Part shown: in pieces, positions 1 through 64,000 of the stretch
Layout of the letters: each line of letters opens with the position of its first letter
How positions within the stretch are numbered: the stretch's first letter is position 1
Source of the DNA: Klebsiella terrigena
Lineage (GTDB): Bacteria; Pseudomonadota; Gammaproteobacteria; Enterobacterales; Enterobacteriaceae
Direction of reading: 5' to 3'
Assembly (NCBI RefSeq): GCF_006539725.1
Contig: NZ_BJNO01000003.1
Span: forward strand, 310,001-374,000
DNA: 64,000 bases
The notes under the pieces: model-generated
Seen by the model: only the letters and a program-made list of their open reading frames with translations
Told to the model about the DNA's origin: nothing
Database searches by the model: none
Position numbers and translations under genes: made by a program

Positions 1-999
1 CTTATAGTAGGCCTTGTACCAGTCGACAAAATTCTGCACGCCTTCTTTGACGGTGGTCTGCGGCTTGAAGCCAACAAGATCGTACAGCGGTTTGGTATCC
101 GCACTGGTTTCAAGCACGTCGCCCGGTTGGATAGGCATCATGTTTTTCTCAGCGACCATTCCCAGTGCTTCTTCCAGGGCGGTGATGTAATCCATCAGTT
201 CAACCGGGGAGCTGTTGCCGATATTGTAAACCCGATATGGGGCCGAGCTGTCTGCCGGAGAGCCATTCTCGACGGTCCACTCCGCGTTCGACTGCGGGAT
301 AACATCCTGAACGCGCACAATAGCTTCCACAATATCGTCAACGTAGGTGAAATCACGCTTCATCTTGCCGTAGTTGTACACGTCAATACTCTTACCTTCC
401 AGCATGGCTTTGGTGAATTTGAACAACGCCATGTCAGGGCGGCCCCACGGGCCGTATACGGTGAAGAACCGCAGCCCGGTAGTCGGTATGCCGTAAAGGT
501 GGGAGTAGGTATGCGCCATCAGCTCATTGGCTTTCTTGGTGGCGGCATAGAGTGAAACCGGATGGTCGACCGAGTCGTCGGTTGAGAACGGCATTTTACG
601 GTTCAAACCATAGACGGAACTGGACGATGCATACAGCAGGTGTTCGACCTTATTGTGTCGGCAACCTTCCAGAATGTTCAGATAGCCGATCAGGTTGGAG
701 TCAGCATAGGCATGAGGATTTTCCAGCGAGTACCGAACGCCAGCCTGAGCGGCCAGATGGATCACGCGGTTAAACTTCTCTTCTGCGAACAGTTCTGCGA
801 TGCCCTGGCGATCGGCAAGATCGACTTTATGGAAACTGAAAAGGGAGGATTGCAGTAAATCCAGACGCGCCTGCTTAAGATTGACGTCGTAGTAATCATT
901 CATGTTGTCGATACCAACAACCTGATGACCCGCCTCAAGAAGGCGCTTGCAGGTGTGGAAACCGATAAATCCTGCGGCTCCAGTGACTAAAAACTTCAT
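1..999 (-). CDS. uge: UDP-glucuronate 4-epimerase, 3' end cut by window edge
   Basis: The minus strand reads from an ATG at 999 through 333 codons without a stop to the window edge, so probably only the stop and perhaps one codon are missing. The N-terminus [16 protein letters not shown] carries the GxxGxxG dinucleotide fold of extended short-chain dehydrogenases. An internal YAATKKANE gives the catalytic YxxxK, and the sequence follows the nucleotide-sugar epimerase family that interconverts UDP-glucuronate and UDP-galacturonate. In Klebsiella this enzyme (Uge) supplies galacturonate for LPS core and capsule and sits between the capsule and O-antigen loci, as here. It is divergent from rmlB. 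Confidence is high for the family and good for the substrate, given length and locus. Confidence 0.88.
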
Positions 1000-1855
1000 G
1001 TTCATCCTCCGGGTTCGTTGTTTCCCGTTATATATAATCGTCGATTTTACACCGGGTTGCCTTAGGGGTCATCTGCTTTCCCGTTACAGAATCTTCATAA
1101 AGCGGTCAGAGCGGGGCAGCGCTTGAGGAGCAGCGATCGTTTTTGCGGCATATCTACTGTATTATCCTATCAAATAGAAATCATTATCATTTGTATGTAA
1201 CTTAGCATCATAATAATACCTATAGTTTCTTATACTAATAATTGATGTTCCGCCGATAAAGTACTCAATATGAGATTGAGTATGCCCTGCTGACTATATT
1301 GTTACTGATTATATAATTTCCGAGCATTCCGCCGCTGAATGCTCGTGATTCCTATGTCAATTGAGCATTTTTTGATTTTTTTAATTACATATCAATTGGT
1401 TATGTCCTTTATTTTGAATTGTGTAAATAATGTATCCTTATTGTTTGCTTTTCACATGAATTGATTTGCCATGCTTTTTGATTTTTATTCTTAGTTACCA
1501 GCGTTATAATGCGCGGATAATCTATGTGTCCCAAGAGGGTTGCTTTGCAGGGTAACGCTTCCTCGGAACATCCGGTGTGCCGTGTGACAAACCCGGAAAT
1601 GGATACTCTTTATCTGGGGTGGAACAATATGAGCAATGTTCTGGAACGTTGCGTCAGTTTGGCTACCCTTGATGCTTTAGTGATGCGTACAGCAGCTTTA
1701 CTGGCTCGTGCAGTCGGCTTTCAACGACCGTACCGGTGATGTCGGTGAACCATGGAACTTGCTAAATGAGAAAGTCCCGATAGATAGCCGGCAGCAAAAC
1801 GGGGAGAGTAGCGCTCGCGCATTTACTGTCCGGTTGTACGGCGTAGGGCCTGAAA

Positions 1856-1892
1856 ACAGAGATATGGCTTGCGAGATATATCTCTGTTTTTA
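1856..1892 (+). terminator. intrinsic terminator hairpin upstream of JUMPstart
   Basis: ACAGAGATAT at 1856-1865 is the exact inverse of ATATCTCTGT at 1878-1887, with a 12-nt loop, followed by TTTT and preceded by AAAA, so it could act on both strands. It lies about 140 bp before the JUMPstart. A transcript begun at the TATAAT near 1505 would have to pass it, so either the true operon promoter is downstream of it or the hairpin regulates entry into the operon. Confidence 0.55.
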
Positions 1893-2030
1893 GTTGTTTA
1901 TCGCGGGTCTGCCAGCCTGTTTTGTTTACGGCGGCAGAACGCAGCGTAAAGGCCAGCCGTCAGGTAGCAGCAAGAGCATGCTGTGACTGACTGGCCAAAG
2001 CCATAATCATGAAAGTAGTACAGCAGCGTT

Positions 2031-2069
2031 ACGCGCTTTGGTTGCGATAGCCAATGGCGGTAGCGTGCC
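2031..2069 (+). promoter_or_regulatory. JUMPstart sequence with ops element (RfaH recruitment)
   Basis: GGCGGTAGCGTG at 2056-2067 is the conserved ops core. The preceding bases (CGCGCTTTGG, then GCGATAGCCAAT) fit the rest of the 39-bp JUMPstart found in leaders of O-antigen, capsule and LPS operons. The ops element pauses RNA polymerase and loads the antiterminator RfaH, which the roughly 10-kb rml-wbbB operon would need. The element ends 57 bp before the rmlB start. Confidence 0.85.
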
Positions 2070-2125
2070 TGAAATTTATGATATATGTTGATTAGCATAT
2101 AACTATTTGAAAAATGAGATAAAGT

Positions 2126-3190
2126 ATGAAGATCCTTGTTACGGGTGGCGCGGGTTTCATCGGTTCCGCCGTTGTTCGTCATATTATTGAAAATACCCAG
2201 GATGACGTTCGCGTCGTGGACTGCCTGACGTACGCGGGTAATCTCGAGTCTCTGGCATCCGTTGCCCAAAATGAACGCTATTCGTTTTCACGCACGGATA
2301 TCACCGACGCGCAGGGGATCGCCGGGCAGTTCAGTGAGTTTCAGCCTGATATCGTGATGCACCTGGCGGCTGAAAGCCACGTTGACCGCTCTATTGACGG
2401 TCCTGCAGCCTTTATCCAGACTAACCTGATTGGCACGTTTACGCTGCTTGAGGCGGCGCGTCACTACTATCAGTCGCTGAACGAAGCGCAGAAACAACGC
2501 TTCCGCTTCCACCATATCTCCACCGATGAAGTCTACGGCGACCTGCACGGTACCGATGACCTGTTCACGGAAGAAACCTCCTACGCACCAAGCAGCCCGT
2601 ACTCGGCCTCGAAAGCTGGTAGCGATCATTTAGTGCGCGCCTGGAACCGCACCTACGGACTGCCGGTGGTGGTGACTAACTGCTCGAACAACTACGGTCC
2701 GTATCACTTCCCGGAAAAACTGATCCCGCTGACTATTCTCAACGCGCTGGCGGGCAAACCGCTGCCGGTCTATGGCAACGGTGAACAGGTCCGCGACTGG
2801 CTGTACGTCGAAGATCACGCGAGAGCGCTGTATAAGGTGGCTACCGAAGGGCATAGCGGCGAAACCTACAATATCGGCGGCCATAACGAGCGTAAAAATA
2901 TCGATGTGGTCAGAACCATCTGCGCCATCCTTGATAAAGTGGTGGAGCAGAAGCCGGGCAATATCAGCCACTTTGCCGATCTCATTACCTTTGTCAAAGA
3001 CCGCCCGGGCCATGACCTGCGCTACGCTATTGATGCGGCTAAGATTCAGCGCGACCTCGGCTGGGTGCCGGAAGAAACGTTCGAAAGCGGCATTGAAAAA
3101 ACGGTGCACTGGTATCTGAACAATCAGACCTGGTGGCAGCGCGTGCTGGACGGCTCCTATGCCGGCGAGCGTCTTGGTCTGAATAACTAA
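2126..3190 (+). CDS. rmlB: dTDP-glucose 4,6-dehydratase
   Basis: A 354-residue extended SDR, first gene of the O-antigen operon. It converts dTDP-glucose to dTDP-4-keto-6-deoxyglucose, the second step of dTDP-L-rhamnose synthesis. The NAD-binding motif TGGAGFIGS is at residues 6-14. STDEVYGD carries the active-site acid pair, and YSASKAG provides YxxxK. The length agrees with RmlB (about 355-361). It starts shortly after the JUMPstart and is followed by rmlA after 17 bp, so the four rml genes form one unit. The gene name is also written rfbB. Confidence 0.96.
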
Positions 3191-3207
3191 TTAAGGTGGA
3201 TTGCAGG

Positions 3208-4077
3208 ATGAAAGGTATTGTTCTGGCCGGCGGTTCCGGCACCCGCTTGTACCCGATTACTCAGGGCGTGTCGAAACAGCTGCTGCCGATTTACGACAAA
3301 CCGATGATTTACTACCCGGTTTCGGTGCTGATGCTTGCCGGTATCAGGGACATCCTGATTATTTCCACGCCGGAAGATATGCCGGCGTTCCAGCGTCTGC
3401 TGGGCGATGGTTCGCAGTTTGGCGTCAACTTCTCCTATGCAATCCAGCCGTCTCCGGACGGTCTGGCGCAGGCCTTTATCATCGGTGAAGAGTTTATCGG
3501 CAATGATTCCTGCGCGCTGGTGCTGGGCGATAATATTTACTTCGGGCAAAGCTTCGGTAAAAAACTGGAGGCCGCGGCCAGCAAAACGTCGGGCGCCACC
3601 GTCTTTGGCTACCAGGTTCTCGATCCTGAACGCTTTGGCGTGGTGGAGTTTGATGAAAACTTCAGGGCGCTGTCGATCGAAGAGAAGCCGCTGAAGCCGA
3701 AATCAAACTGGGCGGTAACCGGCCTCTATTTTTATGACAACGACGTCGTAGAGATGGCGAAGGAAGTGAAGCCTTCTGCGCGCGGCGAGCTGGAAATTAC
3801 CACCCTCAACCAGATGTATCTGGAGCGTGGCGACCTGCAGGTTGAACTGCTGGGCCGCGGTTTTGCCTGGCTTGATACCGGTACCCACGACAGCCTGATG
3901 GAAGCCTCTCAGTTCATCCACACCATTGAGAAGCGCCAGGGTATGAAAGTGGCCTGCCTGGAAGAGGTAGCCTTCCGTAATAAATGGCTGTCTGCAGAAG
4001 GGGTTGAGGCTCAGGCCGAGCGGCTGAAGAAAACGGAATATGGCGCTTATTTGAAACGTCTGCTCAATGAGCGTTAA
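3208..4077 (+). CDS. rmlA: glucose-1-phosphate thymidylyltransferase
   Basis: A 289-residue protein starting [16 protein letters not shown], the nucleotidyltransferase signature of RmlA. It couples dTTP and glucose-1-phosphate to dTDP-glucose, the first and feedback-controlled step of the rhamnose pathway. The ATG at 3208 is chosen over an in-frame GTG at 3196 because family members begin at MKG. Downstream, VLGDNIYFG and [19 protein letters not shown] match conserved sugar-nucleotide binding segments. It lies between rmlB and rmlD. Confidence 0.96.
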
Positions 4078-4109
4078 TCGTCTGCCGACCAAATACAGGG
4101 TATGAATTA

Positions 4110-5000
4110 ATGAAAATTTTACTTATTGGCAAAAATGGTCAGGTTGGCTGGGAGCTACAGCGCTCGCTGTCCACGCTGGGTGAGGTGGTCGCCGTTGACT
4201 ATTTCGATAAGGAACTATGCGGCGATCTGACGGATCTTGCCGGGATTGCGCAAACCGTCCGCCAGGTTAAACCGGATGTGGTTGTCAATGCGGCCGCGCA
4301 TACGGCGGTGGATAAAGCCGAAAGCGAACGCGAGCTATCCGATCTACTGAATGAGCGGGGCGTAGCGGTACTGGCGGAGGAGTCGGCGAAGCTGGGAGCC
4401 CTGATGGTGCACTACTCCACCGACTATGTCTTTGATGGAGAAGGCGAGCATTATCGCCCCGAAGACGAGGCCACCGGGCCGCTGAACGTTTATGGCGAAA
4501 CCAAGCGCGCAGGTGAACTGGCGCTGGCGCAGGCGAACCCTCGCCATCTGATTTTCCGTACCAGCTGGGTCTACGCGACGCGTGGGGCCAACTTTGCCAA
4601 AACCATGCTGCGCCTGGCGGGCGAAAAAGAGACGCTGTCGATTATTAACGACCAGCACGGCGCGCCGACCGGTGCCGAGCTGCTGGCGGATTGTACCGCC
4701 ATCGCCATTCGTGAAGAGCTGCGTAACAGGGCGGTTGCCGGGACCTACCATCTGGTGGCCAGCGGTGAAACCAGCTGGTATGACTATGCCCGCTTTGTCT
4801 TTGATGTGGCGCGGGCAAACGGTGTGCTGCTGGCCATCAAAGAGGTTAACGGGATCCCTACAACGGCTTATCCGACGCCAGCAAAACGTCCGCTGAATTC
4901 CCGCCTGTCGAATGAGAAATTCCAGCGGGTATTTGGCGTAACGCTCCCGGGCTGGCGCCAGGGCGTTGAGCGCGTTGTTGTTGAAGTTTTAGGTAAGTAG
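4110..5000 (+). CDS. rmlD: dTDP-4-dehydrorhamnose reductase
   Basis: A 296-residue SDR, last enzyme of dTDP-L-rhamnose synthesis, reducing the 4-keto group. It has the N-terminal GKNGQVGWEL nucleotide-binding motif, STDYVFDG around the active site and the YGETKRAGE segment with catalytic Tyr and Lys. The length is close to the 299 residues of enterobacterial RmlD. The gene order rmlB-A-D-C matches enteric O-antigen clusters. Confidence 0.95.
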   Translation: MKILLIGKNGQVGWELQRSLSTLGEVVAVDYFDKELCGDLTDLAGIAQTVRQVKPDVVVNAAAHTAVDKAESERELSDLLNERGVAVLAEESAKLGALMVHYSTDYVFDGEGEHYRPEDEATGPLNVYGETKRAGELALAQANPRHLIFRTSWVYATRGANFAKTMLRLAGEKETLSIINDQHGAPTGAELLADCTAIAIREELRNRAVAGTYHLVASGETSWYDYARFVFDVARANGVLLAIKEVNGIPTTAYPTPAKRPLNSRLSNEKFQRVFGVTLPGWRQGVERVVVEVLGK

Positions 5001-5014
5001 GTAAATACACAAGC

Positions 5015-5569
5015 ATGAATATTATTAAAACAGACATTCCTGAGGTCTTAATCTGCGAGCCGAGAGTCTTTGGCGACGCGCGCGGATTTTTCTTTGAAAG
5101 CTTCAGCAGCAAGATCTTTGATGAGGCGGTGGGCCGCAAGGTTGAGTTTGTGCAGGATAACCACTCGCAGTCGCAGAAAGGCGTGCTGCGCGGGCTGCAC
5201 TATCAGCTGGCCCCGCATGCGCAGGGTAAACTGGTGCGCTGCGTTGAAGGCGAAGTGTTCGACGTTGCCGTCGACGTACGTCGCTCATCGCCGACGTTTG
5301 GTCAGTGGGTTGGGGTTGTGCTGAGCGCGGAAAACAAGCGTCAGCTGTGGATCCCGGAAGGGTTTGCACACGGATTTATGGCGCTGAGCGAGACGGTGCA
5401 GTTTGTCTATAAAGCGACCAACTACTACGCACCGCAGTCGGAGCGCAGCATTCTCTGGAACGATCCGCAAATTGGCATTGAGTGGCCTGAGCTAAGCGGC
5501 TGCGCGCTTTCATTGTCAGAGAAAGATATGCAGGCTCATACTCTGGCAACCGCTGAAGTATATGCCTGA
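5015..5569 (+). CDS. rmlC: dTDP-4-dehydrorhamnose 3,5-epimerase
   Basis: A 184-residue cupin that epimerises C3 and C5 of dTDP-4-keto-6-deoxyglucose. The motif VLRGLHYQLAPHAQGKLVRC contains the family's catalytic histidine region, and WIPEGFAHGFMALSE is the conserved second barrel motif. The length is typical for RmlC (about 180-185). It follows rmlD by 14 bp. An AT-rich gap of about 105 bp then precedes the glycosyltransferase, where base composition drops as often happens at the start of the strain-variable part of O-antigen loci. Confidence 0.95.
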   Translation: MNIIKTDIPEVLICEPRVFGDARGFFFESFSSKIFDEAVGRKVEFVQDNHSQSQKGVLRGLHYQLAPHAQGKLVRCVEGEVFDVAVDVRRSSPTFGQWVGVVLSAENKRQLWIPEGFAHGFMALSETVQFVYKATNYYAPQSERSILWNDPQIGIEWPELSGCALSLSEKDMQAHTLATAEVYA

Positions 5570-5674
5570 CCGTAAGTCATTTGTAGATTTGATATGCTTA
5601 ACGCATCCTCTTTTATTCATTAAGAATTATAATAATAATTAAATAGCGATGTTTACTCTAAAGGTAATAGATTC

Positions 5675-6505
5675 ATGACTTATGAAGCAATGAAGCCGAA
5701 GATAATCGCTTCTATTGTATTATTTAATCATTCCTATGATGATATTAAAGATACGTTGATCTCGTTATGTCATGAGAGTGGTGTTGAAAAAATTGTCTTA
5801 GTGGATAATGGCGGATGTCAATGGGTTACAGAGCTGAGCGAACCGAAAATCAGTTATATCAAATCTCCTTATAACTGTGGGTTCGGTGCTGGTCACAATT
5901 TGGCAATCAAAGCTAATACTGATTTTGATGGTTATTTTCTGATTTGTAATCCGGATGTTAGTTTTGACAGAGGCGAGCTGGATAAATTATTGTCCTTTGC
6001 CTGGGATAACCAGTTCCCCTTTGTCTCACCTACCATTCTCTACAAAAATGGGGACCGGCAATACAGCTGTCGCTTACTGCCCACGCCGGTTAACCTGTTT
6101 TTAAGGCGTTTTTTACCCACCACTGCGCTGAAGTTTGACGTTGAGTACGAGCTGATGGATGCCGAGTACGATAAGGTTTTCTCACCTCCTTCGGTCTCCG
6201 GCTGCTTCATGCTGCTAACGAATAGTTTGCTCCAGAAGCTGAATGGTTTTGATGAGCGCTACTTCATGTATTTAGAAGACGTTGATCTATGTCGCCGCGC
6301 GCTGCCGTTCACTAAGATATATTATTTCCCGGATGCGACAATTATTCACCTTTTCAATAAGGGGTCATATAAAAGCAAGCTGTTGCTTTGGTATCATGTT
6401 CGCTCTGCGATTTCCTACTTTAATAAGTGGGGATGGTTTTTTGACCGCAAGAGGCATGCGTACAATAAAAAAGCGCTGCTTGAAATTCCCCGGAAGTTAG
6501 GTTGA
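5675..6505 (+). CDS. wbbL: GT2-family rhamnosyltransferase, WbbL-like
   Basis: A 276-residue family-2 glycosyltransferase. The N-terminus ASIVLFNHSYDDI, the NCGFGAGHN segment, CNPDVSF (the DxD-type site) and FDERYFMYLEDVDLCRR are hallmarks of the dTDP-rhamnosyltransferase subgroup that includes WbbL. Such enzymes add the first L-rhamnose to undecaprenyl-PP-GlcNAc on the cytoplasmic side of the membrane. With rmlBADC upstream and an ABC exporter downstream, it is the likely adaptor or priming transferase for the polymer. Codons are more AT-rich than in the rml genes. The ATG at 5675 has AAAGG about 10 nt upstream. The symbol is by analogy; the linkage formed is not provable here. Confidence 0.75.
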   Translation: MTYEAMKPKIIASIVLFNHSYDDIKDTLISLCHESGVEKIVLVDNGGCQWVTELSEPKISYIKSPYNCGFGAGHNLAIKANTDFDGYFLICNPDVSFDRGELDKLLSFAWDNQFPFVSPTILYKNGDRQYSCRLLPTPVNLFLRRFLPTTALKFDVEYELMDAEYDKVFSPPSVSGCFMLLTNSLLQKLNGFDERYFMYLEDVDLCRRALPFTKIYYFPDATIIHLFNKGSYKSKLLLWYHVRSAISYFNKWGWFFDRKRHAYNKKALLEIPRKLG

Positions 6506-6535
6506 TTGTTCAGATAATTTTATTACGAGTTTAAA

Positions 6536-8686
<2,151 letters not shown>

Positions 8687-8687
<1 letters not shown>

Positions 8688-11600
8688 TGATGCTGGCTGT
8701 ATTTTTACCTCCCTATCCGTTCAGGGGGCTTAAGGCCCCTTATTTATGGATGTTTTATAAATATCTTCACTGCGCAACGGATAGCATTCTGTTTATTACC
8801 GGTGAGGATTATCTCAGCGTTACTGATGATGAAGCTCAGCGCGCACGGTGGGAATTTGATCCGGCGTCGATGGCCTCGCTTGGCTATGAACTGCCAAATG
8901 CGCAAAGCATGGCGTGTCATGAGTACCTGACGCTCGATAACGCCTTCTACGAAACGCTGCTTTCTCGTCACCATCACGATCCGATTAAATCATTTTCGGC
9001 GTTCCTGACCGAGCGGATCCCCGACCTGGAGACAGAACTGCACGCTTTGCTGGATAGCAAAAAAGGCATAATTGACCAGATCGACACTTTTATCTCTATC
9101 TGCAACTGTCCCTCCCTGGAGCATGTCGCCAGGACGCTTGGGAAAGAGGTGATGCACATCGAGATTGGCCCGCTGCGAGCACCAATGTATCGCAACACCG
9201 CCTATCTGGACTTTGCCGGCGTCAATGGCGGGACCGAAGCCAGCGCTCGCTATGAAAAATGTCAGGCCGAGTTCGATATCAAGGCCTCGCTGGGCGATTT
9301 GCACAACTATTTTCTTGAGGTTTTACCGCCCGCAGAAGCGGCCACTCATTCTGCGGCCGGCGTCGTGCTTCAGGTTGAGGATGACTCCAATCTGATCGCC
9401 TACAATCACGACTTTACTAACATTTCGCTGCTTTCGTACGTTCGCCAGCGCTATGAAAAAGAGGACATCCTGGTGCGCGCGCATCCGGGTAGCCTGTTCC
9501 GCTTAAGGGACGACGTTTTTACAATCGATGACTCAGCCAATAGCCTTGCCTTCATTAATCAGTGCAACGAAGTCTTCACCATTAACTCAAGCGTCGGTCT
9601 TGAGGCAATATTAACCGGCAAGAAAACGACGGTTTTAGGTGACTGCTCTTACGCCTTTATCAATGAATTAGCCGGAGCCTCAGCCACGGTCAATGCTGCC
9701 GCGTTTTACCTGTTCTCGTATCTGGTTCCTTTCGACCTGGTTTTCAATCAGGAGTACCTCAAATTCAGATTGGGTCATCCGGAAGAGCGCGAGATTGTCG
9801 GCAAGCATATCGAATTTTACTCAGCTGATATGCCGGGTAGCCTTTCACAGGCCGCGCATAGCCTGTCATCATTGATAAATGAAGCCATTTCCCAAGACAA
9901 AGCGATGAGAAAGATTTTAGAAAACTCCCTGCAAGAACATAACAAACAGCTCGACCTGTTAAAAAACCAGCTGGCTGCAGAAGCGGCCGAACGTGAGAAG
10001 CTCGCGGCTACCCTCGCGCAGCTGCAGGATGCGGAAGTCGCCGAACGTGAAAAACTCACCACCACCCTCGCACAGCTGCAGGATAAGGTTGAGGTTGCGG
10101 CGCACGCCAAAGCCGGCCTGATGTCGGCTATGGAAACGAAGCAAGAAGAGATCAACCGCATGCGTAACAGCCTGTCATGGAAGCTGACCATGCCGGTACG
10201 TATGTCGGGCCGAATTTGCCGCGGTGAATTTTCTACGATAAGGGCGATGACTCGCTATCATGCAACCTCGGGTAACGGGACGCTATCGCGCTTCCTGCTT
10301 TCCGGCGGCCTGCTGTCAAAATCGAAGTATAAAACCGCGCTGCGCCTCATTATGTCCGGTAACTGGAAAGGGGCTGCGGACGGTTTTAAACGCGTGTTTA
10401 ACCGCGCGGCGACGGATTCCGCGCCGGCAGCGGCGTTCCTTGATAACGGTGATGTGCGTATTCTCGCAACGCAGCACACATTATTCGTTGCTCATCTTAT
10501 CGAGAAGAGTCTGCTTGAGAATGGCCTTACTGCGCAGGTCAGTACGTCATACGTTGAGGAACATGACAGCGGTCAACTGCATATCGTCGTCTGTCCACAG
10601 ATGTTTAAGCAGCTGCCTAAGCACTATATCGCTTTCCAGATGGAGCAATCGGTCAACTCAAGATGGTTTACCGAGGAGTATTTTGCCCGCCTGAATAACG
10701 CGGTAGCGATATTTGATTACTCGCTGAAAAATATCGAATACCTTCTGCAGCAGGGAATTCCCTATCAGAAGCTGTTCTATATGCCGATCTCCAGCTACGC
10801 GGACTATCCCGCTTATCTCACGCAGATCGGCTATGACCTGAGCGATCGCAAGGGCGATAAGGCTGCTGATGTTTTATTCTACGGCGATCCTAATTGCGAA
10901 CGTCGTAAGGCGTATCTGCAGGAGCTGAAGAAGCATTTCAACGTCACCGTTGCTTCCGAAGTGTTTGGCGATCGGTTGACCAAAATGGTCAAGGACGCGC
11001 GGGTTGTTATTAATATCCATTACTATGAGGATGCGCTGCTTGAGACGACGCGTTTGTATGAAACGCTGTCATTAGGCACGCCGATCGTGAGTGAAAGCAG
11101 TGCGGATATTGAAGAACATCAGGACCTGCAGGGGGTGATTGATTTCTGCCCGGTTGGCGATATTCAGGCGATGGTAGAAAAGCTCCAGACGCTGCTGTCT
11201 GATGAGCAACACTACCGCGAGAAGCGGGCGGACATTGCGCGCTTCACCGCTGAAGATAAGAAAAATAACGTCTATCTGAAGCGTTATTTGCTGTCGATTG
11301 ATAAGCTCACGTTCTCACAGTACGAAAGCAGCTACGCCTTCGATGATATCGAGGAAAGCGATATTCCGCGTCTGTGCCTGTCGCTGTCGGAAACGCCGGT
11401 GCGTAGAAAGGCCTTCTTTAAAAGTCCTTCCCACGGATTCAGCTTCTTTGACGGTATTCGCTACCGTATTGGCTGGATTGGCTGCGGGATGAGCTATAAA
11501 TATATGCTTTCCAGGATGCTGGCCAGCAGGGCGAAAATGGGCATTATCTGTGAAGATGACGTTATCTTCCCGCTTGATTACGACCAGAAGCTCAATAAGA

Positions 11601-12010
11601 TTATCGACCATCTGCAGGCCACTGAGATCAAATGGCATATTTTTGCCGGTATCATCGCCCACCTTCATGACGATACCAAAATCATTGATGTCAGGGAGAT
11701 TGACGGTATCGAATACGTCTACATCGATAAAATGACCAGCATGGTGATGAATATCTACTCCCGTAGCGGGATGGAGTTGATCTCAAATTGGGATGAAACG
11801 AACATCGATGCTGAGACCAATACTATCGACCGCTACGTTGAATCGGCAGAAGATCTGGTGGTTGTGACCACGGTTCCGTTCCTGGTGGGCTATGCGGAAG
11901 AGCAGCAGTCTACGCTGTGGGGCTTTGAAAACTCGCAGTACACCTCGCTGATCAAGGCCAGTGAAGAGCTGCTGGCGAAGAAGGTCGCGGAGTTTAAGCG
12001 CAACCGCTAG
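8687..12010 (+). CDS. wbbB: multi-domain O-antigen polymerising/terminating glycosyltransferase, WbbB-like
   Basis: 1107 residues, essentially the size I recall for the Raoultella terrigena WbbB that polymerises and caps a rhamnose-GlcNAc O antigen. Residues 1-400 look like a beta-Kdo transferase (GT99/KpsC type): RAHPGS with His266-Pro267 and NSSVGLEA at 300-307. Residues about 400-500 are charged, heptad-like coiled coil with a duplicated 18-residue unit, ending in RNSLSWKLTMPVR, common in O-antigen transferases. Residues about 560-860 resemble a GT-B transferase (ETTRLYETLSLGTPIVSES after Glu781). Residues about 870-1107 resemble a GT25-like domain with Glu956-Asp-Asp. Published work on the R. 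terrigena protein assigns the last two modules to rhamnosyl and GlcNAc transfer; applying that here is inference. Confidence 0.85.
9980..10087 (+). repeat. two tandem 54-bp coding repeats in the coiled coil of WbbB-like protein
   Basis: Units at 9980-10033 and 10034-10087 encode EAAEREKLAATLAQLQDA and EVAEREKLTTTLAQLQDK (residues 432-449 and 450-467), 13 of 18 residues identical and near-identical at DNA level. An 18-residue unit equals a heptad plus a hendecad, so copies can be added or lost while keeping the coiled-coil register. Flanking sequence (about 412-431 and 468-490) is helical but not a clear further copy. Confidence 0.9.
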
Positions 12011-12041
12011 CCATCGTCGACGGCCTCAGGTGCCGCATAGC

Positions 12042-12100
12042 AAAAGGCCGGAAGCTGAACGGGATCCTTCATAAGGATTGTTCAACTTCCGGCCTTTTTT
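12042..12100. terminator. bidirectional terminator between wbbB and hisI
   Basis: AAAAGGCCGGAAG at 12042-12054 pairs with CTTCCGGCCTTTTTT at 12086-12100, and inner arms TGAAC and GTTCA extend the stem. A-tract and T-tract flank the hairpin, so it can stop both the O-antigen operon and the his operon, which converge here. Confidence 0.88.
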
Positions 12101-12120
12101 ATGCCTTAAATCCGCCGGGT

Positions 12121-12713
12121 TTACTGATGACGGCTTTTTAAGTTGGCGATGATGTCTTGCAGGGAGAGCTCCTGATCCTGCAGCAGCACCATCAGGTGAT
12201 ACATCAGGTCCGAGGCCTCATTCTTCAGCTCAAACCGATCATGCACCGTAGCGGCCAGCGCCGTTTCCACGCCTTCCTCGCCAACCTTCTGCGCAATGCG
12301 CTTGGTGCCGCTGGCGTACAGCTTCGCGGTATAGGAGCTCTCCGGGTCGGCGTGCTTACGCTCGGCCAGCAGCTGCTCCAGCTGATACAGGAACAGCCAC
12401 TGGTGTCCCGCTTCGCCGAAGCAGCTGGACGTGCCCTTGTGGCAGGTTGGGCCAATCGGATTAACCAGTACCAGCAGGGTATCGTTGTCGCAATCCGGCG
12501 TGATGCTCACCACGTTGAGGAAGTTGCCGGAGGTTTCGCCCTTGGTCCACAGGCGCTGTTTGGTGCGCGACCAGAAGGTCACCTTTCCGCTCTCTTCGGT
12601 CTTCGCGAGCGCTTCCTGATTCATGTAGCCATGCATCAGCACTTCGCCGGAAATAGCGTGCTGTACGATGACCGGCATCATGCCGTCGGTTTTTTGCCAG
12701 TCCAGCTGTTCAG

Positions 12714-12720
<7 letters not shown>
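12121..12720 (-). CDS. hisI: bifunctional phosphoribosyl-AMP cyclohydrolase / phosphoribosyl-ATP pyrophosphatase
   Basis: A 199-residue HisIE fusion catalysing the second and third steps of histidine synthesis. The N-terminal cyclohydrolase half includes [18 protein letters not shown] and the cysteine segment [18 protein letters not shown]. The C-terminal pyrophosphatase half carries [13 protein letters not shown] and [14 protein letters not shown]. It is the last gene of the operon, its start overlaps the hisF stop by 7 bp, and the shared terminator follows. Confidence 0.97.
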
Positions 12721-18225
<5,505 letters not shown>

Positions 18226-18282
18226 GATCGTTTCCCCTGTTTAATCTCTGAGACAGGCCCGGTGGGGCCTGAGCTGGCTGGA

Positions 18283-19182
18283 TTACTCCATCATCTTCTC
18301 AATCGGCAGAACCAGGATCGAGCTGGCGCCGAGCGCTTTCAGTTTTTCCATGGTTTCCCAGAACAGGGTTTCGCTGCTGACCATGTGCATCGCGACGCGC
18401 TGCTTATCGCCCGCCAGCGGCAGGATCGTTGGGCGCTCGGCGCCTGGCAGCAGGGCCACCACTTCTTCCAGACGCTCGGTCGGCGCGTGCATCATGATGT
18501 ATTTCGATTCCCGCGCCTGGATAACGCCCTGAATACGGGTCAGCAGGCGGTCAATCAGCTGCTGTTTGGCATCGGCGATGTCGCCGTCGCGCTGAATCAG
18601 GCAGGCTTTGGAGCGGAACATCACTTCCACTTCGCGCAGGCCGTTGGCTTCGAGGGTGGCGCCGGTAGACACCAGGTCGCAAATCGCATCGGCGAGGCCC
18701 GCGCGCGGGGCGACTTCAACGGAGCCGTTCAGCAGGCAGGACTTAAACGAAATGCCTTTCTGATCGAGGTAGCGCTTCAGCAGGTGCGGGTAGGAGGTGG
18801 CGATACGCTTGCCGTCCAGCGCCGCCGGGCCGTCCCAGCGTTCGTCCGCCGGCGTGGCCAGCGACAGGCGGCAGCCGCCGAAGTCCAGACGACGCAGGGT
18901 GAAGTAGCGCGGGTCTTCGCCCTGAGCGCGGCGGCTCAGCAGCTCTTCTTCCAGCACGTTTTCGCCGATAATGCCCAGATCGACCACGCCGTCCATAATC
19001 AGGCCCGGGATATCGTCATCACGCACGCGCAGAATATCGATCGGCATATTTTCTGCCAGCGCAATCAGGCGCTGAGTGTGCAGATTCACTTTGATGCCGC
19101 AGCGGCTCAATAATTCGCGTGAATCTTCACTCAGGCGGCCTGATTTTTGAATAGCTATGCGTAAACGGCTGTTGTCTAACAT
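18283..19182 (-). CDS. hisG: ATP phosphoribosyltransferase (long form)
   Basis: 299 residues, identical in length to E. coli HisG. It condenses ATP and PRPP in the first committed step and is feedback-inhibited by histidine through its C-terminal ACT-like domain. [22 protein letters not shown] is the N-terminal lobe; [18 protein letters not shown] is the PRPP-binding loop. It is the first structural gene behind the attenuator. A 314-residue open frame on the opposite strand is a shadow. Confidence 0.97.
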
Positions 19183-19228
19183 TCTTCTTTTCCTCTTATA
19201 CCTGTCTGAATCTGTCCGAATTTAATTC

Positions 19229-19308
19229 AAAAAAAAGCCCCCGGAAGTAAATCTTCCGGGGGCTCTCTTTGCGTTCATGCACCTCTGGAAGATCCAAACG
19301 TCTTCCAG
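19229..19308 (-). promoter_or_regulatory. his operon attenuator
   Basis: On the minus strand, GCCCCCGGAAG and CTTCCGGGGGC (forward 19237-19247 and 19253-19263) form a strong GC stem followed by a run of U: the attenuator terminator. Upstream, CTGGAAGA and TCTTCCAG (19284-19291, 19301-19308) form a second stem that shares the GGAAGA/TCTTCC sequence with the terminator, so alternative pairing is possible. Ribosome position on hisL decides which forms. Confidence 0.9.
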
Positions 19309-19326
19309 CACACATCGCCTGAAAGA

Positions 19327-19377
19327 CTAGTCAGGATGATGGTGATGATGGTGGTTTTTAGATTGAACGCAGTTCAT
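19327..19377 (-). CDS. hisL: his operon leader peptide
   Basis: A 16-residue open frame, MNCVQSKNHHHHHHPD, with six consecutive histidine codons. The E. coli and Salmonella leader has seven; here Asn occupies the place before the run. Translation stalls on the His codons when charged tRNA-His is scarce, favouring the antiterminator and transcription of hisGDCBHAFI. It lies directly upstream of the attenuator. Confidence 0.95.
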   Translation of the reverse strand: MNCVQSKNHHHHHHPD

Positions 19378-19414
19378 AAAATTCTCTTTGAATGACTATG
19401 CATTTGATGCCTTT

Positions 19415-19444
19415 AACCTAAACCAGTTCAGCGGCATAAAGCAA
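19415..19444 (-). promoter_or_regulatory. his operon promoter
   Basis: Minus strand TTGCTT (-35, 19439-19444) and TAGGTT (-10, 19415-19420) with an 18-bp spacer. Both hexamers and their spacing match my recollection of the E. coli hisGp promoter. Transcription would start just upstream of hisL. Confidence 0.75.
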
Positions 19445-19552
19445 GGGCTTTTTACTATCATTAATTCATTTCATATTCACCGAAGAAATTGTCAGCCGCC
19501 GCCGGCTGGCGTAGCCTTAAGTCAGCACAGCGAAAGAGCCAGGAGCCAGAGT

Positions 19553-20377
19553 ATGAAAAAGGTCGCGATTGTCGGATTAGGATGGTTGGGTATGCCCCTT
19601 GCGCTATCGTTGATGGCGCGTGGGTGGGAGGTGACCGGCAGTAAGACGACGCAGGATGGCGTGGAGGCGGCGCGGATGTGCGGAATTGACGGCTATCCGC
19701 TGCGACTTGAACCGCAGCTGGTGTGCGACACCGAAGATCTGGATGCATTAATGAACGTCGATGCGCTGGTGATCACCTTGCCGGCTCGCCGTACCGGCCC
19801 GGGGGAGGATTTCTACCTGCAGGCGGTGCAGGAAATTGTGGATACCGCGTTAGTCCACCACGTTCCGCGGATAATTTTTACCAGCTCCACCTCGGTGTAT
19901 GGCAACGCCAGCGGCACCCTGAAAGAGGGCGCCCCCCGCAATCCGCAAACCGCCAGCGGCAGGGTGCTTAAAGAGCTGGAGGACTGGCTGCATAACCTTC
20001 CGGGAACCTCGGTCGATATTTTACGCCTCGCCGGGCTGGTGGGGCCATCGCGCCATCCGGGACGTTTCTTTGCCGGTAAGTCGGCGCCGGACGGCCAGCA
20101 GGGGGTCAATCTGGTCCATCTGCAGGACGTTATCGCCGCGATTGAGCTGCTGCTGCAGGCCCCGAAGGGCGGACACATCTATAATATATGTGCGCCAAAG
20201 CATCCCGCTCGCGGCGTCTTCTATCCGCAGATGGCCCGCGAACTTGGCCTGCCGGCACCGGTGTTTGCCGATAACCCGGACGGCGATACCGGCAAGATTA
20301 TCGACGGCAACCGCATCTGCTACGAGCTGGGGTTTGAGTATCAGTACCCGGACCCGCTGGTTATGCCGATGGAGTAA
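19553..20377 (+). CDS. yeeZ: NAD(P)-dependent epimerase-like protein YeeZ
   Basis: A 274-residue SDR-like protein beginning MKKVAIVGLGWLGMPLALSL, with an intact GxGxxG fold. The ATG at 19553, preceded by AGGAG, is used; an open frame from 19388 adds an unrelated extension. The length equals E. coli YeeZ, which also lies next to hisL. Segments ITLPARRTGPGEDFY and FTSSTSVYG follow the atypical SDR family. No substrate is established. It diverges from the his operon and is followed after 38 bp by yeeY. Confidence 0.92.
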   Translation: MKKVAIVGLGWLGMPLALSLMARGWEVTGSKTTQDGVEAARMCGIDGYPLRLEPQLVCDTEDLDALMNVDALVITLPARRTGPGEDFYLQAVQEIVDTALVHHVPRIIFTSSTSVYGNASGTLKEGAPRNPQTASGRVLKELEDWLHNLPGTSVDILRLAGLVGPSRHPGRFFAGKSAPDGQQGVNLVHLQDVIAAIELLLQAPKGGHIYNICAPKHPARGVFYPQMARELGLPAPVFADNPDGDTGKIIDGNRICYELGFEYQYPDPLVMPME

Positions 20378-20415
20378 TCAGTCAGCGGGAAATCGCGAAC
20401 CGTAAGGGGGCGGCG

Positions 20416-21306
20416 ATGAAACCACTGCTGGATGTCCTCGTTATTCTGGATGCGCTGGAAAAAGAGGGGAGCTTTGCTGCGGCGTCGGCAAAGCTTTATA
20501 AAACGCCCTCTGCGCTGAGCTACACCATTCATAAGCTGGAAAGCGATCTCAATATTCAGCTGCTTGACCGCAGCGGACACCGCGCGCGCTTTACCCCCAG
20601 CGGCCAGCTGCTGCTGGAAAAGGGGCGCGAAGTGCTCCACACCGCGCGGGAGCTGGAAAAACAGGCGATTAAGCTGCACCAGGGCTGGGAAAACGCGCTG
20701 GTCATTGCCGTGGACGCCACCTTTCCCTTCTCTTTACTGGCGCCGCTGGTGGGCCAGTTTTATCAGCAGCACCAGCTGGCGCAGCTGCGCTTTAGCCGCG
20801 AGACCGTGAGCGACCGCTGGGAGGCGCTGGTCGAAGGGCGGGCGGATATCGTGCTCGGCGCGTTAAGCGATCCGCCAGCCCTCAGCGGCTACGGTTTCAC
20901 TTCGCTCGGCGAGCTGGAGCATATTTTTGTCGTCGCCCCGCAGCATCCGCTGGCGCAGCTGCCGGAACCGCTGAGCTGGCGGGTAATGAAGCGCCACCGG
21001 GCCATTATCTGCGGCGGTGGCTGGCCGTCCGCTGACGATCAGGAGAATCTGGCGGCGTTTGATTTTCCCGGCCTGCTGGCGCTGGTTTCCGCCGGTCTTG
21101 GCTGGGGCTATCTGCCGCGCTACCTGGCCCAGGCCCAGCTTGACCTCGGCGAGCTGATAATGAAGGAGGTTGCCGCCCATCAACCGCTCTACCGGGCGTG
21201 GATTGGCTGGCATGAGGACGCTTCCGGTCTCGCCAGCGGATGGTGGCAGAATGCGGTTTTAGCAAATAATGCTATTCGCAGGATATACAATACTAAAATT
21301 GTATGA
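20416..21306 (+). CDS. yeeY: LysR-family regulator YeeY
   Basis: A 296-residue LysR-type regulator. The winged HTH at residues about 5-63 reads FAAASAKLYKTPSALSYTIHKLESDLNIQLLDR, followed by the effector-binding domain. Gene order yeeZ-yeeY-(yoeI)-plaP is as in E. coli. Target genes are unknown; the adjacent putrescine importer plaP is a positional candidate only. Confidence 0.9.
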   Translation: MKPLLDVLVILDALEKEGSFAAASAKLYKTPSALSYTIHKLESDLNIQLLDRSGHRARFTPSGQLLLEKGREVLHTARELEKQAIKLHQGWENALVIAVDATFPFSLLAPLVGQFYQQHQLAQLRFSRETVSDRWEALVEGRADIVLGALSDPPALSGYGFTSLGELEHIFVVAPQHPLAQLPEPLSWRVMKRHRAIICGGGWPSADDQENLAAFDFPGLLALVSAGLGWGYLPRYLAQAQLDLGELIMKEVAAHQPLYRAWIGWHEDASGLASGWWQNAVLANNAIRRIYNTKIV

Positions 21307-21409
21307 ATATTAGGCTATTAAATAATTTCTGCAATTTTTTGGCTCTTCTACGGCTTGTCATCCGGCCAGTAAATGTTGCAAAATACGCGGCCTGAAAAAC
21401 AGAAACTAG

Positions 21410-21440
21410 CCGACGCTTTTTAAAGTGTCGGTTATTTTTT
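21410..21440 (+). terminator. intrinsic terminator between yeeY and yoeI-plaP
   Basis: CCGACGCTTT at 21410-21419 and AAAGTGTCGG at 21422-21431 form a 10-bp stem with one wobble pair and a 2-base gap, followed by TTATTTTTTT. It ends yeeY transcripts or, if a promoter lies upstream, could act as an attenuator for yoeI-plaP. The 234 bp from yeeY to yoeI hold no other gene that I see. Confidence 0.8.
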
Positions 21441-21540
21441 TGCTTTAAAGACACATCATTCAATACCAAGAGGCCGGGCTTCGTACCGGATAGATATTTA
21501 CTAAAAACCGACAGTTGTTGTCGCTGAGGAATACACAGAA

Positions 21541-21606
21541 ATGGGGCAATTTTTTGCTTACGCGATGGCTTTCGCCGTAAAAGGGGATGACCACAATGTC
21601 GCATAA
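21541..21606 (+). CDS. yoeI: small protein YoeI
   Basis: A 21-residue open frame, [20 protein letters not shown] plus a final Ala, clearly homologous to the 20-residue E. coli YoeI by recollection. GAGGA lies about 10 nt upstream. Its last 11 bases overlap the start of plaP in another frame, so plaP translation is likely coupled to it. Conservation of sequence and of the overlap argues for a real product or leader. Function unknown. Confidence 0.85.
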
Positions 21607-22954
21607 CGCTACTCCAAAAACCTCTCGCGTGGAATTACGTAAAACGCTTACGTTGATTCCGGTTGTCATGATGGGCCTGGCCTATATGCAGCCGATGACG
21701 CTGTTCGATACGTTTGGTATCGTCTCTGGATTGACTGACGGTCACGTTGCGACGGCCTACGCCTTCGCGCTGATCGCAATTCTTTTCACGGCGCTGAGCT
21801 ACGGTAAACTGGTTCGTCGTTTTCCGTCTGCAGGCTCCGCCTACACCTACGCTCAGAAATCTATCAGCCCGGCCGTTGGCTTTATGGTTGGCTGGTCATC
21901 GCTGCTCGACTATCTGTTTATGCCGATGATCAACATCCTGCTGGCGAAGATTTACTTTGAAGCGCTGATGCCTTCCGTTCCGTCGTGGATCTTCGTGGTG
22001 GCGCTGGTCGGCTTTATGACCGTGTCCAACCTGCGCAGCATCAAGGCCGTGGCGAACTTCAATACCCTGATTGTGGTTCTGCAGATGGGCATCGTGGCGG
22101 TTATCGTCGGCCTGATTATCTACGGTATCATGCACGGTGAAGGCGCCGGTACGCTGACCAGCACCCGTCCGTTCTGGTCTGAAGGGGCCCACGTGGTGCC
22201 GATGATTACCGGTGCGACCATTCTGTGCTTCTCGTTCCTCGGCTTTGACGGTATCTCTTCTCTGTCTGAAGAGACCAAAGACGCAGAGCGCGTGATCCCG
22301 AAGGCCATCTTCCTGACCGCGCTGATTGGCGGGATGATCTTCATCGGCGCCTCTTACTTCCTGCAGCTGTACTTCCCGGATATCTCGCGCTTTAAAGATC
22401 CGGACGCGTCGCAGCCTGAAATCATGCTGTACGTGGCGGGCAAAACCTTCCAGTGGGGCGTGCTGATCTTCTCCAGCGTGACCGTTCTGGCTTCCGGTAT
22501 GGCCGCACACGCGGGCGTTTCCCGTCTGATGTACGTGATGGGCCGCGATGGCGTATTCCCGACCAGCTTCTTCGGCTACGTTCACCCGAAATGGCGTACC
22601 CCGGCGTTTAACGTGCTGCTGGTGGGTGCCATTGCGCTGCTGGCGATTAAATTCGACCTGGTCACCGCGACGGCGCTGATTAACTTCGGGGCGCTGGTGG
22701 CCTTCACCTTCGTTAACCTGTCGGTCATTTCGCAGTTCTGGATCCGCGAGAAGCGTAACAAGACTCTGAAAGACCACGTTAACTACCTGGTGCTGCCAAC
22801 CTGTGGCGCGCTGACCGTTGGCGCACTGTGGGTCAACCTGGAGCAGAGCTCTATGGTTCTGGGCCTGATTTGGGGCACCATCGGCCTGGTCTACCTGGCC
22901 TGCGTAACCCGTCGTTTCCGTAACCCGGTTCCGCAGTACGAAGACATTGCCTGA
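21596..22954 (+). CDS. plaP: putrescine importer, APC family
   Basis: A 452-residue APC-superfamily transporter with about 12 hydrophobic segments. It starts [18 protein letters not shown] like E. coli PlaP (YeeF), a low-affinity proton-driven putrescine importer; an in-frame ATG three codons earlier is not supported. [40 protein letters not shown] and [20 protein letters not shown] are the conserved APC core segments. It overlaps yoeI and is followed by a terminator. Confidence 0.95.
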
Positions 22955-22969
22955 TCGCGCATCAGAATG

Positions 22970-23002
22970 AAAAAAGCCGGGGGGAGACCTCCGGCTTTTT
23001 TG
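22970..23002. terminator. bidirectional terminator between plaP and the ArsR gene
   Basis: AAAAAAGCCGG and CCGGCTTTTTT flank a short GGGGAGACCT loop. The symmetric A and T tracts allow termination of both plaP (plus) and the ArsR-type gene (minus), which converge here. Confidence 0.88.
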
Positions 23003-23008
23003 TTTCCG

Positions 23009-23326
23009 TCACTCCTGCGCTTCCTGGCGCATCACTCTGAGTAGCGTATCCAGCAGTCCGGGAAAACGCGCCTCCAGATCCTCCCTGCGCAGCGAAATCA
23101 TATTCTCCCGTCCCTGCGGGCGCTGCCATATCACGCCGCTATCGCGCAGCACGCGCCAGTGGTGGGTCATGGTGGACTTGGCAACGTCTTCATGGCGCAG
23201 GGCGTTGCAGCTCTGTTCGCTGCCGTCGGCGAGGATGCGAATAATCTCCAGCCGCATCGGATTGCCAAGGGCAAAAAGAACATTTTCAAGGCGGATTTGT
23301 TCACGTTCGGGGTGATTGGCGATCAT
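23009..23326 (-). CDS. ArsR-family winged-helix regulator
   Basis: 105 residues. The ArsR-type HTH ALGNPMRLEIIRILADGSEQS, DVAKSTMTHHWRVLRDSGVIW and a wing WQRPQGRENMISLRREDL span most of the protein. The start at 23326 has AGGA six bases upstream. It has a single cysteine and no CxC or CxxD metal motif, so it is probably not a metal sensor. It is divergent from the EF-G paralogue with 237 bp between, so control of that gene and itself is the simple reading (inference). Confidence 0.85.
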   Translation of the reverse strand: MIANHPEREQIRLENVLFALGNPMRLEIIRILADGSEQSCNALRHEDVAKSTMTHHWRVLRDSGVIWQRPQGRENMISLRREDLEARFPGLLDTLLRVMRQEAQE

Positions 23327-23461
23327 AATATTCCTGTGTCGGCGGTTGCTCTGTTCCGCGGAACAGCAGCCCGTATCGGCGGCTGGCCGGTAATATACCC
23401 AAACTCAATCGCTAAAGCCACGCGCGGTGCTGCAGCTTCACCGATAGTAACGATAGCAAAA

Positions 23462-23496
23462 ATAGTTCGAATATACTCGTACAGTTGTACTATGAT
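23462..23496 (+). promoter_or_regulatory. candidate promoter and operator of the EF-G paralogue
   Basis: TATGAT at 23491-23496 is a good -10, and TTCGAA at 23466-23471 is a poor -35 at 19-bp spacing. Between them lies the inverted repeat GTAC-AGTT-GTAC (23479-23490), and ATAGT (23462-23466) faces ACTAT (23489-23493). A repressor bound there would block the promoter; the divergent ArsR-type protein is the obvious candidate. Not proven. Confidence 0.4.
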
Positions 23497-23563
23497 AGAG
23501 GCCGTTGAACGAACCGCGGCGATTTCGCCGCTCACTGACAGTCAAAATGACTAAGGACGCATC

Positions 23564-25666
23564 ATGCCCCGACCCATCCCCCTCGAACGTTATCGCAACA
23601 TCGGTATCTCCGCGCATATCGATGCCGGTAAAACCACCACCACTGAGCGCATTCTGTTCTATACCGGAATGAGCCATAAGCTGGGTGAAGTACACGATGG
23701 CGCGGCAACAACCGACTGGATGGCGCAGGAGCAAGAGCGCGGGATAACCATTACTTCCGCCGCGGTAAGCTGCTTCTGGCCCGGCATGGACCGCAGCTTT
23801 GAGCCGCACCGGATTAATATCATCGACACCCCCGGGCACGTCGATTTTACCATTGAAGTCGAGCGCTCCATGCGGGTACTCGACGGCGCGGTGATGGTCT
23901 ACGACTCCGTCGGCGGCGTGCAGCCGCAGTCGGAAACCGTCTGGCGGCAGGCGAATAAGTATCACGTCCCGCGGCTGGCCTTCGTCAATAAAATGGACCG
24001 CCCCGGCGCCGATTTCTTCCGCGTGGTGCAGATGATGATCGACCGCCTGAAGGCCAACCCGGTGCCGGTGGTGATTCCCGTCGGCGCCGAGGAGCACTTC
24101 GTTGGGGTCGTTGACCTCATCAAAATGCGCGCCATTTTGTGGGACGATGCGACCCAGGGGATGACCTTCAGCTATGCGCCGGTGCCGGATGAGCTGCTGG
24201 CAACCGCCCACCAGTGGCGGGAAAAAATGGTCTCAGCGGCGGCGGAAGCCAGCGACGAGCTGATGGACAAATATCTCGAAACCGGCGATCTGAGCGAGGC
24301 TGAGATCGTCGCCGGGCTGCGTAAGCGCACCGTTGCCGGAGAGATCCAGCCGGTGCTGTGCGGCAGCGCCTTTAAGAACAAAGGCGTCCAGCGGATGCTC
24401 GATGCGGTCATTGAACTGATGCCGTCCCCGCTGGATATCCCGGCGATTCAGGGTGTTGATGAGCAAGGCCGGCCGGCGGAGCGTCATCCTGCCGATGATG
24501 AACCGCTCTCGGCGCTGGCGTTCAAGCTGATGACCGACCCCTACGTGGGCCAGCTGACCTTTATCCGCGTCTATTCCGGCACCCTGAAGAAAGGGGATGC
24601 GGTCTATAACCCGGTTAAAGGTAAAAAAGAGCGTATCGGTCGCATCGTGCTGATGCACGCCAACGATCGCCACGAGGTGGACGAGCTGCACGCCGGCGAT
24701 ATCGCCGCCTGCGTTGGCCTGAAAGACGTCACCACCGGCGACACGCTGTGTGATCCGAATGCGATCGTCACCCTGGAGCGGATGGAGTTTCCGGAGCCGG
24801 TGATTTCGCTGGCAATCGAGCCGAAAACCAAAGCGGATCAGGAGAAAATGGGCATCGCGCTGCAGCGCCTGGCGGCGGAAGATCCGTCGTTCCGCCTGCA
24901 CACCGACGAGGAGTCCGGGCAGACGATTATTTCCGGGATGGGCGAGCTGCATCTGGAAATTATCGTTGACCGGATGCGGCGCGAATTTGGCGTTGAGGCG
25001 AATATCGGCCGTCCGCAGGTGACCTACCGCGAGACGATCCGCAAAACGGTGAAAGAGGTGGAAGGTAAATTCGTCCGCCAGTCCGGCGGCAAGGGGCAGT
25101 ACGGCCACGTGGTGCTGACGCTCGAACCGCTGGAGCCCGGCAGCGGCTTCGTCTTTGAAGATGCCACCAAAGGCGGGGTGGTGCCGCGCGAGTACATTCC
25201 TTCGGTGGAAAAAGGTCTGCGCGAAGCGATGGGCACCGGCGTGCTGGCAGGCTATCCGGTGGTGGACGTCAAAGCGACCCTGACTTTTGGTTCGTACCAC
25301 GACGTCGACTCCTCGGAAATGGCCTTCCGCATGGCGGCTATTTTCGGCTTCAAGGAGGGCGCGCGCAGGGCCGATCCGGTGATTCTCGAACCGGTGATGC
25401 ATGTGGAGGTGGAAACCCCGGAAGAGTATGCCGGCAACATTATGGGCGATCTCTCTTCGCGCCGCGGCATGGTGCAGGGGATGGAAGAGCGCTTCGGTAG
25501 TCAGATTATCCGCGCCGACGTGCCGCTGGCCGAGATGTTCGGCTATTCCACGACGCTACGCTCGATGTCCCAGGGGCGGGCGACCTACAGCATGGAGTTC
25601 CATCATTACGCGGAGGCCCCGCGTAACGTGGCGGAGGCGATTATCGCCAGCCGTGCGAAAGGGTAA
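23564..25666 (+). CDS. elongation factor G paralogue
   Basis: 700 residues, near full identity of layout with FusA (704). All GTPase motifs are intact: AHIDAGKT 17-24, DTPGH 88-92, NKMD 142-145, CGSAF. The domain IV tip [10 protein letters not shown] (His579) needed for translocation is kept. It is not in a str operon (no rpsL, rpsG or tufA nearby), so this should be a second EF-G beside the housekeeping copy. AAGGA precedes the ATG by 6 bp. The divergent ArsR regulator suggests conditional expression. Possible roles are an alternative EF-G under stress, or target protection against an EF-G inhibitor; the sequence does not decide. Confidence 0.9.
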
Positions 25667-25673
25667 ATAACCG

Positions 25674-25711
25674 TTCCCGGCCTGCGTCGCGCAGTCCGGG
25701 AATTTATTTAT
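25674..25711. terminator. terminator between EF-G paralogue and sbcB
   Basis: TTCCCGG (25674-25680) pairs with CCGGGAA (25696-25702), with inner GCG pairing, followed by TTTATTTATTC. It stops the EF-G paralogue transcript and may also serve the converging sbcB. Confidence 0.7.
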
Positions 25712-25712
25712 T

Positions 25713-27137
25713 CTAAACAATATCCTGCGCGTACTGCCATAGCGCTTTCACCAGCATCAGCTTCTCATTATTGTCAGCATACTGCTGCTGCAACATCTGC
25801 AGCTCATCGGCATAAGCCTGCAAAAACTCCGGCGTAAACACCTCCCGACGATGCTCTAACCAGCGCTGCTGCTCGGCTTCATCAAGGCTGCCCGGGAAGT
25901 TTCGCGCGCGATAGTTAAACAGCAGGCGCTCGATGCGCTGATCGGCGAAGGTAATGTCCAGCGCCGGCAGGTTGCGCGGATCGGTCTCCAGCACAATCTT
26001 CATCGCCGCGCGGTCGGCATCGCTGAAGAAGCCGTTGTAGAGCTGAGTATCGACGTTATCGGAAGGCACAAACGGCTCCGCCTCGGCGAAAATGGCCACC
26101 ACTTTTTCCCGTACCTGCGGCTGGCCGCGCAGCAGCTGCAGGTTATCGAGGCAGCGTTGGCGGTTGATGCCCAGACGCTCCGCATCTTCCGGGCGCAGCG
26201 TATTGGCCTTGGCCAGCACCGGGCATTTATTGAGATGGACCAGCTTGACCGGTACCGCCGGCAGGTCGCCGAGGTCGGCTTTGGCGGTATACAGCCGCTC
26301 GCGCAGCGCGTCGGCGTCCAGCTCCAGCAGCGGCGACATATCGCCGGCAAGGTCAACCATAATCACCGCATTGCGATTATCCGGATGCCACGCCAGCGGA
26401 GCCACCCAACTGGTGTTGCCGCGCGCGGCGCCGAACATCCCGGAGACGTGGACCAGCGGCGTCATCTGTGGCACGTCAATCAGCGTCGCCAGCTTGCGCT
26501 TATTGCGGAAGGTATAAAGGTAGTCGAACAGGCGAGGCTGCTGGGTTTTGACCAGCCTGGCCATGGCGATAGTGGCATACACGTCGGCCATCGCATCGTG
26601 GGCGTTACTGTGCTCGATGCCGTTGGCCACGGTCAGATGCTCAAGGCGAAAGCTGGGCAGGCCGTCGTCGTTTTCCGGCCAGTTGATGCCTTCCGGGCGC
26701 AGCGCGTAGCAGGCGCGCATCACGTCCAGCAGGTCCCAGCGCGAGTTATCGTGCTGCCAGCTCCAGGCGTAAGGATCGTAGAAGTTGCGATAGAAAATAT
26801 TGCGGCTGACTTCGTCATCGAAACGCACGTTGTTGTAACCCACAATGCAGGTCTTTGGCACCGTGAACAGGTCGTGAATGCGGCGGGCAAAGGCGGCTTC
26901 GTTGTCGCCTTTGGCGATCGCTTCCTGCGGCGTGATGCCGGTAATCATCACCGCCTGCGGCTGCGGCAGATAGTCGTCAGCCGGCTTGCAGTAGAACACC
27001 TCGGGCTCGCCGATGACGTTAAGATCCGCGTCGGTGCGGATAGCGGCAAACTGCGCCGGCCGGTCAAGGGACGGACGGGTGCCAAAGGTTTCGTAGTCGT
27101 GGAATAAAAATCCGGGCTGATTGGCGCTATCTTGCAT
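25713..27137 (-). CDS. sbcB: exodeoxyribonuclease I
   Basis: 474 residues (E. coli 475). A DnaQ-like DEDDh 3'-5' exonuclease acting on single-stranded DNA, with roles in recombination and mismatch repair. FLFHDYETFGT gives the first Asp/Glu pair, GYNNVRFDDEV the middle Asp region and NAHDAMADV the His/Asp pair. The SH3-like and C-terminal helical parts follow. It is divergent from dacD. Confidence 0.97.
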   Translation of the reverse strand: MQDSANQPGFLFHDYETFGTRPSLDRPAQFAAIRTDADLNVIGEPEVFYCKPADDYLPQPQAVMITGITPQEAIAKGDNEAAFARRIHDLFTVPKTCIVGYNNVRFDDEVSRNIFYRNFYDPYAWSWQHDNSRWDLLDVMRACYALRPEGINWPENDDGLPSFRLEHLTVANGIEHSNAHDAMADVYATIAMARLVKTQQPRLFDYLYTFRNKRKLATLIDVPQMTPLVHVSGMFGAARGNTSWVAPLAWHPDNRNAVIMVDLAGDMSPLLELDADALRERLYTAKADLGDLPAVPVKLVHLNKCPVLAKANTLRPEDAERLGINRQRCLDNLQLLRGQPQVREKVVAIFAEAEPFVPSDNVDTQLYNGFFSDADRAAMKIVLETDPRNLPALDITFADQRIERLLFNYRARNFPGSLDEAEQQRWLEHRREVFTPEFLQAYADELQMLQQQYADNNEKLMLVKALWQYAQDIV

Positions 27138-27454
27138 AGTCTGTCTATTTTCCGTGGTGGTTGGCGTCCGTACTCTAAATCGTTCGCGGTAAACGACAAA
27201 TCTGTCCGCAACGGCTCTGCACGCCGTGTCGCAGCGGCCCGTAAGGCCGATACTCAGGGATGAGCCGTGTCATAAAGCCAACGCACATGCTGCTGAAGTA
27301 TGACGCGCTATGGTAAACGATTTGCCCGGGCATCAGAAGGGCATCGGCCGCGCAGGGCGTTTATCGTGTCATATTTTCTTGCAATTAAACCATGATATGA
27401 AAGGAGAACTTCCGTAAAAAGGACGGCGAATCTGTAAATCTTGAGGATATGCCG

Positions 27455-28621
27455 TTGAAAGGCCGTTTTTTTATTGCTGTAACTTTGCTCGCTTCGAGCG
27501 TTTCTTGCGCCTTTGCCGCTAATGATTTTCCCGTCACCGTGACGCCGCCTTCCATCCAGGCAGGCTCCTGGGTGCTGATGGACTACACCACCGGTCAGAT
27601 CCTGACCGCCGGTAACGAACATCAGCAGCGCAACCCCGCCAGCCTGACGAAACTTATGACCGGCTACGTCGTCGACCGCGCCATCGACAGCCACCGCATC
27701 ACCTTTGACGATATGGTCACCGTCGGCAAAGATGCCTGGGCGAAGGGCAACCCGGTATTCGATGGTTCATCGCTGATGTTCCTCAAGCCTGGCGATCGGC
27801 TCAGCGTCCGCGATTTAAGCCGCGGGCTTATCGTTGACTCCGGGAACGACGCCTGCGTGGCGCTGGCCGACTACGTTGCCGGCGGCCAGCCGCAGTTCGT
27901 CGCCCTGATGAACGAATATGTGCAAAAGCTGCACCTGCAGGATACCCATTTTGAAACCGTACACGGGCTGGACGCGCCGGGGCAGCATAGCTCGGCCTAC
28001 GATCTGGCGGTTCTGTCGCGGGCGATTATTCACGGCGAGCCTGATGTGTACCACATGTACAGTCAGAAAAGCCTGACGTGGAACGGGATCACCCAGCAGA
28101 ACCGCAACGGCCTGCTGTGGGATAAAACCATGAACGTCGATGGCCTGAAAACCGGCCATACCTCCGGCGCCGGTTTTAACCTTATTGCTTCTGCCGTCGA
28201 CGGCCAGCGCCGCCTGATTGCGGTGGTGATGGGGGCCGAGAGTCCGAAAGGGCGCGAGCAGCAGGCGGCCAAACTGCTGCACTGGGGCCAGCAAAACTTC
28301 GACACCGTCCAGGTGCTACAAAAAGGCAAAAAAGTGGGCAGCGAGCACATCTGGTATGGCGATAAGGAGCAGATCCAGCTCGGTACCGACCAGGACTTCT
28401 GGTTAGCGCTGCCGAAGTCGGAGGTTTCGCGAATCAAGGCCAAATATGTGCTGGACCAGAAAGAGCTGGAAGCGCCGATCGCCGCCAATCAGCGGGTTGG
28501 TGAAATTTCGCTCTACGACGGCGACAAGGTCGTGGCCCACTTGCCGCTGGTGACGCTGGAAAGCGTTGGCAAGGGCGGCGTGTTCTCGCGCATGAGTGAT
28601 TATCTGCACCACAAGCTGTAG
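27455..28621 (+). CDS. dacD: D-alanyl-D-alanine carboxypeptidase, PBP6b
   Basis: 388 residues from the TTG at 27455. I prefer TTG to the ATG at 27449 because GAGGA (27443-27447) is only one base from the ATG but seven from the TTG, and the length then equals E. coli DacD. A cleavable signal peptide ends near AFAA. The serine motifs are SLTK (nucleophile Ser63, Lys66), SGN 129-131 and KTG 232-234. The C-terminal part is the beta-rich domain plus an amphipathic helix (RMSDYLHHKL) for inner-membrane anchoring. It trims pentapeptide side chains of peptidoglycan. Confidence 0.94.
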   Translation: MKGRFFIAVTLLASSVSCAFAANDFPVTVTPPSIQAGSWVLMDYTTGQILTAGNEHQQRNPASLTKLMTGYVVDRAIDSHRITFDDMVTVGKDAWAKGNPVFDGSSLMFLKPGDRLSVRDLSRGLIVDSGNDACVALADYVAGGQPQFVALMNEYVQKLHLQDTHFETVHGLDAPGQHSSAYDLAVLSRAIIHGEPDVYHMYSQKSLTWNGITQQNRNGLLWDKTMNVDGLKTGHTSGAGFNLIASAVDGQRRLIAVVMGAESPKGREQQAAKLLHWGQQNFDTVQVLQKGKKVGSEHIWYGDKEQIQLGTDQDFWLALPKSEVSRIKAKYVLDQKELEAPIAANQRVGEISLYDGDKVVAHLPLVTLESVGKGGVFSRMSDYLHHKL

Positions 28622-28629
28622 CTCCCCCC

Positions 28630-28662
28630 GGTGCCGCTCTCCTGCGGAGCGGCACCCTTTCT
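28630..28662 (+). terminator. terminator downstream of dacD
   Basis: GGTGCCGCTC and GAGCGGCACC form a 10-bp GC-rich stem around a TCCTGC loop, followed by CTTTCTC. It ends the dacD transcript. Confidence 0.75.
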
Positions 28663-28779
28663 CGCCCCACGCCGTTGTGGCGCTGGTTGGCGATTCGTTT
28701 AGTTTCAGTCAATTACCGTACCTACTCACCCTTTAAGGAAATTCTCCGGCGCCCGTGCGTCTGAAATGGCGCTGGGAAG

Positions 28780-29414
28780 ATGAAATTTTTCGCGCGTAGT
28801 GCGCTTTCTCTGGGGCTTGCGGCCGTTTTGAGTCCCGCAGGCTTTGCCTCTGGTCTGGTTCTGGCCGATAACGACGTCCGCAATGATTTAGCCTGGTTAT
28901 CCGATCGCGGAACCCTGTCGTTGAGTTTATCGACCTGGCCCCTGAGCGAAGAGGAGATTGGCCGCGCGCTTGCCAACGCGCATCCGACAACGCCCGTAGA
29001 GAGAGTCGTGCTGGGCCGGGTGAACCAGCGCCTGAGGGCGTTAAAAGCCGACCTGCGCGTCACCGGCTACAGCTCAACCTTATCTACCAAGATGGCTACT
29101 ACCAGCAGGGCTACCCGCCAGGCGACGCGATGGGCGGCGACGGGCGCCTGTACGCCGGCAAGGTCGAACTGGTGACGGGGGAGGATCGGCGCTGGAGCGC
29201 ACGGCTGATCTACGCCGAGGTGAACCCGAAAAATCAGCGGATTAATAAAGCCTTCCCGTACGCCGATACCCTAAAAGGCGTGCAGTTAGGCTGGAGCGGC
29301 GACGCGATGCCCACCGTGCGTCTCAGCACCTCCGTGTGGTATACCGACGCTAACCACAGCGACAGCGACGATCTGGGAGCCAGTATGGGGATTGAGCTTC
29401 CTTTTAGGCTGTAA
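28780..29414 (+). pseudogene. Wzi-family outer-membrane protein remnant (internal deletion and frameshift)
   Basis: The first 95 codons from ATG 28780 encode a signal peptide and an N-terminus (NDVRNDLAWLSDRGTLSLSLSTWP) typical of Wzi-family capsule-attachment beta-barrels. At about 29080 the frame changes by one base and the family's C-terminal end follows (IYQDGYYQQGYPPGDAMGGD to DLGASMGIELPFRL, stop 29414). Together about 205 codons remain of a family usually near 470, so roughly 250 central codons are gone. The frame-1 product continues as nonsense to 29175. A sequencing error cannot explain the missing middle. Expression of a functional barrel is not expected. Confidence 0.85.
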
Positions 29415-29599
29415 CCGCCGGCGGCAGGTATCCACGCCGAGGCTAGCGCAGAGGCCAGCCCGGCAGCGCCGGACGGCCCAGCCTCTTGAGTCAATTATCC
29501 GTTCTGCGTACCCGCTTCCTGAATCATTTTTTCAACGCCGGCCAATGGCGACTCTGTGAATCCGCGCACATACTGTTTTTTAGCTGCCTGCTACATTGT

Positions 29600-29615
29600 A
29601 TGTATATTTATACAG
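29600..29615 (+). promoter_or_regulatory. LexA box upstream of sbmC
   Basis: ATGT-ATATTTAT-ACAG departs from the CTGT-N8-ACAG SOS box at one base and has the expected AT-rich core. It lies 27 bp before the sbmC start. sbmC is SOS-inducible in E. coli. Confidence 0.75.
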
Positions 29616-29641
29616 TATTTTCTATCAATCGCGGAGGCAAT

Positions 29642-30115
29642 ATGAACTACAGCGTTAAGTCCGTCGGCGCGCGTAAAATCGCCGGTTTTCATATGGTAGG
29701 GCCCTGGGAGCAGACCGTTAAGCAGGGTTTTGAGCAGCTGGCGGTATGGGTCAACAGCCGCCAGATCCCGGCCCGGGAGTGGATCGCCGTCTATTACGAT
29801 AACCCGGATCAGGTTCCGGCAGAGAAGCTGCGCTGCGACACCGTAGTGACGGTGGACGACGACTTCGTCATTCCTGCCAATAGCGAAGGGGTGATTCTGA
29901 CCGGGATCGCCGGCGGAGAGTACGCTATTGCCCGCGCGCGGGTGCTGAATCATGATTTCTCCACGCCCTGGCTGCAGTTCTTTGAGAACCTGCTGCAAAG
30001 CAAAGAGTACCAGTTGGCGGCAAAACCCTGCTTTGAGCTCTATCTTAACGACGGCAATCGCGACGGCCACTGGGATATAGAAATGTACGTGCCCGTTGAG
30101 CGTATCGGCGGGTAG
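29642..30115 (+). CDS. sbmC: DNA gyrase inhibitor SbmC (GyrI)
   Basis: 157 residues from the ATG at 29642, preceded by GGAGG; the longer open frame from 29486 is rejected since E. coli SbmC is also 157 residues and begins MNY. GyrI-like fold: [50 protein letters not shown] and the final WDIEMYVPV. It binds and tempers gyrase, protecting against some gyrase poisons. Its gene order with dacD and yeeA is as in E. coli. Confidence 0.95.
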
Positions 30116-30213
30116 GCGCTTATCCACGGAATAAACAAGGTTTCTTACATTAGCGTGATGCTTGCGGTGAAAAAGCAGTTACAATCGGCCTTTTCTTCTT
30201 AGCGGAGAGGGTC

Positions 30214-31272
30214 GTGCGCGCTGATAAATCACTTAAGCCTTTCGAAATTCGCCTGTATCGACATTACCGAATCGTGCATGGCATTCGCATCGCGCTGGCT
30301 TTTGTTCTCACTTTTTTACTGGTACGGCTGCTGAACGTACCGGAAGGCACCTGGCCGCTGATTACGCTGGTGGTGGTGATGGGGCCGATATCGTTTTGGG
30401 GCAACGTGGTGCCGCGCGCGTTTCAGCGTATCGGCGGCACCATCCTTGGCTCTGCGCTCGGGCTGGTGGCGCTCAAGCTGGAGCTTATCTCCCTACCCGT
30501 GATGGTGCTGTGGTGCGCGGCGGCGATGTTCCTCTGCGGCTGGCTGGCCTTAGGGAAAAAGCCCTATCAGGCGCTGCTGATTGGCATCACGCTGGCGGTG
30601 GTGGTAGGGGCGCCGCCGGGGGACATGAACACCGCGCTGTGGCGAAGCGGCGACGTTATCTTCGGCTCCCTGCTGGCGATGCTGTTTACCGGCATCTGGC
30701 CGCAGCGGGCGTTTCTGCACTGGCGTATCCAGATGGCAAATTACGTCACTGCCCTTAATCGCCTGTATCAGGCCGGGATCTCACCAAACCTGGTCGAGCG
30801 CCCGCGGCTGGAAAAACACCTGCAAAAAGTCCTCAACGACGTGGTAAAAATGCGCGGACTGATTACGCCGGCGAGCAAAGAGACCCATATCCAGAAGGCC
30901 ATTTTCGAGGCAATTCAGACCGTCAGCCGTAACCTGGTCTGTATGCTTGAGCTGCAGGTTAACGCTTACTGGGTGTCGCGGCCGGGGCACTTTGTGATGC
31001 TAAACTCCCGTACGCTGCGCGAAACTCAGCAAATGACCCAGCAAACGCTGCTGACCATCGCCCACGCCCTCTATGAAGGTAACCCGCAGCCGATCCGCGC
31101 TAACGCTGAAAAGCTCAATGAGATCGTCGCCGAACTGCGCCAGCTTATCAAAGAGCACCCGGGCGAAAATCTCTCGGAAACGCCGATACACGGCTACGTC
31201 TGGCTAACCATAGAGATGGCGCGCCAGCTTGAGCTGCTGTCGAATTTGATCTGTCGGGCGTTGCGTAAATAA
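30214..31272 (+). CDS. yeeA: inner-membrane protein YeeA (FUSC-like)
   Basis: 352 residues from a GTG start, same length as E. coli YeeA. An N-terminal membrane domain of about six segments (residues 20-170; ISFWGNVVPRAFQRIGGT is highly conserved) precedes a cytoplasmic helical half ending LELLSNLICRALRK. The architecture resembles FUSC/aromatic-acid-exporter-like proteins. No function is established. Confidence 0.92.
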   Translation: MRADKSLKPFEIRLYRHYRIVHGIRIALAFVLTFLLVRLLNVPEGTWPLITLVVVMGPISFWGNVVPRAFQRIGGTILGSALGLVALKLELISLPVMVLWCAAAMFLCGWLALGKKPYQALLIGITLAVVVGAPPGDMNTALWRSGDVIFGSLLAMLFTGIWPQRAFLHWRIQMANYVTALNRLYQAGISPNLVERPRLEKHLQKVLNDVVKMRGLITPASKETHIQKAIFEAIQTVSRNLVCMLELQVNAYWVSRPGHFVMLNSRTLRETQQMTQQTLLTIAHALYEGNPQPIRANAEKLNEIVAELRQLIKEHPGENLSETPIHGYVWLTIEMARQLELLSNLICRALRK

Positions 31273-31320
31273 AAACCAGATACGCGACATCGACCCACAG
31301 GTTGCTTCGATTCAGCAGCA

Positions 31321-31343
31321 TTTAGGGGTATGATAACCCTAAA
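31321..31343 (+). repeat. inverted repeat in the yeeX upstream region
   Basis: TTTAGGG (31321-31327) and CCCTAAA (31337-31343) are perfect 7-bp arms around GTATGATAA. The string TTAGGGGTAT at the left arm recurs at 31428-31437, where it holds the yeeX ribosome-binding site. A regulatory role is possible but unproven. Confidence 0.45.
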
Positions 31344-31440
31344 GGAAAAAACATTGTCATCAGCGGCTGCTAACAGTTATGTTAGCCCTATATTGCAGTC
31401 GCTTTAGCGAATCCGAATCTCAAATATTAGGGGTATAAAA

Positions 31441-31764
31441 ATGGAAACAACTAAGCCTTCTTTCCAGGACGTACTGGAGTTTGTTCGTCTGTATCGTCGT
31501 AAGAATAAGCTGCAGCGTGAAATTCAGGACGTTGAGAAAAAGATCCGCGATAACCAGAAGCGCGTACTGCTGCTGGACAACCTCAGCGACTACATCAAAC
31601 CGGGCATGAGCGTTGAAGCTATCCAGGGCATCATTGCCAGCATGAAGAGCGATTACGAAGATCGCGTTGATGATTACATCATCAAAAATGCTGAACTCTC
31701 TAAAGAGCGCCGCGACATTTCCAAAAAGCTGAAAGTTATCGGCGAAGCGAAGGTCGAAGAGTAA
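31441..31764 (+). CDS. tmaR: TmaR (YeeX), DUF496 polar-localisation protein
   Basis: 107 residues, almost all charged helix ([20 protein letters not shown]; coiled-coil propensity throughout). It is nearly identical to E. coli YeeX over the first 95 positions, then two residues shorter at the end. In E. coli the protein, renamed TmaR, clusters enzyme I of the phosphotransferase system at the poles. TTAGGGG 7 bp upstream serves as ribosome-binding site. Confidence 0.95.
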
Positions 31765-31937
31765 TCTCCTCGGCCCAGCCCGGCGGCGGTTCTCGTCGCC
31801 GGGAGTTATCCCAGGCATTCCCTCTGAACGACTCCTTTCTTGTGTATGGCGAACCGCCGTATAACGCAGACTTCTGGCCCGAACGCAGAGAATACGGGCG
31901 CAACGGTCCGCTCCCTTTAAGCGCTACGAGGAACATC

Positions 31938-32996
31938 ATGGACACACTTTCGGCCCTCATTGCCGACATTCCGCAGCCGGATCGGGCGGCGATGGCCCAG
32001 GCGCAGCAGCATCTTGATGGTTTATTAAAACCGCCCGGCAGCCTCGGCCGCCTGGAGGCGCTGGCGGTACAGCTTGCCGGCATGCCGGGGCTGAAAGGTC
32101 AGCTGCGGCTGGCAGAAAAAGCCATCGTGGTGATGTGCGCCGATCACGGCGTCTGGCACGAGGGCGTGGCTATCTCGCCCCAGGCGATTACCGCGATCCA
32201 GGCGAGAAACATGACCCGGCAAAACACCGGCGTTTGCGTCCTTGCGGCGCAGGCGGGGGCAAAAGTTCGGGTGGTTGACGTTGGGATCGATGCCGATCCG
32301 ATCCCCGGCCTTGTCGACCTAAAAGTGGCGCGAGGCAGCGGCAATATTGCGCAAACGGCGGCAATGAGCCGCGAGCAGGCGACGGCGCTGCTGCTGGCGA
32401 GCATCGACTATACCCGCGAGCTGGCGGCTCAGGGCGTGACGCTGTTCGGCGTCGGCGAGCTGGGAATGGCGAACACCACGCCGGCGGCGGCGGTGCTTAG
32501 CGTGCTGACCGGGCGCGATGCGCAGGATACGGTCGGCATTGGGGCGAACCTGCCTGTGTCGCAGCTGGCGCATAAGGCGGAGGTGGTGCGTCGGGCCATT
32601 GCCGTCAATCAGCCGCGGGCTGAGGATGGCCTCGAGGTGCTGGCAAAGGTTGGCGGTTTCGATCTGGTTGGCATGACCGGCGTGATGCTGGGGGCCGCCT
32701 CCTGCGGGCTGCCGGTGGTGCTGGACGGATTCCTCTCCTACGCATCGGCGCTGGCGGCCTGCCGCATTGCGCCAGCCGTTCATCCCTATCTGATCCCCTC
32801 GCATCTGTCGGCGGAAAAGGGGGCGCGCATTGCGCTTGAGCATCTGCAGCTTGAGCCGTATCTGGATATGGGGATGCGTCTGGGCGAGGGGAGCGGCGCG
32901 GCGCTGGCGATGCACCTGGTGGAGGCAGCCTGTACGGTGTTTAACGAGATGGGGACCCTTTCGGAGAGCAATATCGTCCTGCCGGAGAGTCGCTAA
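31938..32996 (+). CDS. cobT: nicotinate-nucleotide--dimethylbenzimidazole phosphoribosyltransferase
   Basis: 352 residues from the ATG at 31938 with GAGGA upstream; the open frame extends back to 31842 without support. It makes alpha-ribazole phosphate for the lower ligand of cobalamin. [18 protein letters not shown] is the substrate-binding N-terminus, and [12 protein letters not shown] carries the family's catalytic Glu. It stands without cobU or cobS beside it and has no cobalamin riboswitch that I can see upstream. Confidence 0.95.
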
Positions 32997-33005
32997 ACCG
33001 CAAAG

Positions 33006-33027
33006 CAGGGCGCCGTCAGGCGCCCTG
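33006..33027. terminator. hairpin between cobT and the SAHH-like gene
   Basis: CAGGGCGCC (33006-33014) and GGCGCCCTG (33019-33027) form a perfect 9-bp stem around GTCA between two converging genes. There is no clear T-tract, so termination strength is uncertain. Confidence 0.5.
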
Positions 33028-33039
33028 ATGCTATTCCGC

Positions 33040-34149
33040 TTACAGCGCTTTTTGCCACACGCTCTGCGGCAGCAGATAGACCTCGGCCTCGGCCTTCATA
33101 CCGTCGGTCACGATATGGTTGATACCGCTGGTCATCACCGCCAGGGTCACGTCAAAGGCGTTCAGGCTATCGCCAAAACCGGCGGTCAGGTTGAGCATCG
33201 AACCGTTGGCCATCAGGTAAAGGGTTTTAGTGCCCATTTGATAGGCGTTGATATACGGCATCACCTCTTCATGGCTGAACTGGCGCAGGTAGCCGCAGTC
33301 AATCTCTTCCGCAACGTGGCCAACGTTAAGGATAAATACGCCGTCTTTCGCTTTATCCAGCGCGCTGCTGTTAACCACTTTTTTAGCGCCGGTTGCCGTT
33401 GCGACGACGTCAGCTGAAGCCATGGCGTCCTGCAGTTCGACGACATGCCAGCCGTCGTAAGCCGCCTGCAGGCGACGGGCGGGGTCGATTTCGGCAACCA
33501 TCACCTGGCCCCCGAAGGCCTTCGCGGCGGCGGCAACGCCCTGGCCCACCAGGCCATAGCCGATCACCAGCACTTTTTTCTCATGCAGCGTGAGATGGGT
33601 GGTCTGGAAGAAGGTGTGCCATGCGGTCAGGCCGACCATGTGGCGGTTATGCAGGCCCTCTTTAACCGGCAGATCGTCCCAGTTAAAAATCGGATAGCCC
33701 GGGCGAATATCGCCCAGCCGGCTGACGCCTGAACCGGTCGCTTCCAACCCGGCCACGATATTGCCAAATTCGCCGCGCTGGTGGAGCAGGGTGGTGATAT
33801 CGGCCCCCATTTCACACAGATGCGTCGGCCCCCAGGCGATGGCCTTTTCCCACGACTGCTGCCAGTCGGCATCGCTCATATCGCGCCAGGCGCTGGCTTC
33901 TGCGCCGCGCGCTACCAGCCAGCTAACGACGTCGTCCTGTACGGTGGTTGGGTTGCAGGTTGTTAAAAAGACCTGCGCGCCCTTTTCCAGGATGCCCTGC
34001 ACCAGCGGGATCATTTTCATATCCAGATGCATACAGCAGGCCAGTCGTACCTGGCTCAGGTCGGGAAGCGCGGCTACCTGGCGCAGGGTGCGCGGCATGT
34101 TCTGGCTGGCCCATGCCACTTCTTTCTCTAAATTAATATTATTATTCAA
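33040..34149 (-). CDS. S-adenosylhomocysteinase-like NAD-binding protein, divergent active site
   Basis: 369 residues from a TTG start with GAAGG upstream. It aligns by eye along S-adenosylhomocysteine hydrolase: CCMHLDMKMIPL at the substrate histidine, EATGSG for EETTTG, then the NAD domain VLVIGYGLVGQGVAAAAKAFG and LNVGHVAEEID. Several family catalytic positions differ: DDGGD reads EMGAD, the KxxxDN motif reads KEGLHN (Asp to His), the following cysteine is Val, and the late GHP histidine reads GDS. The usual C-terminal KPDHYRY tail is absent (family about 430-470). Enterobacteria normally detoxify SAH with Pfs/LuxS. A different hydrolase or dehydrogenase activity is possible; the function is unknown. 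Confidence 0.75.
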   Translation of the reverse strand: MNNNINLEKEVAWASQNMPRTLRQVAALPDLSQVRLACCMHLDMKMIPLVQGILEKGAQVFLTTCNPTTVQDDVVSWLVARGAEASAWRDMSDADWQQSWEKAIAWGPTHLCEMGADITTLLHQRGEFGNIVAGLEATGSGVSRLGDIRPGYPIFNWDDLPVKEGLHNRHMVGLTAWHTFFQTTHLTLHEKKVLVIGYGLVGQGVAAAAKAFGGQVMVAEIDPARRLQAAYDGWHVVELQDAMASADVVATATGAKKVVNSSALDKAKDGVFILNVGHVAEEIDCGYLRQFSHEEVMPYINAYQMGTKTLYLMANGSMLNLTAGFGDSLNAFDVTLAVMTSGINHIVTDGMKAEAEVYLLPQSVWQKAL

Positions 34150-34357
34150 CGTATTATGCCTTCAATCCGTAGAGTGGGAGAAATTCCGAACGGGGATGAT
34201 TCTAGCGCAGTAGGCTGAAATCACATAGCCGGGGTCAATGGCTGGCAGGCGGACAGGGCGAGGGGGGAATAGGCATGATAAATGCGTGGTTGTTAAAATA
34301 TGGTTAAAAAAAGAAAATAAAATATAAGTAATTTATATGACGTGAGTGAGCAGTGAA

Positions 34358-35089
34358 ATGTTAAGCGTTTTACCTTCCGCGCTGTTTTCGCGGATCCGCA
34401 TTTTTATCGGTCGCCTGAAGCCGCACGCGCTGCCGGTTGCCAGAAAGCATATTCTCCTCGGCTCCCTCGGCGCAGGGACGGGGCTGGCGGTCACCAGTAT
34501 GTTCAGCCACTGGCTGCTGGGTGAAGTCAACCTGTGGTTTATCGCCCCTATGGGCGCTTCGGCGGTGCTGCTGTTTGGCGTGCCCAGCAGTCCGCTGGCG
34601 CAGCCGTGGTCGATTGTCGGCGGTAACGTGCTGTCGGCGCTGATTGGCGTAACCGTGGGCGTGCTGGTGCCCAACCTTGCGCTGGCCTGCGGGCTGGCGG
34701 CCGGGCTGGCGATTGCGGGCATGTATTTCCTGCGCTGCCTGCATCCGCCGGGCGGCGCCGTGGCCCTGACGGCCATCCTCGGCGGCGCTGGCGTACACAG
34801 CGAAGGCTATCACTTCGTGCTGACGCCGGTACTGCTGAACTCCGCCATGCTGGCCCTGCTGGCGATCGTATTTAATAACCTCGTTGGGCGCCGCTATCCG
34901 CACCCGCTGGCGGCAGAAGAGGTGAAAAGCAAAGTCGTTCCGCTGGGGCTTGCGGTGACCCGCGAGGACATTCACGCCGCGCTGCTCGATGGCCAGTTCC
35001 TCGATATTGATGAAGATGACGTCCAGGAGCTGCTGGAAAATATCGAACAAAAGGCGCGCAGGCGCATGGCCGCTGCGCCGAGGGCGTAG
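34358..35089 (+). CDS. HPP-family inner-membrane protein
   Basis: 243 residues from ATG 34358 (a GTG at 34346 is also possible; neither has a strong ribosome site). Four or so membrane segments with the HPP signature RCLHPPGGAVAL. Residues 190-243 form a hydrophilic tail (LDIDEDDVQELLENIEQKARRR) predicted helical. Some HPP proteins carry CBS domains; this one does not. A plant/cyanobacterial member has been linked to nitrite transport, but no role is established for enterobacterial ones. Divergent from the SAHH-like gene. Confidence 0.8.
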   Translation: MLSVLPSALFSRIRIFIGRLKPHALPVARKHILLGSLGAGTGLAVTSMFSHWLLGEVNLWFIAPMGASAVLLFGVPSSPLAQPWSIVGGNVLSALIGVTVGVLVPNLALACGLAAGLAIAGMYFLRCLHPPGGAVALTAILGGAGVHSEGYHFVLTPVLLNSAMLALLAIVFNNLVGRRYPHPLAAEEVKSKVVPLGLAVTREDIHAALLDGQFLDIDEDDVQELLENIEQKARRRMAAAPRA

Positions 35090-35121
35090 CGCCGCCGTCG
35101 GCGAGGGCCGGCGGTGAGCGG

Positions 35122-35511
35122 CTAAAGCTCGCCGGTCAGATACTGCGCCACGCCGCGGCCAAAACTCCAGTCGCCTTTTTGGTTGCTTATCACCGAAACC
35201 ATTAAATCATCGGGGCTTAGCCCGCAGTGTTCCTGCAGCTCGGCGAGCAGCGTCGCGTAGAACAGCTGTTTTTGTTCTTCGCTGCGTGGGCTGGTGAACA
35301 CCCTCACTACCACCAGCCGGTGGCTTCGCGTCAGGCCTAAACCGGTATCCTCAATCACCATATGGTGAGGCTTGTTTTCATGAACAATCTGGTAGCGATC
35401 GCGTTCCGGTACCTTGAAGGCATGCAGTACGGCGCGGTGGGCGGCGTCGAGCAGCGTTTTTATTTCATCTTCACTGCGACCTTCGATCACGTCAAATGTC
35501 AGGAGCGGCAT
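35122..35511 (-). CDS. tautomerase-family protein
   Basis: 129 residues starting MPLLTFDVIEGRSEDEIKTLLDAAH; Pro2 would become the N-terminal catalytic base after Met removal, as in 4-oxalocrotonate tautomerase relatives. The length suggests the longer, two-motif tautomerase group. It is divergent from a LysR gene, 118 bp apart, a common regulator-target arrangement. The substrate is unknown. Confidence 0.8.
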   Translation of the reverse strand: MPLLTFDVIEGRSEDEIKTLLDAAHRAVLHAFKVPERDRYQIVHENKPHHMVIEDTGLGLTRSHRLVVVRVFTSPRSEEQKQLFYATLLAELQEHCGLSPDDLMVSVISNQKGDWSFGRGVAQYLTGEL

Positions 35512-35629
35512 AGCAGGTCATCCTTATTGTCTTATGTACGATGAGTGGACAAAACCGATGCTATCCAATGTGACGACAGGCAAAAACCGCTATATTTGAA
35601 TTCATTGTTTTTACAGGTGAACAATCAAG

Positions 35630-36553
35630 ATGAGCGATCCGCGCCCCGACGTTTTCTGGACCCATTTGTACTGGCTCACGGTGCTGGAAGAGCAGAAGAG
35701 CTACACCCGCGCGGCGGAAAAGCTGGCGGTCAGTAAATCGGCAGTCAGCCAGAAAATCAGCGAGCTGGAGCGGGTAACCGGCAAGACGCTGGTCCACCGC
35801 ACCACCCGCAGCGTGACGCTCAGTGAAGACGGAATCAGGCTGGTGGCTGAGCTGAACGCCCCCTTCGGCCAGCTGCGCGATATCTTTAACGGCACCCGTG
35901 ATGAAGAGGGGCCGCTGCGCGGTACGCTGCGGGTGACGGCCCCGGTTGCCTTTTCGCGCCAGCAGCTGGTCCCGGCGATGACGCCGTTTCTGCATCAGCA
36001 TCCGCAGCTTGAGCTGCAGCTGGAGGTCACCGACCGGCTGGTATCCCTTGCCAGCGAGGGATTTGACCTCGCGATCCGTCACTGCCGACGCGAGGCGTTG
36101 CCGGATACCCACGTCGCGTGGACGCTGTGCCAAACCACCACGCTGATTGTTGCCTCCCCGGCGTATATCCGCCGCTTTGGCGCTCCGGAATCCCCCGATG
36201 CGCTACGCCATCACCAGTGTCTGACCTATCCGCGCGGTTCGCAAAGCCCGCAGTGGACGTTTGAATCTGACGACGATCGCGCCGAGCGCGTGAGCGTGCC
36301 GGTGCGCGGCCCCTTCGCCACGAATAACAGCGAATCGCTTCGCGATGCGGTGCTGTCGGGGCTTGGGATTGCGCTATTGCCCGATTTTAGCGCCCGGGAG
36401 GCGATAGCGCGCGCAGAGGTGCAGATGCTGCTGCCCGGCTGGCGGCCGGTGGACGTGTTTGCCGGGAGTCTGTACGTCATCCGCCCCTACGCGCCGCGCG
36501 TATCGCGGGCGGTAGAGACTTTCAGCCGCTATCTGAAAAGTACCTTCAGCTAA
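35630..36553 (+). CDS. LysR-family transcriptional regulator
   Basis: 307 residues. The N-terminal HTH is SYTRAAEKLAVSKSAVSQKISELERVTG. A LysR effector domain follows with the GTLRVTAPVAFSRQQLVP entry strand common in the CrgA-like subgroup. Its 3' end overlaps the convergent ligase-like gene by 8 bp. The likely target is the divergent tautomerase gene (inference from position). Confidence 0.88.
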   Translation: MSDPRPDVFWTHLYWLTVLEEQKSYTRAAEKLAVSKSAVSQKISELERVTGKTLVHRTTRSVTLSEDGIRLVAELNAPFGQLRDIFNGTRDEEGPLRGTLRVTAPVAFSRQQLVPAMTPFLHQHPQLELQLEVTDRLVSLASEGFDLAIRHCRREALPDTHVAWTLCQTTTLIVASPAYIRRFGAPESPDALRHHQCLTYPRGSQSPQWTFESDDDRAERVSVPVRGPFATNNSESLRDAVLSGLGIALLPDFSAREAIARAEVQMLLPGWRPVDVFAGSLYVIRPYAPRVSRAVETFSRYLKSTFS

Positions 36554-37286
36554 GATTTTGCAGCTCGATCGCCAGCGCCTGGCGGAAGCGGGAAAGCAGA
36601 TCTTTTTCACCGGCCAGATGCTGGGCGAGGGTGATGGTTTTATCCGCGTGGTAAATCCGACCGCTGCCCAGCTGTGACTCAAAATCATTGGCCGCCTGAT
36701 GCGCGGCGATCGGATCGGCATCGATCAGGATCACCGCATGCGCGAGCACCACATGACCGCGGCCCTCCGCCATCGGCCGCCAGTACTGCGCGGTTCCGGC
36801 AATTTTACGCGCCTGATCCCCCTGACCGCAGGCGAGGTTATAGCGTCCGTCGCAAAACGAGCCGGTTACCGCCTGGAAGTGGGCATCGACGCCAAAGGTC
36901 GCCAGCGCGCGCTGCAGCAGACCGCAGAGCATCAGATAGATAGGTTCAGCGGCCTCGCCCAGCGGCTGATAGACCGGCCAGGCAAGGCTGAGATTGACGA
37001 TCCCCGGCCCCTGCGGCACGAGGCCGCCGCCGGAGCGGCGCAGCCAAACCGGCCAGCCGCGCGCGGCAAAACGTTCGCTAACGGCGGAGAGCTGGCTAAA
37101 TTTCCGGTAGCTGCCGGGAACCACGAATCCCTGCGGGGCCTGCCACAGCTGGGCCAGCGCCTCGCCGCCGCGGGCCCGCTCGAACAGCGGCAGCTCGGCA
37201 AGCGTCGGGTCAGCGTGGAACTGCAGCGGCAGCTGTTGATGAATGAAGCGCTGCGGCCAGCAGGCCGCTCTGTTGTGCTGGTTCAT
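36546..37286 (-). CDS. lipoate/biotin protein ligase-like protein
   Basis: 246 residues from ATG 37286 (AGGAG upstream). LRRSGGGLVPQGPGIVNLSL corresponds to the RRxGGG substrate loop of LplA/LipB-type ligases, and ARKIAGTAQ carries the conserved lysine. It lacks the small C-terminal accessory domain of E. coli LplA, so it may be an amidotransferase or octanoyl/lipoyl transferase relative. It lies 44 bp behind an MFS transporter gene on the same strand, so the pair is probably co-transcribed. Confidence 0.8.
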   Translation of the reverse strand: MNQHNRAACWPQRFIHQQLPLQFHADPTLAELPLFERARGGEALAQLWQAPQGFVVPGSYRKFSQLSAVSERFAARGWPVWLRRSGGGLVPQGPGIVNLSLAWPVYQPLGEAAEPIYLMLCGLLQRALATFGVDAHFQAVTGSFCDGRYNLACGQGDQARKIAGTAQYWRPMAEGRGHVVLAHAVILIDADPIAAHQAANDFESQLGSGRIYHADKTITLAQHLAGEKDLLSRFRQALAIELQNLS

Positions 37287-37330
37287 GGGGTCTCCTAAGG
37301 GACGACGCTCTTCCGCCGTCCCTGGCGCCG

Positions 37331-38653
37331 TCAGGCGTGCTGAGGCTTTTTCATCAGCATGGCGGTGATGGCCGAGAGCAGGCAGCCGGCGGTCAGATAG
37401 ATGGCGACGCTGTGCCAGGAGCCACCGGAGAAGGTGACCAGCGCGGCGGCGATGAAGGGGGTAAAGCCGCCTCCAACGACGCTGGCGACCTGGTAACCCA
37501 CCCCGGCGCCGCTGTAGCGGTAGCTGGCGCCGAACATTTCGGTGAACATCGGCTGCTGCACGCAAACCACCATATCATGGGCGATATTGGCCAGCATCAG
37601 CGCGAAGAACAGGATCCAAAAATAGGAGTGGCTTTCAAGGGCCATAAAGAACGGGAAGCCGCTCAGGGTGCCGATCAGCGCGCCGGTAATATAGATGCGC
37701 CGACGGCCAAAGCGATCCGCCAGCCAGGCGAAGCACGGAATGGTCAGGCAGCTGATCCCGCCGACAAGCAGGCCGATGTTGAGGAACAGCTCCCGCGGCA
37801 GGCCGAGGTTTTGCGTGGAGTAATTGAGGGCGAAGGCGGTAACGATATACATCGTCAGCAGTTCGCACAGGCGCAGCGCGATAATCAGCAAAAAGGCGCC
37901 GGGATGGCGGAATAACGCTTCGACGACCGGCAGGCGCTTTTTCGCCGCGGCGGGCATCTTTTTCTGCTGCTGATGCTCAAACTCAGCCGATTCACTCATG
38001 CCGTTGCGGATCCACAGCGCTGCCAGCACCAGCACTACACTGAAGAGGAAAGGGAGGCGCCAGCCCCAGCTCAAAAACTGTTCGTCGCTGGTATTGGCGC
38101 TGATGAGCGACACCAGGCCGGTTGCGAGCAGCAGGCCGACGCCATAGCCAATCTGAACCCCGCTGCTGTAGAAGGCCTTTTTATTCTTCGGCGCGCTCTC
38201 GACGGCGAGCAGCGCCGCGCCGCCCCATTCGCCGCCCACGGCAAAGCCCTGGATCGCGCGCAGAAGCACCAGCAGCACCGGCGCCCACCAGCCGATTTGA
38301 TTGAACGAGGGCAGCAGGCCAATGCAGGCGGTGGCGATCCCCATCATCCAGACGGTCATCATCAGCATCCGCTTGCGCCCGAGGCGGTCGCCAAAATGGC
38401 CGAAGATAATGCCGCCCAGCGGGCGGAATAGAAAACCGACGCCAAAAGTGGCAAAGGCCGCCAGCGTGCCCATGGCCGGGCCTATCTGCGGGAAAAACTC
38501 CTTGTTAAACACCAGGGCGGCGGTGATGCCGTAAAGCAAAAAGTCGTACCAGTCGACCACGGCGCCGGCGAAGCTGCCCCACGCCGCTCTTCGCGCGCGA
38601 TGAAGTGAGCGGGCTTCCCCAGCGGGGCGGGGGGATGTAAGCGTTGAGTCCAT
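37331..38653 (-). CDS. MFS transporter, metabolite:H+ symporter (MHS) family
   Basis: 440 residues, 12 predicted membrane segments. The N-terminal block AAWGSFAGAVVDWYDFLLYGITAALVFNKEFFP and GVGFLFRPLGGIIFGHFGDRLGRKRML are hallmarks of the MHS subfamily (shikimate, citrate, proline/betaine and alpha-ketoglutarate transporters), which import carboxylates with protons. The substrate cannot be read. Co-location with a lipoate-ligase-like gene suggests that it might import a short fatty or lipoate-like acid (inference only). Confidence 0.9.
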   Translation of the reverse strand: MDSTLTSPRPAGEARSLHRARRAAWGSFAGAVVDWYDFLLYGITAALVFNKEFFPQIGPAMGTLAAFATFGVGFLFRPLGGIIFGHFGDRLGRKRMLMMTVWMMGIATACIGLLPSFNQIGWWAPVLLVLLRAIQGFAVGGEWGGAALLAVESAPKNKKAFYSSGVQIGYGVGLLLATGLVSLISANTSDEQFLSWGWRLPFLFSVVLVLAALWIRNGMSESAEFEHQQQKKMPAAAKKRLPVVEALFRHPGAFLLIIALRLCELLTMYIVTAFALNYSTQNLGLPRELFLNIGLLVGGISCLTIPCFAWLADRFGRRRIYITGALIGTLSGFPFFMALESHSYFWILFFALMLANIAHDMVVCVQQPMFTEMFGASYRYSGAGVGYQVASVVGGGFTPFIAAALVTFSGGSWHSVAIYLTAGCLLSAITAMLMKKPQHA

Positions 38654-38954
38654 ACCTGTCCTGTCAATCTGTGCTGTTGCTACGTTATCGTTATTGGAAT
38701 GAGACGCACTCTTAACGGCGTCATCAAAGAGACTACCGCGCCGCCGGGCGAGAGAAAAGATTTTTACCCGTCGTCATGCATTAACGGCAAAAAATGTGCA
38801 TTCTACGGCCTGTCATCAGCGGGCGATCGGAAGGTTCTGAAATTATGGATTCTTTTTTAATTGAACAGCTCACAACCTTCCGATGACATCTTTTAAGAAT
38901 TGCTGTAAATGGTTTACAATTAACAGATCTCCAATCCTGGAAATGGTGAGTTAA
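38654..38954. other. intergenic region, divergent MFS gene and periplasmic protein gene
   Basis: 301 bp, increasingly AT-rich towards 38950. TACAAT at 38915-38920 could be a -10 for the rightward gene with TTTAAG (38892-38897) as a weak -35. I see no open frame, hairpin with T-tract or clear operator. Confidence 0.4.
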
Positions 38955-39452
38955 ATGCGTTTACTTTTCGCAGTTTTATTTTGTTTCATAGTTTTACCAA
39001 ATGCATTTGCAGAAAAACTGCCCGCGCCTCAGGGCAAGCCCGTTTTAACCATTTCCGGCCTTATTGGAAATACAAATGTAGGCGATACCGCGGTGTTTGA
39101 TCGCGCGGCATTAGAGAAGCTGGGCATGCAGACCGTCGAAACCACCACCCCGTGGTTCTCCGGGAAAATCCGTTTTGACGGAATTTCCCTTAGCAAGCTC
39201 ATGGACTTAGTCGCAGCAAAGGGTAAGTCGGCGCGGGTTATCGCCCTCAATGACTATACGACGATCGTGCCGATTGATGATTTCCATAAATTCCCCGTTA
39301 TTTTGGCTTTAAAAATGAACGGTGAATATATGCGCGTTCGCGATAAGGGCCCGCTGTTTATTGTTTATCCTTACGACAGCAGTCCTGATTTACAAAATCA
39401 AATCTATTATTCCCGATCGGCGTGGCAGGTTGCGAAAATTATTATCGAGTAA
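38955..39452 (+). CDS. periplasmic molybdopterin-oxidoreductase-fold protein
   Basis: 165 residues with a signal peptide cleaved after NAFA (residue about 19). The body (FDRAALEKLGMQTVETTTPWFSGKIRFDGISLSKLMDLV, VPIDDFHKFPVILALKMNGEYMRVRDKGPLFIVYPYD) resembles the small oxidoreductase domain related to the YedY/sulfite-oxidase fold but lacks a molybdenum-ligand cysteine in the mature part. It precedes a GGDEF-EAL protein by about 155 bp on the same strand. Such pairs recur in proteobacteria; a role as periplasmic sensor or ligand-binding partner is inference. Confidence 0.7.
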   Translation: MRLLFAVLFCFIVLPNAFAEKLPAPQGKPVLTISGLIGNTNVGDTAVFDRAALEKLGMQTVETTTPWFSGKIRFDGISLSKLMDLVAAKGKSARVIALNDYTTIVPIDDFHKFPVILALKMNGEYMRVRDKGPLFIVYPYDSSPDLQNQIYYSRSAWQVAKIIIE

Positions 39453-39608
39453 TAGCCTGTCCCGCCAGGCGTAATTGTGCATAGGGTTTGGACACCGGCA
39501 GGGCTCAGGAATCAAGGCGTATACGGCGTACGCAGAAATTTTGAGCTCTGCCCAGGAGCAAACTGATAAATAAAACAGCCTAATGGGATAGGCTCTAAGG
39601 GTTTGATC

Positions 39609-41534
39609 TTGAATCGAATACTCACTGCCATTATTTTGTCGCTTTTCGTTATCACCGGATACATTACCTATCTGGTGCATGAGCGACAGAGCGAGCTGCA
39701 AAAGTTGACCCGCTATACCGATTCGTGGTCAATCGCGCAGATAGTCTCTGAGTATATGCGGCTGGAAGCGCATCTGGGCTCCTATGCCCTGGGCGTTGAA
39801 GGGGTCGATCGGGATGATGTCCGGCTGCGTCTGGAGATCATGATGGGCCAGATCAAACCGCTAGAGCAGGGGGAGCCGAGCGAGTTTATTCGTAAGGATG
39901 CGGGGCGCCGGGCGACGATTGAGAACCTGATCGCGATTCTGTATCAGCTTGATAAGCAGCTGGATACCATCACCCCGCAGCAGGTAAAGCCGATTTTGCA
40001 GCGCATGGGCGCGCTCGATGGCCCTATGACCGGGCTGGCGTCAATGTCGCTGGCGCAGGATATTAATATTGTTAACCGGACCCACGATAAAATACAGAAT
40101 CTCTATTTTATCTATTCGATTATTTCTATTCTGCTGATCACCATGTGTATTTCTTTAGGCCTGTTAATGCTGCGGCAAAATAACAACCTGCGCCGCGCGC
40201 ACGTCCGCATGAAGCTGCTGGCGAACGATCTGCAGGCGTCTAAAGAGAAGCTCCAGGTGCAAAACCGGCGTTTGCAATACGACGCGTATCATGACTCCTT
40301 GACCGGGATGCCGAACCGCCTCTCCTTCTGGCAAAAGCTGCAGGAGATCGTCAATCAGGTTCGGCCATATAACGGCTCGGCGGTGGTGATGCTGTTCGAT
40401 CTGGACAATTTTAAGGACGTTAACGATACGCTGGGCCACGATTCCGGGGATAAGCTGCTGCAGGATCTTGCCAGCCGGCTCTCCTTTTTCCGCAGAACCT
40501 CCGAAACCCTGTACCGGCTCGGGGGAGATGAGTTTGCGCTGGTCTCCTGTGATTTAAGCGAAGAGCAGGCTCTGGCGCGGGCGACGGTGATCCGCGAAAA
40601 GATTAGCCAGCCGTATCAGGTTTATGATTCGCTGATCAATATTGATGCCTGCATCGGGATTGTTATCTCTGACCGGGAAACTCGTACCGATTATTTATAT
40701 AAATGCGCCGATCTTGCGCTTTATGAGGCGAAAAAAGAGGGCTCGGGCACCGTCCAGATCTTCCGCCCGGGGATGCTCCAGCGCCTGCAGGAGAATAAAT
40801 CCTTTGAGGACGACCTGCTGCAGGCGCTCGATAACGGGGAATTCCGCGTTTACTACCAGCCGATTGCCGATACGATGAGCGGCGAGATTTATGGCTATGA
40901 GGCGCTGGTACGCTGGTTCCATCCGGTGCGCGGCATGGTGCCGCCGACAATATTTATTCCCGTCGCCGAAAAGATTGGCATGATTAACCCGCTCGGGGAG
41001 TGGGTGCTTAAAACCGCCTGTGAGGAAGCGGCGAGCTGGTCATCGCCGCTCAAAGTGTCGGTCAACGTATCGCCCGTTCAGCTGATCAACAGCTCGTTGA
41101 CCGATACCGTTATCTCGGTGCTAAAGCACACGGGGCTGGATCCGCACCGCCTTGACCTGGAAATTACGGAATCAGATGTGTTTAATGAAAACACGCGCTC
41201 TTTGGAAATCCTCAGCCAGCTGCGCGAGCTGGGGATCCAGATTTCTATTGATGATTTCGGTACCGGATACTCCTCATTATCACGACTCAGCTATTTCCCG
41301 TTTGATAAGATTAAAATCGATCGCTCATTTGTGATTAATATTCCCGCGCAGAAAGATGACCTCGATATTGTCCGGCTGATTATCAGCATGGGTAAAAGCT
41401 TGCATATGCGGATCGTAGCGGAAGGCGTTGAAACGGATGAGCAGTTAAAATCTCTTCAGCAATTAGGCTGCGACCTGGTGCAGGGCTACCTGATTGGCAA
41501 GCCGGGGCCGCTGAATACCGCAAGTAATAAATAG
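39609..41534 (+). CDS. membrane GGDEF-EAL protein (cyclic-di-GMP synthesis/degradation)
   Basis: 641 residues from TTG 39609. The TTG at 39603 is rejected because AAGGG (39597-39601) sits only one base before it but seven before 39609. A membrane helix spans residues 5-22, a periplasmic helical sensor region lies between, and a second helix is at about 160-185. GGDEF is intact at 305-309 with catalytic DLDNFKDVND upstream. EAL is at 431-433 with the downstream DDFGTGYSSL, KIDRSF and EGVE motifs of active phosphodiesterases. Both activities are therefore plausible. The periplasmic domain may listen to the upstream secreted protein. Confidence 0.9.
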   Translation: MNRILTAIILSLFVITGYITYLVHERQSELQKLTRYTDSWSIAQIVSEYMRLEAHLGSYALGVEGVDRDDVRLRLEIMMGQIKPLEQGEPSEFIRKDAGRRATIENLIAILYQLDKQLDTITPQQVKPILQRMGALDGPMTGLASMSLAQDINIVNRTHDKIQNLYFIYSIISILLITMCISLGLLMLRQNNNLRRAHVRMKLLANDLQASKEKLQVQNRRLQYDAYHDSLTGMPNRLSFWQKLQEIVNQVRPYNGSAVVMLFDLDNFKDVNDTLGHDSGDKLLQDLASRLSFFRRTSETLYRLGGDEFALVSCDLSEEQALARATVIREKISQPYQVYDSLINIDACIGIVISDRETRTDYLYKCADLALYEAKKEGSGTVQIFRPGMLQRLQENKSFEDDLLQALDNGEFRVYYQPIADTMSGEIYGYEALVRWFHPVRGMVPPTIFIPVAEKIGMINPLGEWVLKTACEEAASWSSPLKVSVNVSPVQLINSSLTDTVISVLKHTGLDPHRLDLEITESDVFNENTRSLEILSQLRELGIQISIDDFGTGYSSLSRLSYFPFDKIKIDRSFVINIPAQKDDLDIVRLIISMGKSLHMRIVAEGVETDEQLKSLQQLGCDLVQGYLIGKPGPLNTASNK

Positions 41535-41610
41535 CTGAGGGTTAATTCTTTACTGCGGATCGGCTAATGCCGAGCCGTCTTACCTTATATTTAATAAAGA
41601 TAATCCTTGT

Positions 41611-41675
41611 TGGGTATAAATAGGGGTAGAGTGAAATTTCTTAAAAAATAATACCCTCAGTGATTAAAAGGGGTA
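41611..41675 (+). promoter_or_regulatory. cluster of NarL-like heptamers upstream of yeaR-like gene
   Basis: AGGGGTA occurs at 41622-41628 and 41669-41675, its near inverse TACCCTC at 41652-41658, and TGGGTA at 41611-41616; TACCTTA at 41581-41587 may be another. NarL binds TACYYMT heptamers, and the E. coli yeaR-yoaG operon is activated by nitrate through NarL. The arms here are not in the classic 7-2-7 spacing, so binding needs testing. GGDEF-EAL ends at 41534; I see no strong terminator before this cluster. Confidence 0.5.
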
Positions 41676-41740
41676 TATCATATGCAATATATTTCCCCGT
41701 TCCCGACCGTGCTCAATGGTGCGGAAAGAGAGGCCGAATC

Positions 41741-42073
41741 ATGCAGCGTATCGTTATTCCTACCCACTACGTGCATACCCGCACAACCCCGCTATGGACC
41801 AAAGAAACGGCACCAGCGTCAATCTGGCAGCGACATCTTGATGCCGGCACGCGGCAGGGCGTCTACCCTCGTCTGGCGGTCATGCAGGGCGCTATACGCT
41901 ATTATGGCTATACGGATGAAACCGCCCCTGAACCTGTCGAAACGATGACGATAGAGGCCGGCCAGTTCGGCGTCTTTCCGGCGGAAAAATGGCACCGTAT
42001 TGAAGCGTTGACGGAAGATACCGTTTTTAACGTGGATTTCTATGTCGATCCTAAAATTCTGATAGAGGGATAA
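41741..42073 (+). CDS. yeaR: YeaR-like DUF1971 cupin protein
   Basis: 110 residues from ATG 41741 (AGAGAGG upstream); the open frame back to 41660 is unsupported. The sequence THYVHTRTTPLWTKETAPASIWQRH, RLAVMQGAIRYYGY and FPAEKWHRIEAL follows the DUF1971 family of E. coli YeaR, a nitrate/nitric-oxide-responsive small cupin. The next gene, 10 bp away, encodes a YoaG-like protein, as in the E. coli yeaR-yoaG operon, which supports the call. Biochemical function is unknown. Confidence 0.8.
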   Translation: MQRIVIPTHYVHTRTTPLWTKETAPASIWQRHLDAGTRQGVYPRLAVMQGAIRYYGYTDETAPEPVETMTIEAGQFGVFPAEKWHRIEALTEDTVFNVDFYVDPKILIEG

Positions 42074-42083
42074 AGCTGAACTT

Positions 42084-42422
42084 ATGAACAGTGAAAATAA
42101 AGGCTATTCATTAGCGGTTGTTAACGGCAACAACGATGAAAAACAAGCAAAAGTCTATCTGAAACCGATGGCACTTTATGTTCCCGATATTGCGGTGCAG
42201 GCGGTAGCAGAACTTATTGGTTCACTGTCGGTGGATAATGAGCAGGGCAAAGGCTTTGTTCTGTCGGTGACCAATAATAATAACGGCATATCGGTAGATA
42301 AAGAATTTGCTACCCTCGTCGAATTACAGGATCCGCTCATTGCCGCCGATGCGGTGAAGGATCTGGTTAATATCGTCCGCGGCTATGAATCGGACGAAGA
42401 GACCAACGTCTGCGGCTGGTAG
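42084..42422 (+). CDS. YoaG-like protein with two DUF1869 units
   Basis: 112 residues. The C-terminal half (FVLSVTNNNNGISVDKEF to NIVRGYESDEETNVCGW) matches the whole of the 60-residue E. coli YoaG, including the final CGW. The N-terminal half (YSLAVVNGNNDEKQ, PMALYVPDIAVQAVAELIG) repeats the same pattern at lower similarity. So this looks like a fusion of two DUF1869 units, whereas E. coli YoaG is a single unit. It is in one operon with the yeaR-like gene; a terminator follows. Confidence 0.72.
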   Translation: MNSENKGYSLAVVNGNNDEKQAKVYLKPMALYVPDIAVQAVAELIGSLSVDNEQGKGFVLSVTNNNNGISVDKEFATLVELQDPLIAADAVKDLVNIVRGYESDEETNVCGW

Positions 42423-42440
42423 CCCAGCCCCGATAAGTCA

Positions 42441-42468
42441 GGCAGACCTCCCCGGCGTCTGCCTTTTC
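42441..42468 (+). terminator. terminator downstream of the yeaR-yoaG pair
   Basis: GGCAGAC (42441-42447) and GTCTGCC (42457-42463) form a GC-rich stem followed by TTTTC. It separates the pair from the catabolic island to the right. Confidence 0.8.
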
Positions 42469-42563
42469 TCCCCGGACAGTATCCCACCTTGGGTCATCAT
42501 CTCCAGAAGTTCTCTCATCCGCCAGGCTCCCTTTCTTTGTCTTCCTGTCTTGATGTTTATAAC

Positions 42564-42577
42564 TAACTAGTTGGTTA
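42564..42577 (+). promoter_or_regulatory. regulon palindrome 1 (isomerase gene)
   Basis: TAACTAGTTGGTTA, exact match to TAACNANNTNGTTA, within the longer near-palindrome 42559-42578. It lies 120 bp before the TIM-barrel isomerase start. The rest of the 275-bp gap from the yoaG-like stop shows nothing else beyond the terminator. Confidence 0.75.
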
Positions 42578-42697
42578 TGTGATGGCGATCGTATTTACCC
42601 AACACGTTCATTTCTATAATCCTTTGTTGAGAAAATTGATGCTCAATTTAGGTGGGTTTTACGTTTTTCAGGCTAAGCAAACAACGAGGTCGCCGAG

Positions 42698-43531
42698 ATG
42701 AATCAACCCGACAGTCGTAAACTGTCTCTTAATACCGCCACGGTGCGGCAGAAATGGCAGCTTAATCAGATCATCGAAGGCTGCGCCCGGCATGAGATCC
42801 GCGGCATTGCGCCGTGGCGCGACCAGGTCCAGGCGCTGGGGCTAAAAGAGTCAGCGCGTCTTATCCGGCATTACGAGCTGGCGCTAAGCGGCTATTGCCG
42901 CGGGGGGATGTTTCCCGGCAGCACCGCGCAGGAGCGCCGCGACAAGGCGCTGGACAACCGACGGGCAGTTGACGAAGCGCTGGAACTCGGCGCTCCGTGC
43001 CTGGTGCTGGTGGTTGGGGGGCTGCCCGCGGGGTCGAAGGATTTGTCCGCCGCCAGGCAGCAGGTGTGCGATGGCTTAAGCGAACTGCTGGAATACGCGC
43101 GCCCGCTCGGCATGCCGCTGGCCATTGAACCCCTGCATCCGATGTATGCCGCCGAGCGCGCCTGTGTAAACACCCTCGCGCAGGCAAACGATCTGTGCGA
43201 CCAGTTAGGTGATGAGGGGCTGGGTATCGCAGTCGATTTATACCACACCTGGTGGGATCCGCAGTTTCAGCAGCAGATTGAGCGCGCGGGCGCGGGCCGG
43301 CTGCTGGCTTTCCATATTTGCGACTGGCTGGTACCGACTGCGGATATGCTGCTGGATCGGGGCATGATGGGAGACGGGGTGATTGATATCCGCAGCCGTC
43401 GTCAGGCGCTGGAGGCGTTAGGCTATACGGGTTTTCACGAAGTGGAGATCTTTTCGCAGCATAACTGGTGGCAGCGGGAGCCGGATGAGGTGCTGGCGAT
43501 GTGTAAACAACGCCACCGCGAATTTGGCTAG
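42698..43531 (+). CDS. sugar phosphate isomerase/epimerase-type TIM barrel protein
   Basis: 277 residues of the AP-endonuclease-2-like family that includes IolE, IolI and hydroxypyruvate isomerase. Expected metal-site acids appear in PLAIEPLHPMY (Glu), GIAVDLYHTWW (Asp, His), FHICDW and GFHEVEIFS (Glu). It is a monocistronic unit at the left end of the island, ending against DUF993. In the family, these enzymes isomerise or epimerise keto-sugars, so it probably acts on a sugar intermediate of the pathway. The exact reaction is unknown. Confidence 0.82.
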   Translation: MNQPDSRKLSLNTATVRQKWQLNQIIEGCARHEIRGIAPWRDQVQALGLKESARLIRHYELALSGYCRGGMFPGSTAQERRDKALDNRRAVDEALELGAPCLVLVVGGLPAGSKDLSAARQQVCDGLSELLEYARPLGMPLAIEPLHPMYAAERACVNTLAQANDLCDQLGDEGLGIAVDLYHTWWDPQFQQQIERAGAGRLLAFHICDWLVPTADMLLDRGMMGDGVIDIRSRRQALEALGYTGFHEVEIFSQHNWWQREPDEVLAMCKQRHREFG

Positions 43532-43574
43532 AGGCGTGATTTACCCAGAGCCGTCGGCTCTGGGTCGTCGCCTC
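43531..43574. terminator. nested hairpin between convergent genes
   Basis: ACCCAGAGCC (43543-43552) and GGCTCTGGGT (43556-43565) form a perfect 10-bp stem with loop GTC; GAGGCG (43531-43536) and CGCCTC (43569-43574) add an outer stem. No T-tract; probably limits read-through between the isomerase and DUF993 genes. Confidence 0.55.
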
Positions 43575-43579
43575 TGTGC

Positions 43580-44743
43580 TCAGAGACCGTAAACCGTGAG
43601 CAGATTCTGCATTCGCCGGGTGGCCAGCGGCGGATTTTGCAGCAGGCCGGCCCGGTCGGCGAGGCGGAAAATTTCAGCATAATGGCCGATCTCCCGCGCC
43701 GACTGCATTCCACCGGCCATCGCGAAGTGGTTCTGATGGCCGTTGAGCCAGGCAAGGAACACAATGCCTGCTTTGTAATATTGCGTCGGTGCCTTGAAGA
43801 TTTCCCGTGACAGGGCAACGGTAGGATTCATCAGGCGGTAGTATTCGTTGCTATTGCCCAGCGCCAGTTCGTTAAGCGCGGCGGCGGCAACCGGAGCGAT
43901 GGCATCAAAAATGCCCAACAGCGCATGTGAATAATAGCCATCTTCCCCTTCAATCAGCTCGGGATAGTTGAAATCATCACCGGTATACATTTTAACCTGG
44001 GGCGGCAGGCGCTTGCGGAAGGCGACCTCTTTTTCCTTACTCAGGAGTGAAATCTTAATGCCCTCCACTTTATCAATGTTGTTACCGATGACCTCAAGCA
44101 CGGTATCAGCGGCGGCGTTGAAATCTGCCGATCCCCAGTATCCGCCCAGCGCAGGGTCAAACATCTCACCCAGCCAGTGAAGAATAATTTTGCCTTTGCT
44201 TTGTTCGAGCAGGCGGTTATATACGGCAAGGTAGTCCTGCGGTGATTTTGCCACTGCGGCCAGGGCCCGACTGGCCATCAGGATAATTTTACCGTCATGC
44301 TTCTCGACCAGCTCCATCTGCTCTTCATAGGCGGCGATGACCTGCGCCAGGGTGGTCGTGGCAGCAGCCTCCAACTGATCGGTACCGACCCCGGCGGCAA
44401 GATCGGCTCCCGGTACGGTTTTCGCCTCCTTCAGAGAGCGCACAATCAGCTCTTGCGCGATATTCCAGCTGACCCCCATGCCGCGCTGAGCGGTGTCCAT
44501 CGCCTCGGCAATATTAAATCCCAGTCGCCACAGATGGTGGCGGTAGGCCAGCGTCGAGTCCCAGTCAATGCGCGGATTGTTCAGCCAGTCCGCGCATTGA
44601 TGCCGGGGATCGATAACCACGTGCGCTGCGGCATAGGCAATCCGATTAAACGCGGGGACGATGGTGCAGGCTCGTTCGTCCGTCGTCACAAGGCGGTAAT
44701 CAGCGATGGTGCCTTGCGGCGTTGGCAGGTCGATTTTCAGCAT
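43580..44743 (-). CDS. DUF993 dihydrodipicolinate-synthase-like protein
   Basis: 387 residues of the DUF993 family, distantly related to DapA/aldolase-type TIM barrels. Notable segments are RLGFNIAEAMDTAQRGMGVSWN, KIILHWLGEMFDPALGGYWGS, EGIKISLLSKEKE (a candidate Schiff-base lysine) and QVKMYTGDDFNYPELI. AAGGG lies before the ATG at 44743. In several bacteria such genes accompany sugar-oxidising clusters, so a retro-aldol or lyase step on a keto-sugar acid is a reasonable guess but unproven. It converges with the isomerase gene and carries regulon palindrome 2 in its leader. Confidence 0.75.
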   Translation of the reverse strand: MLKIDLPTPQGTIADYRLVTTDERACTIVPAFNRIAYAAAHVVIDPRHQCADWLNNPRIDWDSTLAYRHHLWRLGFNIAEAMDTAQRGMGVSWNIAQELIVRSLKEAKTVPGADLAAGVGTDQLEAAATTTLAQVIAAYEEQMELVEKHDGKIILMASRALAAVAKSPQDYLAVYNRLLEQSKGKIILHWLGEMFDPALGGYWGSADFNAAADTVLEVIGNNIDKVEGIKISLLSKEKEVAFRKRLPPQVKMYTGDDFNYPELIEGEDGYYSHALLGIFDAIAPVAAAALNELALGNSNEYYRLMNPTVALSREIFKAPTQYYKAGIVFLAWLNGHQNHFAMAGGMQSAREIGHYAEIFRLADRAGLLQNPPLATRRMQNLLTVYGL

Positions 44744-44761
44744 ATTTATCCCTTCTTTAAG

Positions 44762-44775
44762 TATCTAATTGGTTA
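44762..44775 (-). promoter_or_regulatory. regulon palindrome 2 (DUF993 gene)
   Basis: TATCTAATTGGTTA, one mismatch (third base) to TAACNANNTNGTTA, 18 bp upstream of the DUF993 start codon. This close position would place it in the leader or over the transcription start. Confidence 0.65.
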
Positions 44776-44940
44776 CTTGTAAGGTGTACTTTTTGCTCAG
44801 GTAAAAGTCAAGGCATTCGCGGCGAAAGTGATAACCTGACCGGCCTCCTGTGAGCGGGAAGCGGTCTTTACCGGCAATATTTGTCGCTGAGTTAACAACA
44901 ATTATTTAACCGTATTGACAACAATATTTATTCAATGTAG

Positions 44941-44954
44941 TAACTATCTGGTTA
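44941..44954 (+). promoter_or_regulatory. regulon palindrome 3 (acyl-CoA dehydrogenase gene)
   Basis: TAACTATCTGGTTA, exact match, 67 bp before the acyl-CoA dehydrogenase start in the 277-bp divergent gap. The surrounding 44890-44970 is very AT-rich and probably holds the promoter. Confidence 0.75.
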
Positions 44955-45021
44955 TTTAATTAATGCGTTCGGATGTCGCAAAAAACAGGCGGCATGAATA
45001 ATAGCCGGCAGGAGAATGACC

Positions 45022-46155
45022 ATGTATTTGACCGAAACCCATCAACAGATCCGCGAAATGACCCGTAAGTTTGCCGACGAAGTGATTCGGCCTCAGGCAG
45101 AAGAGCTGGACAGAGAGGAGCGCTTTGCGGCCGAGATCTATCAACAGATGGGTGAGCTGGGCTTGTTTGGTATCACCGTTCCGGAAGAGTATGGCGGCGT
45201 TGGGCTGGACGCCGTTGCCTACGCCGTGGTGATGGAGGAGCTGTCGCGTGGCTACGCTTCGATTGCCGATCAGTGCGGCCTGGTGGAGCTGCTGGGTACG
45301 CTGTTGTCCAAATACGGTAACGATCCTCAGCGCGCCCAATGGCTGCCTGGGCTACTGAACGCGTCGCTGAAAGGGGCCTATTGCATCACTGAGGCCGGCG
45401 CCGGCTCTGACGTTTCGGGAATAAAAACCACCGCCACGCGCAGCGAAGAGGGCTGGGTGCTGAACGGCAGCAAGCTGTGGATCCATAATGCACCGGTCGC
45501 CGATGTGGCCTTCGTTCTGGCGCGCACCGATAAAGAAGCCGGCCACCGCGGGATGAGCATTTTTATTGTCGATTGCTCCCGCGACGGCGTCACGCGCGGC
45601 GCTAAAGAGCACAAGATGGGCCAGCGCTCGTCGCAGGTCGGCGAACTGCACTTCAGCCAGGTCAAGCTGCCGGCGGACGCGCTGCTGGGGCCGGAAAACC
45701 GCGGCTTCCATATTATGATGAGCGTGCTGAATAAAGGTCGGGTGGGGATTGGCGCGCTGGCGGTAGGCATCGCGCGCGCCGGTCTCGAGGCGGCGATTGA
45801 ATATGCGAAGCAGCGCGAACAGTTTGGCAAGCCGATTGCTGATTTCCAGGGCGTGCAGTTTATGCTGGCAGATATTGCCAAAGACACCGAAGCCGCTCGT
45901 CTGCTGGTGCACAGCGCGGCGTATAAAATTGATACAGACGCTCCGGACACCTCGATTGCCTGTTCAATGGCGAAGTGCTTTGCTGGCGACGCGGCGGTAC
46001 AGCACAGCGGCAACGCGGTGCAGATTTTTGGCGGCGGGGGCTATATTCGCGGCGTGGAGGTGGAACGTTTGTACCGCGATGCCAAGATAACCCAAATCTA
46101 TGAAGGAACTAACCAGATTCAGCGCATGATTATCGGGCGTAATTTGCTGGCATAG
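45022..46155 (+). CDS. acyl-CoA dehydrogenase
   Basis: 377 residues from ATG 45022 (the ATG at 45016 is one base from the GGAG site). A complete soluble FAD acyl-CoA dehydrogenase: AYCITEAGAGSDVSGIKTTA (flavin/substrate loop), KLWIHNAP, REQFGKPIADFQGVQFMLADI and QIYEGTNQIQRMIIGRNLL, where Glu361 is the catalytic base position of the SCAD/MCAD type. It forms a 2-enoyl-CoA and hands electrons to ETF; the ETF genes lie just downstream on the other strand. Enterobacteria usually use FadE, so this is an accessory short/branched-chain-type enzyme. Confidence 0.93.
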   Translation: MYLTETHQQIREMTRKFADEVIRPQAEELDREERFAAEIYQQMGELGLFGITVPEEYGGVGLDAVAYAVVMEELSRGYASIADQCGLVELLGTLLSKYGNDPQRAQWLPGLLNASLKGAYCITEAGAGSDVSGIKTTATRSEEGWVLNGSKLWIHNAPVADVAFVLARTDKEAGHRGMSIFIVDCSRDGVTRGAKEHKMGQRSSQVGELHFSQVKLPADALLGPENRGFHIMMSVLNKGRVGIGALAVGIARAGLEAAIEYAKQREQFGKPIADFQGVQFMLADIAKDTEAARLLVHSAAYKIDTDAPDTSIACSMAKCFAGDAAVQHSGNAVQIFGGGGYIRGVEVERLYRDAKITQIYEGTNQIQRMIIGRNLLA

Positions 46156-46183
46156 CGCCCGTTGCCTGATACCGCAATCGGGA

Positions 46184-46217
46184 CAAGGCTGGTCGCCTCA
46201 GGCGATCGGCCTTTTTT
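46184..46217 (+). terminator. terminator downstream of acyl-CoA dehydrogenase
   Basis: AAGGCTGGTCGCC and GGCGATCGGCCTT flank a TCA loop, followed by TTTTT. Ends the monocistronic acyl-CoA dehydrogenase transcript. Confidence 0.88.
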
Positions 46218-46371
46218 ATGGTTTGTAATGGTGGTTTGGGAAAACGCGAACGTTCTTCGCTCGCGCTGTGAAAGAGCGGGGTGAAATATTGTGCTGGAAC
46301 GGTTCGTTCACGGTGATTCCGGTTTTCTCACGCCCGCTGCGGGTGAACGGCATGGGGCGACTGAGCTGAGG

Positions 46372-46397
46372 CAAAGAAAACCCCGGCGCTGCCGGGG
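46372..46397 (-). terminator. terminator downstream of ETF-QO gene
   Basis: On the minus strand CCCCGGC and GCCGGGG (forward 46381-46397) form a stem followed by TTTTCTTT. It lies 15 bp after the ETF-QO stop. The stretch 46218-46371 shows no gene. Confidence 0.8.
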
Positions 46398-46412
46398 CGG
46401 GAACGGGTGAGA

Positions 46413-48065
46413 TCACATATTCGGGTAGTTGGGGCCGCTGCCTCCTTCGGGGACCGTCCAGACGATATTCTGCAACGGATCTTTGATATCGCAGGTTTTA
46501 CAGTGCACGCAGTTCTGCGCGTTAATCTGTAATCTGGGCTTGCCTTCCGGCGCGATAATTTCATACACCCCTGCCGGGCAATAACGCTGCGCTGGCTCAG
46601 CAAAACGAGGCAGCGTTTCCCGCAGCGAAAGTTCGGCGTCTTTCAGCCGAAGGTGACAGGGCTGATCTTCATCGTGAGACGTATTCGCCAGGTAAACGGA
46701 AGAGGGTTTATCAAAACTCAGCTGGTTATCCGGCTTCGGATAGCTGATGGGCGCGCTGCGTTCGGCCGTATCCAGCTGGAGATGATCCGCCCTGCGGTCG
46801 TGCAGCGTAAACGGCAGCCTGCCTTTAAACCAGTTCTGATCGATATAGTTGAGTGCGCCGCCTGCCACCGTTCCAAAACGATGCAGCAGCGGACCAAAGT
46901 TACGCGACTGCCACAGCTCTTCCCCCAGCCATGACTCGCTAAACGCCCGGGCAAAATCATCGAGGTTCCTTTTTTTATCAGGGGTTTGTACCAGCGCCCG
47001 ATAGACCGATTCGGCGGCCAGCATGCCGCTTTTCATCGCCGTGTGGCTGCCCTTAATCTTGGCGAAGTTGAGCGTTCCCGCATCGCAGCCAATCAGCAGC
47101 CCGCCGGGAAAGTGCATTTTTGGCAGCGCATTGATCCCCCCTTTGGTGATAGCGCGCGCACCGTAGGAGAGGCGCTTCCCGCCGCTGAGGGTTTCGCTAA
47201 AGGCCGGATGATGCTTCATGCGCTGAAACTCATCGAACGGGCTTAGCCAGGGGTTGCGGTAGTTAAGATCGACAATCAGCCCAACGACAGCCTGATTATT
47301 CCCCGTATGGTAGAGAAAACTCCCTCCCGACGCCCCGTCGCTCAGCGGCCAGCCGGAGGCGTGTACCACCTTTCCGGGACGGCTTTTTTGCGGAGCGATA
47401 TCCCACAGCTCTTTTATCCCCAACGCGTAGTGCTGCGCATCGCGGCCGGCATCCAGCTGATAGCGGGTGATTAGCTGTTTACCGAGGTGGCCGCGGCAGC
47501 CTTCGGCAAAAAGGGTATATTTCGCCAGTAGATTCATGCCTGGCGTAAAGCCGGGTTTTTCTTGCCCTGCGGCATTAACGCCCATATCGCCGGTGGTGAC
47601 GCCGGCGACGGTGCCCGCATCGTCGTACAGGATGCCGGCAGCGGCAAAGCCGGGGAAAATATCGACTCCCAGTGACTCCGCCTGGCGGGCCAGCCAGCGG
47701 CAAAAATCCCCCAGGCTAATGACGAAATTACCGGCGTTATGCATCGGGGCAGGGGTAAGGGCCGTTGGGACCTTCCACGCTTTTTCGCCATCGCGCAGCA
47801 GCAGCAGCTCATCTTGCGTAACCGGCGTCGCGAGCGGTGCGCCGAGCGACTGCCAGTCGGGGAAAAGCTCATTGAGCGCCCGGGGTTCGAAAAGCGCGCC
47901 GGAAAGAATATGCGCCCCAATCTCGGCGCCTTTTTCAATGACGCAAACGCTCAGCGGGCGCTGATCCTGCTGCGCCATCTGCATCAGCCGGCAGGCTGCC
48001 GACAGCCCGGCTGGGCCGCCACCGACGATGAGGACGTCAAATTCCATCGTTTCACGTTCCACCAT
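46413..48065 (-). CDS. electron transfer flavoprotein-ubiquinone oxidoreductase
   Basis: 550 residues from ATG 48065 (AAAGG seven bases upstream; a GTG at 48074 would add three residues). Full single-chain ETF-QO: FAD fold FDVLIVGGGPAGLSAACRL, GCRGHLGKQL, the membrane-contacting middle domain, and a C-terminal 4Fe-4S ferredoxin domain RYCPAGVYEI and NCVHCKTCDIKDPLQNIVW with the four cysteines. It passes electrons from reduced ETF into ubiquinone. This canonical form differs from the FixC proteins of enteric carnitine operons. Last gene of etfB-etfA-ETF-QO. Confidence 0.94.
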   Translation of the reverse strand: MVERETMEFDVLIVGGGPAGLSAACRLMQMAQQDQRPLSVCVIEKGAEIGAHILSGALFEPRALNELFPDWQSLGAPLATPVTQDELLLLRDGEKAWKVPTALTPAPMHNAGNFVISLGDFCRWLARQAESLGVDIFPGFAAAGILYDDAGTVAGVTTGDMGVNAAGQEKPGFTPGMNLLAKYTLFAEGCRGHLGKQLITRYQLDAGRDAQHYALGIKELWDIAPQKSRPGKVVHASGWPLSDGASGGSFLYHTGNNQAVVGLIVDLNYRNPWLSPFDEFQRMKHHPAFSETLSGGKRLSYGARAITKGGINALPKMHFPGGLLIGCDAGTLNFAKIKGSHTAMKSGMLAAESVYRALVQTPDKKRNLDDFARAFSESWLGEELWQSRNFGPLLHRFGTVAGGALNYIDQNWFKGRLPFTLHDRRADHLQLDTAERSAPISYPKPDNQLSFDKPSSVYLANTSHDEDQPCHLRLKDAELSLRETLPRFAEPAQRYCPAGVYEIIAPEGKPRLQINAQNCVHCKTCDIKDPLQNIVWTVPEGGSGPNYPNM

Positions 48066-48098
48066 AACCTCCACCTTTCGTTGCCTGCCCTTTGCGGA

Positions 48099-49028
48099 TC
48101 AGAGTTTCGCCACCAGCTGCGGCACAATTTCGAACAGATCGCCCACCAGGCTGTAGTCGGCGATTTTGAAAATAGGCGCCTCTTCATCGCTGTTGATGGC
48201 CACGATGACTCTGGCATTACTCATCCCCGCCAGGTGCTGAATCGCGCCGGAAATCCCCACCGCAATATAGAGCTCCGGCGCGACGATTTTTCCGGTCTGA
48301 CCGACCTGCAGATCGTTGGCGACCATACCCGCATCCACCGCCGCGCGGGATGCGCCCACGGCGCCGTGCAGCTTGTCGGCAAGCTGTGCGATAAGTGCAA
48401 AGTTTTCGCGGCTGCCCAGCGCACGGCCGCCGGAGACCACCACGCGGGCGGTAGAAAGCTGAGGACGATCCGATGGCACCAGCTCTTCGTGAATGAAGCG
48501 GGAAAGCGGCGGATTATCGATGCGGCTAATGTGCTCAATCGGTGCGGAGAATTCGCTTTTTTGCGCCGCCGGGAAGCTGGAGACGCGTAGGGTCAGTACC
48601 ACCAGCGGGTCGAGACTCTCGACGGTCGCGATGGCGCTACCCGCATAGATGGGGCGCCTGAACACGCTGGCGCTGACCACCGCAGTCACGTCGGAGATTT
48701 GTGCGACGTCGGCGAGGGCCGCCACGCGTGGCAGGATGTTTTTGCCGTTTGAAGTGGCGGCGGCAAGGATATGGCTGTAGCCCTCGCGCAGGGAGAAGAT
48801 CAGCGCGGCGACGTTTTCGGCCAGCTGGTTTTGAAAAACGCTATCGTCGGCGAGCAGCACCTTCGTTACGCCCGCGATGCGTGCCGCCTGCTCTGCGACC
48901 GTACGGCAATTTTTGCCCGACACCAGCAGCGTAATCTCGCCGCCCAGCTCGCGGGCGGCGCTCACCGCGTTAAAGGTCACCGCGTTGAGCTGGTTATTAT
49001 CATGTTCAACAAGGAGTAAAGTCGCCAT
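48099..49028 (-). CDS. etfA: electron transfer flavoprotein alpha subunit
   Basis: 309 residues. The signature for ETF alpha, LYIAVGISGAIQHLAGM followed by VIVAINSDEEAPIFKIADY, binds FAD, and VVVSGGRALGSRENF precedes it. With EtfB it forms the soluble one-electron-shuttle heterodimer between the acyl-CoA dehydrogenase and ETF-QO. One base separates it from etfB, indicating co-translation. Confidence 0.96.
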   Translation of the reverse strand: MATLLLVEHDNNQLNAVTFNAVSAARELGGEITLLVSGKNCRTVAEQAARIAGVTKVLLADDSVFQNQLAENVAALIFSLREGYSHILAAATSNGKNILPRVAALADVAQISDVTAVVSASVFRRPIYAGSAIATVESLDPLVVLTLRVSSFPAAQKSEFSAPIEHISRIDNPPLSRFIHEELVPSDRPQLSTARVVVSGGRALGSRENFALIAQLADKLHGAVGASRAAVDAGMVANDLQVGQTGKIVAPELYIAVGISGAIQHLAGMSNARVIVAINSDEEAPIFKIADYSLVGDLFEIVPQLVAKL

Positions 49029-49029
49029 A

Positions 49030-49779
49030 TCAAATCACCTTCGCTTCGTTTTTGAGCTTGTTCAGCAGTTCATCGACGCTGTCGACACGCACGCCGGCCT
49101 CGCGCGCCGGCGGGGCTTCGACCCGTAGCAGCGCCGTATGCGGGCGTAATTCAAGGCCAAACTCCTCTACAGGGAGGATGCTGAGCGGTTTCTTCTTGGC
49201 CTTCATCATGTTGGGCAGGGAGGTATAGCGTGGCTGGTTAAGGCGCAGGTCGGTGGTGATAATGGCCGGCAGCGTCAGCGAAAGAATCTGCAGGCCGCCG
49301 TCAATTTCACGGGTGACGATAGCCTGACCATTTTCAACGCGTAGCTCAGCGGCAAAGGTTCCCTGCGGGTAACCGCACAGGGCTGCGAGCATCTGCCCGG
49401 TCTGGTTGTTGTCGCCATCGATGGATTGTTTCCCCATCAGGATCAGCGACGGCTGTTCCTGGGCGACGACTTTCGCCAGCACTTTTGCCAGATTGAGCGG
49501 CTCGAGGGGCTGGGCGGTGGTGATGAGCAGCCCGCGATCGGCTCCCATTGCCAGCGCGCTGCGCAGCTGTTCCTGGGCCGCGTCATCACCGATGGTCACC
49601 ACCACAATCTCGCTGGCGATACCGAGCTCCTTCAGGCGAATGGCTTCTTCAACCGCAATCTCGCAGAACGGGTTGAGCGCCATTTTGGCGTTGGTGAGAT
49701 CAACCTGGCTACCATCGCTTTTGACGCGGATTTTAACGTTGTGGTCGACAACGCGCTTAATGGGGATGAGAACTTTCAT
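49030..49779 (-). CDS. etfB: electron transfer flavoprotein beta subunit
   Basis: 249 residues, starting MKVLIPIKRVVDHNVKIRVK as canonical ETF beta. NPFCEIAVEEAIRLKE is the conserved N-terminal segment; GKQSIDGDNNQTGQMLAALCG is the AMP/electron-path motif, and the recognition-loop leucine region LRLNQPRYTSLPNMMKAKKK follows. First gene of the ETF operon, with GAGAGGTAACG upstream and regulon palindrome 4 at 45 bp. Confidence 0.96.
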   Translation of the reverse strand: MKVLIPIKRVVDHNVKIRVKSDGSQVDLTNAKMALNPFCEIAVEEAIRLKELGIASEIVVVTIGDDAAQEQLRSALAMGADRGLLITTAQPLEPLNLAKVLAKVVAQEQPSLILMGKQSIDGDNNQTGQMLAALCGYPQGTFAAELRVENGQAIVTREIDGGLQILSLTLPAIITTDLRLNQPRYTSLPNMMKAKKKPLSILPVEEFGLELRPHTALLRVEAPPAREAGVRVDSVDELLNKLKNEAKVI

Positions 49780-49823
49780 CGTTACCTCTCGGAATGTTTT
49801 ATGTTTCTCTCGATTTAAGTAAA

Positions 49824-49837
49824 TAACTATTTAGTTA
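49824..49837 (-). promoter_or_regulatory. regulon palindrome 4 (etf operon)
   Basis: TAACTATTTAGTTA, exact match, 44 bp before the etfB start and just after the GMC gene stop. It implies that the etf operon has its own regulated promoter as well as possible read-through from the ALDH-GMC operon. Confidence 0.75.
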
Positions 49838-49888
49838 TTTATTCAACCGATTTTTGCCCATGGTGCGAGCATGGGCGGCAATTTGCGA

Positions 49889-51475
49889 TCAGTGTGACGC
49901 GATAATCAGATCGCTGGCTTTCTCGGCAATCATGATGGTAGGGGCGTTGGTGTTGGAGCTGACCAGGCTTGGCATTACCGACGAGTCCACCACGCGTAGC
50001 CCCTCAATGCCGCGAACGCGCAGCTGGGTATCGACGACCGACAGCGCATCGACGCCCATTTTGCAGGTGCCAACCGGGTGATAGCAGGTGCGCGCAAAGC
50101 GGCGAATGTAGTCTTCAAGCTCTTTATCACTTTGCGCTTCGTGTCCCGGCATATGCTCGCGGCGGATATACGGCGAGAAGGCGCTTTGCTGCATGATATC
50201 GCGCATCAGCTTGCAGCCTTCAATGGTCATTTTCATGTCGTAAGGATCGCTGAGATAGTTCGGGTCGATGAGCGGGGCGTCGCTGGCGTTAGCCGTGCGC
50301 AAAGTGACCCGGCCACGGCTGCGCGGACGCAGGAAATAGCTGTTAATCGTCACGCCGGAGCCGGAAGGCACCGGTTCGATACCGGCTTCCACGCCGGCTC
50401 CGGCCAGGAAGTGAATTTGGGTATCCGGGTTCACCGACTGCTTATCGGCGTACCAGAAGGCGCCGCCTTCGACGATATTCGAACAGACCGGCCCTTTACG
50501 GAACAGCAGATACTCCAGCCCGGCCCACATCATCCAGTGCGTCTTTTTGTATTTGTCATAGCTCAGGGCGTTGCCGAGCTCAAATATCAGATCGATGCCC
50601 ACGTGGTCCTGCAGATTCTCACCTACGCCCGGAAGATCGGCCGCGACCGTAATCCCTTTTTTAGCGAGCTCATCCGCCGCGCCAATCCCTGAAAGCTGCA
50701 GCAGTTTAGGGGAGCCGATCGCCCCGGCGCTGACGATAACTTCACAGCTGGCATGCAGCCGCTGCTGCTTGCCATCCTGGTAAATCTCCACGCCGACGGC
50801 GCGCTGGTTATCGATAATCAGCCGGGAAATATGGCAGCCGGTTTTAATGGTGAGATTACTGCGCCGGCTCGCGTCCTTCAGATATCCCACCGCCGTGGAG
50901 CAGCGGCGGGCATGGCGGGTGGTGGTCTGATAGAGACCGCAGCCGGCCTGGGTAGCGCCGTTGAAATCAGGATTGTAGGGCAACCCCGCCTGCTGGCAGG
51001 CTTTGCTGAAGGTTTTACTCATCAGGTTCGCGCCGACCGGGCTGGAGACGCCGAGCGGACCGCCGACGCCGTGCCAGGCGTTTGAAAAGGTATCGTTATC
51101 CTCGGACTTAATAAAATAGCGCTGGATATCGGCAAAAGACCAGCCGTCGCAGCCCTCATCTGCCGCCCAGCGGTCGTAGTCCGCCGGGGTGCCGCGGGTG
51201 AACACCTCCGCGTTGATAGAGCTACCGCCGCCCAATACCCGCCCCTGGGCAAACAGCAGTTCGCGATTGCCCAGCTGGGGCTGGGGCACCGTTTTATAGC
51301 CCCAGGTCAGCGGCCCGGAGGTGAGTTTGCTAAAACCGACCGGTAAATGGATGTAGGGGTTGCTGTCCTTTGGACCCGCCTCAACCAGCAGCACTTTACA
51401 GTGGCTATTTTCACTTAGGCGCGAGGCAAGGACGCTACCCGCCGAACCGCCGCCAATAATAATGTAGTCGTACAT
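49889..51475 (-). CDS. GMC-family FAD alcohol dehydrogenase (choline-dehydrogenase-like)
   Basis: 528 residues from ATG 51475 (AGAGGA six bases upstream; the frame extends to 51499). YDYIIIGGGSAGSVLASRL is the FAD-binding N-terminus, GRVLGGGSSINAEVFTRG is GMC signature 1 and GAIGSPKLLQLSGIG is signature 2. The C-terminal CYHPVGTCKMG holds the catalytic His, with a later Asn in SSNTNAPTIM. It oxidises a primary alcohol to an aldehyde with a quinone or respiratory acceptor. An aldehyde dehydrogenase gene lies 20 bp upstream, so the pair makes alcohol to acid. It resembles BetA and polyethylene-glycol dehydrogenase; the substrate is undetermined. Confidence 0.9.
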   Translation of the reverse strand: MYDYIIIGGGSAGSVLASRLSENSHCKVLLVEAGPKDSNPYIHLPVGFSKLTSGPLTWGYKTVPQPQLGNRELLFAQGRVLGGGSSINAEVFTRGTPADYDRWAADEGCDGWSFADIQRYFIKSEDNDTFSNAWHGVGGPLGVSSPVGANLMSKTFSKACQQAGLPYNPDFNGATQAGCGLYQTTTRHARRCSTAVGYLKDASRRSNLTIKTGCHISRLIIDNQRAVGVEIYQDGKQQRLHASCEVIVSAGAIGSPKLLQLSGIGAADELAKKGITVAADLPGVGENLQDHVGIDLIFELGNALSYDKYKKTHWMMWAGLEYLLFRKGPVCSNIVEGGAFWYADKQSVNPDTQIHFLAGAGVEAGIEPVPSGSGVTINSYFLRPRSRGRVTLRTANASDAPLIDPNYLSDPYDMKMTIEGCKLMRDIMQQSAFSPYIRREHMPGHEAQSDKELEDYIRRFARTCYHPVGTCKMGVDALSVVDTQLRVRGIEGLRVVDSSVMPSLVSSNTNAPTIMIAEKASDLIIASH

Positions 51476-51495
51476 GTCGGATCCTCTACCAAAAA

Positions 51496-53013
51496 TCATT
51501 CAGCGAGCCATTTGGCGCGCTTGCCCAACTGAATATGCACGGATTTAATTTCGGTATATTCATCCAGTCCATAGCTGCCGCTTTCGCGTCCGATGCCGGA
51601 TTGTTTAAATCCGCCTGAAGGCAGTTCAGGACCGCCGGCGATAGTGGTGTTCACCCACAGCCTGCCCGCTTTAAGATCGCGGAATCCCTGTACCGCATGA
51701 TCCAGGTTTGAGGTCCAGATGCTGGCAGCCAGTCCGTAGCAGGTATCATTGGCAATTCTGATTGCTTCTTCATAACTGTCGAACGGGGTGACGCAGAGTA
51801 CCGGGCCGAAGATCTCTTCGCGGAAAATCGCCATCTCCGGCGTCACATCATCGAAAATAGTGGGTTCGATAAACAGCCCGCGGTCAGCGTTAACCGCGCC
51901 TCCGCCGGTGAGCAGCGTTGCGCCCTCATTTTTGCCCTGTTCAATATAGCTGAGCACGGTCTGGAAATGCTTCTCGGTGATAATCGCGCCAATCTGGGTG
52001 CTTTCATCCAGCGGATCGCCGCTGCGTACCTTTTGCGCGCGCTCAACCAGCTTCTGACAGAAATCCTTATGGATTGAACGCTCAACCAGCAGGCGGCTGC
52101 CGCTGACGCAGCACTGCCCGGTATTGAACAGGAAACCAAACAGCGTACCGTCCAGCGCGGCGTCGAGATCGGCATCGGCAAACACCACCTGCGGGTTCTT
52201 GCCGCCCAACTCCAGCCCAAGACGCTTAATGTTTTTTGCCGAAGCGTGCAGCGCCATCTGGCCGACGGCGGTAGAGCCGGTGAAGGAAACCATATCAACG
52301 TCGGCATGCTCGGTAATATGCTGACCGACAACCGAACCGCTGCCGGTGACGACGTTAAACACGCCGTCCGGCAGGCCCGCTTCTTTAAGGATGCCGGCCA
52401 GCAGCAGGGTCGTGCCGGAGGTGATCTCAGCGGCCTTGGCCACCAGCGTACAGCCCGCCGCCAGAATATAGGGGTAGCGTTCTGCGCCAATAAAGAAGGG
52501 GAAGTTCCACGGGGTGATGACGCCGACGACGCCAATAGGTTCGCGGGTCACCAGGCCCAGCATGCTGTCGCCGAGGTTATTAAAGCTGTCACCCTTGACG
52601 CTGCGCGCCAGACCCGCGGCATACTCCCAAATATCCGCAGCACCCTGAATTTCACCGCGGGACTGGGCGATCGGTTTGCCGGTCTCAAGCGTTTCCAGCA
52701 GCGCCAGCTCGGCCAGCTTTTCGCGGATCAGCTGCGCGGTTTTCAGCAGTACCGCCGCCCGCGCCGCGCCGCTAATCCGCGACCACTTCCCGGAGTCAAA
52801 GGCTTCCCTGGCCGCTTTTACCGCGTCATCAACGTCTTCAGCGGTGCCGGCAGGGTAGCTGCTGACGACAATATCGTGGGCCGGGCTTTTACGCACAAAG
52901 TTTTCGCTGCCGTGGCCGGCGGTCCATTTGCCGTTGATGAACATCTGAAACTCGCGTGCTTTTTCGGGCAGCAAAGCGTGGTTAACGTCTACAGGGCGAA
53001 ATGTATTGCTCAT
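51496..53013 (-). CDS. aldehyde dehydrogenase
   Basis: 505 residues from ATG 53013 (AGAGGA upstream; an ATG at 53034 has no ribosome site). NAD(P) ALDH superfamily: TPWNFPFFIGAERYPYILAAG, LELGGKNPQVVF with the general-base Glu, FNTGQCCVSGSRLLVERS with the nucleophilic Cys. It belongs with betaine-aldehyde-type dehydrogenases. It should oxidise the aldehyde made by the GMC enzyme encoded just downstream. Its 5' region contains both palindrome 5 and a separate TTACCG/CGGTAA palindrome. Confidence 0.93.
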   Translation of the reverse strand: MSNTFRPVDVNHALLPEKAREFQMFINGKWTAGHGSENFVRKSPAHDIVVSSYPAGTAEDVDDAVKAAREAFDSGKWSRISGAARAAVLLKTAQLIREKLAELALLETLETGKPIAQSRGEIQGAADIWEYAAGLARSVKGDSFNNLGDSMLGLVTREPIGVVGVITPWNFPFFIGAERYPYILAAGCTLVAKAAEITSGTTLLLAGILKEAGLPDGVFNVVTGSGSVVGQHITEHADVDMVSFTGSTAVGQMALHASAKNIKRLGLELGGKNPQVVFADADLDAALDGTLFGFLFNTGQCCVSGSRLLVERSIHKDFCQKLVERAQKVRSGDPLDESTQIGAIITEKHFQTVLSYIEQGKNEGATLLTGGGAVNADRGLFIEPTIFDDVTPEMAIFREEIFGPVLCVTPFDSYEEAIRIANDTCYGLAASIWTSNLDHAVQGFRDLKAGRLWVNTTIAGGPELPSGGFKQSGIGRESGSYGLDEYTEIKSVHIQLGKRAKWLAE

Positions 53014-53040
53014 AATCCTCTTCCCATCGTTCATAGCATG

Positions 53041-53058
53041 TCTTACCGAACGGTAAGA
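53041..53058 (-). promoter_or_regulatory. second operator-type palindrome in the ALDH leader
   Basis: TCTTACCG-AA-CGGTAAGA, perfect 8-bp arms, 28 bp upstream of the ALDH start. Its shape is typical of TetR-family operators, and a TetR gene lies 285 bp away. It is different in sequence from the nine TAACNANNTNGTTA sites. I did not see a second copy in the window. Confidence 0.55.
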
Positions 53059-53167
53059 GCCGGTGTGTGATCGTTGTCATCCTGCCCTAAAGGTGATAAG
53101 TGCTGACAGGGTGTACGGGTTTGTTGTGTTTAACTTGATGTTTTAAAAGATTAATGTATTATATATA

Positions 53168-53181
53168 TAACCATATGGTTA
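53168..53181. promoter_or_regulatory. regulon palindrome 5 (ALDH-GMC operon and tetR)
   Basis: TAACCATATGGTTA, a perfect 14-bp palindrome and exact consensus match, almost midway between the ALDH and TetR starts (155 and 162 bp). The 329-bp divergent gap also contains an AT run at 53155-53170 that may hold promoters and a weak CRP-like site (TGTGA-N6-TCATC, 53066-53081). Confidence 0.78.
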
Positions 53182-53342
53182 CATATGTTAGCACGCTGTT
53201 TTTCGCATGGATAAGAAAACGCCAGCCCTTGTAATGAAATTGTTAAGCGGCTAGCAGAAAGAATAACAGTCAAAAATTTTTCTTGATTTCCTCCAATGAG
53301 TAAGGATTAATCATCAGCCAGATCCGCAACCAAAACGATGTA

Positions 53343-53987
53343 ATGACTAAATCAGCTTCTGAAAAAACAGTGCAGGTCCGTGACCCTATTGCGACACAAA
53401 ATCGGATCCTCAAAGCCGCGAAACGAGAGTTTGCGCAAAAGGGACTCGGCGGGGCGCGCATTGACGTTGTCGCTGAAAAAGCAAAGTCAAATAAGCGCAT
53501 GATTTATCACTATTTCGGTAGCAAGGAGCAGCTTTTTCAGAAAGTCGTTGAAGACTCCTATCTCGATATTCGTGCGGCGGAAAAAAAATTAAATCTTGAA
53601 AAGCTGGAGCCGCAAGAGGCGGTTGAAGCGCTGGTTCGCTTTACCTGGAACTACTACCTGAAAAATCCGGAATTCCTGACCCTGGTCAACAGCGAAAACC
53701 TGCATCGTGCCGTGCATCTGAAAAAATCAGTGGCGATCAAGTCAGCGCAAAAATCGATGGTCGCCCTCATGGAAAATATCCTTCAGCGCGGGGTGGAGCA
53801 GGGCGTGTTCAGAGCTGGCGTCGATCCTGAGCAGCTGGTGATTACCATTGCGGCAGTAAACTACTATTACTTTAATAATAAATATACTGGCGCCATTTTG
53901 TTCGATCGTAATTTCATGGATGCTGATTCCCTTCAGCAGCGCCTTGATTTCAACGTCGAAACAATAATGCGGATATTACAGCCCTGA
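53343..53987 (+). CDS. TetR-family transcriptional regulator
   Basis: 214 residues. The N-terminal HTH is RILKAAKREFAQKGLGGARIDVVAEKAKSNKRMIYHYFGSKEQLF, textbook TetR. The C-terminal ligand domain (EAVEALVRFTWNYYLKNPEFLTL, MVALMENILQRGVEQGVFRAGVDP) is of the common all-helical type. The ribosome site before ATG 53343 is poor, so translation may be weak. It is the only regulator gene in the visible part of the island, and palindrome 5 precedes it, making it the first candidate for binding the nine sites. This is inference. Confidence 0.9.
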   Translation: MTKSASEKTVQVRDPIATQNRILKAAKREFAQKGLGGARIDVVAEKAKSNKRMIYHYFGSKEQLFQKVVEDSYLDIRAAEKKLNLEKLEPQEAVEALVRFTWNYYLKNPEFLTLVNSENLHRAVHLKKSVAIKSAQKSMVALMENILQRGVEQGVFRAGVDPEQLVITIAAVNYYYFNNKYTGAILFDRNFMDADSLQQRLDFNVETIMRILQP

Positions 53988-54007
53988 TACCCGCATTACC
54001 CCACGAT

Positions 54008-55516
54008 TCAAAGAGAAACGATGGCGGGGCGATCGACTTTCGGACAGAACTGCATGCGCTGCAAAATATCCTGTTCGAGATCAACCCCGCTCACCACCGC
54101 GACCAGCTCCACGCCGTCTTCCGTTAGCTTGAAAATCGCGCGCTCCGTGACGTACAGCACCTCCTGCCCGCGCTTTATGGCTTCCGGTCCGCTGAAGGTG
54201 ATATGACGAACCTTTTGCACCAGCTTAGGAATTTGCCCGTGGGATTCAATCTGTAACTGCTCCCCCTGCTGGCAAACCTGTAAACCTTTCGCTTCGAAGG
54301 TGCCGCAGAAAACCACCTTTTTGGCGCCGCAGGTAATATCAATGAAGCCGCCCGGCCCGACGATCGTGTCGCCAAGCTGCGAAACGTTAACGTTGCCTTC
54401 CGCGTCCATTTCTCCCATGCCGAGGAAGGTGATATCCAGCCCGCCGCCGCAAAACAGATCGAACTGATCGAGCGAGCTGACAATGGCCTGCGGATACTTT
54501 GCCGCCCCGAACAGCGCGCCGTCGAGAAGCTGGCCGTTGTGAATACCCTGTTCCACCATCTGCCAACAGGAATCTACCAGCGATTTTTCCGCCATGGCCG
54601 AGATCCCGCCGGGGATGCCGAACCCGTAATTGACCCGCATATTTGGCTTCAGCTCCCGTACCGCCAGCCCCGAAATCAGGCGGCGAATCCCCTCAGCCGG
54701 CGCGTCGAGCGGGTGCTCAACCGGCGGAGCGACCTGACCGGAGATGGCCGGATCGTATTCGGCAAGATAGCTCTGTCGCTGCGCCGGACACTCGACGATA
54801 TGGTCGATCATTACGCCGGGAACGGTCACTTTTCGGGCCGGGACAAAGTGCGCAGGCGTGGTGGATTTCACCTGGGCGATGACCATCCCGCCGTTGTTAT
54901 GTGCGGCTAACGCGACGGCATAGGTATCCAGATCCGCCGGCTCTTCGCTGGTGGAAATATTCGCCACCGCATCCGCCTGTGAACCGTGAATCACCGCGAC
55001 ATCAACTTTAAAAGGTTTGTAGTGCAGCCAGGTTTTGCCGTCGAGCTCAATGCGCGAAACGATATTTTCGCAGGTGATGTCGTTGCATTTTCCACCGCTA
55101 ATCAGCGGGTCAACAAAGGTCCCCAGCCCGACGCTGGAAATGACCCCCGGGCGCCCGGCGCCGCTTTCGCGATACAGCGTCATAATGATACCTGTGGGTA
55201 AGCAGTAGGCTTCAATCTCATTATTACGAGCCATTTTTTGCAGCTCGGATGACCACGACCAGTGCCCGCCGATGATCCGCTTGATGAGGCCCGGAATGGC
55301 CAGCCGTCCGAGACCGGATCCTTTGCCGTCGCCGATACCTAAGGCATGGATCAGGGTCAGATTCCGCGGATGCCCGGTCTCGCGATAGCGCGTCGCGATG
55401 GCCGCCATGATGTAGTCTGACTCCAGCAGCCCGCCGCCGGAGCCGGTGAAGGCAACGGTGGCGTTGTCTTTAATCAAAGCCACTGCGTCATCGACGCTTT
55501 TTAGTTTGCCGTGCAT
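54008..55516 (-). CDS. family I CoA-transferase (acetate/propionate CoA-transferase type)
   Basis: 502 residues, an alpha-beta fused family I CoA-transferase like YdiF or propionate CoA-transferase. ATVAFTGSGGGLLESDYIMAAI is the N-terminal glycine loop, NYGFGIPGGISAMAEK the middle motif, and VEQGIHNGQ occupies the place of the catalytic Glu motif (family ExG); GAKKVVFCGTFEAKGLQ follows. It would activate the acid formed by the ALDH using acetyl-CoA or another acyl-CoA as donor, providing substrate for the acyl-CoA dehydrogenase. Monocistronic, converging with tetR and divergent from the AKR gene. Confidence 0.88.
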   Translation of the reverse strand: MHGKLKSVDDAVALIKDNATVAFTGSGGGLLESDYIMAAIATRYRETGHPRNLTLIHALGIGDGKGSGLGRLAIPGLIKRIIGGHWSWSSELQKMARNNEIEAYCLPTGIIMTLYRESGAGRPGVISSVGLGTFVDPLISGGKCNDITCENIVSRIELDGKTWLHYKPFKVDVAVIHGSQADAVANISTSEEPADLDTYAVALAAHNNGGMVIAQVKSTTPAHFVPARKVTVPGVMIDHIVECPAQRQSYLAEYDPAISGQVAPPVEHPLDAPAEGIRRLISGLAVRELKPNMRVNYGFGIPGGISAMAEKSLVDSCWQMVEQGIHNGQLLDGALFGAAKYPQAIVSSLDQFDLFCGGGLDITFLGMGEMDAEGNVNVSQLGDTIVGPGGFIDITCGAKKVVFCGTFEAKGLQVCQQGEQLQIESHGQIPKLVQKVRHITFSGPEAIKRGQEVLYVTERAIFKLTEDGVELVAVVSGVDLEQDILQRMQFCPKVDRPAIVSL

Positions 55517-55552
55517 TCTCGTTATCCTCGTTGCATTTGATCTTAAGTAAAC

Positions 55553-55566
55553 TAACTAGTTAGTTA
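55553..55566 (-). promoter_or_regulatory. regulon palindrome 6 (CoA-transferase gene)
   Basis: TAACTAGTTAGTTA, exact match inside the perfect 16-bp palindrome AACTAACTAGTTAGTT (55550-55565). It is 36 bp upstream of the CoA-transferase start. Confidence 0.78.
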
Positions 55567-55650
55567 CAATTACAGAAAAAAAAGGAAGGATCAACGTTGT
55601 TGATGGTGCTTTGTTATCCAGGTAACATTTTCGCAATACTTGCTCTGATA

Positions 55651-55664
55651 TAACTATCTTGTTA
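55651..55664 (+). promoter_or_regulatory. regulon palindrome 7 (aldo/keto reductase gene)
   Basis: TAACTATCTTGTTA, exact match, 34 bp upstream of the AKR start. Together with palindrome 6, about 100 bp away, it gives each of the two divergent genes its own site. Confidence 0.78.
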
Positions 55665-55698
55665 GTTAATTAAATTATCAATCCGCAGGAGGGCTGGC

Positions 55699-56727
55699 AT
55701 GGTTCCATCACAGAAGAATACATTTGGTCGTACAGATATTCAGGTCACGGCAATGGGCTACGGCGCGGCGCCGATTGGCAACATCTTTCGCCCGATCGGC
55801 GAGCAAGAGTCAGAAAAGATGATCCATCAGGCATGGGACAGCGGTCTGCGCTATTTTGATACGGCACCGCTGTACGGACATGGCCTGAGCGAAGCGAGGA
55901 TTGGGCACGGTCTGCGCTGGTATCCGCGCGATGAATACGTGCTCTCCAGCAAAGTCGGCCGTCTGCTGAAGCCGAAAAAACGCGGTGAATTTGATTCCGG
56001 GGCGTGGGTCAATCCGCTGCCGTTTGAGGCGATTTTTGATTATTCCTACTCTGCGACCATGCGTTCGATTGAAGACAGCCTGCAGCGCATGGGGCTGGAG
56101 CATATCGATATCGCCTTCATTCACGACTGTGATGTTTATACCCACGGCGATAAGCAGCCTCACTATTTTCGTCAGGCGATGGACGGCGCGTGGCGTGCGC
56201 TGGCGCAGCTTCGGGATGAAGGGGTAATTAAAGCCGTCGGTATGGGCGTCAACGAGTGGGAGGTTTGTCATGCGGCGCTGCAGGAGGCCGACTTCGACTG
56301 CTTCCTGCTGGCCGGGCGCTATACGCTGCTGGAGCAGGAGGCGTTAAAAGCGTTTCTGCCGCTGTGCGAGGAACGTAACGCGGCGGTGGTGATCGGCGGA
56401 GGATTCAACAGCGGGATTCTGGCGACCGGGGCGGTTGAGAACGCGAAGTACAACTACGGCCCGGCGAGCCAGGCGATTCTGGCAAAGGTGAGAGAAATTG
56501 AAAATGTCTGCCGCGATTACCAGGTCAGCCTACCGGCGGCCGCGCTTCAGTTTGTGCTGGCTCATCCGGCGGTACCCACTATTATTCCCGGCACACGTAC
56601 GGTGGCGCAGCTGGAAAACTGCCTGGAGTGGATTGCCGCGCCGATCCCGGATGATTTCTGGCGTACGCTGCAGCAGCAGGGGCTGCTGGATGAGGGCGCG
56701 CCCACGCCGGCAGACCGTCAGCCCTGA
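55699..56727 (+). CDS. aldo/keto reductase, D-threo-aldose 1-dehydrogenase type
   Basis: 342 residues with AGGAGGG before the ATG. AKR tetrad: YFDTAPLYGHGLSE (Asp and Tyr), VLSSKVGRL (Lys) and IDIAFIHDCD (His). The subgroup (long insert PLPFEAIFDYSYSATMRSIEDSLQRMGLEHID) matches L-fucose/D-threo-aldose and galactose 1-dehydrogenases that oxidise free aldoses to lactones with NAD(P). In this island it argues for a sugar being released or imported. No lactonase is visible in the window. Confidence 0.85.
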   Translation: MVPSQKNTFGRTDIQVTAMGYGAAPIGNIFRPIGEQESEKMIHQAWDSGLRYFDTAPLYGHGLSEARIGHGLRWYPRDEYVLSSKVGRLLKPKKRGEFDSGAWVNPLPFEAIFDYSYSATMRSIEDSLQRMGLEHIDIAFIHDCDVYTHGDKQPHYFRQAMDGAWRALAQLRDEGVIKAVGMGVNEWEVCHAALQEADFDCFLLAGRYTLLEQEALKAFLPLCEERNAAVVIGGGFNSGILATGAVENAKYNYGPASQAILAKVREIENVCRDYQVSLPAAALQFVLAHPAVPTIIPGTRTVAQLENCLEWIAAPIPDDFWRTLQQQGLLDEGAPTPADRQP

Positions 56728-56742
56728 ATAAAGAAACGGCAT

Positions 56743-56773
56743 AAAAAAGGTGCTCTTGTTGAGCACCTTTTTT
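56743..56773. terminator. bidirectional terminator between AKR gene and ABC/ADH operon
   Basis: AAAAAAGGTGCTC and GAGCACCTTTTTT with a TTGTT loop, fully symmetric. Serves the AKR gene (plus) and the end of the five-gene transporter operon (minus). Confidence 0.9.
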
Positions 56774-56806
56774 GATCCTGTCTGGCTTATTCGCGTCGCT
56801 AAAGCT

Positions 56807-57850
56807 TCACTCCTGCGCGATGCGCAGCTGGATTTTCAAATACTGCGGCTGCGCGAGCAGGGAGGTGAAAACCTGCTGAATATCCTCCAGCGGGTGGACG
56901 GACTGGCAAAAAGGAGCGGTAATAAATCGTTGATGCTGCAGCAGATGCAGCGCCTGGTGCATATCTTCTCCCATCCCGGCTACGCTGCCCTGAATCCTTT
57001 GCTCTTTTAAAATAATCTCCAGCGGCCTGATGGCGATGTCGGTTTCGCCGTCGGTTAAGCCAAAGGCCAGCAGCCGTCCGCCGGGACGCATAAACGTCAG
57101 CGCCTGTTTGTAGAGCTCGGGATGGCCGACGCTTTCTATGACCACATCGGCGCCGCGGCCCTGGGTGAGCTGCTTTATTTGCTCCAGCGCGCGTTCCGGG
57201 TCGGTGATGACGCAGTCTGCACCGCACTGCCCGGCGAGCTCGGCGCGCTGCGGATTCAGCTCGACGGCAATAATCGGAGCGGCTCCCAGCAGGCGCGCCA
57301 TCTGAATATGCATATTGCCCACCGGGCCTGCGCCGATGACCACTACCGACTCTGCCACGCTGAGGCCGATTTTTTTACCGGCGCGCACCACGCAGGAGAA
57401 CGGCTCGGTCAAACAGGCAACGCTATCCGTAATCTCGTCGCCGACGGGAATCACCAGGCGGGCCGGAACGGCCACGTACTGTGCAAAAGCGCCGTGGGTG
57501 TGGATGCCGAGCTGGCGGATCTCCGGGCAGTTTAGCAACTCGTTGCGCCGGCAATAATAGCAGTGGCCGCAGCTGATATTGATATCGGCAACCACCCGCT
57601 GGCCCGGCGCCAGGGTCGCAACGCGACGGCCCACGGCAACAATTTCCCCGCTAAACTCATGGCCGGGAATTAACGGTAGCTTATCCTGGGCATAGTGGCC
57701 GTTATAGATATGGATATCCGTTCCACAGATCGAACACTGGCTGACGCGAATGAGGACCTCGTCATCGCCGTATTCGGGGACCGGAACCTGGCGTATTTCG
57801 AAATTTTTGGCTGCGGTAAGCACCGCTGCTTTCATTAATTTGGGGATCAT
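56807..57850 (-). CDS. zinc-dependent alcohol/polyol dehydrogenase
   Basis: 347 residues of the medium-chain dehydrogenase family. Catalytic zinc: CSICGTDIHIYNGHY and PGHEFSGEIVAVG; structural zinc: CGHCYYCRRNELLNC; nucleotide fold VVIGAGPVGNMHIQMARLLG. It is closest in style to sorbitol, threonine and galactitol-phosphate dehydrogenases. It is the last gene of the operon headed by the sugar-binding protein, 12 bp after a permease gene, so it probably acts on the imported compound or its first derivative. GGAG precedes the ATG at 57850. Confidence 0.88.
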   Translation of the reverse strand: MIPKLMKAAVLTAAKNFEIRQVPVPEYGDDEVLIRVSQCSICGTDIHIYNGHYAQDKLPLIPGHEFSGEIVAVGRRVATLAPGQRVVADINISCGHCYYCRRNELLNCPEIRQLGIHTHGAFAQYVAVPARLVIPVGDEITDSVACLTEPFSCVVRAGKKIGLSVAESVVVIGAGPVGNMHIQMARLLGAAPIIAVELNPQRAELAGQCGADCVITDPERALEQIKQLTQGRGADVVIESVGHPELYKQALTFMRPGGRLLAFGLTDGETDIAIRPLEIILKEQRIQGSVAGMGEDMHQALHLLQHQRFITAPFCQSVHPLEDIQQVFTSLLAQPQYLKIQLRIAQE

Positions 57851-57862
57851 GGCCGGCTCCGG

Positions 57863-58879
57863 TTATTTAACGGTAGAAATTTTAGATCGATCGATGGTCA
57901 TCGCAATGGCCGCAATCATCAGCGCCCCGAAGAAGATCTGCTGCGCCTGCGCTTCAACGTTAAGGTAGGTCATACTGGTGCGAATGACGGCGACGATCAG
58001 AGTGCCGATAAGCGTGCTCAGTACGCCCCCCACGCCGCCGGTCAGCGGCGTGCCGCCTAGCAGCACCGCGACAATCGCCGGGAGCAGGAACTGATCGGCC
58101 ATCGTCGGCGATGCGCCGGAAAGACGGGTCGCCAGCAGCACTCCGGCGGCGGCGGCGAACGCGCCGGCGATGGCAAAGGTGAGGATCTTCACCTTGACCA
58201 CCTTCACGCCGCTGGCGAGCGCGGCGGATTCCCCGGCGCCAAGCGCCTTCATATGGCGTCCCAGCGCGGTACGTCTCTCCATCAGCAGCGCCAGCAGCAG
58301 CAGTACGGCGGCGATAACGATCTCCGTCGGTAGCGTAAAGACGGTGGTGGTCATCCAGCCCACCGTCTGGCTGCGAATATCCCCTGGAATATAAAACGCG
58401 CGCTGTCCGGAAATCACCTGTCCAGTAGCGTAGGCAATTCCTCCGACGGCGAGGGTGGTAATGAAGGACGATATTTTAAAACGCGTGTGCACCCAGCCGG
58501 ATACGGCGCCGAACAGCGCGCCGATAGCCAGCGTAAGCGGAATAGCCAGCACGCCAATTTGCGATAGCAGAATGACCAGCACGACCGTTGACATGCTGGC
58601 AATCGACTGGGCGGATAAATCTATCCCGCCGATATAAATCACAAAGGTCATGCCAATCGCCATAATAAACAGCGTAGATGCATCCTGCAGCAGCTGGAAT
58701 ATATTGTCGGGCTTAAGAAAATCCGGGTTATAGAGGCTGACGAGGGCCACTAATACTGCCAGGGTCAGTATCGGTAAATAACGGGTGATTTTTTCACGCC
58801 CGGTCAGCGGCGGCCGCGTCGGGCTACCGATATTATTGTTTGTCGGCACTGCTAATGAATCAGAACGGATTATTTTCAT
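57863..58879 (-). CDS. sugar-type ABC transporter permease (RbsC-like), second permease
   Basis: 338 residues from ATG 58879, 20 bp after the ATPase stop; an upstream ATG at 58924 would overlap that gene. BPD_transp_2 family: MAIGMTFVIYIGGIDLSAQSIASMSTV and LLGGTPLTGGVGGVLSTLIGTLIV are the RbsC/XylH signature regions; about ten membrane segments. A second, different permease of the same family is in the operon, so the channel is probably a heterodimer rather than the RbsC homodimer. Confidence 0.9.
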   Translation of the reverse strand: MKIIRSDSLAVPTNNNIGSPTRPPLTGREKITRYLPILTLAVLVALVSLYNPDFLKPDNIFQLLQDASTLFIMAIGMTFVIYIGGIDLSAQSIASMSTVVLVILLSQIGVLAIPLTLAIGALFGAVSGWVHTRFKISSFITTLAVGGIAYATGQVISGQRAFYIPGDIRSQTVGWMTTTVFTLPTEIVIAAVLLLLALLMERRTALGRHMKALGAGESAALASGVKVVKVKILTFAIAGAFAAAAGVLLATRLSGASPTMADQFLLPAIVAVLLGGTPLTGGVGGVLSTLIGTLIVAVIRTSMTYLNVEAQAQQIFFGALMIAAIAMTIDRSKISTVK

Positions 58880-58898
58880 GGAGATGGGCCTTAATAAC

Positions 58899-60413
58899 CT
58901 AGACGAAATGCTGCAATAATTCATATTGCTCCGGGCGCTTCTCTTCGCAGCCGGTAAACTGATGCATCAGTCGGCCGTCCTTAAAAATAGCGATGGTGTG
59001 GGCGAGGCCAATAGCCTCCTCCAGAGAGTCGGCTATCAAAATCACGCCGCACTGCTCATCGGTGAAGTCGCGTACTAAGTCATAGACGTCCTCTTTGGCA
59101 CCGATATCGAGGCCGCGGGTAGGGTGGTCAAGCAGGATGATTTTCGCCTCAGCGGTCCGCCATTTCGACAGCACCACCTTTTGCTGATTGCCGCCGGAAA
59201 GCTTGCTGCACTGCGTATCAATACTGGCGGTTTTAATCGATAGCTTTTTAACCCACTGATTTGCCAGCCTGCGCTCGTGATGGACCTGCAGCAGTCCGCC
59301 GCGGGAATAGTCCTGCAGATTGGCGAGAGTAATATTTTCCACCACCGACATGCCTTCGACGATACCCTCGATTTTGCGCTCACGAGGGATATATCCCACC
59401 CCCTCAGCGATGCTGTGGCTGGGGCTAAATTTGCGTACCGGTCTACCGTTAAGGATCACCTCTCCCCGTTCCGGCTGCATCAATCCGAAGATAGAGCGGA
59501 TGATTTCCTCGGTACCGGCGCCATCGGTTCCGACCAGCGCCAGCACTTCGCCGGCGTGTAGCGACAGCGAGACGTCTTTATAATGGCCCGGCAGCGAAAT
59601 ATTCTTTAACTCGACTAAGGTCGTCTCTTTGTTAATTCGGTGCTTACGATGTTCGCGATAGTAGCGTTCGTCGATATCGCGACCGACCATCTGGCGCTGA
59701 ATATTCACCACATCGAACCGGTCGCGGGTGAGCATATCCATAACCTGCCCATCCTTCATGACGTAGATGCGATCGGACAGCGCCATCACTTCATCAAGGC
59801 GATGCGAAACGAAAATAAAGGAGGCCCGGCTTTTGAGCTCTCTGACCAGTTCAAACAGCAGTTCTATTTCCTGGGTCGGCAGGACCGAAGTCGGTTCGTC
59901 GAGCAGGATAATTAAATGGCCGCTGCTTCTCTCCTCAAGGGTCAGGACCTTCGCCAGCTCTACCAGCTGACGTTGGGTAAAGGAGAGCTCGGAAGTCATT
60001 GTCTGCGGATCGATATCCAGTTTGACTTTCGCCAGCTGCTTTCTGGCCGCCGTCGCCATCTTTTTCCAGTTAATCACACCCAGCTTTTTAAACGGCTGTT
60101 CAAAACCGAGAAAAATATTCTCCATTACGCTCAGATTGGAGATAAGCGACTGCTCCTGAAATACCATCCCGATACCCTGCATCATGGCATCGCGCGGGGT
60201 GCGAAAGACGACCGGCTGACCGTTGATCAGCAATTCGCCTTTATCATGCTGATAGGCGCCGTAAATTATCTTCATCAGCGTCGATTTTCCGGCGCCATTT
60301 TCACCGACCAATCCGACAATTTCACCGGGATTAATTTGCAGATTGATATTCTGCAAGGCCAGTACGCCCGGGAACGATTTACCCACATTTTTGAATTCAA
60401 GCATAATCGTCAC
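58899..60413 (-). CDS. sugar ABC transporter ATPase (RbsA/XylG type)
   Basis: 504 residues, two fused ATPase domains. First: Walker [10 protein letters not shown], signature [15 protein letters not shown], Walker [13 protein letters not shown]. Second: Walker A degenerate (GTDGAGTEE, lysine lost), signature [14 protein letters not shown], Walker [13 protein letters not shown] with Asp-His in place of Asp-Glu. This asymmetry is usual for RbsA-type proteins, whose second site is often inactive. Overlaps the upstream permease gene by 4 bp. Confidence 0.93.
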
Positions 60414-61375
60414 TTCACTATTTGCAGACGTTTACGATTAGTGACTAATGCCACCGAGATGATAACCAGAGCGCCCAGAACGCCTTGCTGGATATAGGTC
60501 GGGAAGCCGACCAGCACCATGCCGTTGTTAATGACGTTGATAATCAGTACCCCAACCAGGCTTTGCCACACGCCGCCGTTGCCGCCCATTAAGGAGGTGC
60601 CACCGACGACGACGGAGGTGATGGCGATAAAGGTATAGCCATCGCCAAGGTTGCTGGCGACCGAGCCCAGGCGGGCGACGGCAAAGACGGCACCCAGGCC
60701 GTAAAACACGCCGGCCAGCGCAAAACCAAGCACGCGAATACGTTTTACCGACAGACCAGACGCATAGGCCTGGTGTTCGCCGCCACCGATGGCATAAAAA
60801 TTACGCCCCAGCGCGGTATAGCGCTGAATAAACCAGGCAAATAGCAGGGCTGCCCCGGCGAGATAGACCATCAGCGGGAAATCAAAAATACGCTCGGTCA
60901 GCAGTAATCTGAATACCGGGTCGGGGAGAGGAATACGTTCGCCGCCGGTCGTCACCATCGTGACGCCAATTAAGCTAAAACCGATACCCAGGCTAACCAG
61001 GAATGAGGGGATTTTGAGCTTCACGTGAATAAGGCCGTTGATCAGCCCGCAGGCTGCAGAAATAAGGATCGCGGCGGGGATCGCCAAATAACCGAGTTCG
61101 TTAAAACCGCCCAGCTTCACCATGATGATTGCCAGCATGGAGCCGCAGAAAGCCATAATGCCTTCAATTGACAGGTCGATCGAACCCATAATAATGATAA
61201 ACGTCACGCCAATGGCAATCATTAACGGCGCGGCGCTGGCGGTCAGTAAACGTGAGAAGTTACGCACCGATAAAAAACCCGGGTAAACAACGCTGATGAT
61301 GGTGCAAAGCAGCAGCAGCACCATCAGCGGCGCCCATTTGCGCAAAAAATCTTTGTAGCCTGAATGTGATGACAT
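60410..61375 (-). CDS. sugar-type ABC transporter permease, first permease
   Basis: 321 residues of the RbsC-like BPD_transp_2 family: APLMIAIGVTFIIIMGSIDLSIEGIMAFCGSM and VVVGGTSLMGGNGGVWQSLVGVLII. About eight to ten membrane segments. It follows the binding-protein gene by 69 bp. It is only distantly similar to the second permease of the operon. Confidence 0.9.
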   Translation of the reverse strand: MSSHSGYKDFLRKWAPLMVLLLLCTIISVVYPGFLSVRNFSRLLTASAAPLMIAIGVTFIIIMGSIDLSIEGIMAFCGSMLAIIMVKLGGFNELGYLAIPAAILISAACGLINGLIHVKLKIPSFLVSLGIGFSLIGVTMVTTGGERIPLPDPVFRLLLTERIFDFPLMVYLAGAALLFAWFIQRYTALGRNFYAIGGGEHQAYASGLSVKRIRVLGFALAGVFYGLGAVFAVARLGSVASNLGDGYTFIAITSVVVGGTSLMGGNGGVWQSLVGVLIINVINNGMVLVGFPTYIQQGVLGALVIISVALVTNRKRLQIVK

Positions 61376-61444
61376 GGTCGACCTTCACTCATTGAATTTA
61401 TAACGTCTTCATCGACAATAAATATCTGCAGAAGAGTGGGGGAA

Positions 61445-62560
61445 CTACAATTTGCGATATTGAATTGGCCCCTTCGACGCCTGCCAGAAATTATTCCAGT
61501 CGTTCACCGGCGTATTGACGATATTGTCCTGATACCATTTCTGCGCATCGTCTTTGGTTATCATGATCGTCGGACCATAAAATTCGCGATGCTCATGCGG
61601 CTCAGCGGAGGGTTTGAAGCTGCCGATAGCCGCATGGTGAGCCAGTGAAAGCGCAATGCCTCCTGCCCAGTACGGGTCGGTGCTTACGGTGCAGAGGATT
61701 TCACCGCTGATGCACAGCTTGACGGCGTCCGGGGTGCCGTCGTAGGAGACAATCGGGATCTGTCCCGCCAGCCCTTCGGCACGCAGAGCCTCAATAATGC
61801 CGAGGGTCATACTGTCGTTGGAGGAGAAGATACCTTTGATATCATCCCCGAAGCGGGTGAGCATCGTCGACATCATGTCGTTGGCTTTCGAGGTGCTCCA
61901 GTCCGCATCCTGCCAGTCCAGCAGCTTGATATCCGGGTTCTCCTTCAGTTTGTGCATCAGCCCCGCTTTACGCTCAATCGCCGGGACGTTGGAGGCGATC
62001 CCTCCCAGCCCGACAATCCCGCCTTTTTTCCCCATTGCGTCAAAGAGCAGCTGCGCACACTGCTGCGCCGGTTCGAAATCCGACCAGCTGATGTGGGCCA
62101 CGTAGTTGTCACCAAAATCCCAGGGATGCAGATCGTCGGTTTTGTTCCAGATGGTGGTAATAAACGCGCCGCGCTGCTGGCAGGCGGTCACGACAGCCCG
62201 CGCGTTAGGGGCATCGTTAGGATCGCAGCCGATCGCCAGCTTCCCTTCAGTTTTGGAAAGCAGGGCTTTGATATCCGAAAGAACTTTCTCGTTATTGCCA
62301 CCGTTAATCAGGCTTACCATGGTCGCGTTTTGCGTTTTCGCATAAGACTTCCCGCCGGCGGCAATCGCGTTCCAGTAGGAGTTGTCAGGATCTCGATAGC
62401 CCCAGGCCAGCGTGAGGTTTCCTCCTTCAGCCGCCATGGCTTTTGAGAGCGGGCTGATAAGCGGAAGCGCTGCCATGCCGCCGATGCCCAGGGCACTTTT
62501 CAGCAGGAATTCACGTCGGCTAATCACGCTTTGTTCAACGAATTTTTTAATAAATGACAT
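61445..62560 (-). CDS. ABC transporter sugar-binding protein with Tat signal
   Basis: 371 residues. The N-terminus contains SRREFLLKSALGIGG (Arg15-Arg16), a twin-arginine motif followed by a hydrophobic stretch and an AMA-A cleavage site near residue 43, so export is probably by Tat in the folded state. The mature part is a periplasmic binding protein 4-like sugar binder (KALLSKTEGKLAIGCDPND, GGIVGLGGIASNVPAIERKAG, GIFSSNDSMTLGIIEAL, VSYDGTPDAVKLCISGEI). First gene of the SBP-permease-ATPase-permease-ADH operon; palindrome 8 is upstream. Confidence 0.9.
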   Translation of the reverse strand: MSFIKKFVEQSVISRREFLLKSALGIGGMAALPLISPLSKAMAAEGGNLTLAWGYRDPDNSYWNAIAAGGKSYAKTQNATMVSLINGGNNEKVLSDIKALLSKTEGKLAIGCDPNDAPNARAVVTACQQRGAFITTIWNKTDDLHPWDFGDNYVAHISWSDFEPAQQCAQLLFDAMGKKGGIVGLGGIASNVPAIERKAGLMHKLKENPDIKLLDWQDADWSTSKANDMMSTMLTRFGDDIKGIFSSNDSMTLGIIEALRAEGLAGQIPIVSYDGTPDAVKLCISGEILCTVSTDPYWAGGIALSLAHHAAIGSFKPSAEPHEHREFYGPTIMITKDDAQKWYQDNIVNTPVNDWNNFWQASKGPIQYRKL

Positions 62561-62628
62561 AGCGATATTTCCTGTCTTTTCGATTTACATGAAGGCGTTA
62601 ACCCGATTGAAAATACGTTACATGTAAA

Positions 62629-62642
62629 TAACTAATTACTTA
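62629..62642 (-). promoter_or_regulatory. regulon palindrome 8 (ABC importer operon)
   Basis: TAACTAATTACTTA, one mismatch to TAACNANNTNGTTA, 68 bp upstream of the binding-protein start. The flanks extend the symmetry (GTAA on one side, TTAC on the other) much as at palindrome 9. The whole 483-bp divergent gap to the SDR gene is AT-rich; a 96-codon open frame in it (62764-63054) looks spurious. Confidence 0.68.
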
Positions 62643-62885
62643 CAAGTTGATGATATATCACCCGAGAAAGTAATTGGCAATGAAGCGCTTTGCGATTGGT
62701 TTACATGGCATTTTCATCCGACCAAAAAACGCCTAGCGCCCTGTTTTTTCTTATTATTTTTAAATGTTCCCTTTGCGAATGAGTAAATGCTTTTTCACGG
62801 CTGTTTTCGCGGGGGTTAGCACTTATCAATATGATTTATATTATTTTTTATCAATTTTACCCTCCCGGGCTGTTTTGCTTGCGTT

Positions 62886-62901
62886 TGCGATATCAGTCAC
62901 A
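62886..62901. promoter_or_regulatory. candidate CRP site in the ABC/SDR divergent region
   Basis: TGCGA-TATCAG-TCACA differs from TGTGA-N6-TCACA at one base. It sits between the two regulon palindromes, about 325 bp from the binding-protein start and 143 bp from the SDR start. Catabolite activation would suit a sugar-importer island. Confidence 0.55.
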
Positions 62902-62969
62902 AAGATTTTGCTGGCAATCTTCACCCGTCAGGCGTGGATTGTGCAGATCTCATATTTGCATATTGTAAG

Positions 62970-62983
62970 TAACTATTTATTTA
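62970..62983 (+). promoter_or_regulatory. regulon palindrome 9 (SDR-glycerate kinase unit)
   Basis: TAACTATTTATTTA, one mismatch, 60 bp upstream of the SDR ATG at 63044. Outer arms TTGTAA (62963-62968) and TTACAA (62981-62986) reinforce the dyad. Confidence 0.68.
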
Positions 62984-63043
62984 CAAGTGGTGAGGGTGAT
63001 CGCTATGATTTCGACGTATTCTCACTCCACAATGGGACAAGAC

Positions 63044-63823
63044 ATGACCGTTAAAACACGACAGGTAGCGTTTATCACCGGCGGAGCGCGCGGCATCGGT
63101 TTTGAGATTGCCGCAAAGCTGGCGCAGGCGGGCTTTGATATTGCGCTGAATGATTATCAGGATTCTGCGGCGCTGCAGGCATCGGTAGCGCGGCTAAAAG
63201 GCTGGGGCGTTAACGCCGTTGCCGTGCCCGGCGACGTGGCGGATATCAGCCTGCACGACAGGATGCTGGCGCGGGCGGAGCATGAGCTGGGGCCGCTGAC
63301 GACCTTTGTCAACAACGCCGGCGTATCGGTGACCAGCCGCGGCGATCTCCTCGACGTGACGCCGGAAAGCTACGATCGCTGCCAGGCCGTTAACGCTCGC
63401 GCCACATTCTTCCTCTGCCAGGCTTTTGCCCGGCGCCTGCTGGCCGGTGGCTGCTCTCCCGAACTGCACTACAGCCTTATCGTCGTCTCTTCCTCGAACG
63501 CCTCTGCGGCCTCCATCAACCGAGGTGAGTACTGTGTATCAAAGGCCGGGGCGGCGATGGTGGCAAAACTATTCGCCTCGCGCCTCGCCAGGGTTGGGGT
63601 GCAGGTGTTTGATATTCAGCCGGGGCTGATTGCTACCGAAATGACGCAGCCTTCGCTGGCAATCTATCAACAGCGCGTCGATGAAGGCTTAACTCTGCTG
63701 CCGGAGCTGGGCACCCCGGCTCAGATAGGCACGATAGTCACCACTCTGGCCAGCGGCGGGATGCCCTATTTAACCGGCCAGGTGATTAGCGCCGACGGCG
63801 GAATGCTGGTTTCCCGTTTCTGA
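63044..63823 (+). CDS. short-chain dehydrogenase/reductase
   Basis: 259 residues from ATG 63044. Starts at 63005 (better GAGGG site but very close to palindrome 9) and 63032 are alternatives; 63044 gives the usual SDR N-terminus VAFITGGARGIGFEIA. Classical SDR: TGGARGIG, NNAGVSV (NNAG), catalytic Ser in VVSSSNA, Tyr-Lys in EYCVSKAG, then IQPGLIATEM. A FabG-like oxidoreductase acting on a hydroxy/keto group of a pathway intermediate. Followed after 20 bp by the glycerate kinase gene. Confidence 0.88.
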   Translation: MTVKTRQVAFITGGARGIGFEIAAKLAQAGFDIALNDYQDSAALQASVARLKGWGVNAVAVPGDVADISLHDRMLARAEHELGPLTTFVNNAGVSVTSRGDLLDVTPESYDRCQAVNARATFFLCQAFARRLLAGGCSPELHYSLIVVSSSNASAASINRGEYCVSKAGAAMVAKLFASRLARVGVQVFDIQPGLIATEMTQPSLAIYQQRVDEGLTLLPELGTPAQIGTIVTTLASGGMPYLTGQVISADGGMLVSRF

Positions 63824-63843
63824 TTGATAGCAGGTAAATCGCG

Positions 63844-64000
63844 ATGAAAATAATTATTGCCCCGGACTCCTTTAAAGAGAGCCTCTCCGCCAGCGCCGTT
63901 GCTGATGCCATCGAGCGGGGGCTTCGTCGAGCCCTGCCTGACGCGGAGTGCGTAAAGCTGCCGATAGCTGACGGCGGTGAAGGCACGGTTGATGCGCTGA
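63844..64000 (+). CDS. glycerate kinase, 5' end only
   Basis: The first 52 codons are in the window. [26 protein letters not shown] and [14 protein letters not shown] are the unmistakable start of the GarK/GlxK glycerate 2-kinase family, which phosphorylates glycerate for entry into glycolysis. As part of the SDR transcription unit it suggests that the pathway yields glycerate, for example through hydroxypyruvate or tartronate semialdehyde. It runs off the right edge. Confidence 0.9.

Follow-up and report, generated by a model that had tools for sequence, protein, structure and literature searches.

A conserved palindrome probably defines a TetR-type regulon in a catabolic gene island of Klebsiella terrigena

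In Klebsiella terrigena, a catabolic gene island of 23 kb has nine palindromes in front of its operons. These palindromes are very probably the operators of the TetR-family regulator encoded within the island, which would make its operons a single regulon. What computation shows is that the sites exist, that they are concentrated in the island and conserved, and that in Proteobacteria they occur together with the regulator and the pathway genes. The pathway under this regulon is apparently undescribed, and it is widespread.

The island and its palindromes

The window is a stretch of 64,000 nucleotides (contig NZ_BJNO01000003.1, positions 310,001 to 374,000), and all coordinates count from its first letter. 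The features of the island are as follows.

42564-42577, operator-like site TAACTAGTTGGTTA, before the TIM-barrel isomerase gene; 16.5 bits with the leave-out profile R2
42698-43531, + strand, sugar-phosphate isomerase/epimerase-like TIM barrel (AP_endonuc_2; Pfam)
43580-44743, - strand, DUF993 protein (family search), homologue of the solved, uncharacterised chain 4dnh_A
44762-44775, operator-like site TATCTAATTGGTTA, 18 nt before the DUF993 gene
44941-44954, operator-like site TAACTATCTGGTTA, before the acyl-CoA dehydrogenase gene; conserved
45016-46155, + strand, acyl-CoA dehydrogenase (family search)
46413-49779, - strand, operon for ETF beta, ETF alpha and ETF:ubiquinone oxidoreductase (named by reading the sequences, with no family library)
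49824-49837, operator-like site TAACTATTTAGTTA, before the ETF operon; all 14 columns invariant, L062 being partly N-masked
49889-53034, - strand, ALDH-GMC operon: aldehyde dehydrogenase (51496-53034) and GMC oxidoreductase (49889-51499) (family search)
53168-53181, operator-like site TAACCATATGGTTA, between the ALDH-GMC operon and tetR; conserved, and many distant loci have an equivalent ahead of tetR
53343-53987, + strand, TetR-family regulator (TetR_N and TetR_C_29; Pfam), the proposed repressor
54008-55516, - strand, CoA-transferase (family search)
55553-55566, operator-like site TAACTAGTTAGTTA, before the CoA-transferase gene; overlaps a one-mismatch site at 55549; conserved
55651-55664, operator-like site TAACTATCTTGTTA, before the aldo/keto reductase gene; conserved
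55699-56727, + strand, aldo/keto reductase (Pfam)
56807-62560, - strand, ABC importer operon, composed of the next four entries
61445-62560, - strand, substrate-binding protein (SBP; Pfam)
60410-61375 and 57863-58924, - strand, two permeases (by reading and from homologues in other loci)
58899-60413, - strand, ATPase (by reading and from homologues in other loci)
56807-57850, - strand, zinc alcohol dehydrogenase-like gene (family search)
62629-62642, operator-like site TAACTAATTACTTA, before the ABC operon; invariant in all 14 columns
62970-62983, operator-like site TAACTATTTATTTA, before the SDR operon; invariant in 13 of its 14 columns
63044-63823, + strand, short-chain dehydrogenase (SDR; family search)
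63844 onwards, past the right edge of the window (locus L011), glycerate-kinase-like gene (by reading, with no family library)
after the latter, also past the edge (L011), second aldo/keto-reductase-like gene (by reading)

Judged by a conserved gap, the SDR gene probably starts at 63044 and not at the GTG at 62987.

A pattern scan of the window recovered every copy of TAACNANNTNGTTA that had originally been predicted, six exact (42564, 44941, 49824, 53168, 55553 and 55651) and three with one mismatch (44762, 62629 and 62970). The accompanying estimate of about 0.06 exact matches in 64 kb is correct for ten fixed bases. With up to one mismatch allowed, the window holds 16 matches, against a mean of 0.63 and a maximum of 3 in 100 dinucleotide shuffles. 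The seven matches beyond the nine all carry one mismatch. Three of them (1291, 17583 and 33372) lie in the left 42 kb, so that its supposed lack of copies holds for exact ones only. Another is located within the DUF993 gene (44071) and one in the tetR leader (53232), while those at 42560 and 55549 overlap 42564 and 55553 at an offset of 4 bp, giving 18-bp double palindromes.

The arrangement had been described as nine units with one copy each. Copies do precede the units, but there are ten start regions, and site 53168 is common to the ALDH-GMC operon and tetR. The distances to the start codons, given before as 18-162 bp, were measured as 18-161 nt. Seven of the nine sites are found 18-68 nt from a start codon, while 42564 is 120 nt from its start codon and 53168 is 133 and 161 nt from its two; these last two sites are farther away than is typical for steric blocking. 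The element is better taken as a predicted palindrome of 20-22 bp, of the form AAGTAACYANNTRGTTACTT, than as a 14-mer, the flanking TAA/TTA being largely kept.

Specificity within the genome

A genome scan for equally good sites at unrelated genes, by pattern and by profile, found no comparable cluster elsewhere. The leave-out profile R2, made from the sites of other organisms only, places the nine sites first with 15.4-20.6 bits, the next of the places reported in the 5.5-Mb genome having 11.5 bits, and profile R1 likewise ranks the nine first. These searches scored 150 of 1004 (R1) and 150 of 869 (R2) first-look candidates, and R2 is not wholly independent because one contributing genome, G087, is a fairly close relative. 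As far as the first-look candidates were scored, most units of the locus have a site in front and sites are rare elsewhere, as in a local regulon.

Ten exact sites occur in the genome, six of them in the island, compared with two for a reversed control pattern. Of the four outside the island, three fall within genes that, by reading, are M1-aminopeptidase-like, EmrA-like and of fimbrial type. The fourth, TAACGAGATCGTTA, is intergenic between MgtE-like and NikR-like genes; it is also present in at least four of the 30 genomes compared (G001, G153, G242 and G236) and is taken as another element. Whether a genome carries the island cannot be told from raw counts of the exact pattern (10 in the own genome, 22 in G003, 2 in G004). 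On its own, the degenerate 14-mer is therefore a weak criterion, and a profile is needed. One-mismatch counts, 183 against 83 for the control among the matches listed, are too noisy for use.

Conservation in enterobacteria

Comparison of orthologous islands, proposed with the original prediction as a check, bears it out, since the sites are kept across eight enterobacterial islands. All eight alignable sites are conserved in the seven other islands, with 96 of 112 columns invariant as against 447 of 1245 other intergenic columns. The TATC variant of site 44762 is kept in all eight aligned islands. Site 42564 lies outside this comparison: the named loci begin within the isomerase gene. In G087, the isomerase gene is located directly behind the acyl-CoA dehydrogenase gene.

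Among 295 genomes of the family searched with R2 at E <=0.1, the own genome has ten matches in eight distinct places and G087, the only other one with the TetR at 83%, has seven in six places. Three same-genus genomes that were searched, devoid of such a TetR, have none. Some R2 match is found in 49 of the 295 genomes, and 40 of the 47 matching genomes besides G000 and G087 are of 2 Mb or less. Genomes G004 and G107, with a TetR of 54-57% identity, gave no R2 match at this threshold. They carry a variant site, TAACGAACTrGTTC, and therefore specificity seems to drift.

Distant loci

The 80 named loci were collected via TetR and include six near-identical enterobacterial islands. In 61 of the 80, the 400 bp preceding tetR hold a core with no more than one mismatch, where mononucleotide shuffles predict 7.7. 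The site adjoins tetR in enterobacteria, in Vibrio and in alphaproteobacterial loci. Furthermore, of 71 more distant loci (TetR 47-64% identical), 62 have a AAGTAACYANNTRGTTACTT-type motif ahead of pathway genes, the other nine having no such place of 12 bits. Of the 130 places with at least 12 bits, 107 are in zones ahead of pathway genes that make up 3.5% of the sequence, and the remaining 23 are outside these zones, some before genes outside the query set. Sixty column-permuted palindromic controls gave on average 3.7 and at most 31 in-zone places, and the real count also exceeds every control at thresholds of 8, 10 and 14. The matches in the 71 loci are not independent, because many loci are interrelated. 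In the underlying alignments, some rows of A3 were re-oriented or dropped, including the G087 site L046:10119, and A4 is without one Vibrio site (9918).

In Vibrio penaeicida (TetR 59%), six units are preceded by seven places in all, and the importer is of the SBP_bac_1 type, unlike that of the island. In other species, sites are generally kept along with regulator and targets, the exceptions being G004 and G107 with their variant site.

The regulator and its mode of action

The tetR gene is the only transcription-factor gene recognised in the island. Its product has the TetR_N helix-turn-helix (PF00440, 50.1 bits, cut-off 24) and the TetR_C_29 domain (PF17938, 137.4 bits, cut-off 26.2), and a palindromic site that is conserved across loci, 53168, adjoins its own gene. 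The highest-scoring named NCBIfam model is RutR, a TetR-family regulator of pyrimidine utilisation in E. coli, yet the protein misses both equivalog cut-offs by far (59.9 bits against 368 for TIGR03613 and 56.2 against 230 for NF011584). The RutR consensus TTGACCAnnTGGTCAA has an n2-centred layout like the island site, but the site itself and the target genes are different. The palindrome bound by RutR measures some 16 bp and lies in the promoter regions of rutR/rutAG and carAB (PMC10891134).

From sequence comparison we infer the TetR as binder, as repressor and as responding to an intermediate. A TetR dimer would bind each site of 20-22 bp and, when bound, block transcription of the island units, possibly including tetR; such a block is proposed because seven of the nine sites are so close to a start codon. 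A pathway intermediate would release TetR from the operators. This would switch on jointly the importer, the enzymes for oxidation and for CoA activation, the acyl-CoA dehydrogenase along with its own ETF chain, and the glycerate kinase. QacR reportedly binds its operator as two dimers, and the overlapping palindromes 42560/42564 and 55549/55553 could likewise, judged by their 4 bp offset, seat two dimers; in contrast, the seven other listed sites are single at one mismatch.

Repression is the probable mode, although this is less firm than the regulon itself. TetR-family proteins usually repress from sites as near to the start codon as the seven at 18-68 nt, which argues against activation. 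On the other hand, sites 42564 and 53168 are 120-161 nt away, and consensus promoter scans gave no clear excess over shuffles (5 versus 5.2; 10 versus 8.1), so that an overlap of sites and promoters, and hence repression, is not established by them. That TetR acts at these sites as an activator, or as a repressor of some units and an activator of others, is an unlikely variant of the preferred explanation, and the two overlap in their odds.

It is even less probable that the palindromes are operators of another regulator, encoded elsewhere in the genome, with the island TetR controlling something else. Sequence cannot by itself prove which protein binds, and the collection of the loci via TetR weakens the argument from co-occurrence; however, the site adjoins tetR from enterobacteria to Vibrio and alphaproteobacterial loci, in the family survey the site cluster is confined to genomes with a close TetR orthologue, and the site differs where TetR has diverged. 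An origin by chance in AT-rich intergenic DNA, or as a repeat element, could be suspected from the AT-rich flanks and from the 49 of 295 family genomes with at least one R2 match (40 of 47 besides G000 and G087 being of 2 Mb or less). It was rejected as highly improbable in view of the dinucleotide shuffles of the window, the conservation relative to neighbouring intergenic columns and the permuted-profile controls.

The pathway under the regulon

The proposal that the acyl-CoA and sugar branches are one system is supported: genes of both types look like one pathway because they are co-located beside TetR in 29 of 74 non-enterobacterial loci. The pathway recurs in Alpha-, Beta- and Gammaproteobacteria, and homologues of the ETF operon adjoin TetR in some other loci. 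The literature searched yielded neither a description of the pathway, nor its substrate, nor a paper naming the DUF993 family.

Tentatively, the following route can be imagined for an undescribed, widespread proteobacterial pathway delimited by the regulon. A polyhydroxylated substrate would be imported and its primary alcohol oxidised to a carboxylate by the GMC and aldehyde dehydrogenase enzymes, followed by formation of a CoA thioester and beta-oxidation-like steps (acyl-CoA dehydrogenase and its own ETF chain, SDR and, in locus L104, a MaoC hydratase). Cleavage would follow; the candidate C-C lyase is DUF993, and one product would be glycerate. Sister clusters carry shikimate-transporter-like and shikimate-dehydrogenase-like genes, which give a hint of a cyclitol or carbasugar substrate.

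The deoxyribonate oxidation cluster of Klebsiella michiganensis is reminiscent of the island, having sugar-acid CoA intermediates and both a CoA-transferase and a glycerate kinase in one cluster (PMC6365646). It differs in its CoA-synthetase, beta-hydroxyacyl-CoA dehydrogenase and thiolase, and the accessible part of that account names no DUF993, GMC, ETF or acyl-CoA dehydrogenase (PMC6365646). On the gene content given there, the deoxyribonate cluster does not identify the substrate of the island pathway.

Finally, the operator motif is an experimentally simple handle on this pathway, whose genes can be recognised by their sites. It also gives a route to the inducer and to a function for DUF993, of which one member (4dnh) has been solved but not characterised.

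Palindromes in the window and in the genome

A pattern search of the window bore out all nine palindrome coordinates of the original prediction (42564, 44762, 44941, 49824, 53168, 55553, 55651, 62629 and 62970). With up to one mismatch allowed, TAACNANNTNGTTA matches 16 times in the window, against a shuffle mean of 0.63 and a maximum of 3. The gene content of the island is as follows.

Genes of the island and the basis of their naming
AP_endonuc_2 isomerase; DUF993; acyl-CoA dehydrogenase (ACAD): Pfam/NCBIfam
GMC oxidoreductase; aldehyde dehydrogenase (ALDH); CoA-transferase: Pfam/NCBIfam
TetR (TetR_N + TetR_C_29): Pfam/NCBIfam
Aldo/keto reductase (AKR); zinc-ADH-like protein; periplasmic binding protein (SBP); SDR: Pfam/NCBIfam
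ETF, ETF-QO and the remaining ABC genes: reading of the sequences
Glycerate-kinase-like gene, then a second AKR-like gene, in the SDR operon beyond the window edge: reading

Past the last two genes, the remainder of the 18-kb stretch contains neither an exact nor a one-mismatch copy. Seven further matches in the window, all with one mismatch, are found in the left part (three), within the DUF993 gene, at 53232, and overlapping listed sites at an offset of 4 bp (two). The proposed absence of copies from the left 42 kb holds for exact matches, of which there are none, but not for one-mismatch matches. Likewise, the nine sites predicted to serve nine transcription units, one each, are all present, but there are ten start regions; site 53168 is common to the ALDH-GMC operon and tetR. 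The distance from site to start codon is 18-161 nt. The SDR reading frame opens at a GTG (62987) 4 bp beyond the palindrome, and the conserved gap suggests that the ATG at 63044 is the true start. The tetR leader also contains TTGTAATGAAATTGTTA (53230-53246); of the eight enterobacterial islands aligned, seven have it unchanged, while that of G087, a family genome, differs by one substitution. This element is absent from the reports of both site profiles, R1 and R2, and may act as a promoter or as a second, weaker operator.

The own genome (5.51 Mb, 54 contigs) holds ten exact matches, six of them in the island, while a reversed control pattern gives two. Three of the four outside matches are within coding sequence and one is intergenic. 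An exact TAACGAGATCGTTA at G000:C10:66022-66035 (locus L013) is situated between MgtE-like and NikR-like genes; among the matches listed, this 14-mer also occurs in G001, G153, G242 and G236, and the L013 site is probably that of another regulator.

Profile R1, built from the nine window sites and six G087 sites, places the nine sites on top in the own genome (17.6-21.3 bits; next place 10.8). Because R1 contains the window sites, the sites used to build R2 were restricted to those of Vibrio, G087, Phyllobacterium and Endobugula. The prediction that a genome scan would single out the nine sites was upheld with R2 (15.4-20.6 bits; next 11.5), and with filters off the best other place in the window reaches 6.3 bits. 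These searches scored 150 of 1004 (R1) and 150 of 869 (R2) first-look candidates, so that an outside site may have been missed.

Conservation and distribution of the sites

Orthologous islands with a TetR 95-100% identical are found in Enterobacter sp. 10-1 (L059), Raoultella ornithinolytica (L060), Dryocola boscaweniae (L061), Enterobacter sp. R1(2018) (L062), R. planticola (L063) and Raoultella sp. (L075); in G087 the identity is 83%. The sites are kept, as expected for a regulon: in intergenic alignments of the window and seven islands, with N and the gaps in N-masked L062 set aside, 96 of 112 columns are invariant at eight alignable sites versus 447 of 1245 elsewhere, the former count being slightly low since the L061 row is gap-misaligned at 44941. 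One-mismatch sites retain their own variants, with 10 (44762), 14 (62629) and 13 (62970) invariant columns out of 14. The isomerase site 42564 is not among the eight, as the named loci begin inside the isomerase gene; in G087 this gene is directly behind the ACAD gene. At 12219-15455 of the G087 locus L046, reading frames for a 666-aa colicin/pyocin-like and a 379-aa tail-spike-like protein (named by reading) form an insertion between the CoA-transferase gene and tetR.

In the family, 65 of 295 genomes have a TetR match at E <=1e-30. At least 56% identity over near full length is confined to G000, G087, G107 and G004, with a partial relative in G054. R2 (E <=0.1) has matches in 49 of the 295: ten (eight places) in G000, seven (six places) in G087, and at most five in each of the remaining 47 (maximum in G220, 0.8 Mb), of which 40 are of 2 Mb or less. 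Filtering was stricter in this run, in which the own site 62629 went undetected. There were no R2 matches at this threshold in three same-genus genomes searched, nor in G004 and G107, which have a variant, TAACGAACTrGTTC, near the TetR gene. In a TetR group at 40-46% identity, CAACTAATTrGTTA is seen in G075 and G271, two of the six loci inspected.

From 217 relatives, 80 named loci were retained. When up to one mismatch is allowed, the 12-bp core is found within 400 bp upstream of tetR in 61 of these (7.7 expected from mononucleotide shuffles), and exactly in 19, including six enterobacterial islands (0.34 expected). A PWM from site alignment A4 was scanned over 71 loci (L064-L138 minus L075 and the training loci L081, L098 and L105), related ones among which are not independent. 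It gave 130 places of at least 12 bits; 107, in 62 loci, fall in the 300-bp stretches preceding pathway genes, zones making up 3.5% of the sequence, and nine loci have no such place. Sixty palindromic column permutations gave a mean of 3.7 in these zones (maximum 31). At 8, 10 and 14 bits the in-zone counts are 125, 115 and 94, versus control maxima of 61, 22 and 15. R2 has 75 matches (E <=0.5) over the same loci. In Vibrio penaeicida (L098, TetR 59% identical), places precede ETF-QO, CoA-transferase, GMC/tetR (two), AKR, an SDR, and an operon of glyoxalase and an SBP_bac_1-type importer; this importer is of a type unlike that of the window, yet the site is present. The L098 sites were found with R1, and six of the seven then went into R2.

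A probable combined pathway

The proposed tie between acyl-CoA and sugar branches is supported outside the enterobacteria: 29 of 74 loci, several shortened by contig ends, have within about 10 kb of TetR at least one acyl-CoA gene (ACAD, CoA-transferase, ETF, ETF-QO) and at least one sugar-type gene (ABC, DUF993, isomerase, AKR). Acyl-CoA genes occur in 33, sugar-type genes in 68 and neither in two. Gene order is shuffled between loci. In L092, ACAD, SDR, DUF993, isomerase and ETF genes are consecutive, with ABC genes on the opposite side of tetR. In L104 the ACAD gene is followed by that of a MaoC-type dehydratase. A glycerate-2-kinase-like gene scoring 208 bits, under the model cut-off of 550, is present in L107. 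Among more distant TetR groups, L050 adjoins shikimate-transporter-like and shikimate-dehydrogenase-like genes and L053 Gfo/Idh/MocA and FAD_binding_2 genes; SDR and isomerase are shared members.

The DUF993 protein matches a solved, uncharacterised chain (4dnh_A). With the library and terms searched, no publication was found on DUF993, the gene combinations of the island or the motif strings. Comparisons with RutR and deoxyribonate draw on PMC10891134 and PMC6365646, respectively.

Proposed regulatory mechanism

TetR is the only transcription factor whose gene was recognised in the island. From adjacency, co-occurrence and co-variation, we infer that it would bind the palindromes; the position of most sites and the habit of the family point to repression. 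Consensus promoter scans were no help on the latter question. TTGACA at 44915, upstream of 44941, is retained in seven of eight aligned rows and TATGAT at 63004, downstream of 62970, in six of eight; they are suggestive of an arrangement in which operators 44941 and 62970 would lie over promoter elements.

Between SBP and SDR, TGCGATATCAGTCACA (62886-62901) has been largely kept across the aligned islands. We take it to resemble a CRP site, and this likeness suggests catabolite control. By analogy, binding of TetR would be relieved by a pathway intermediate.
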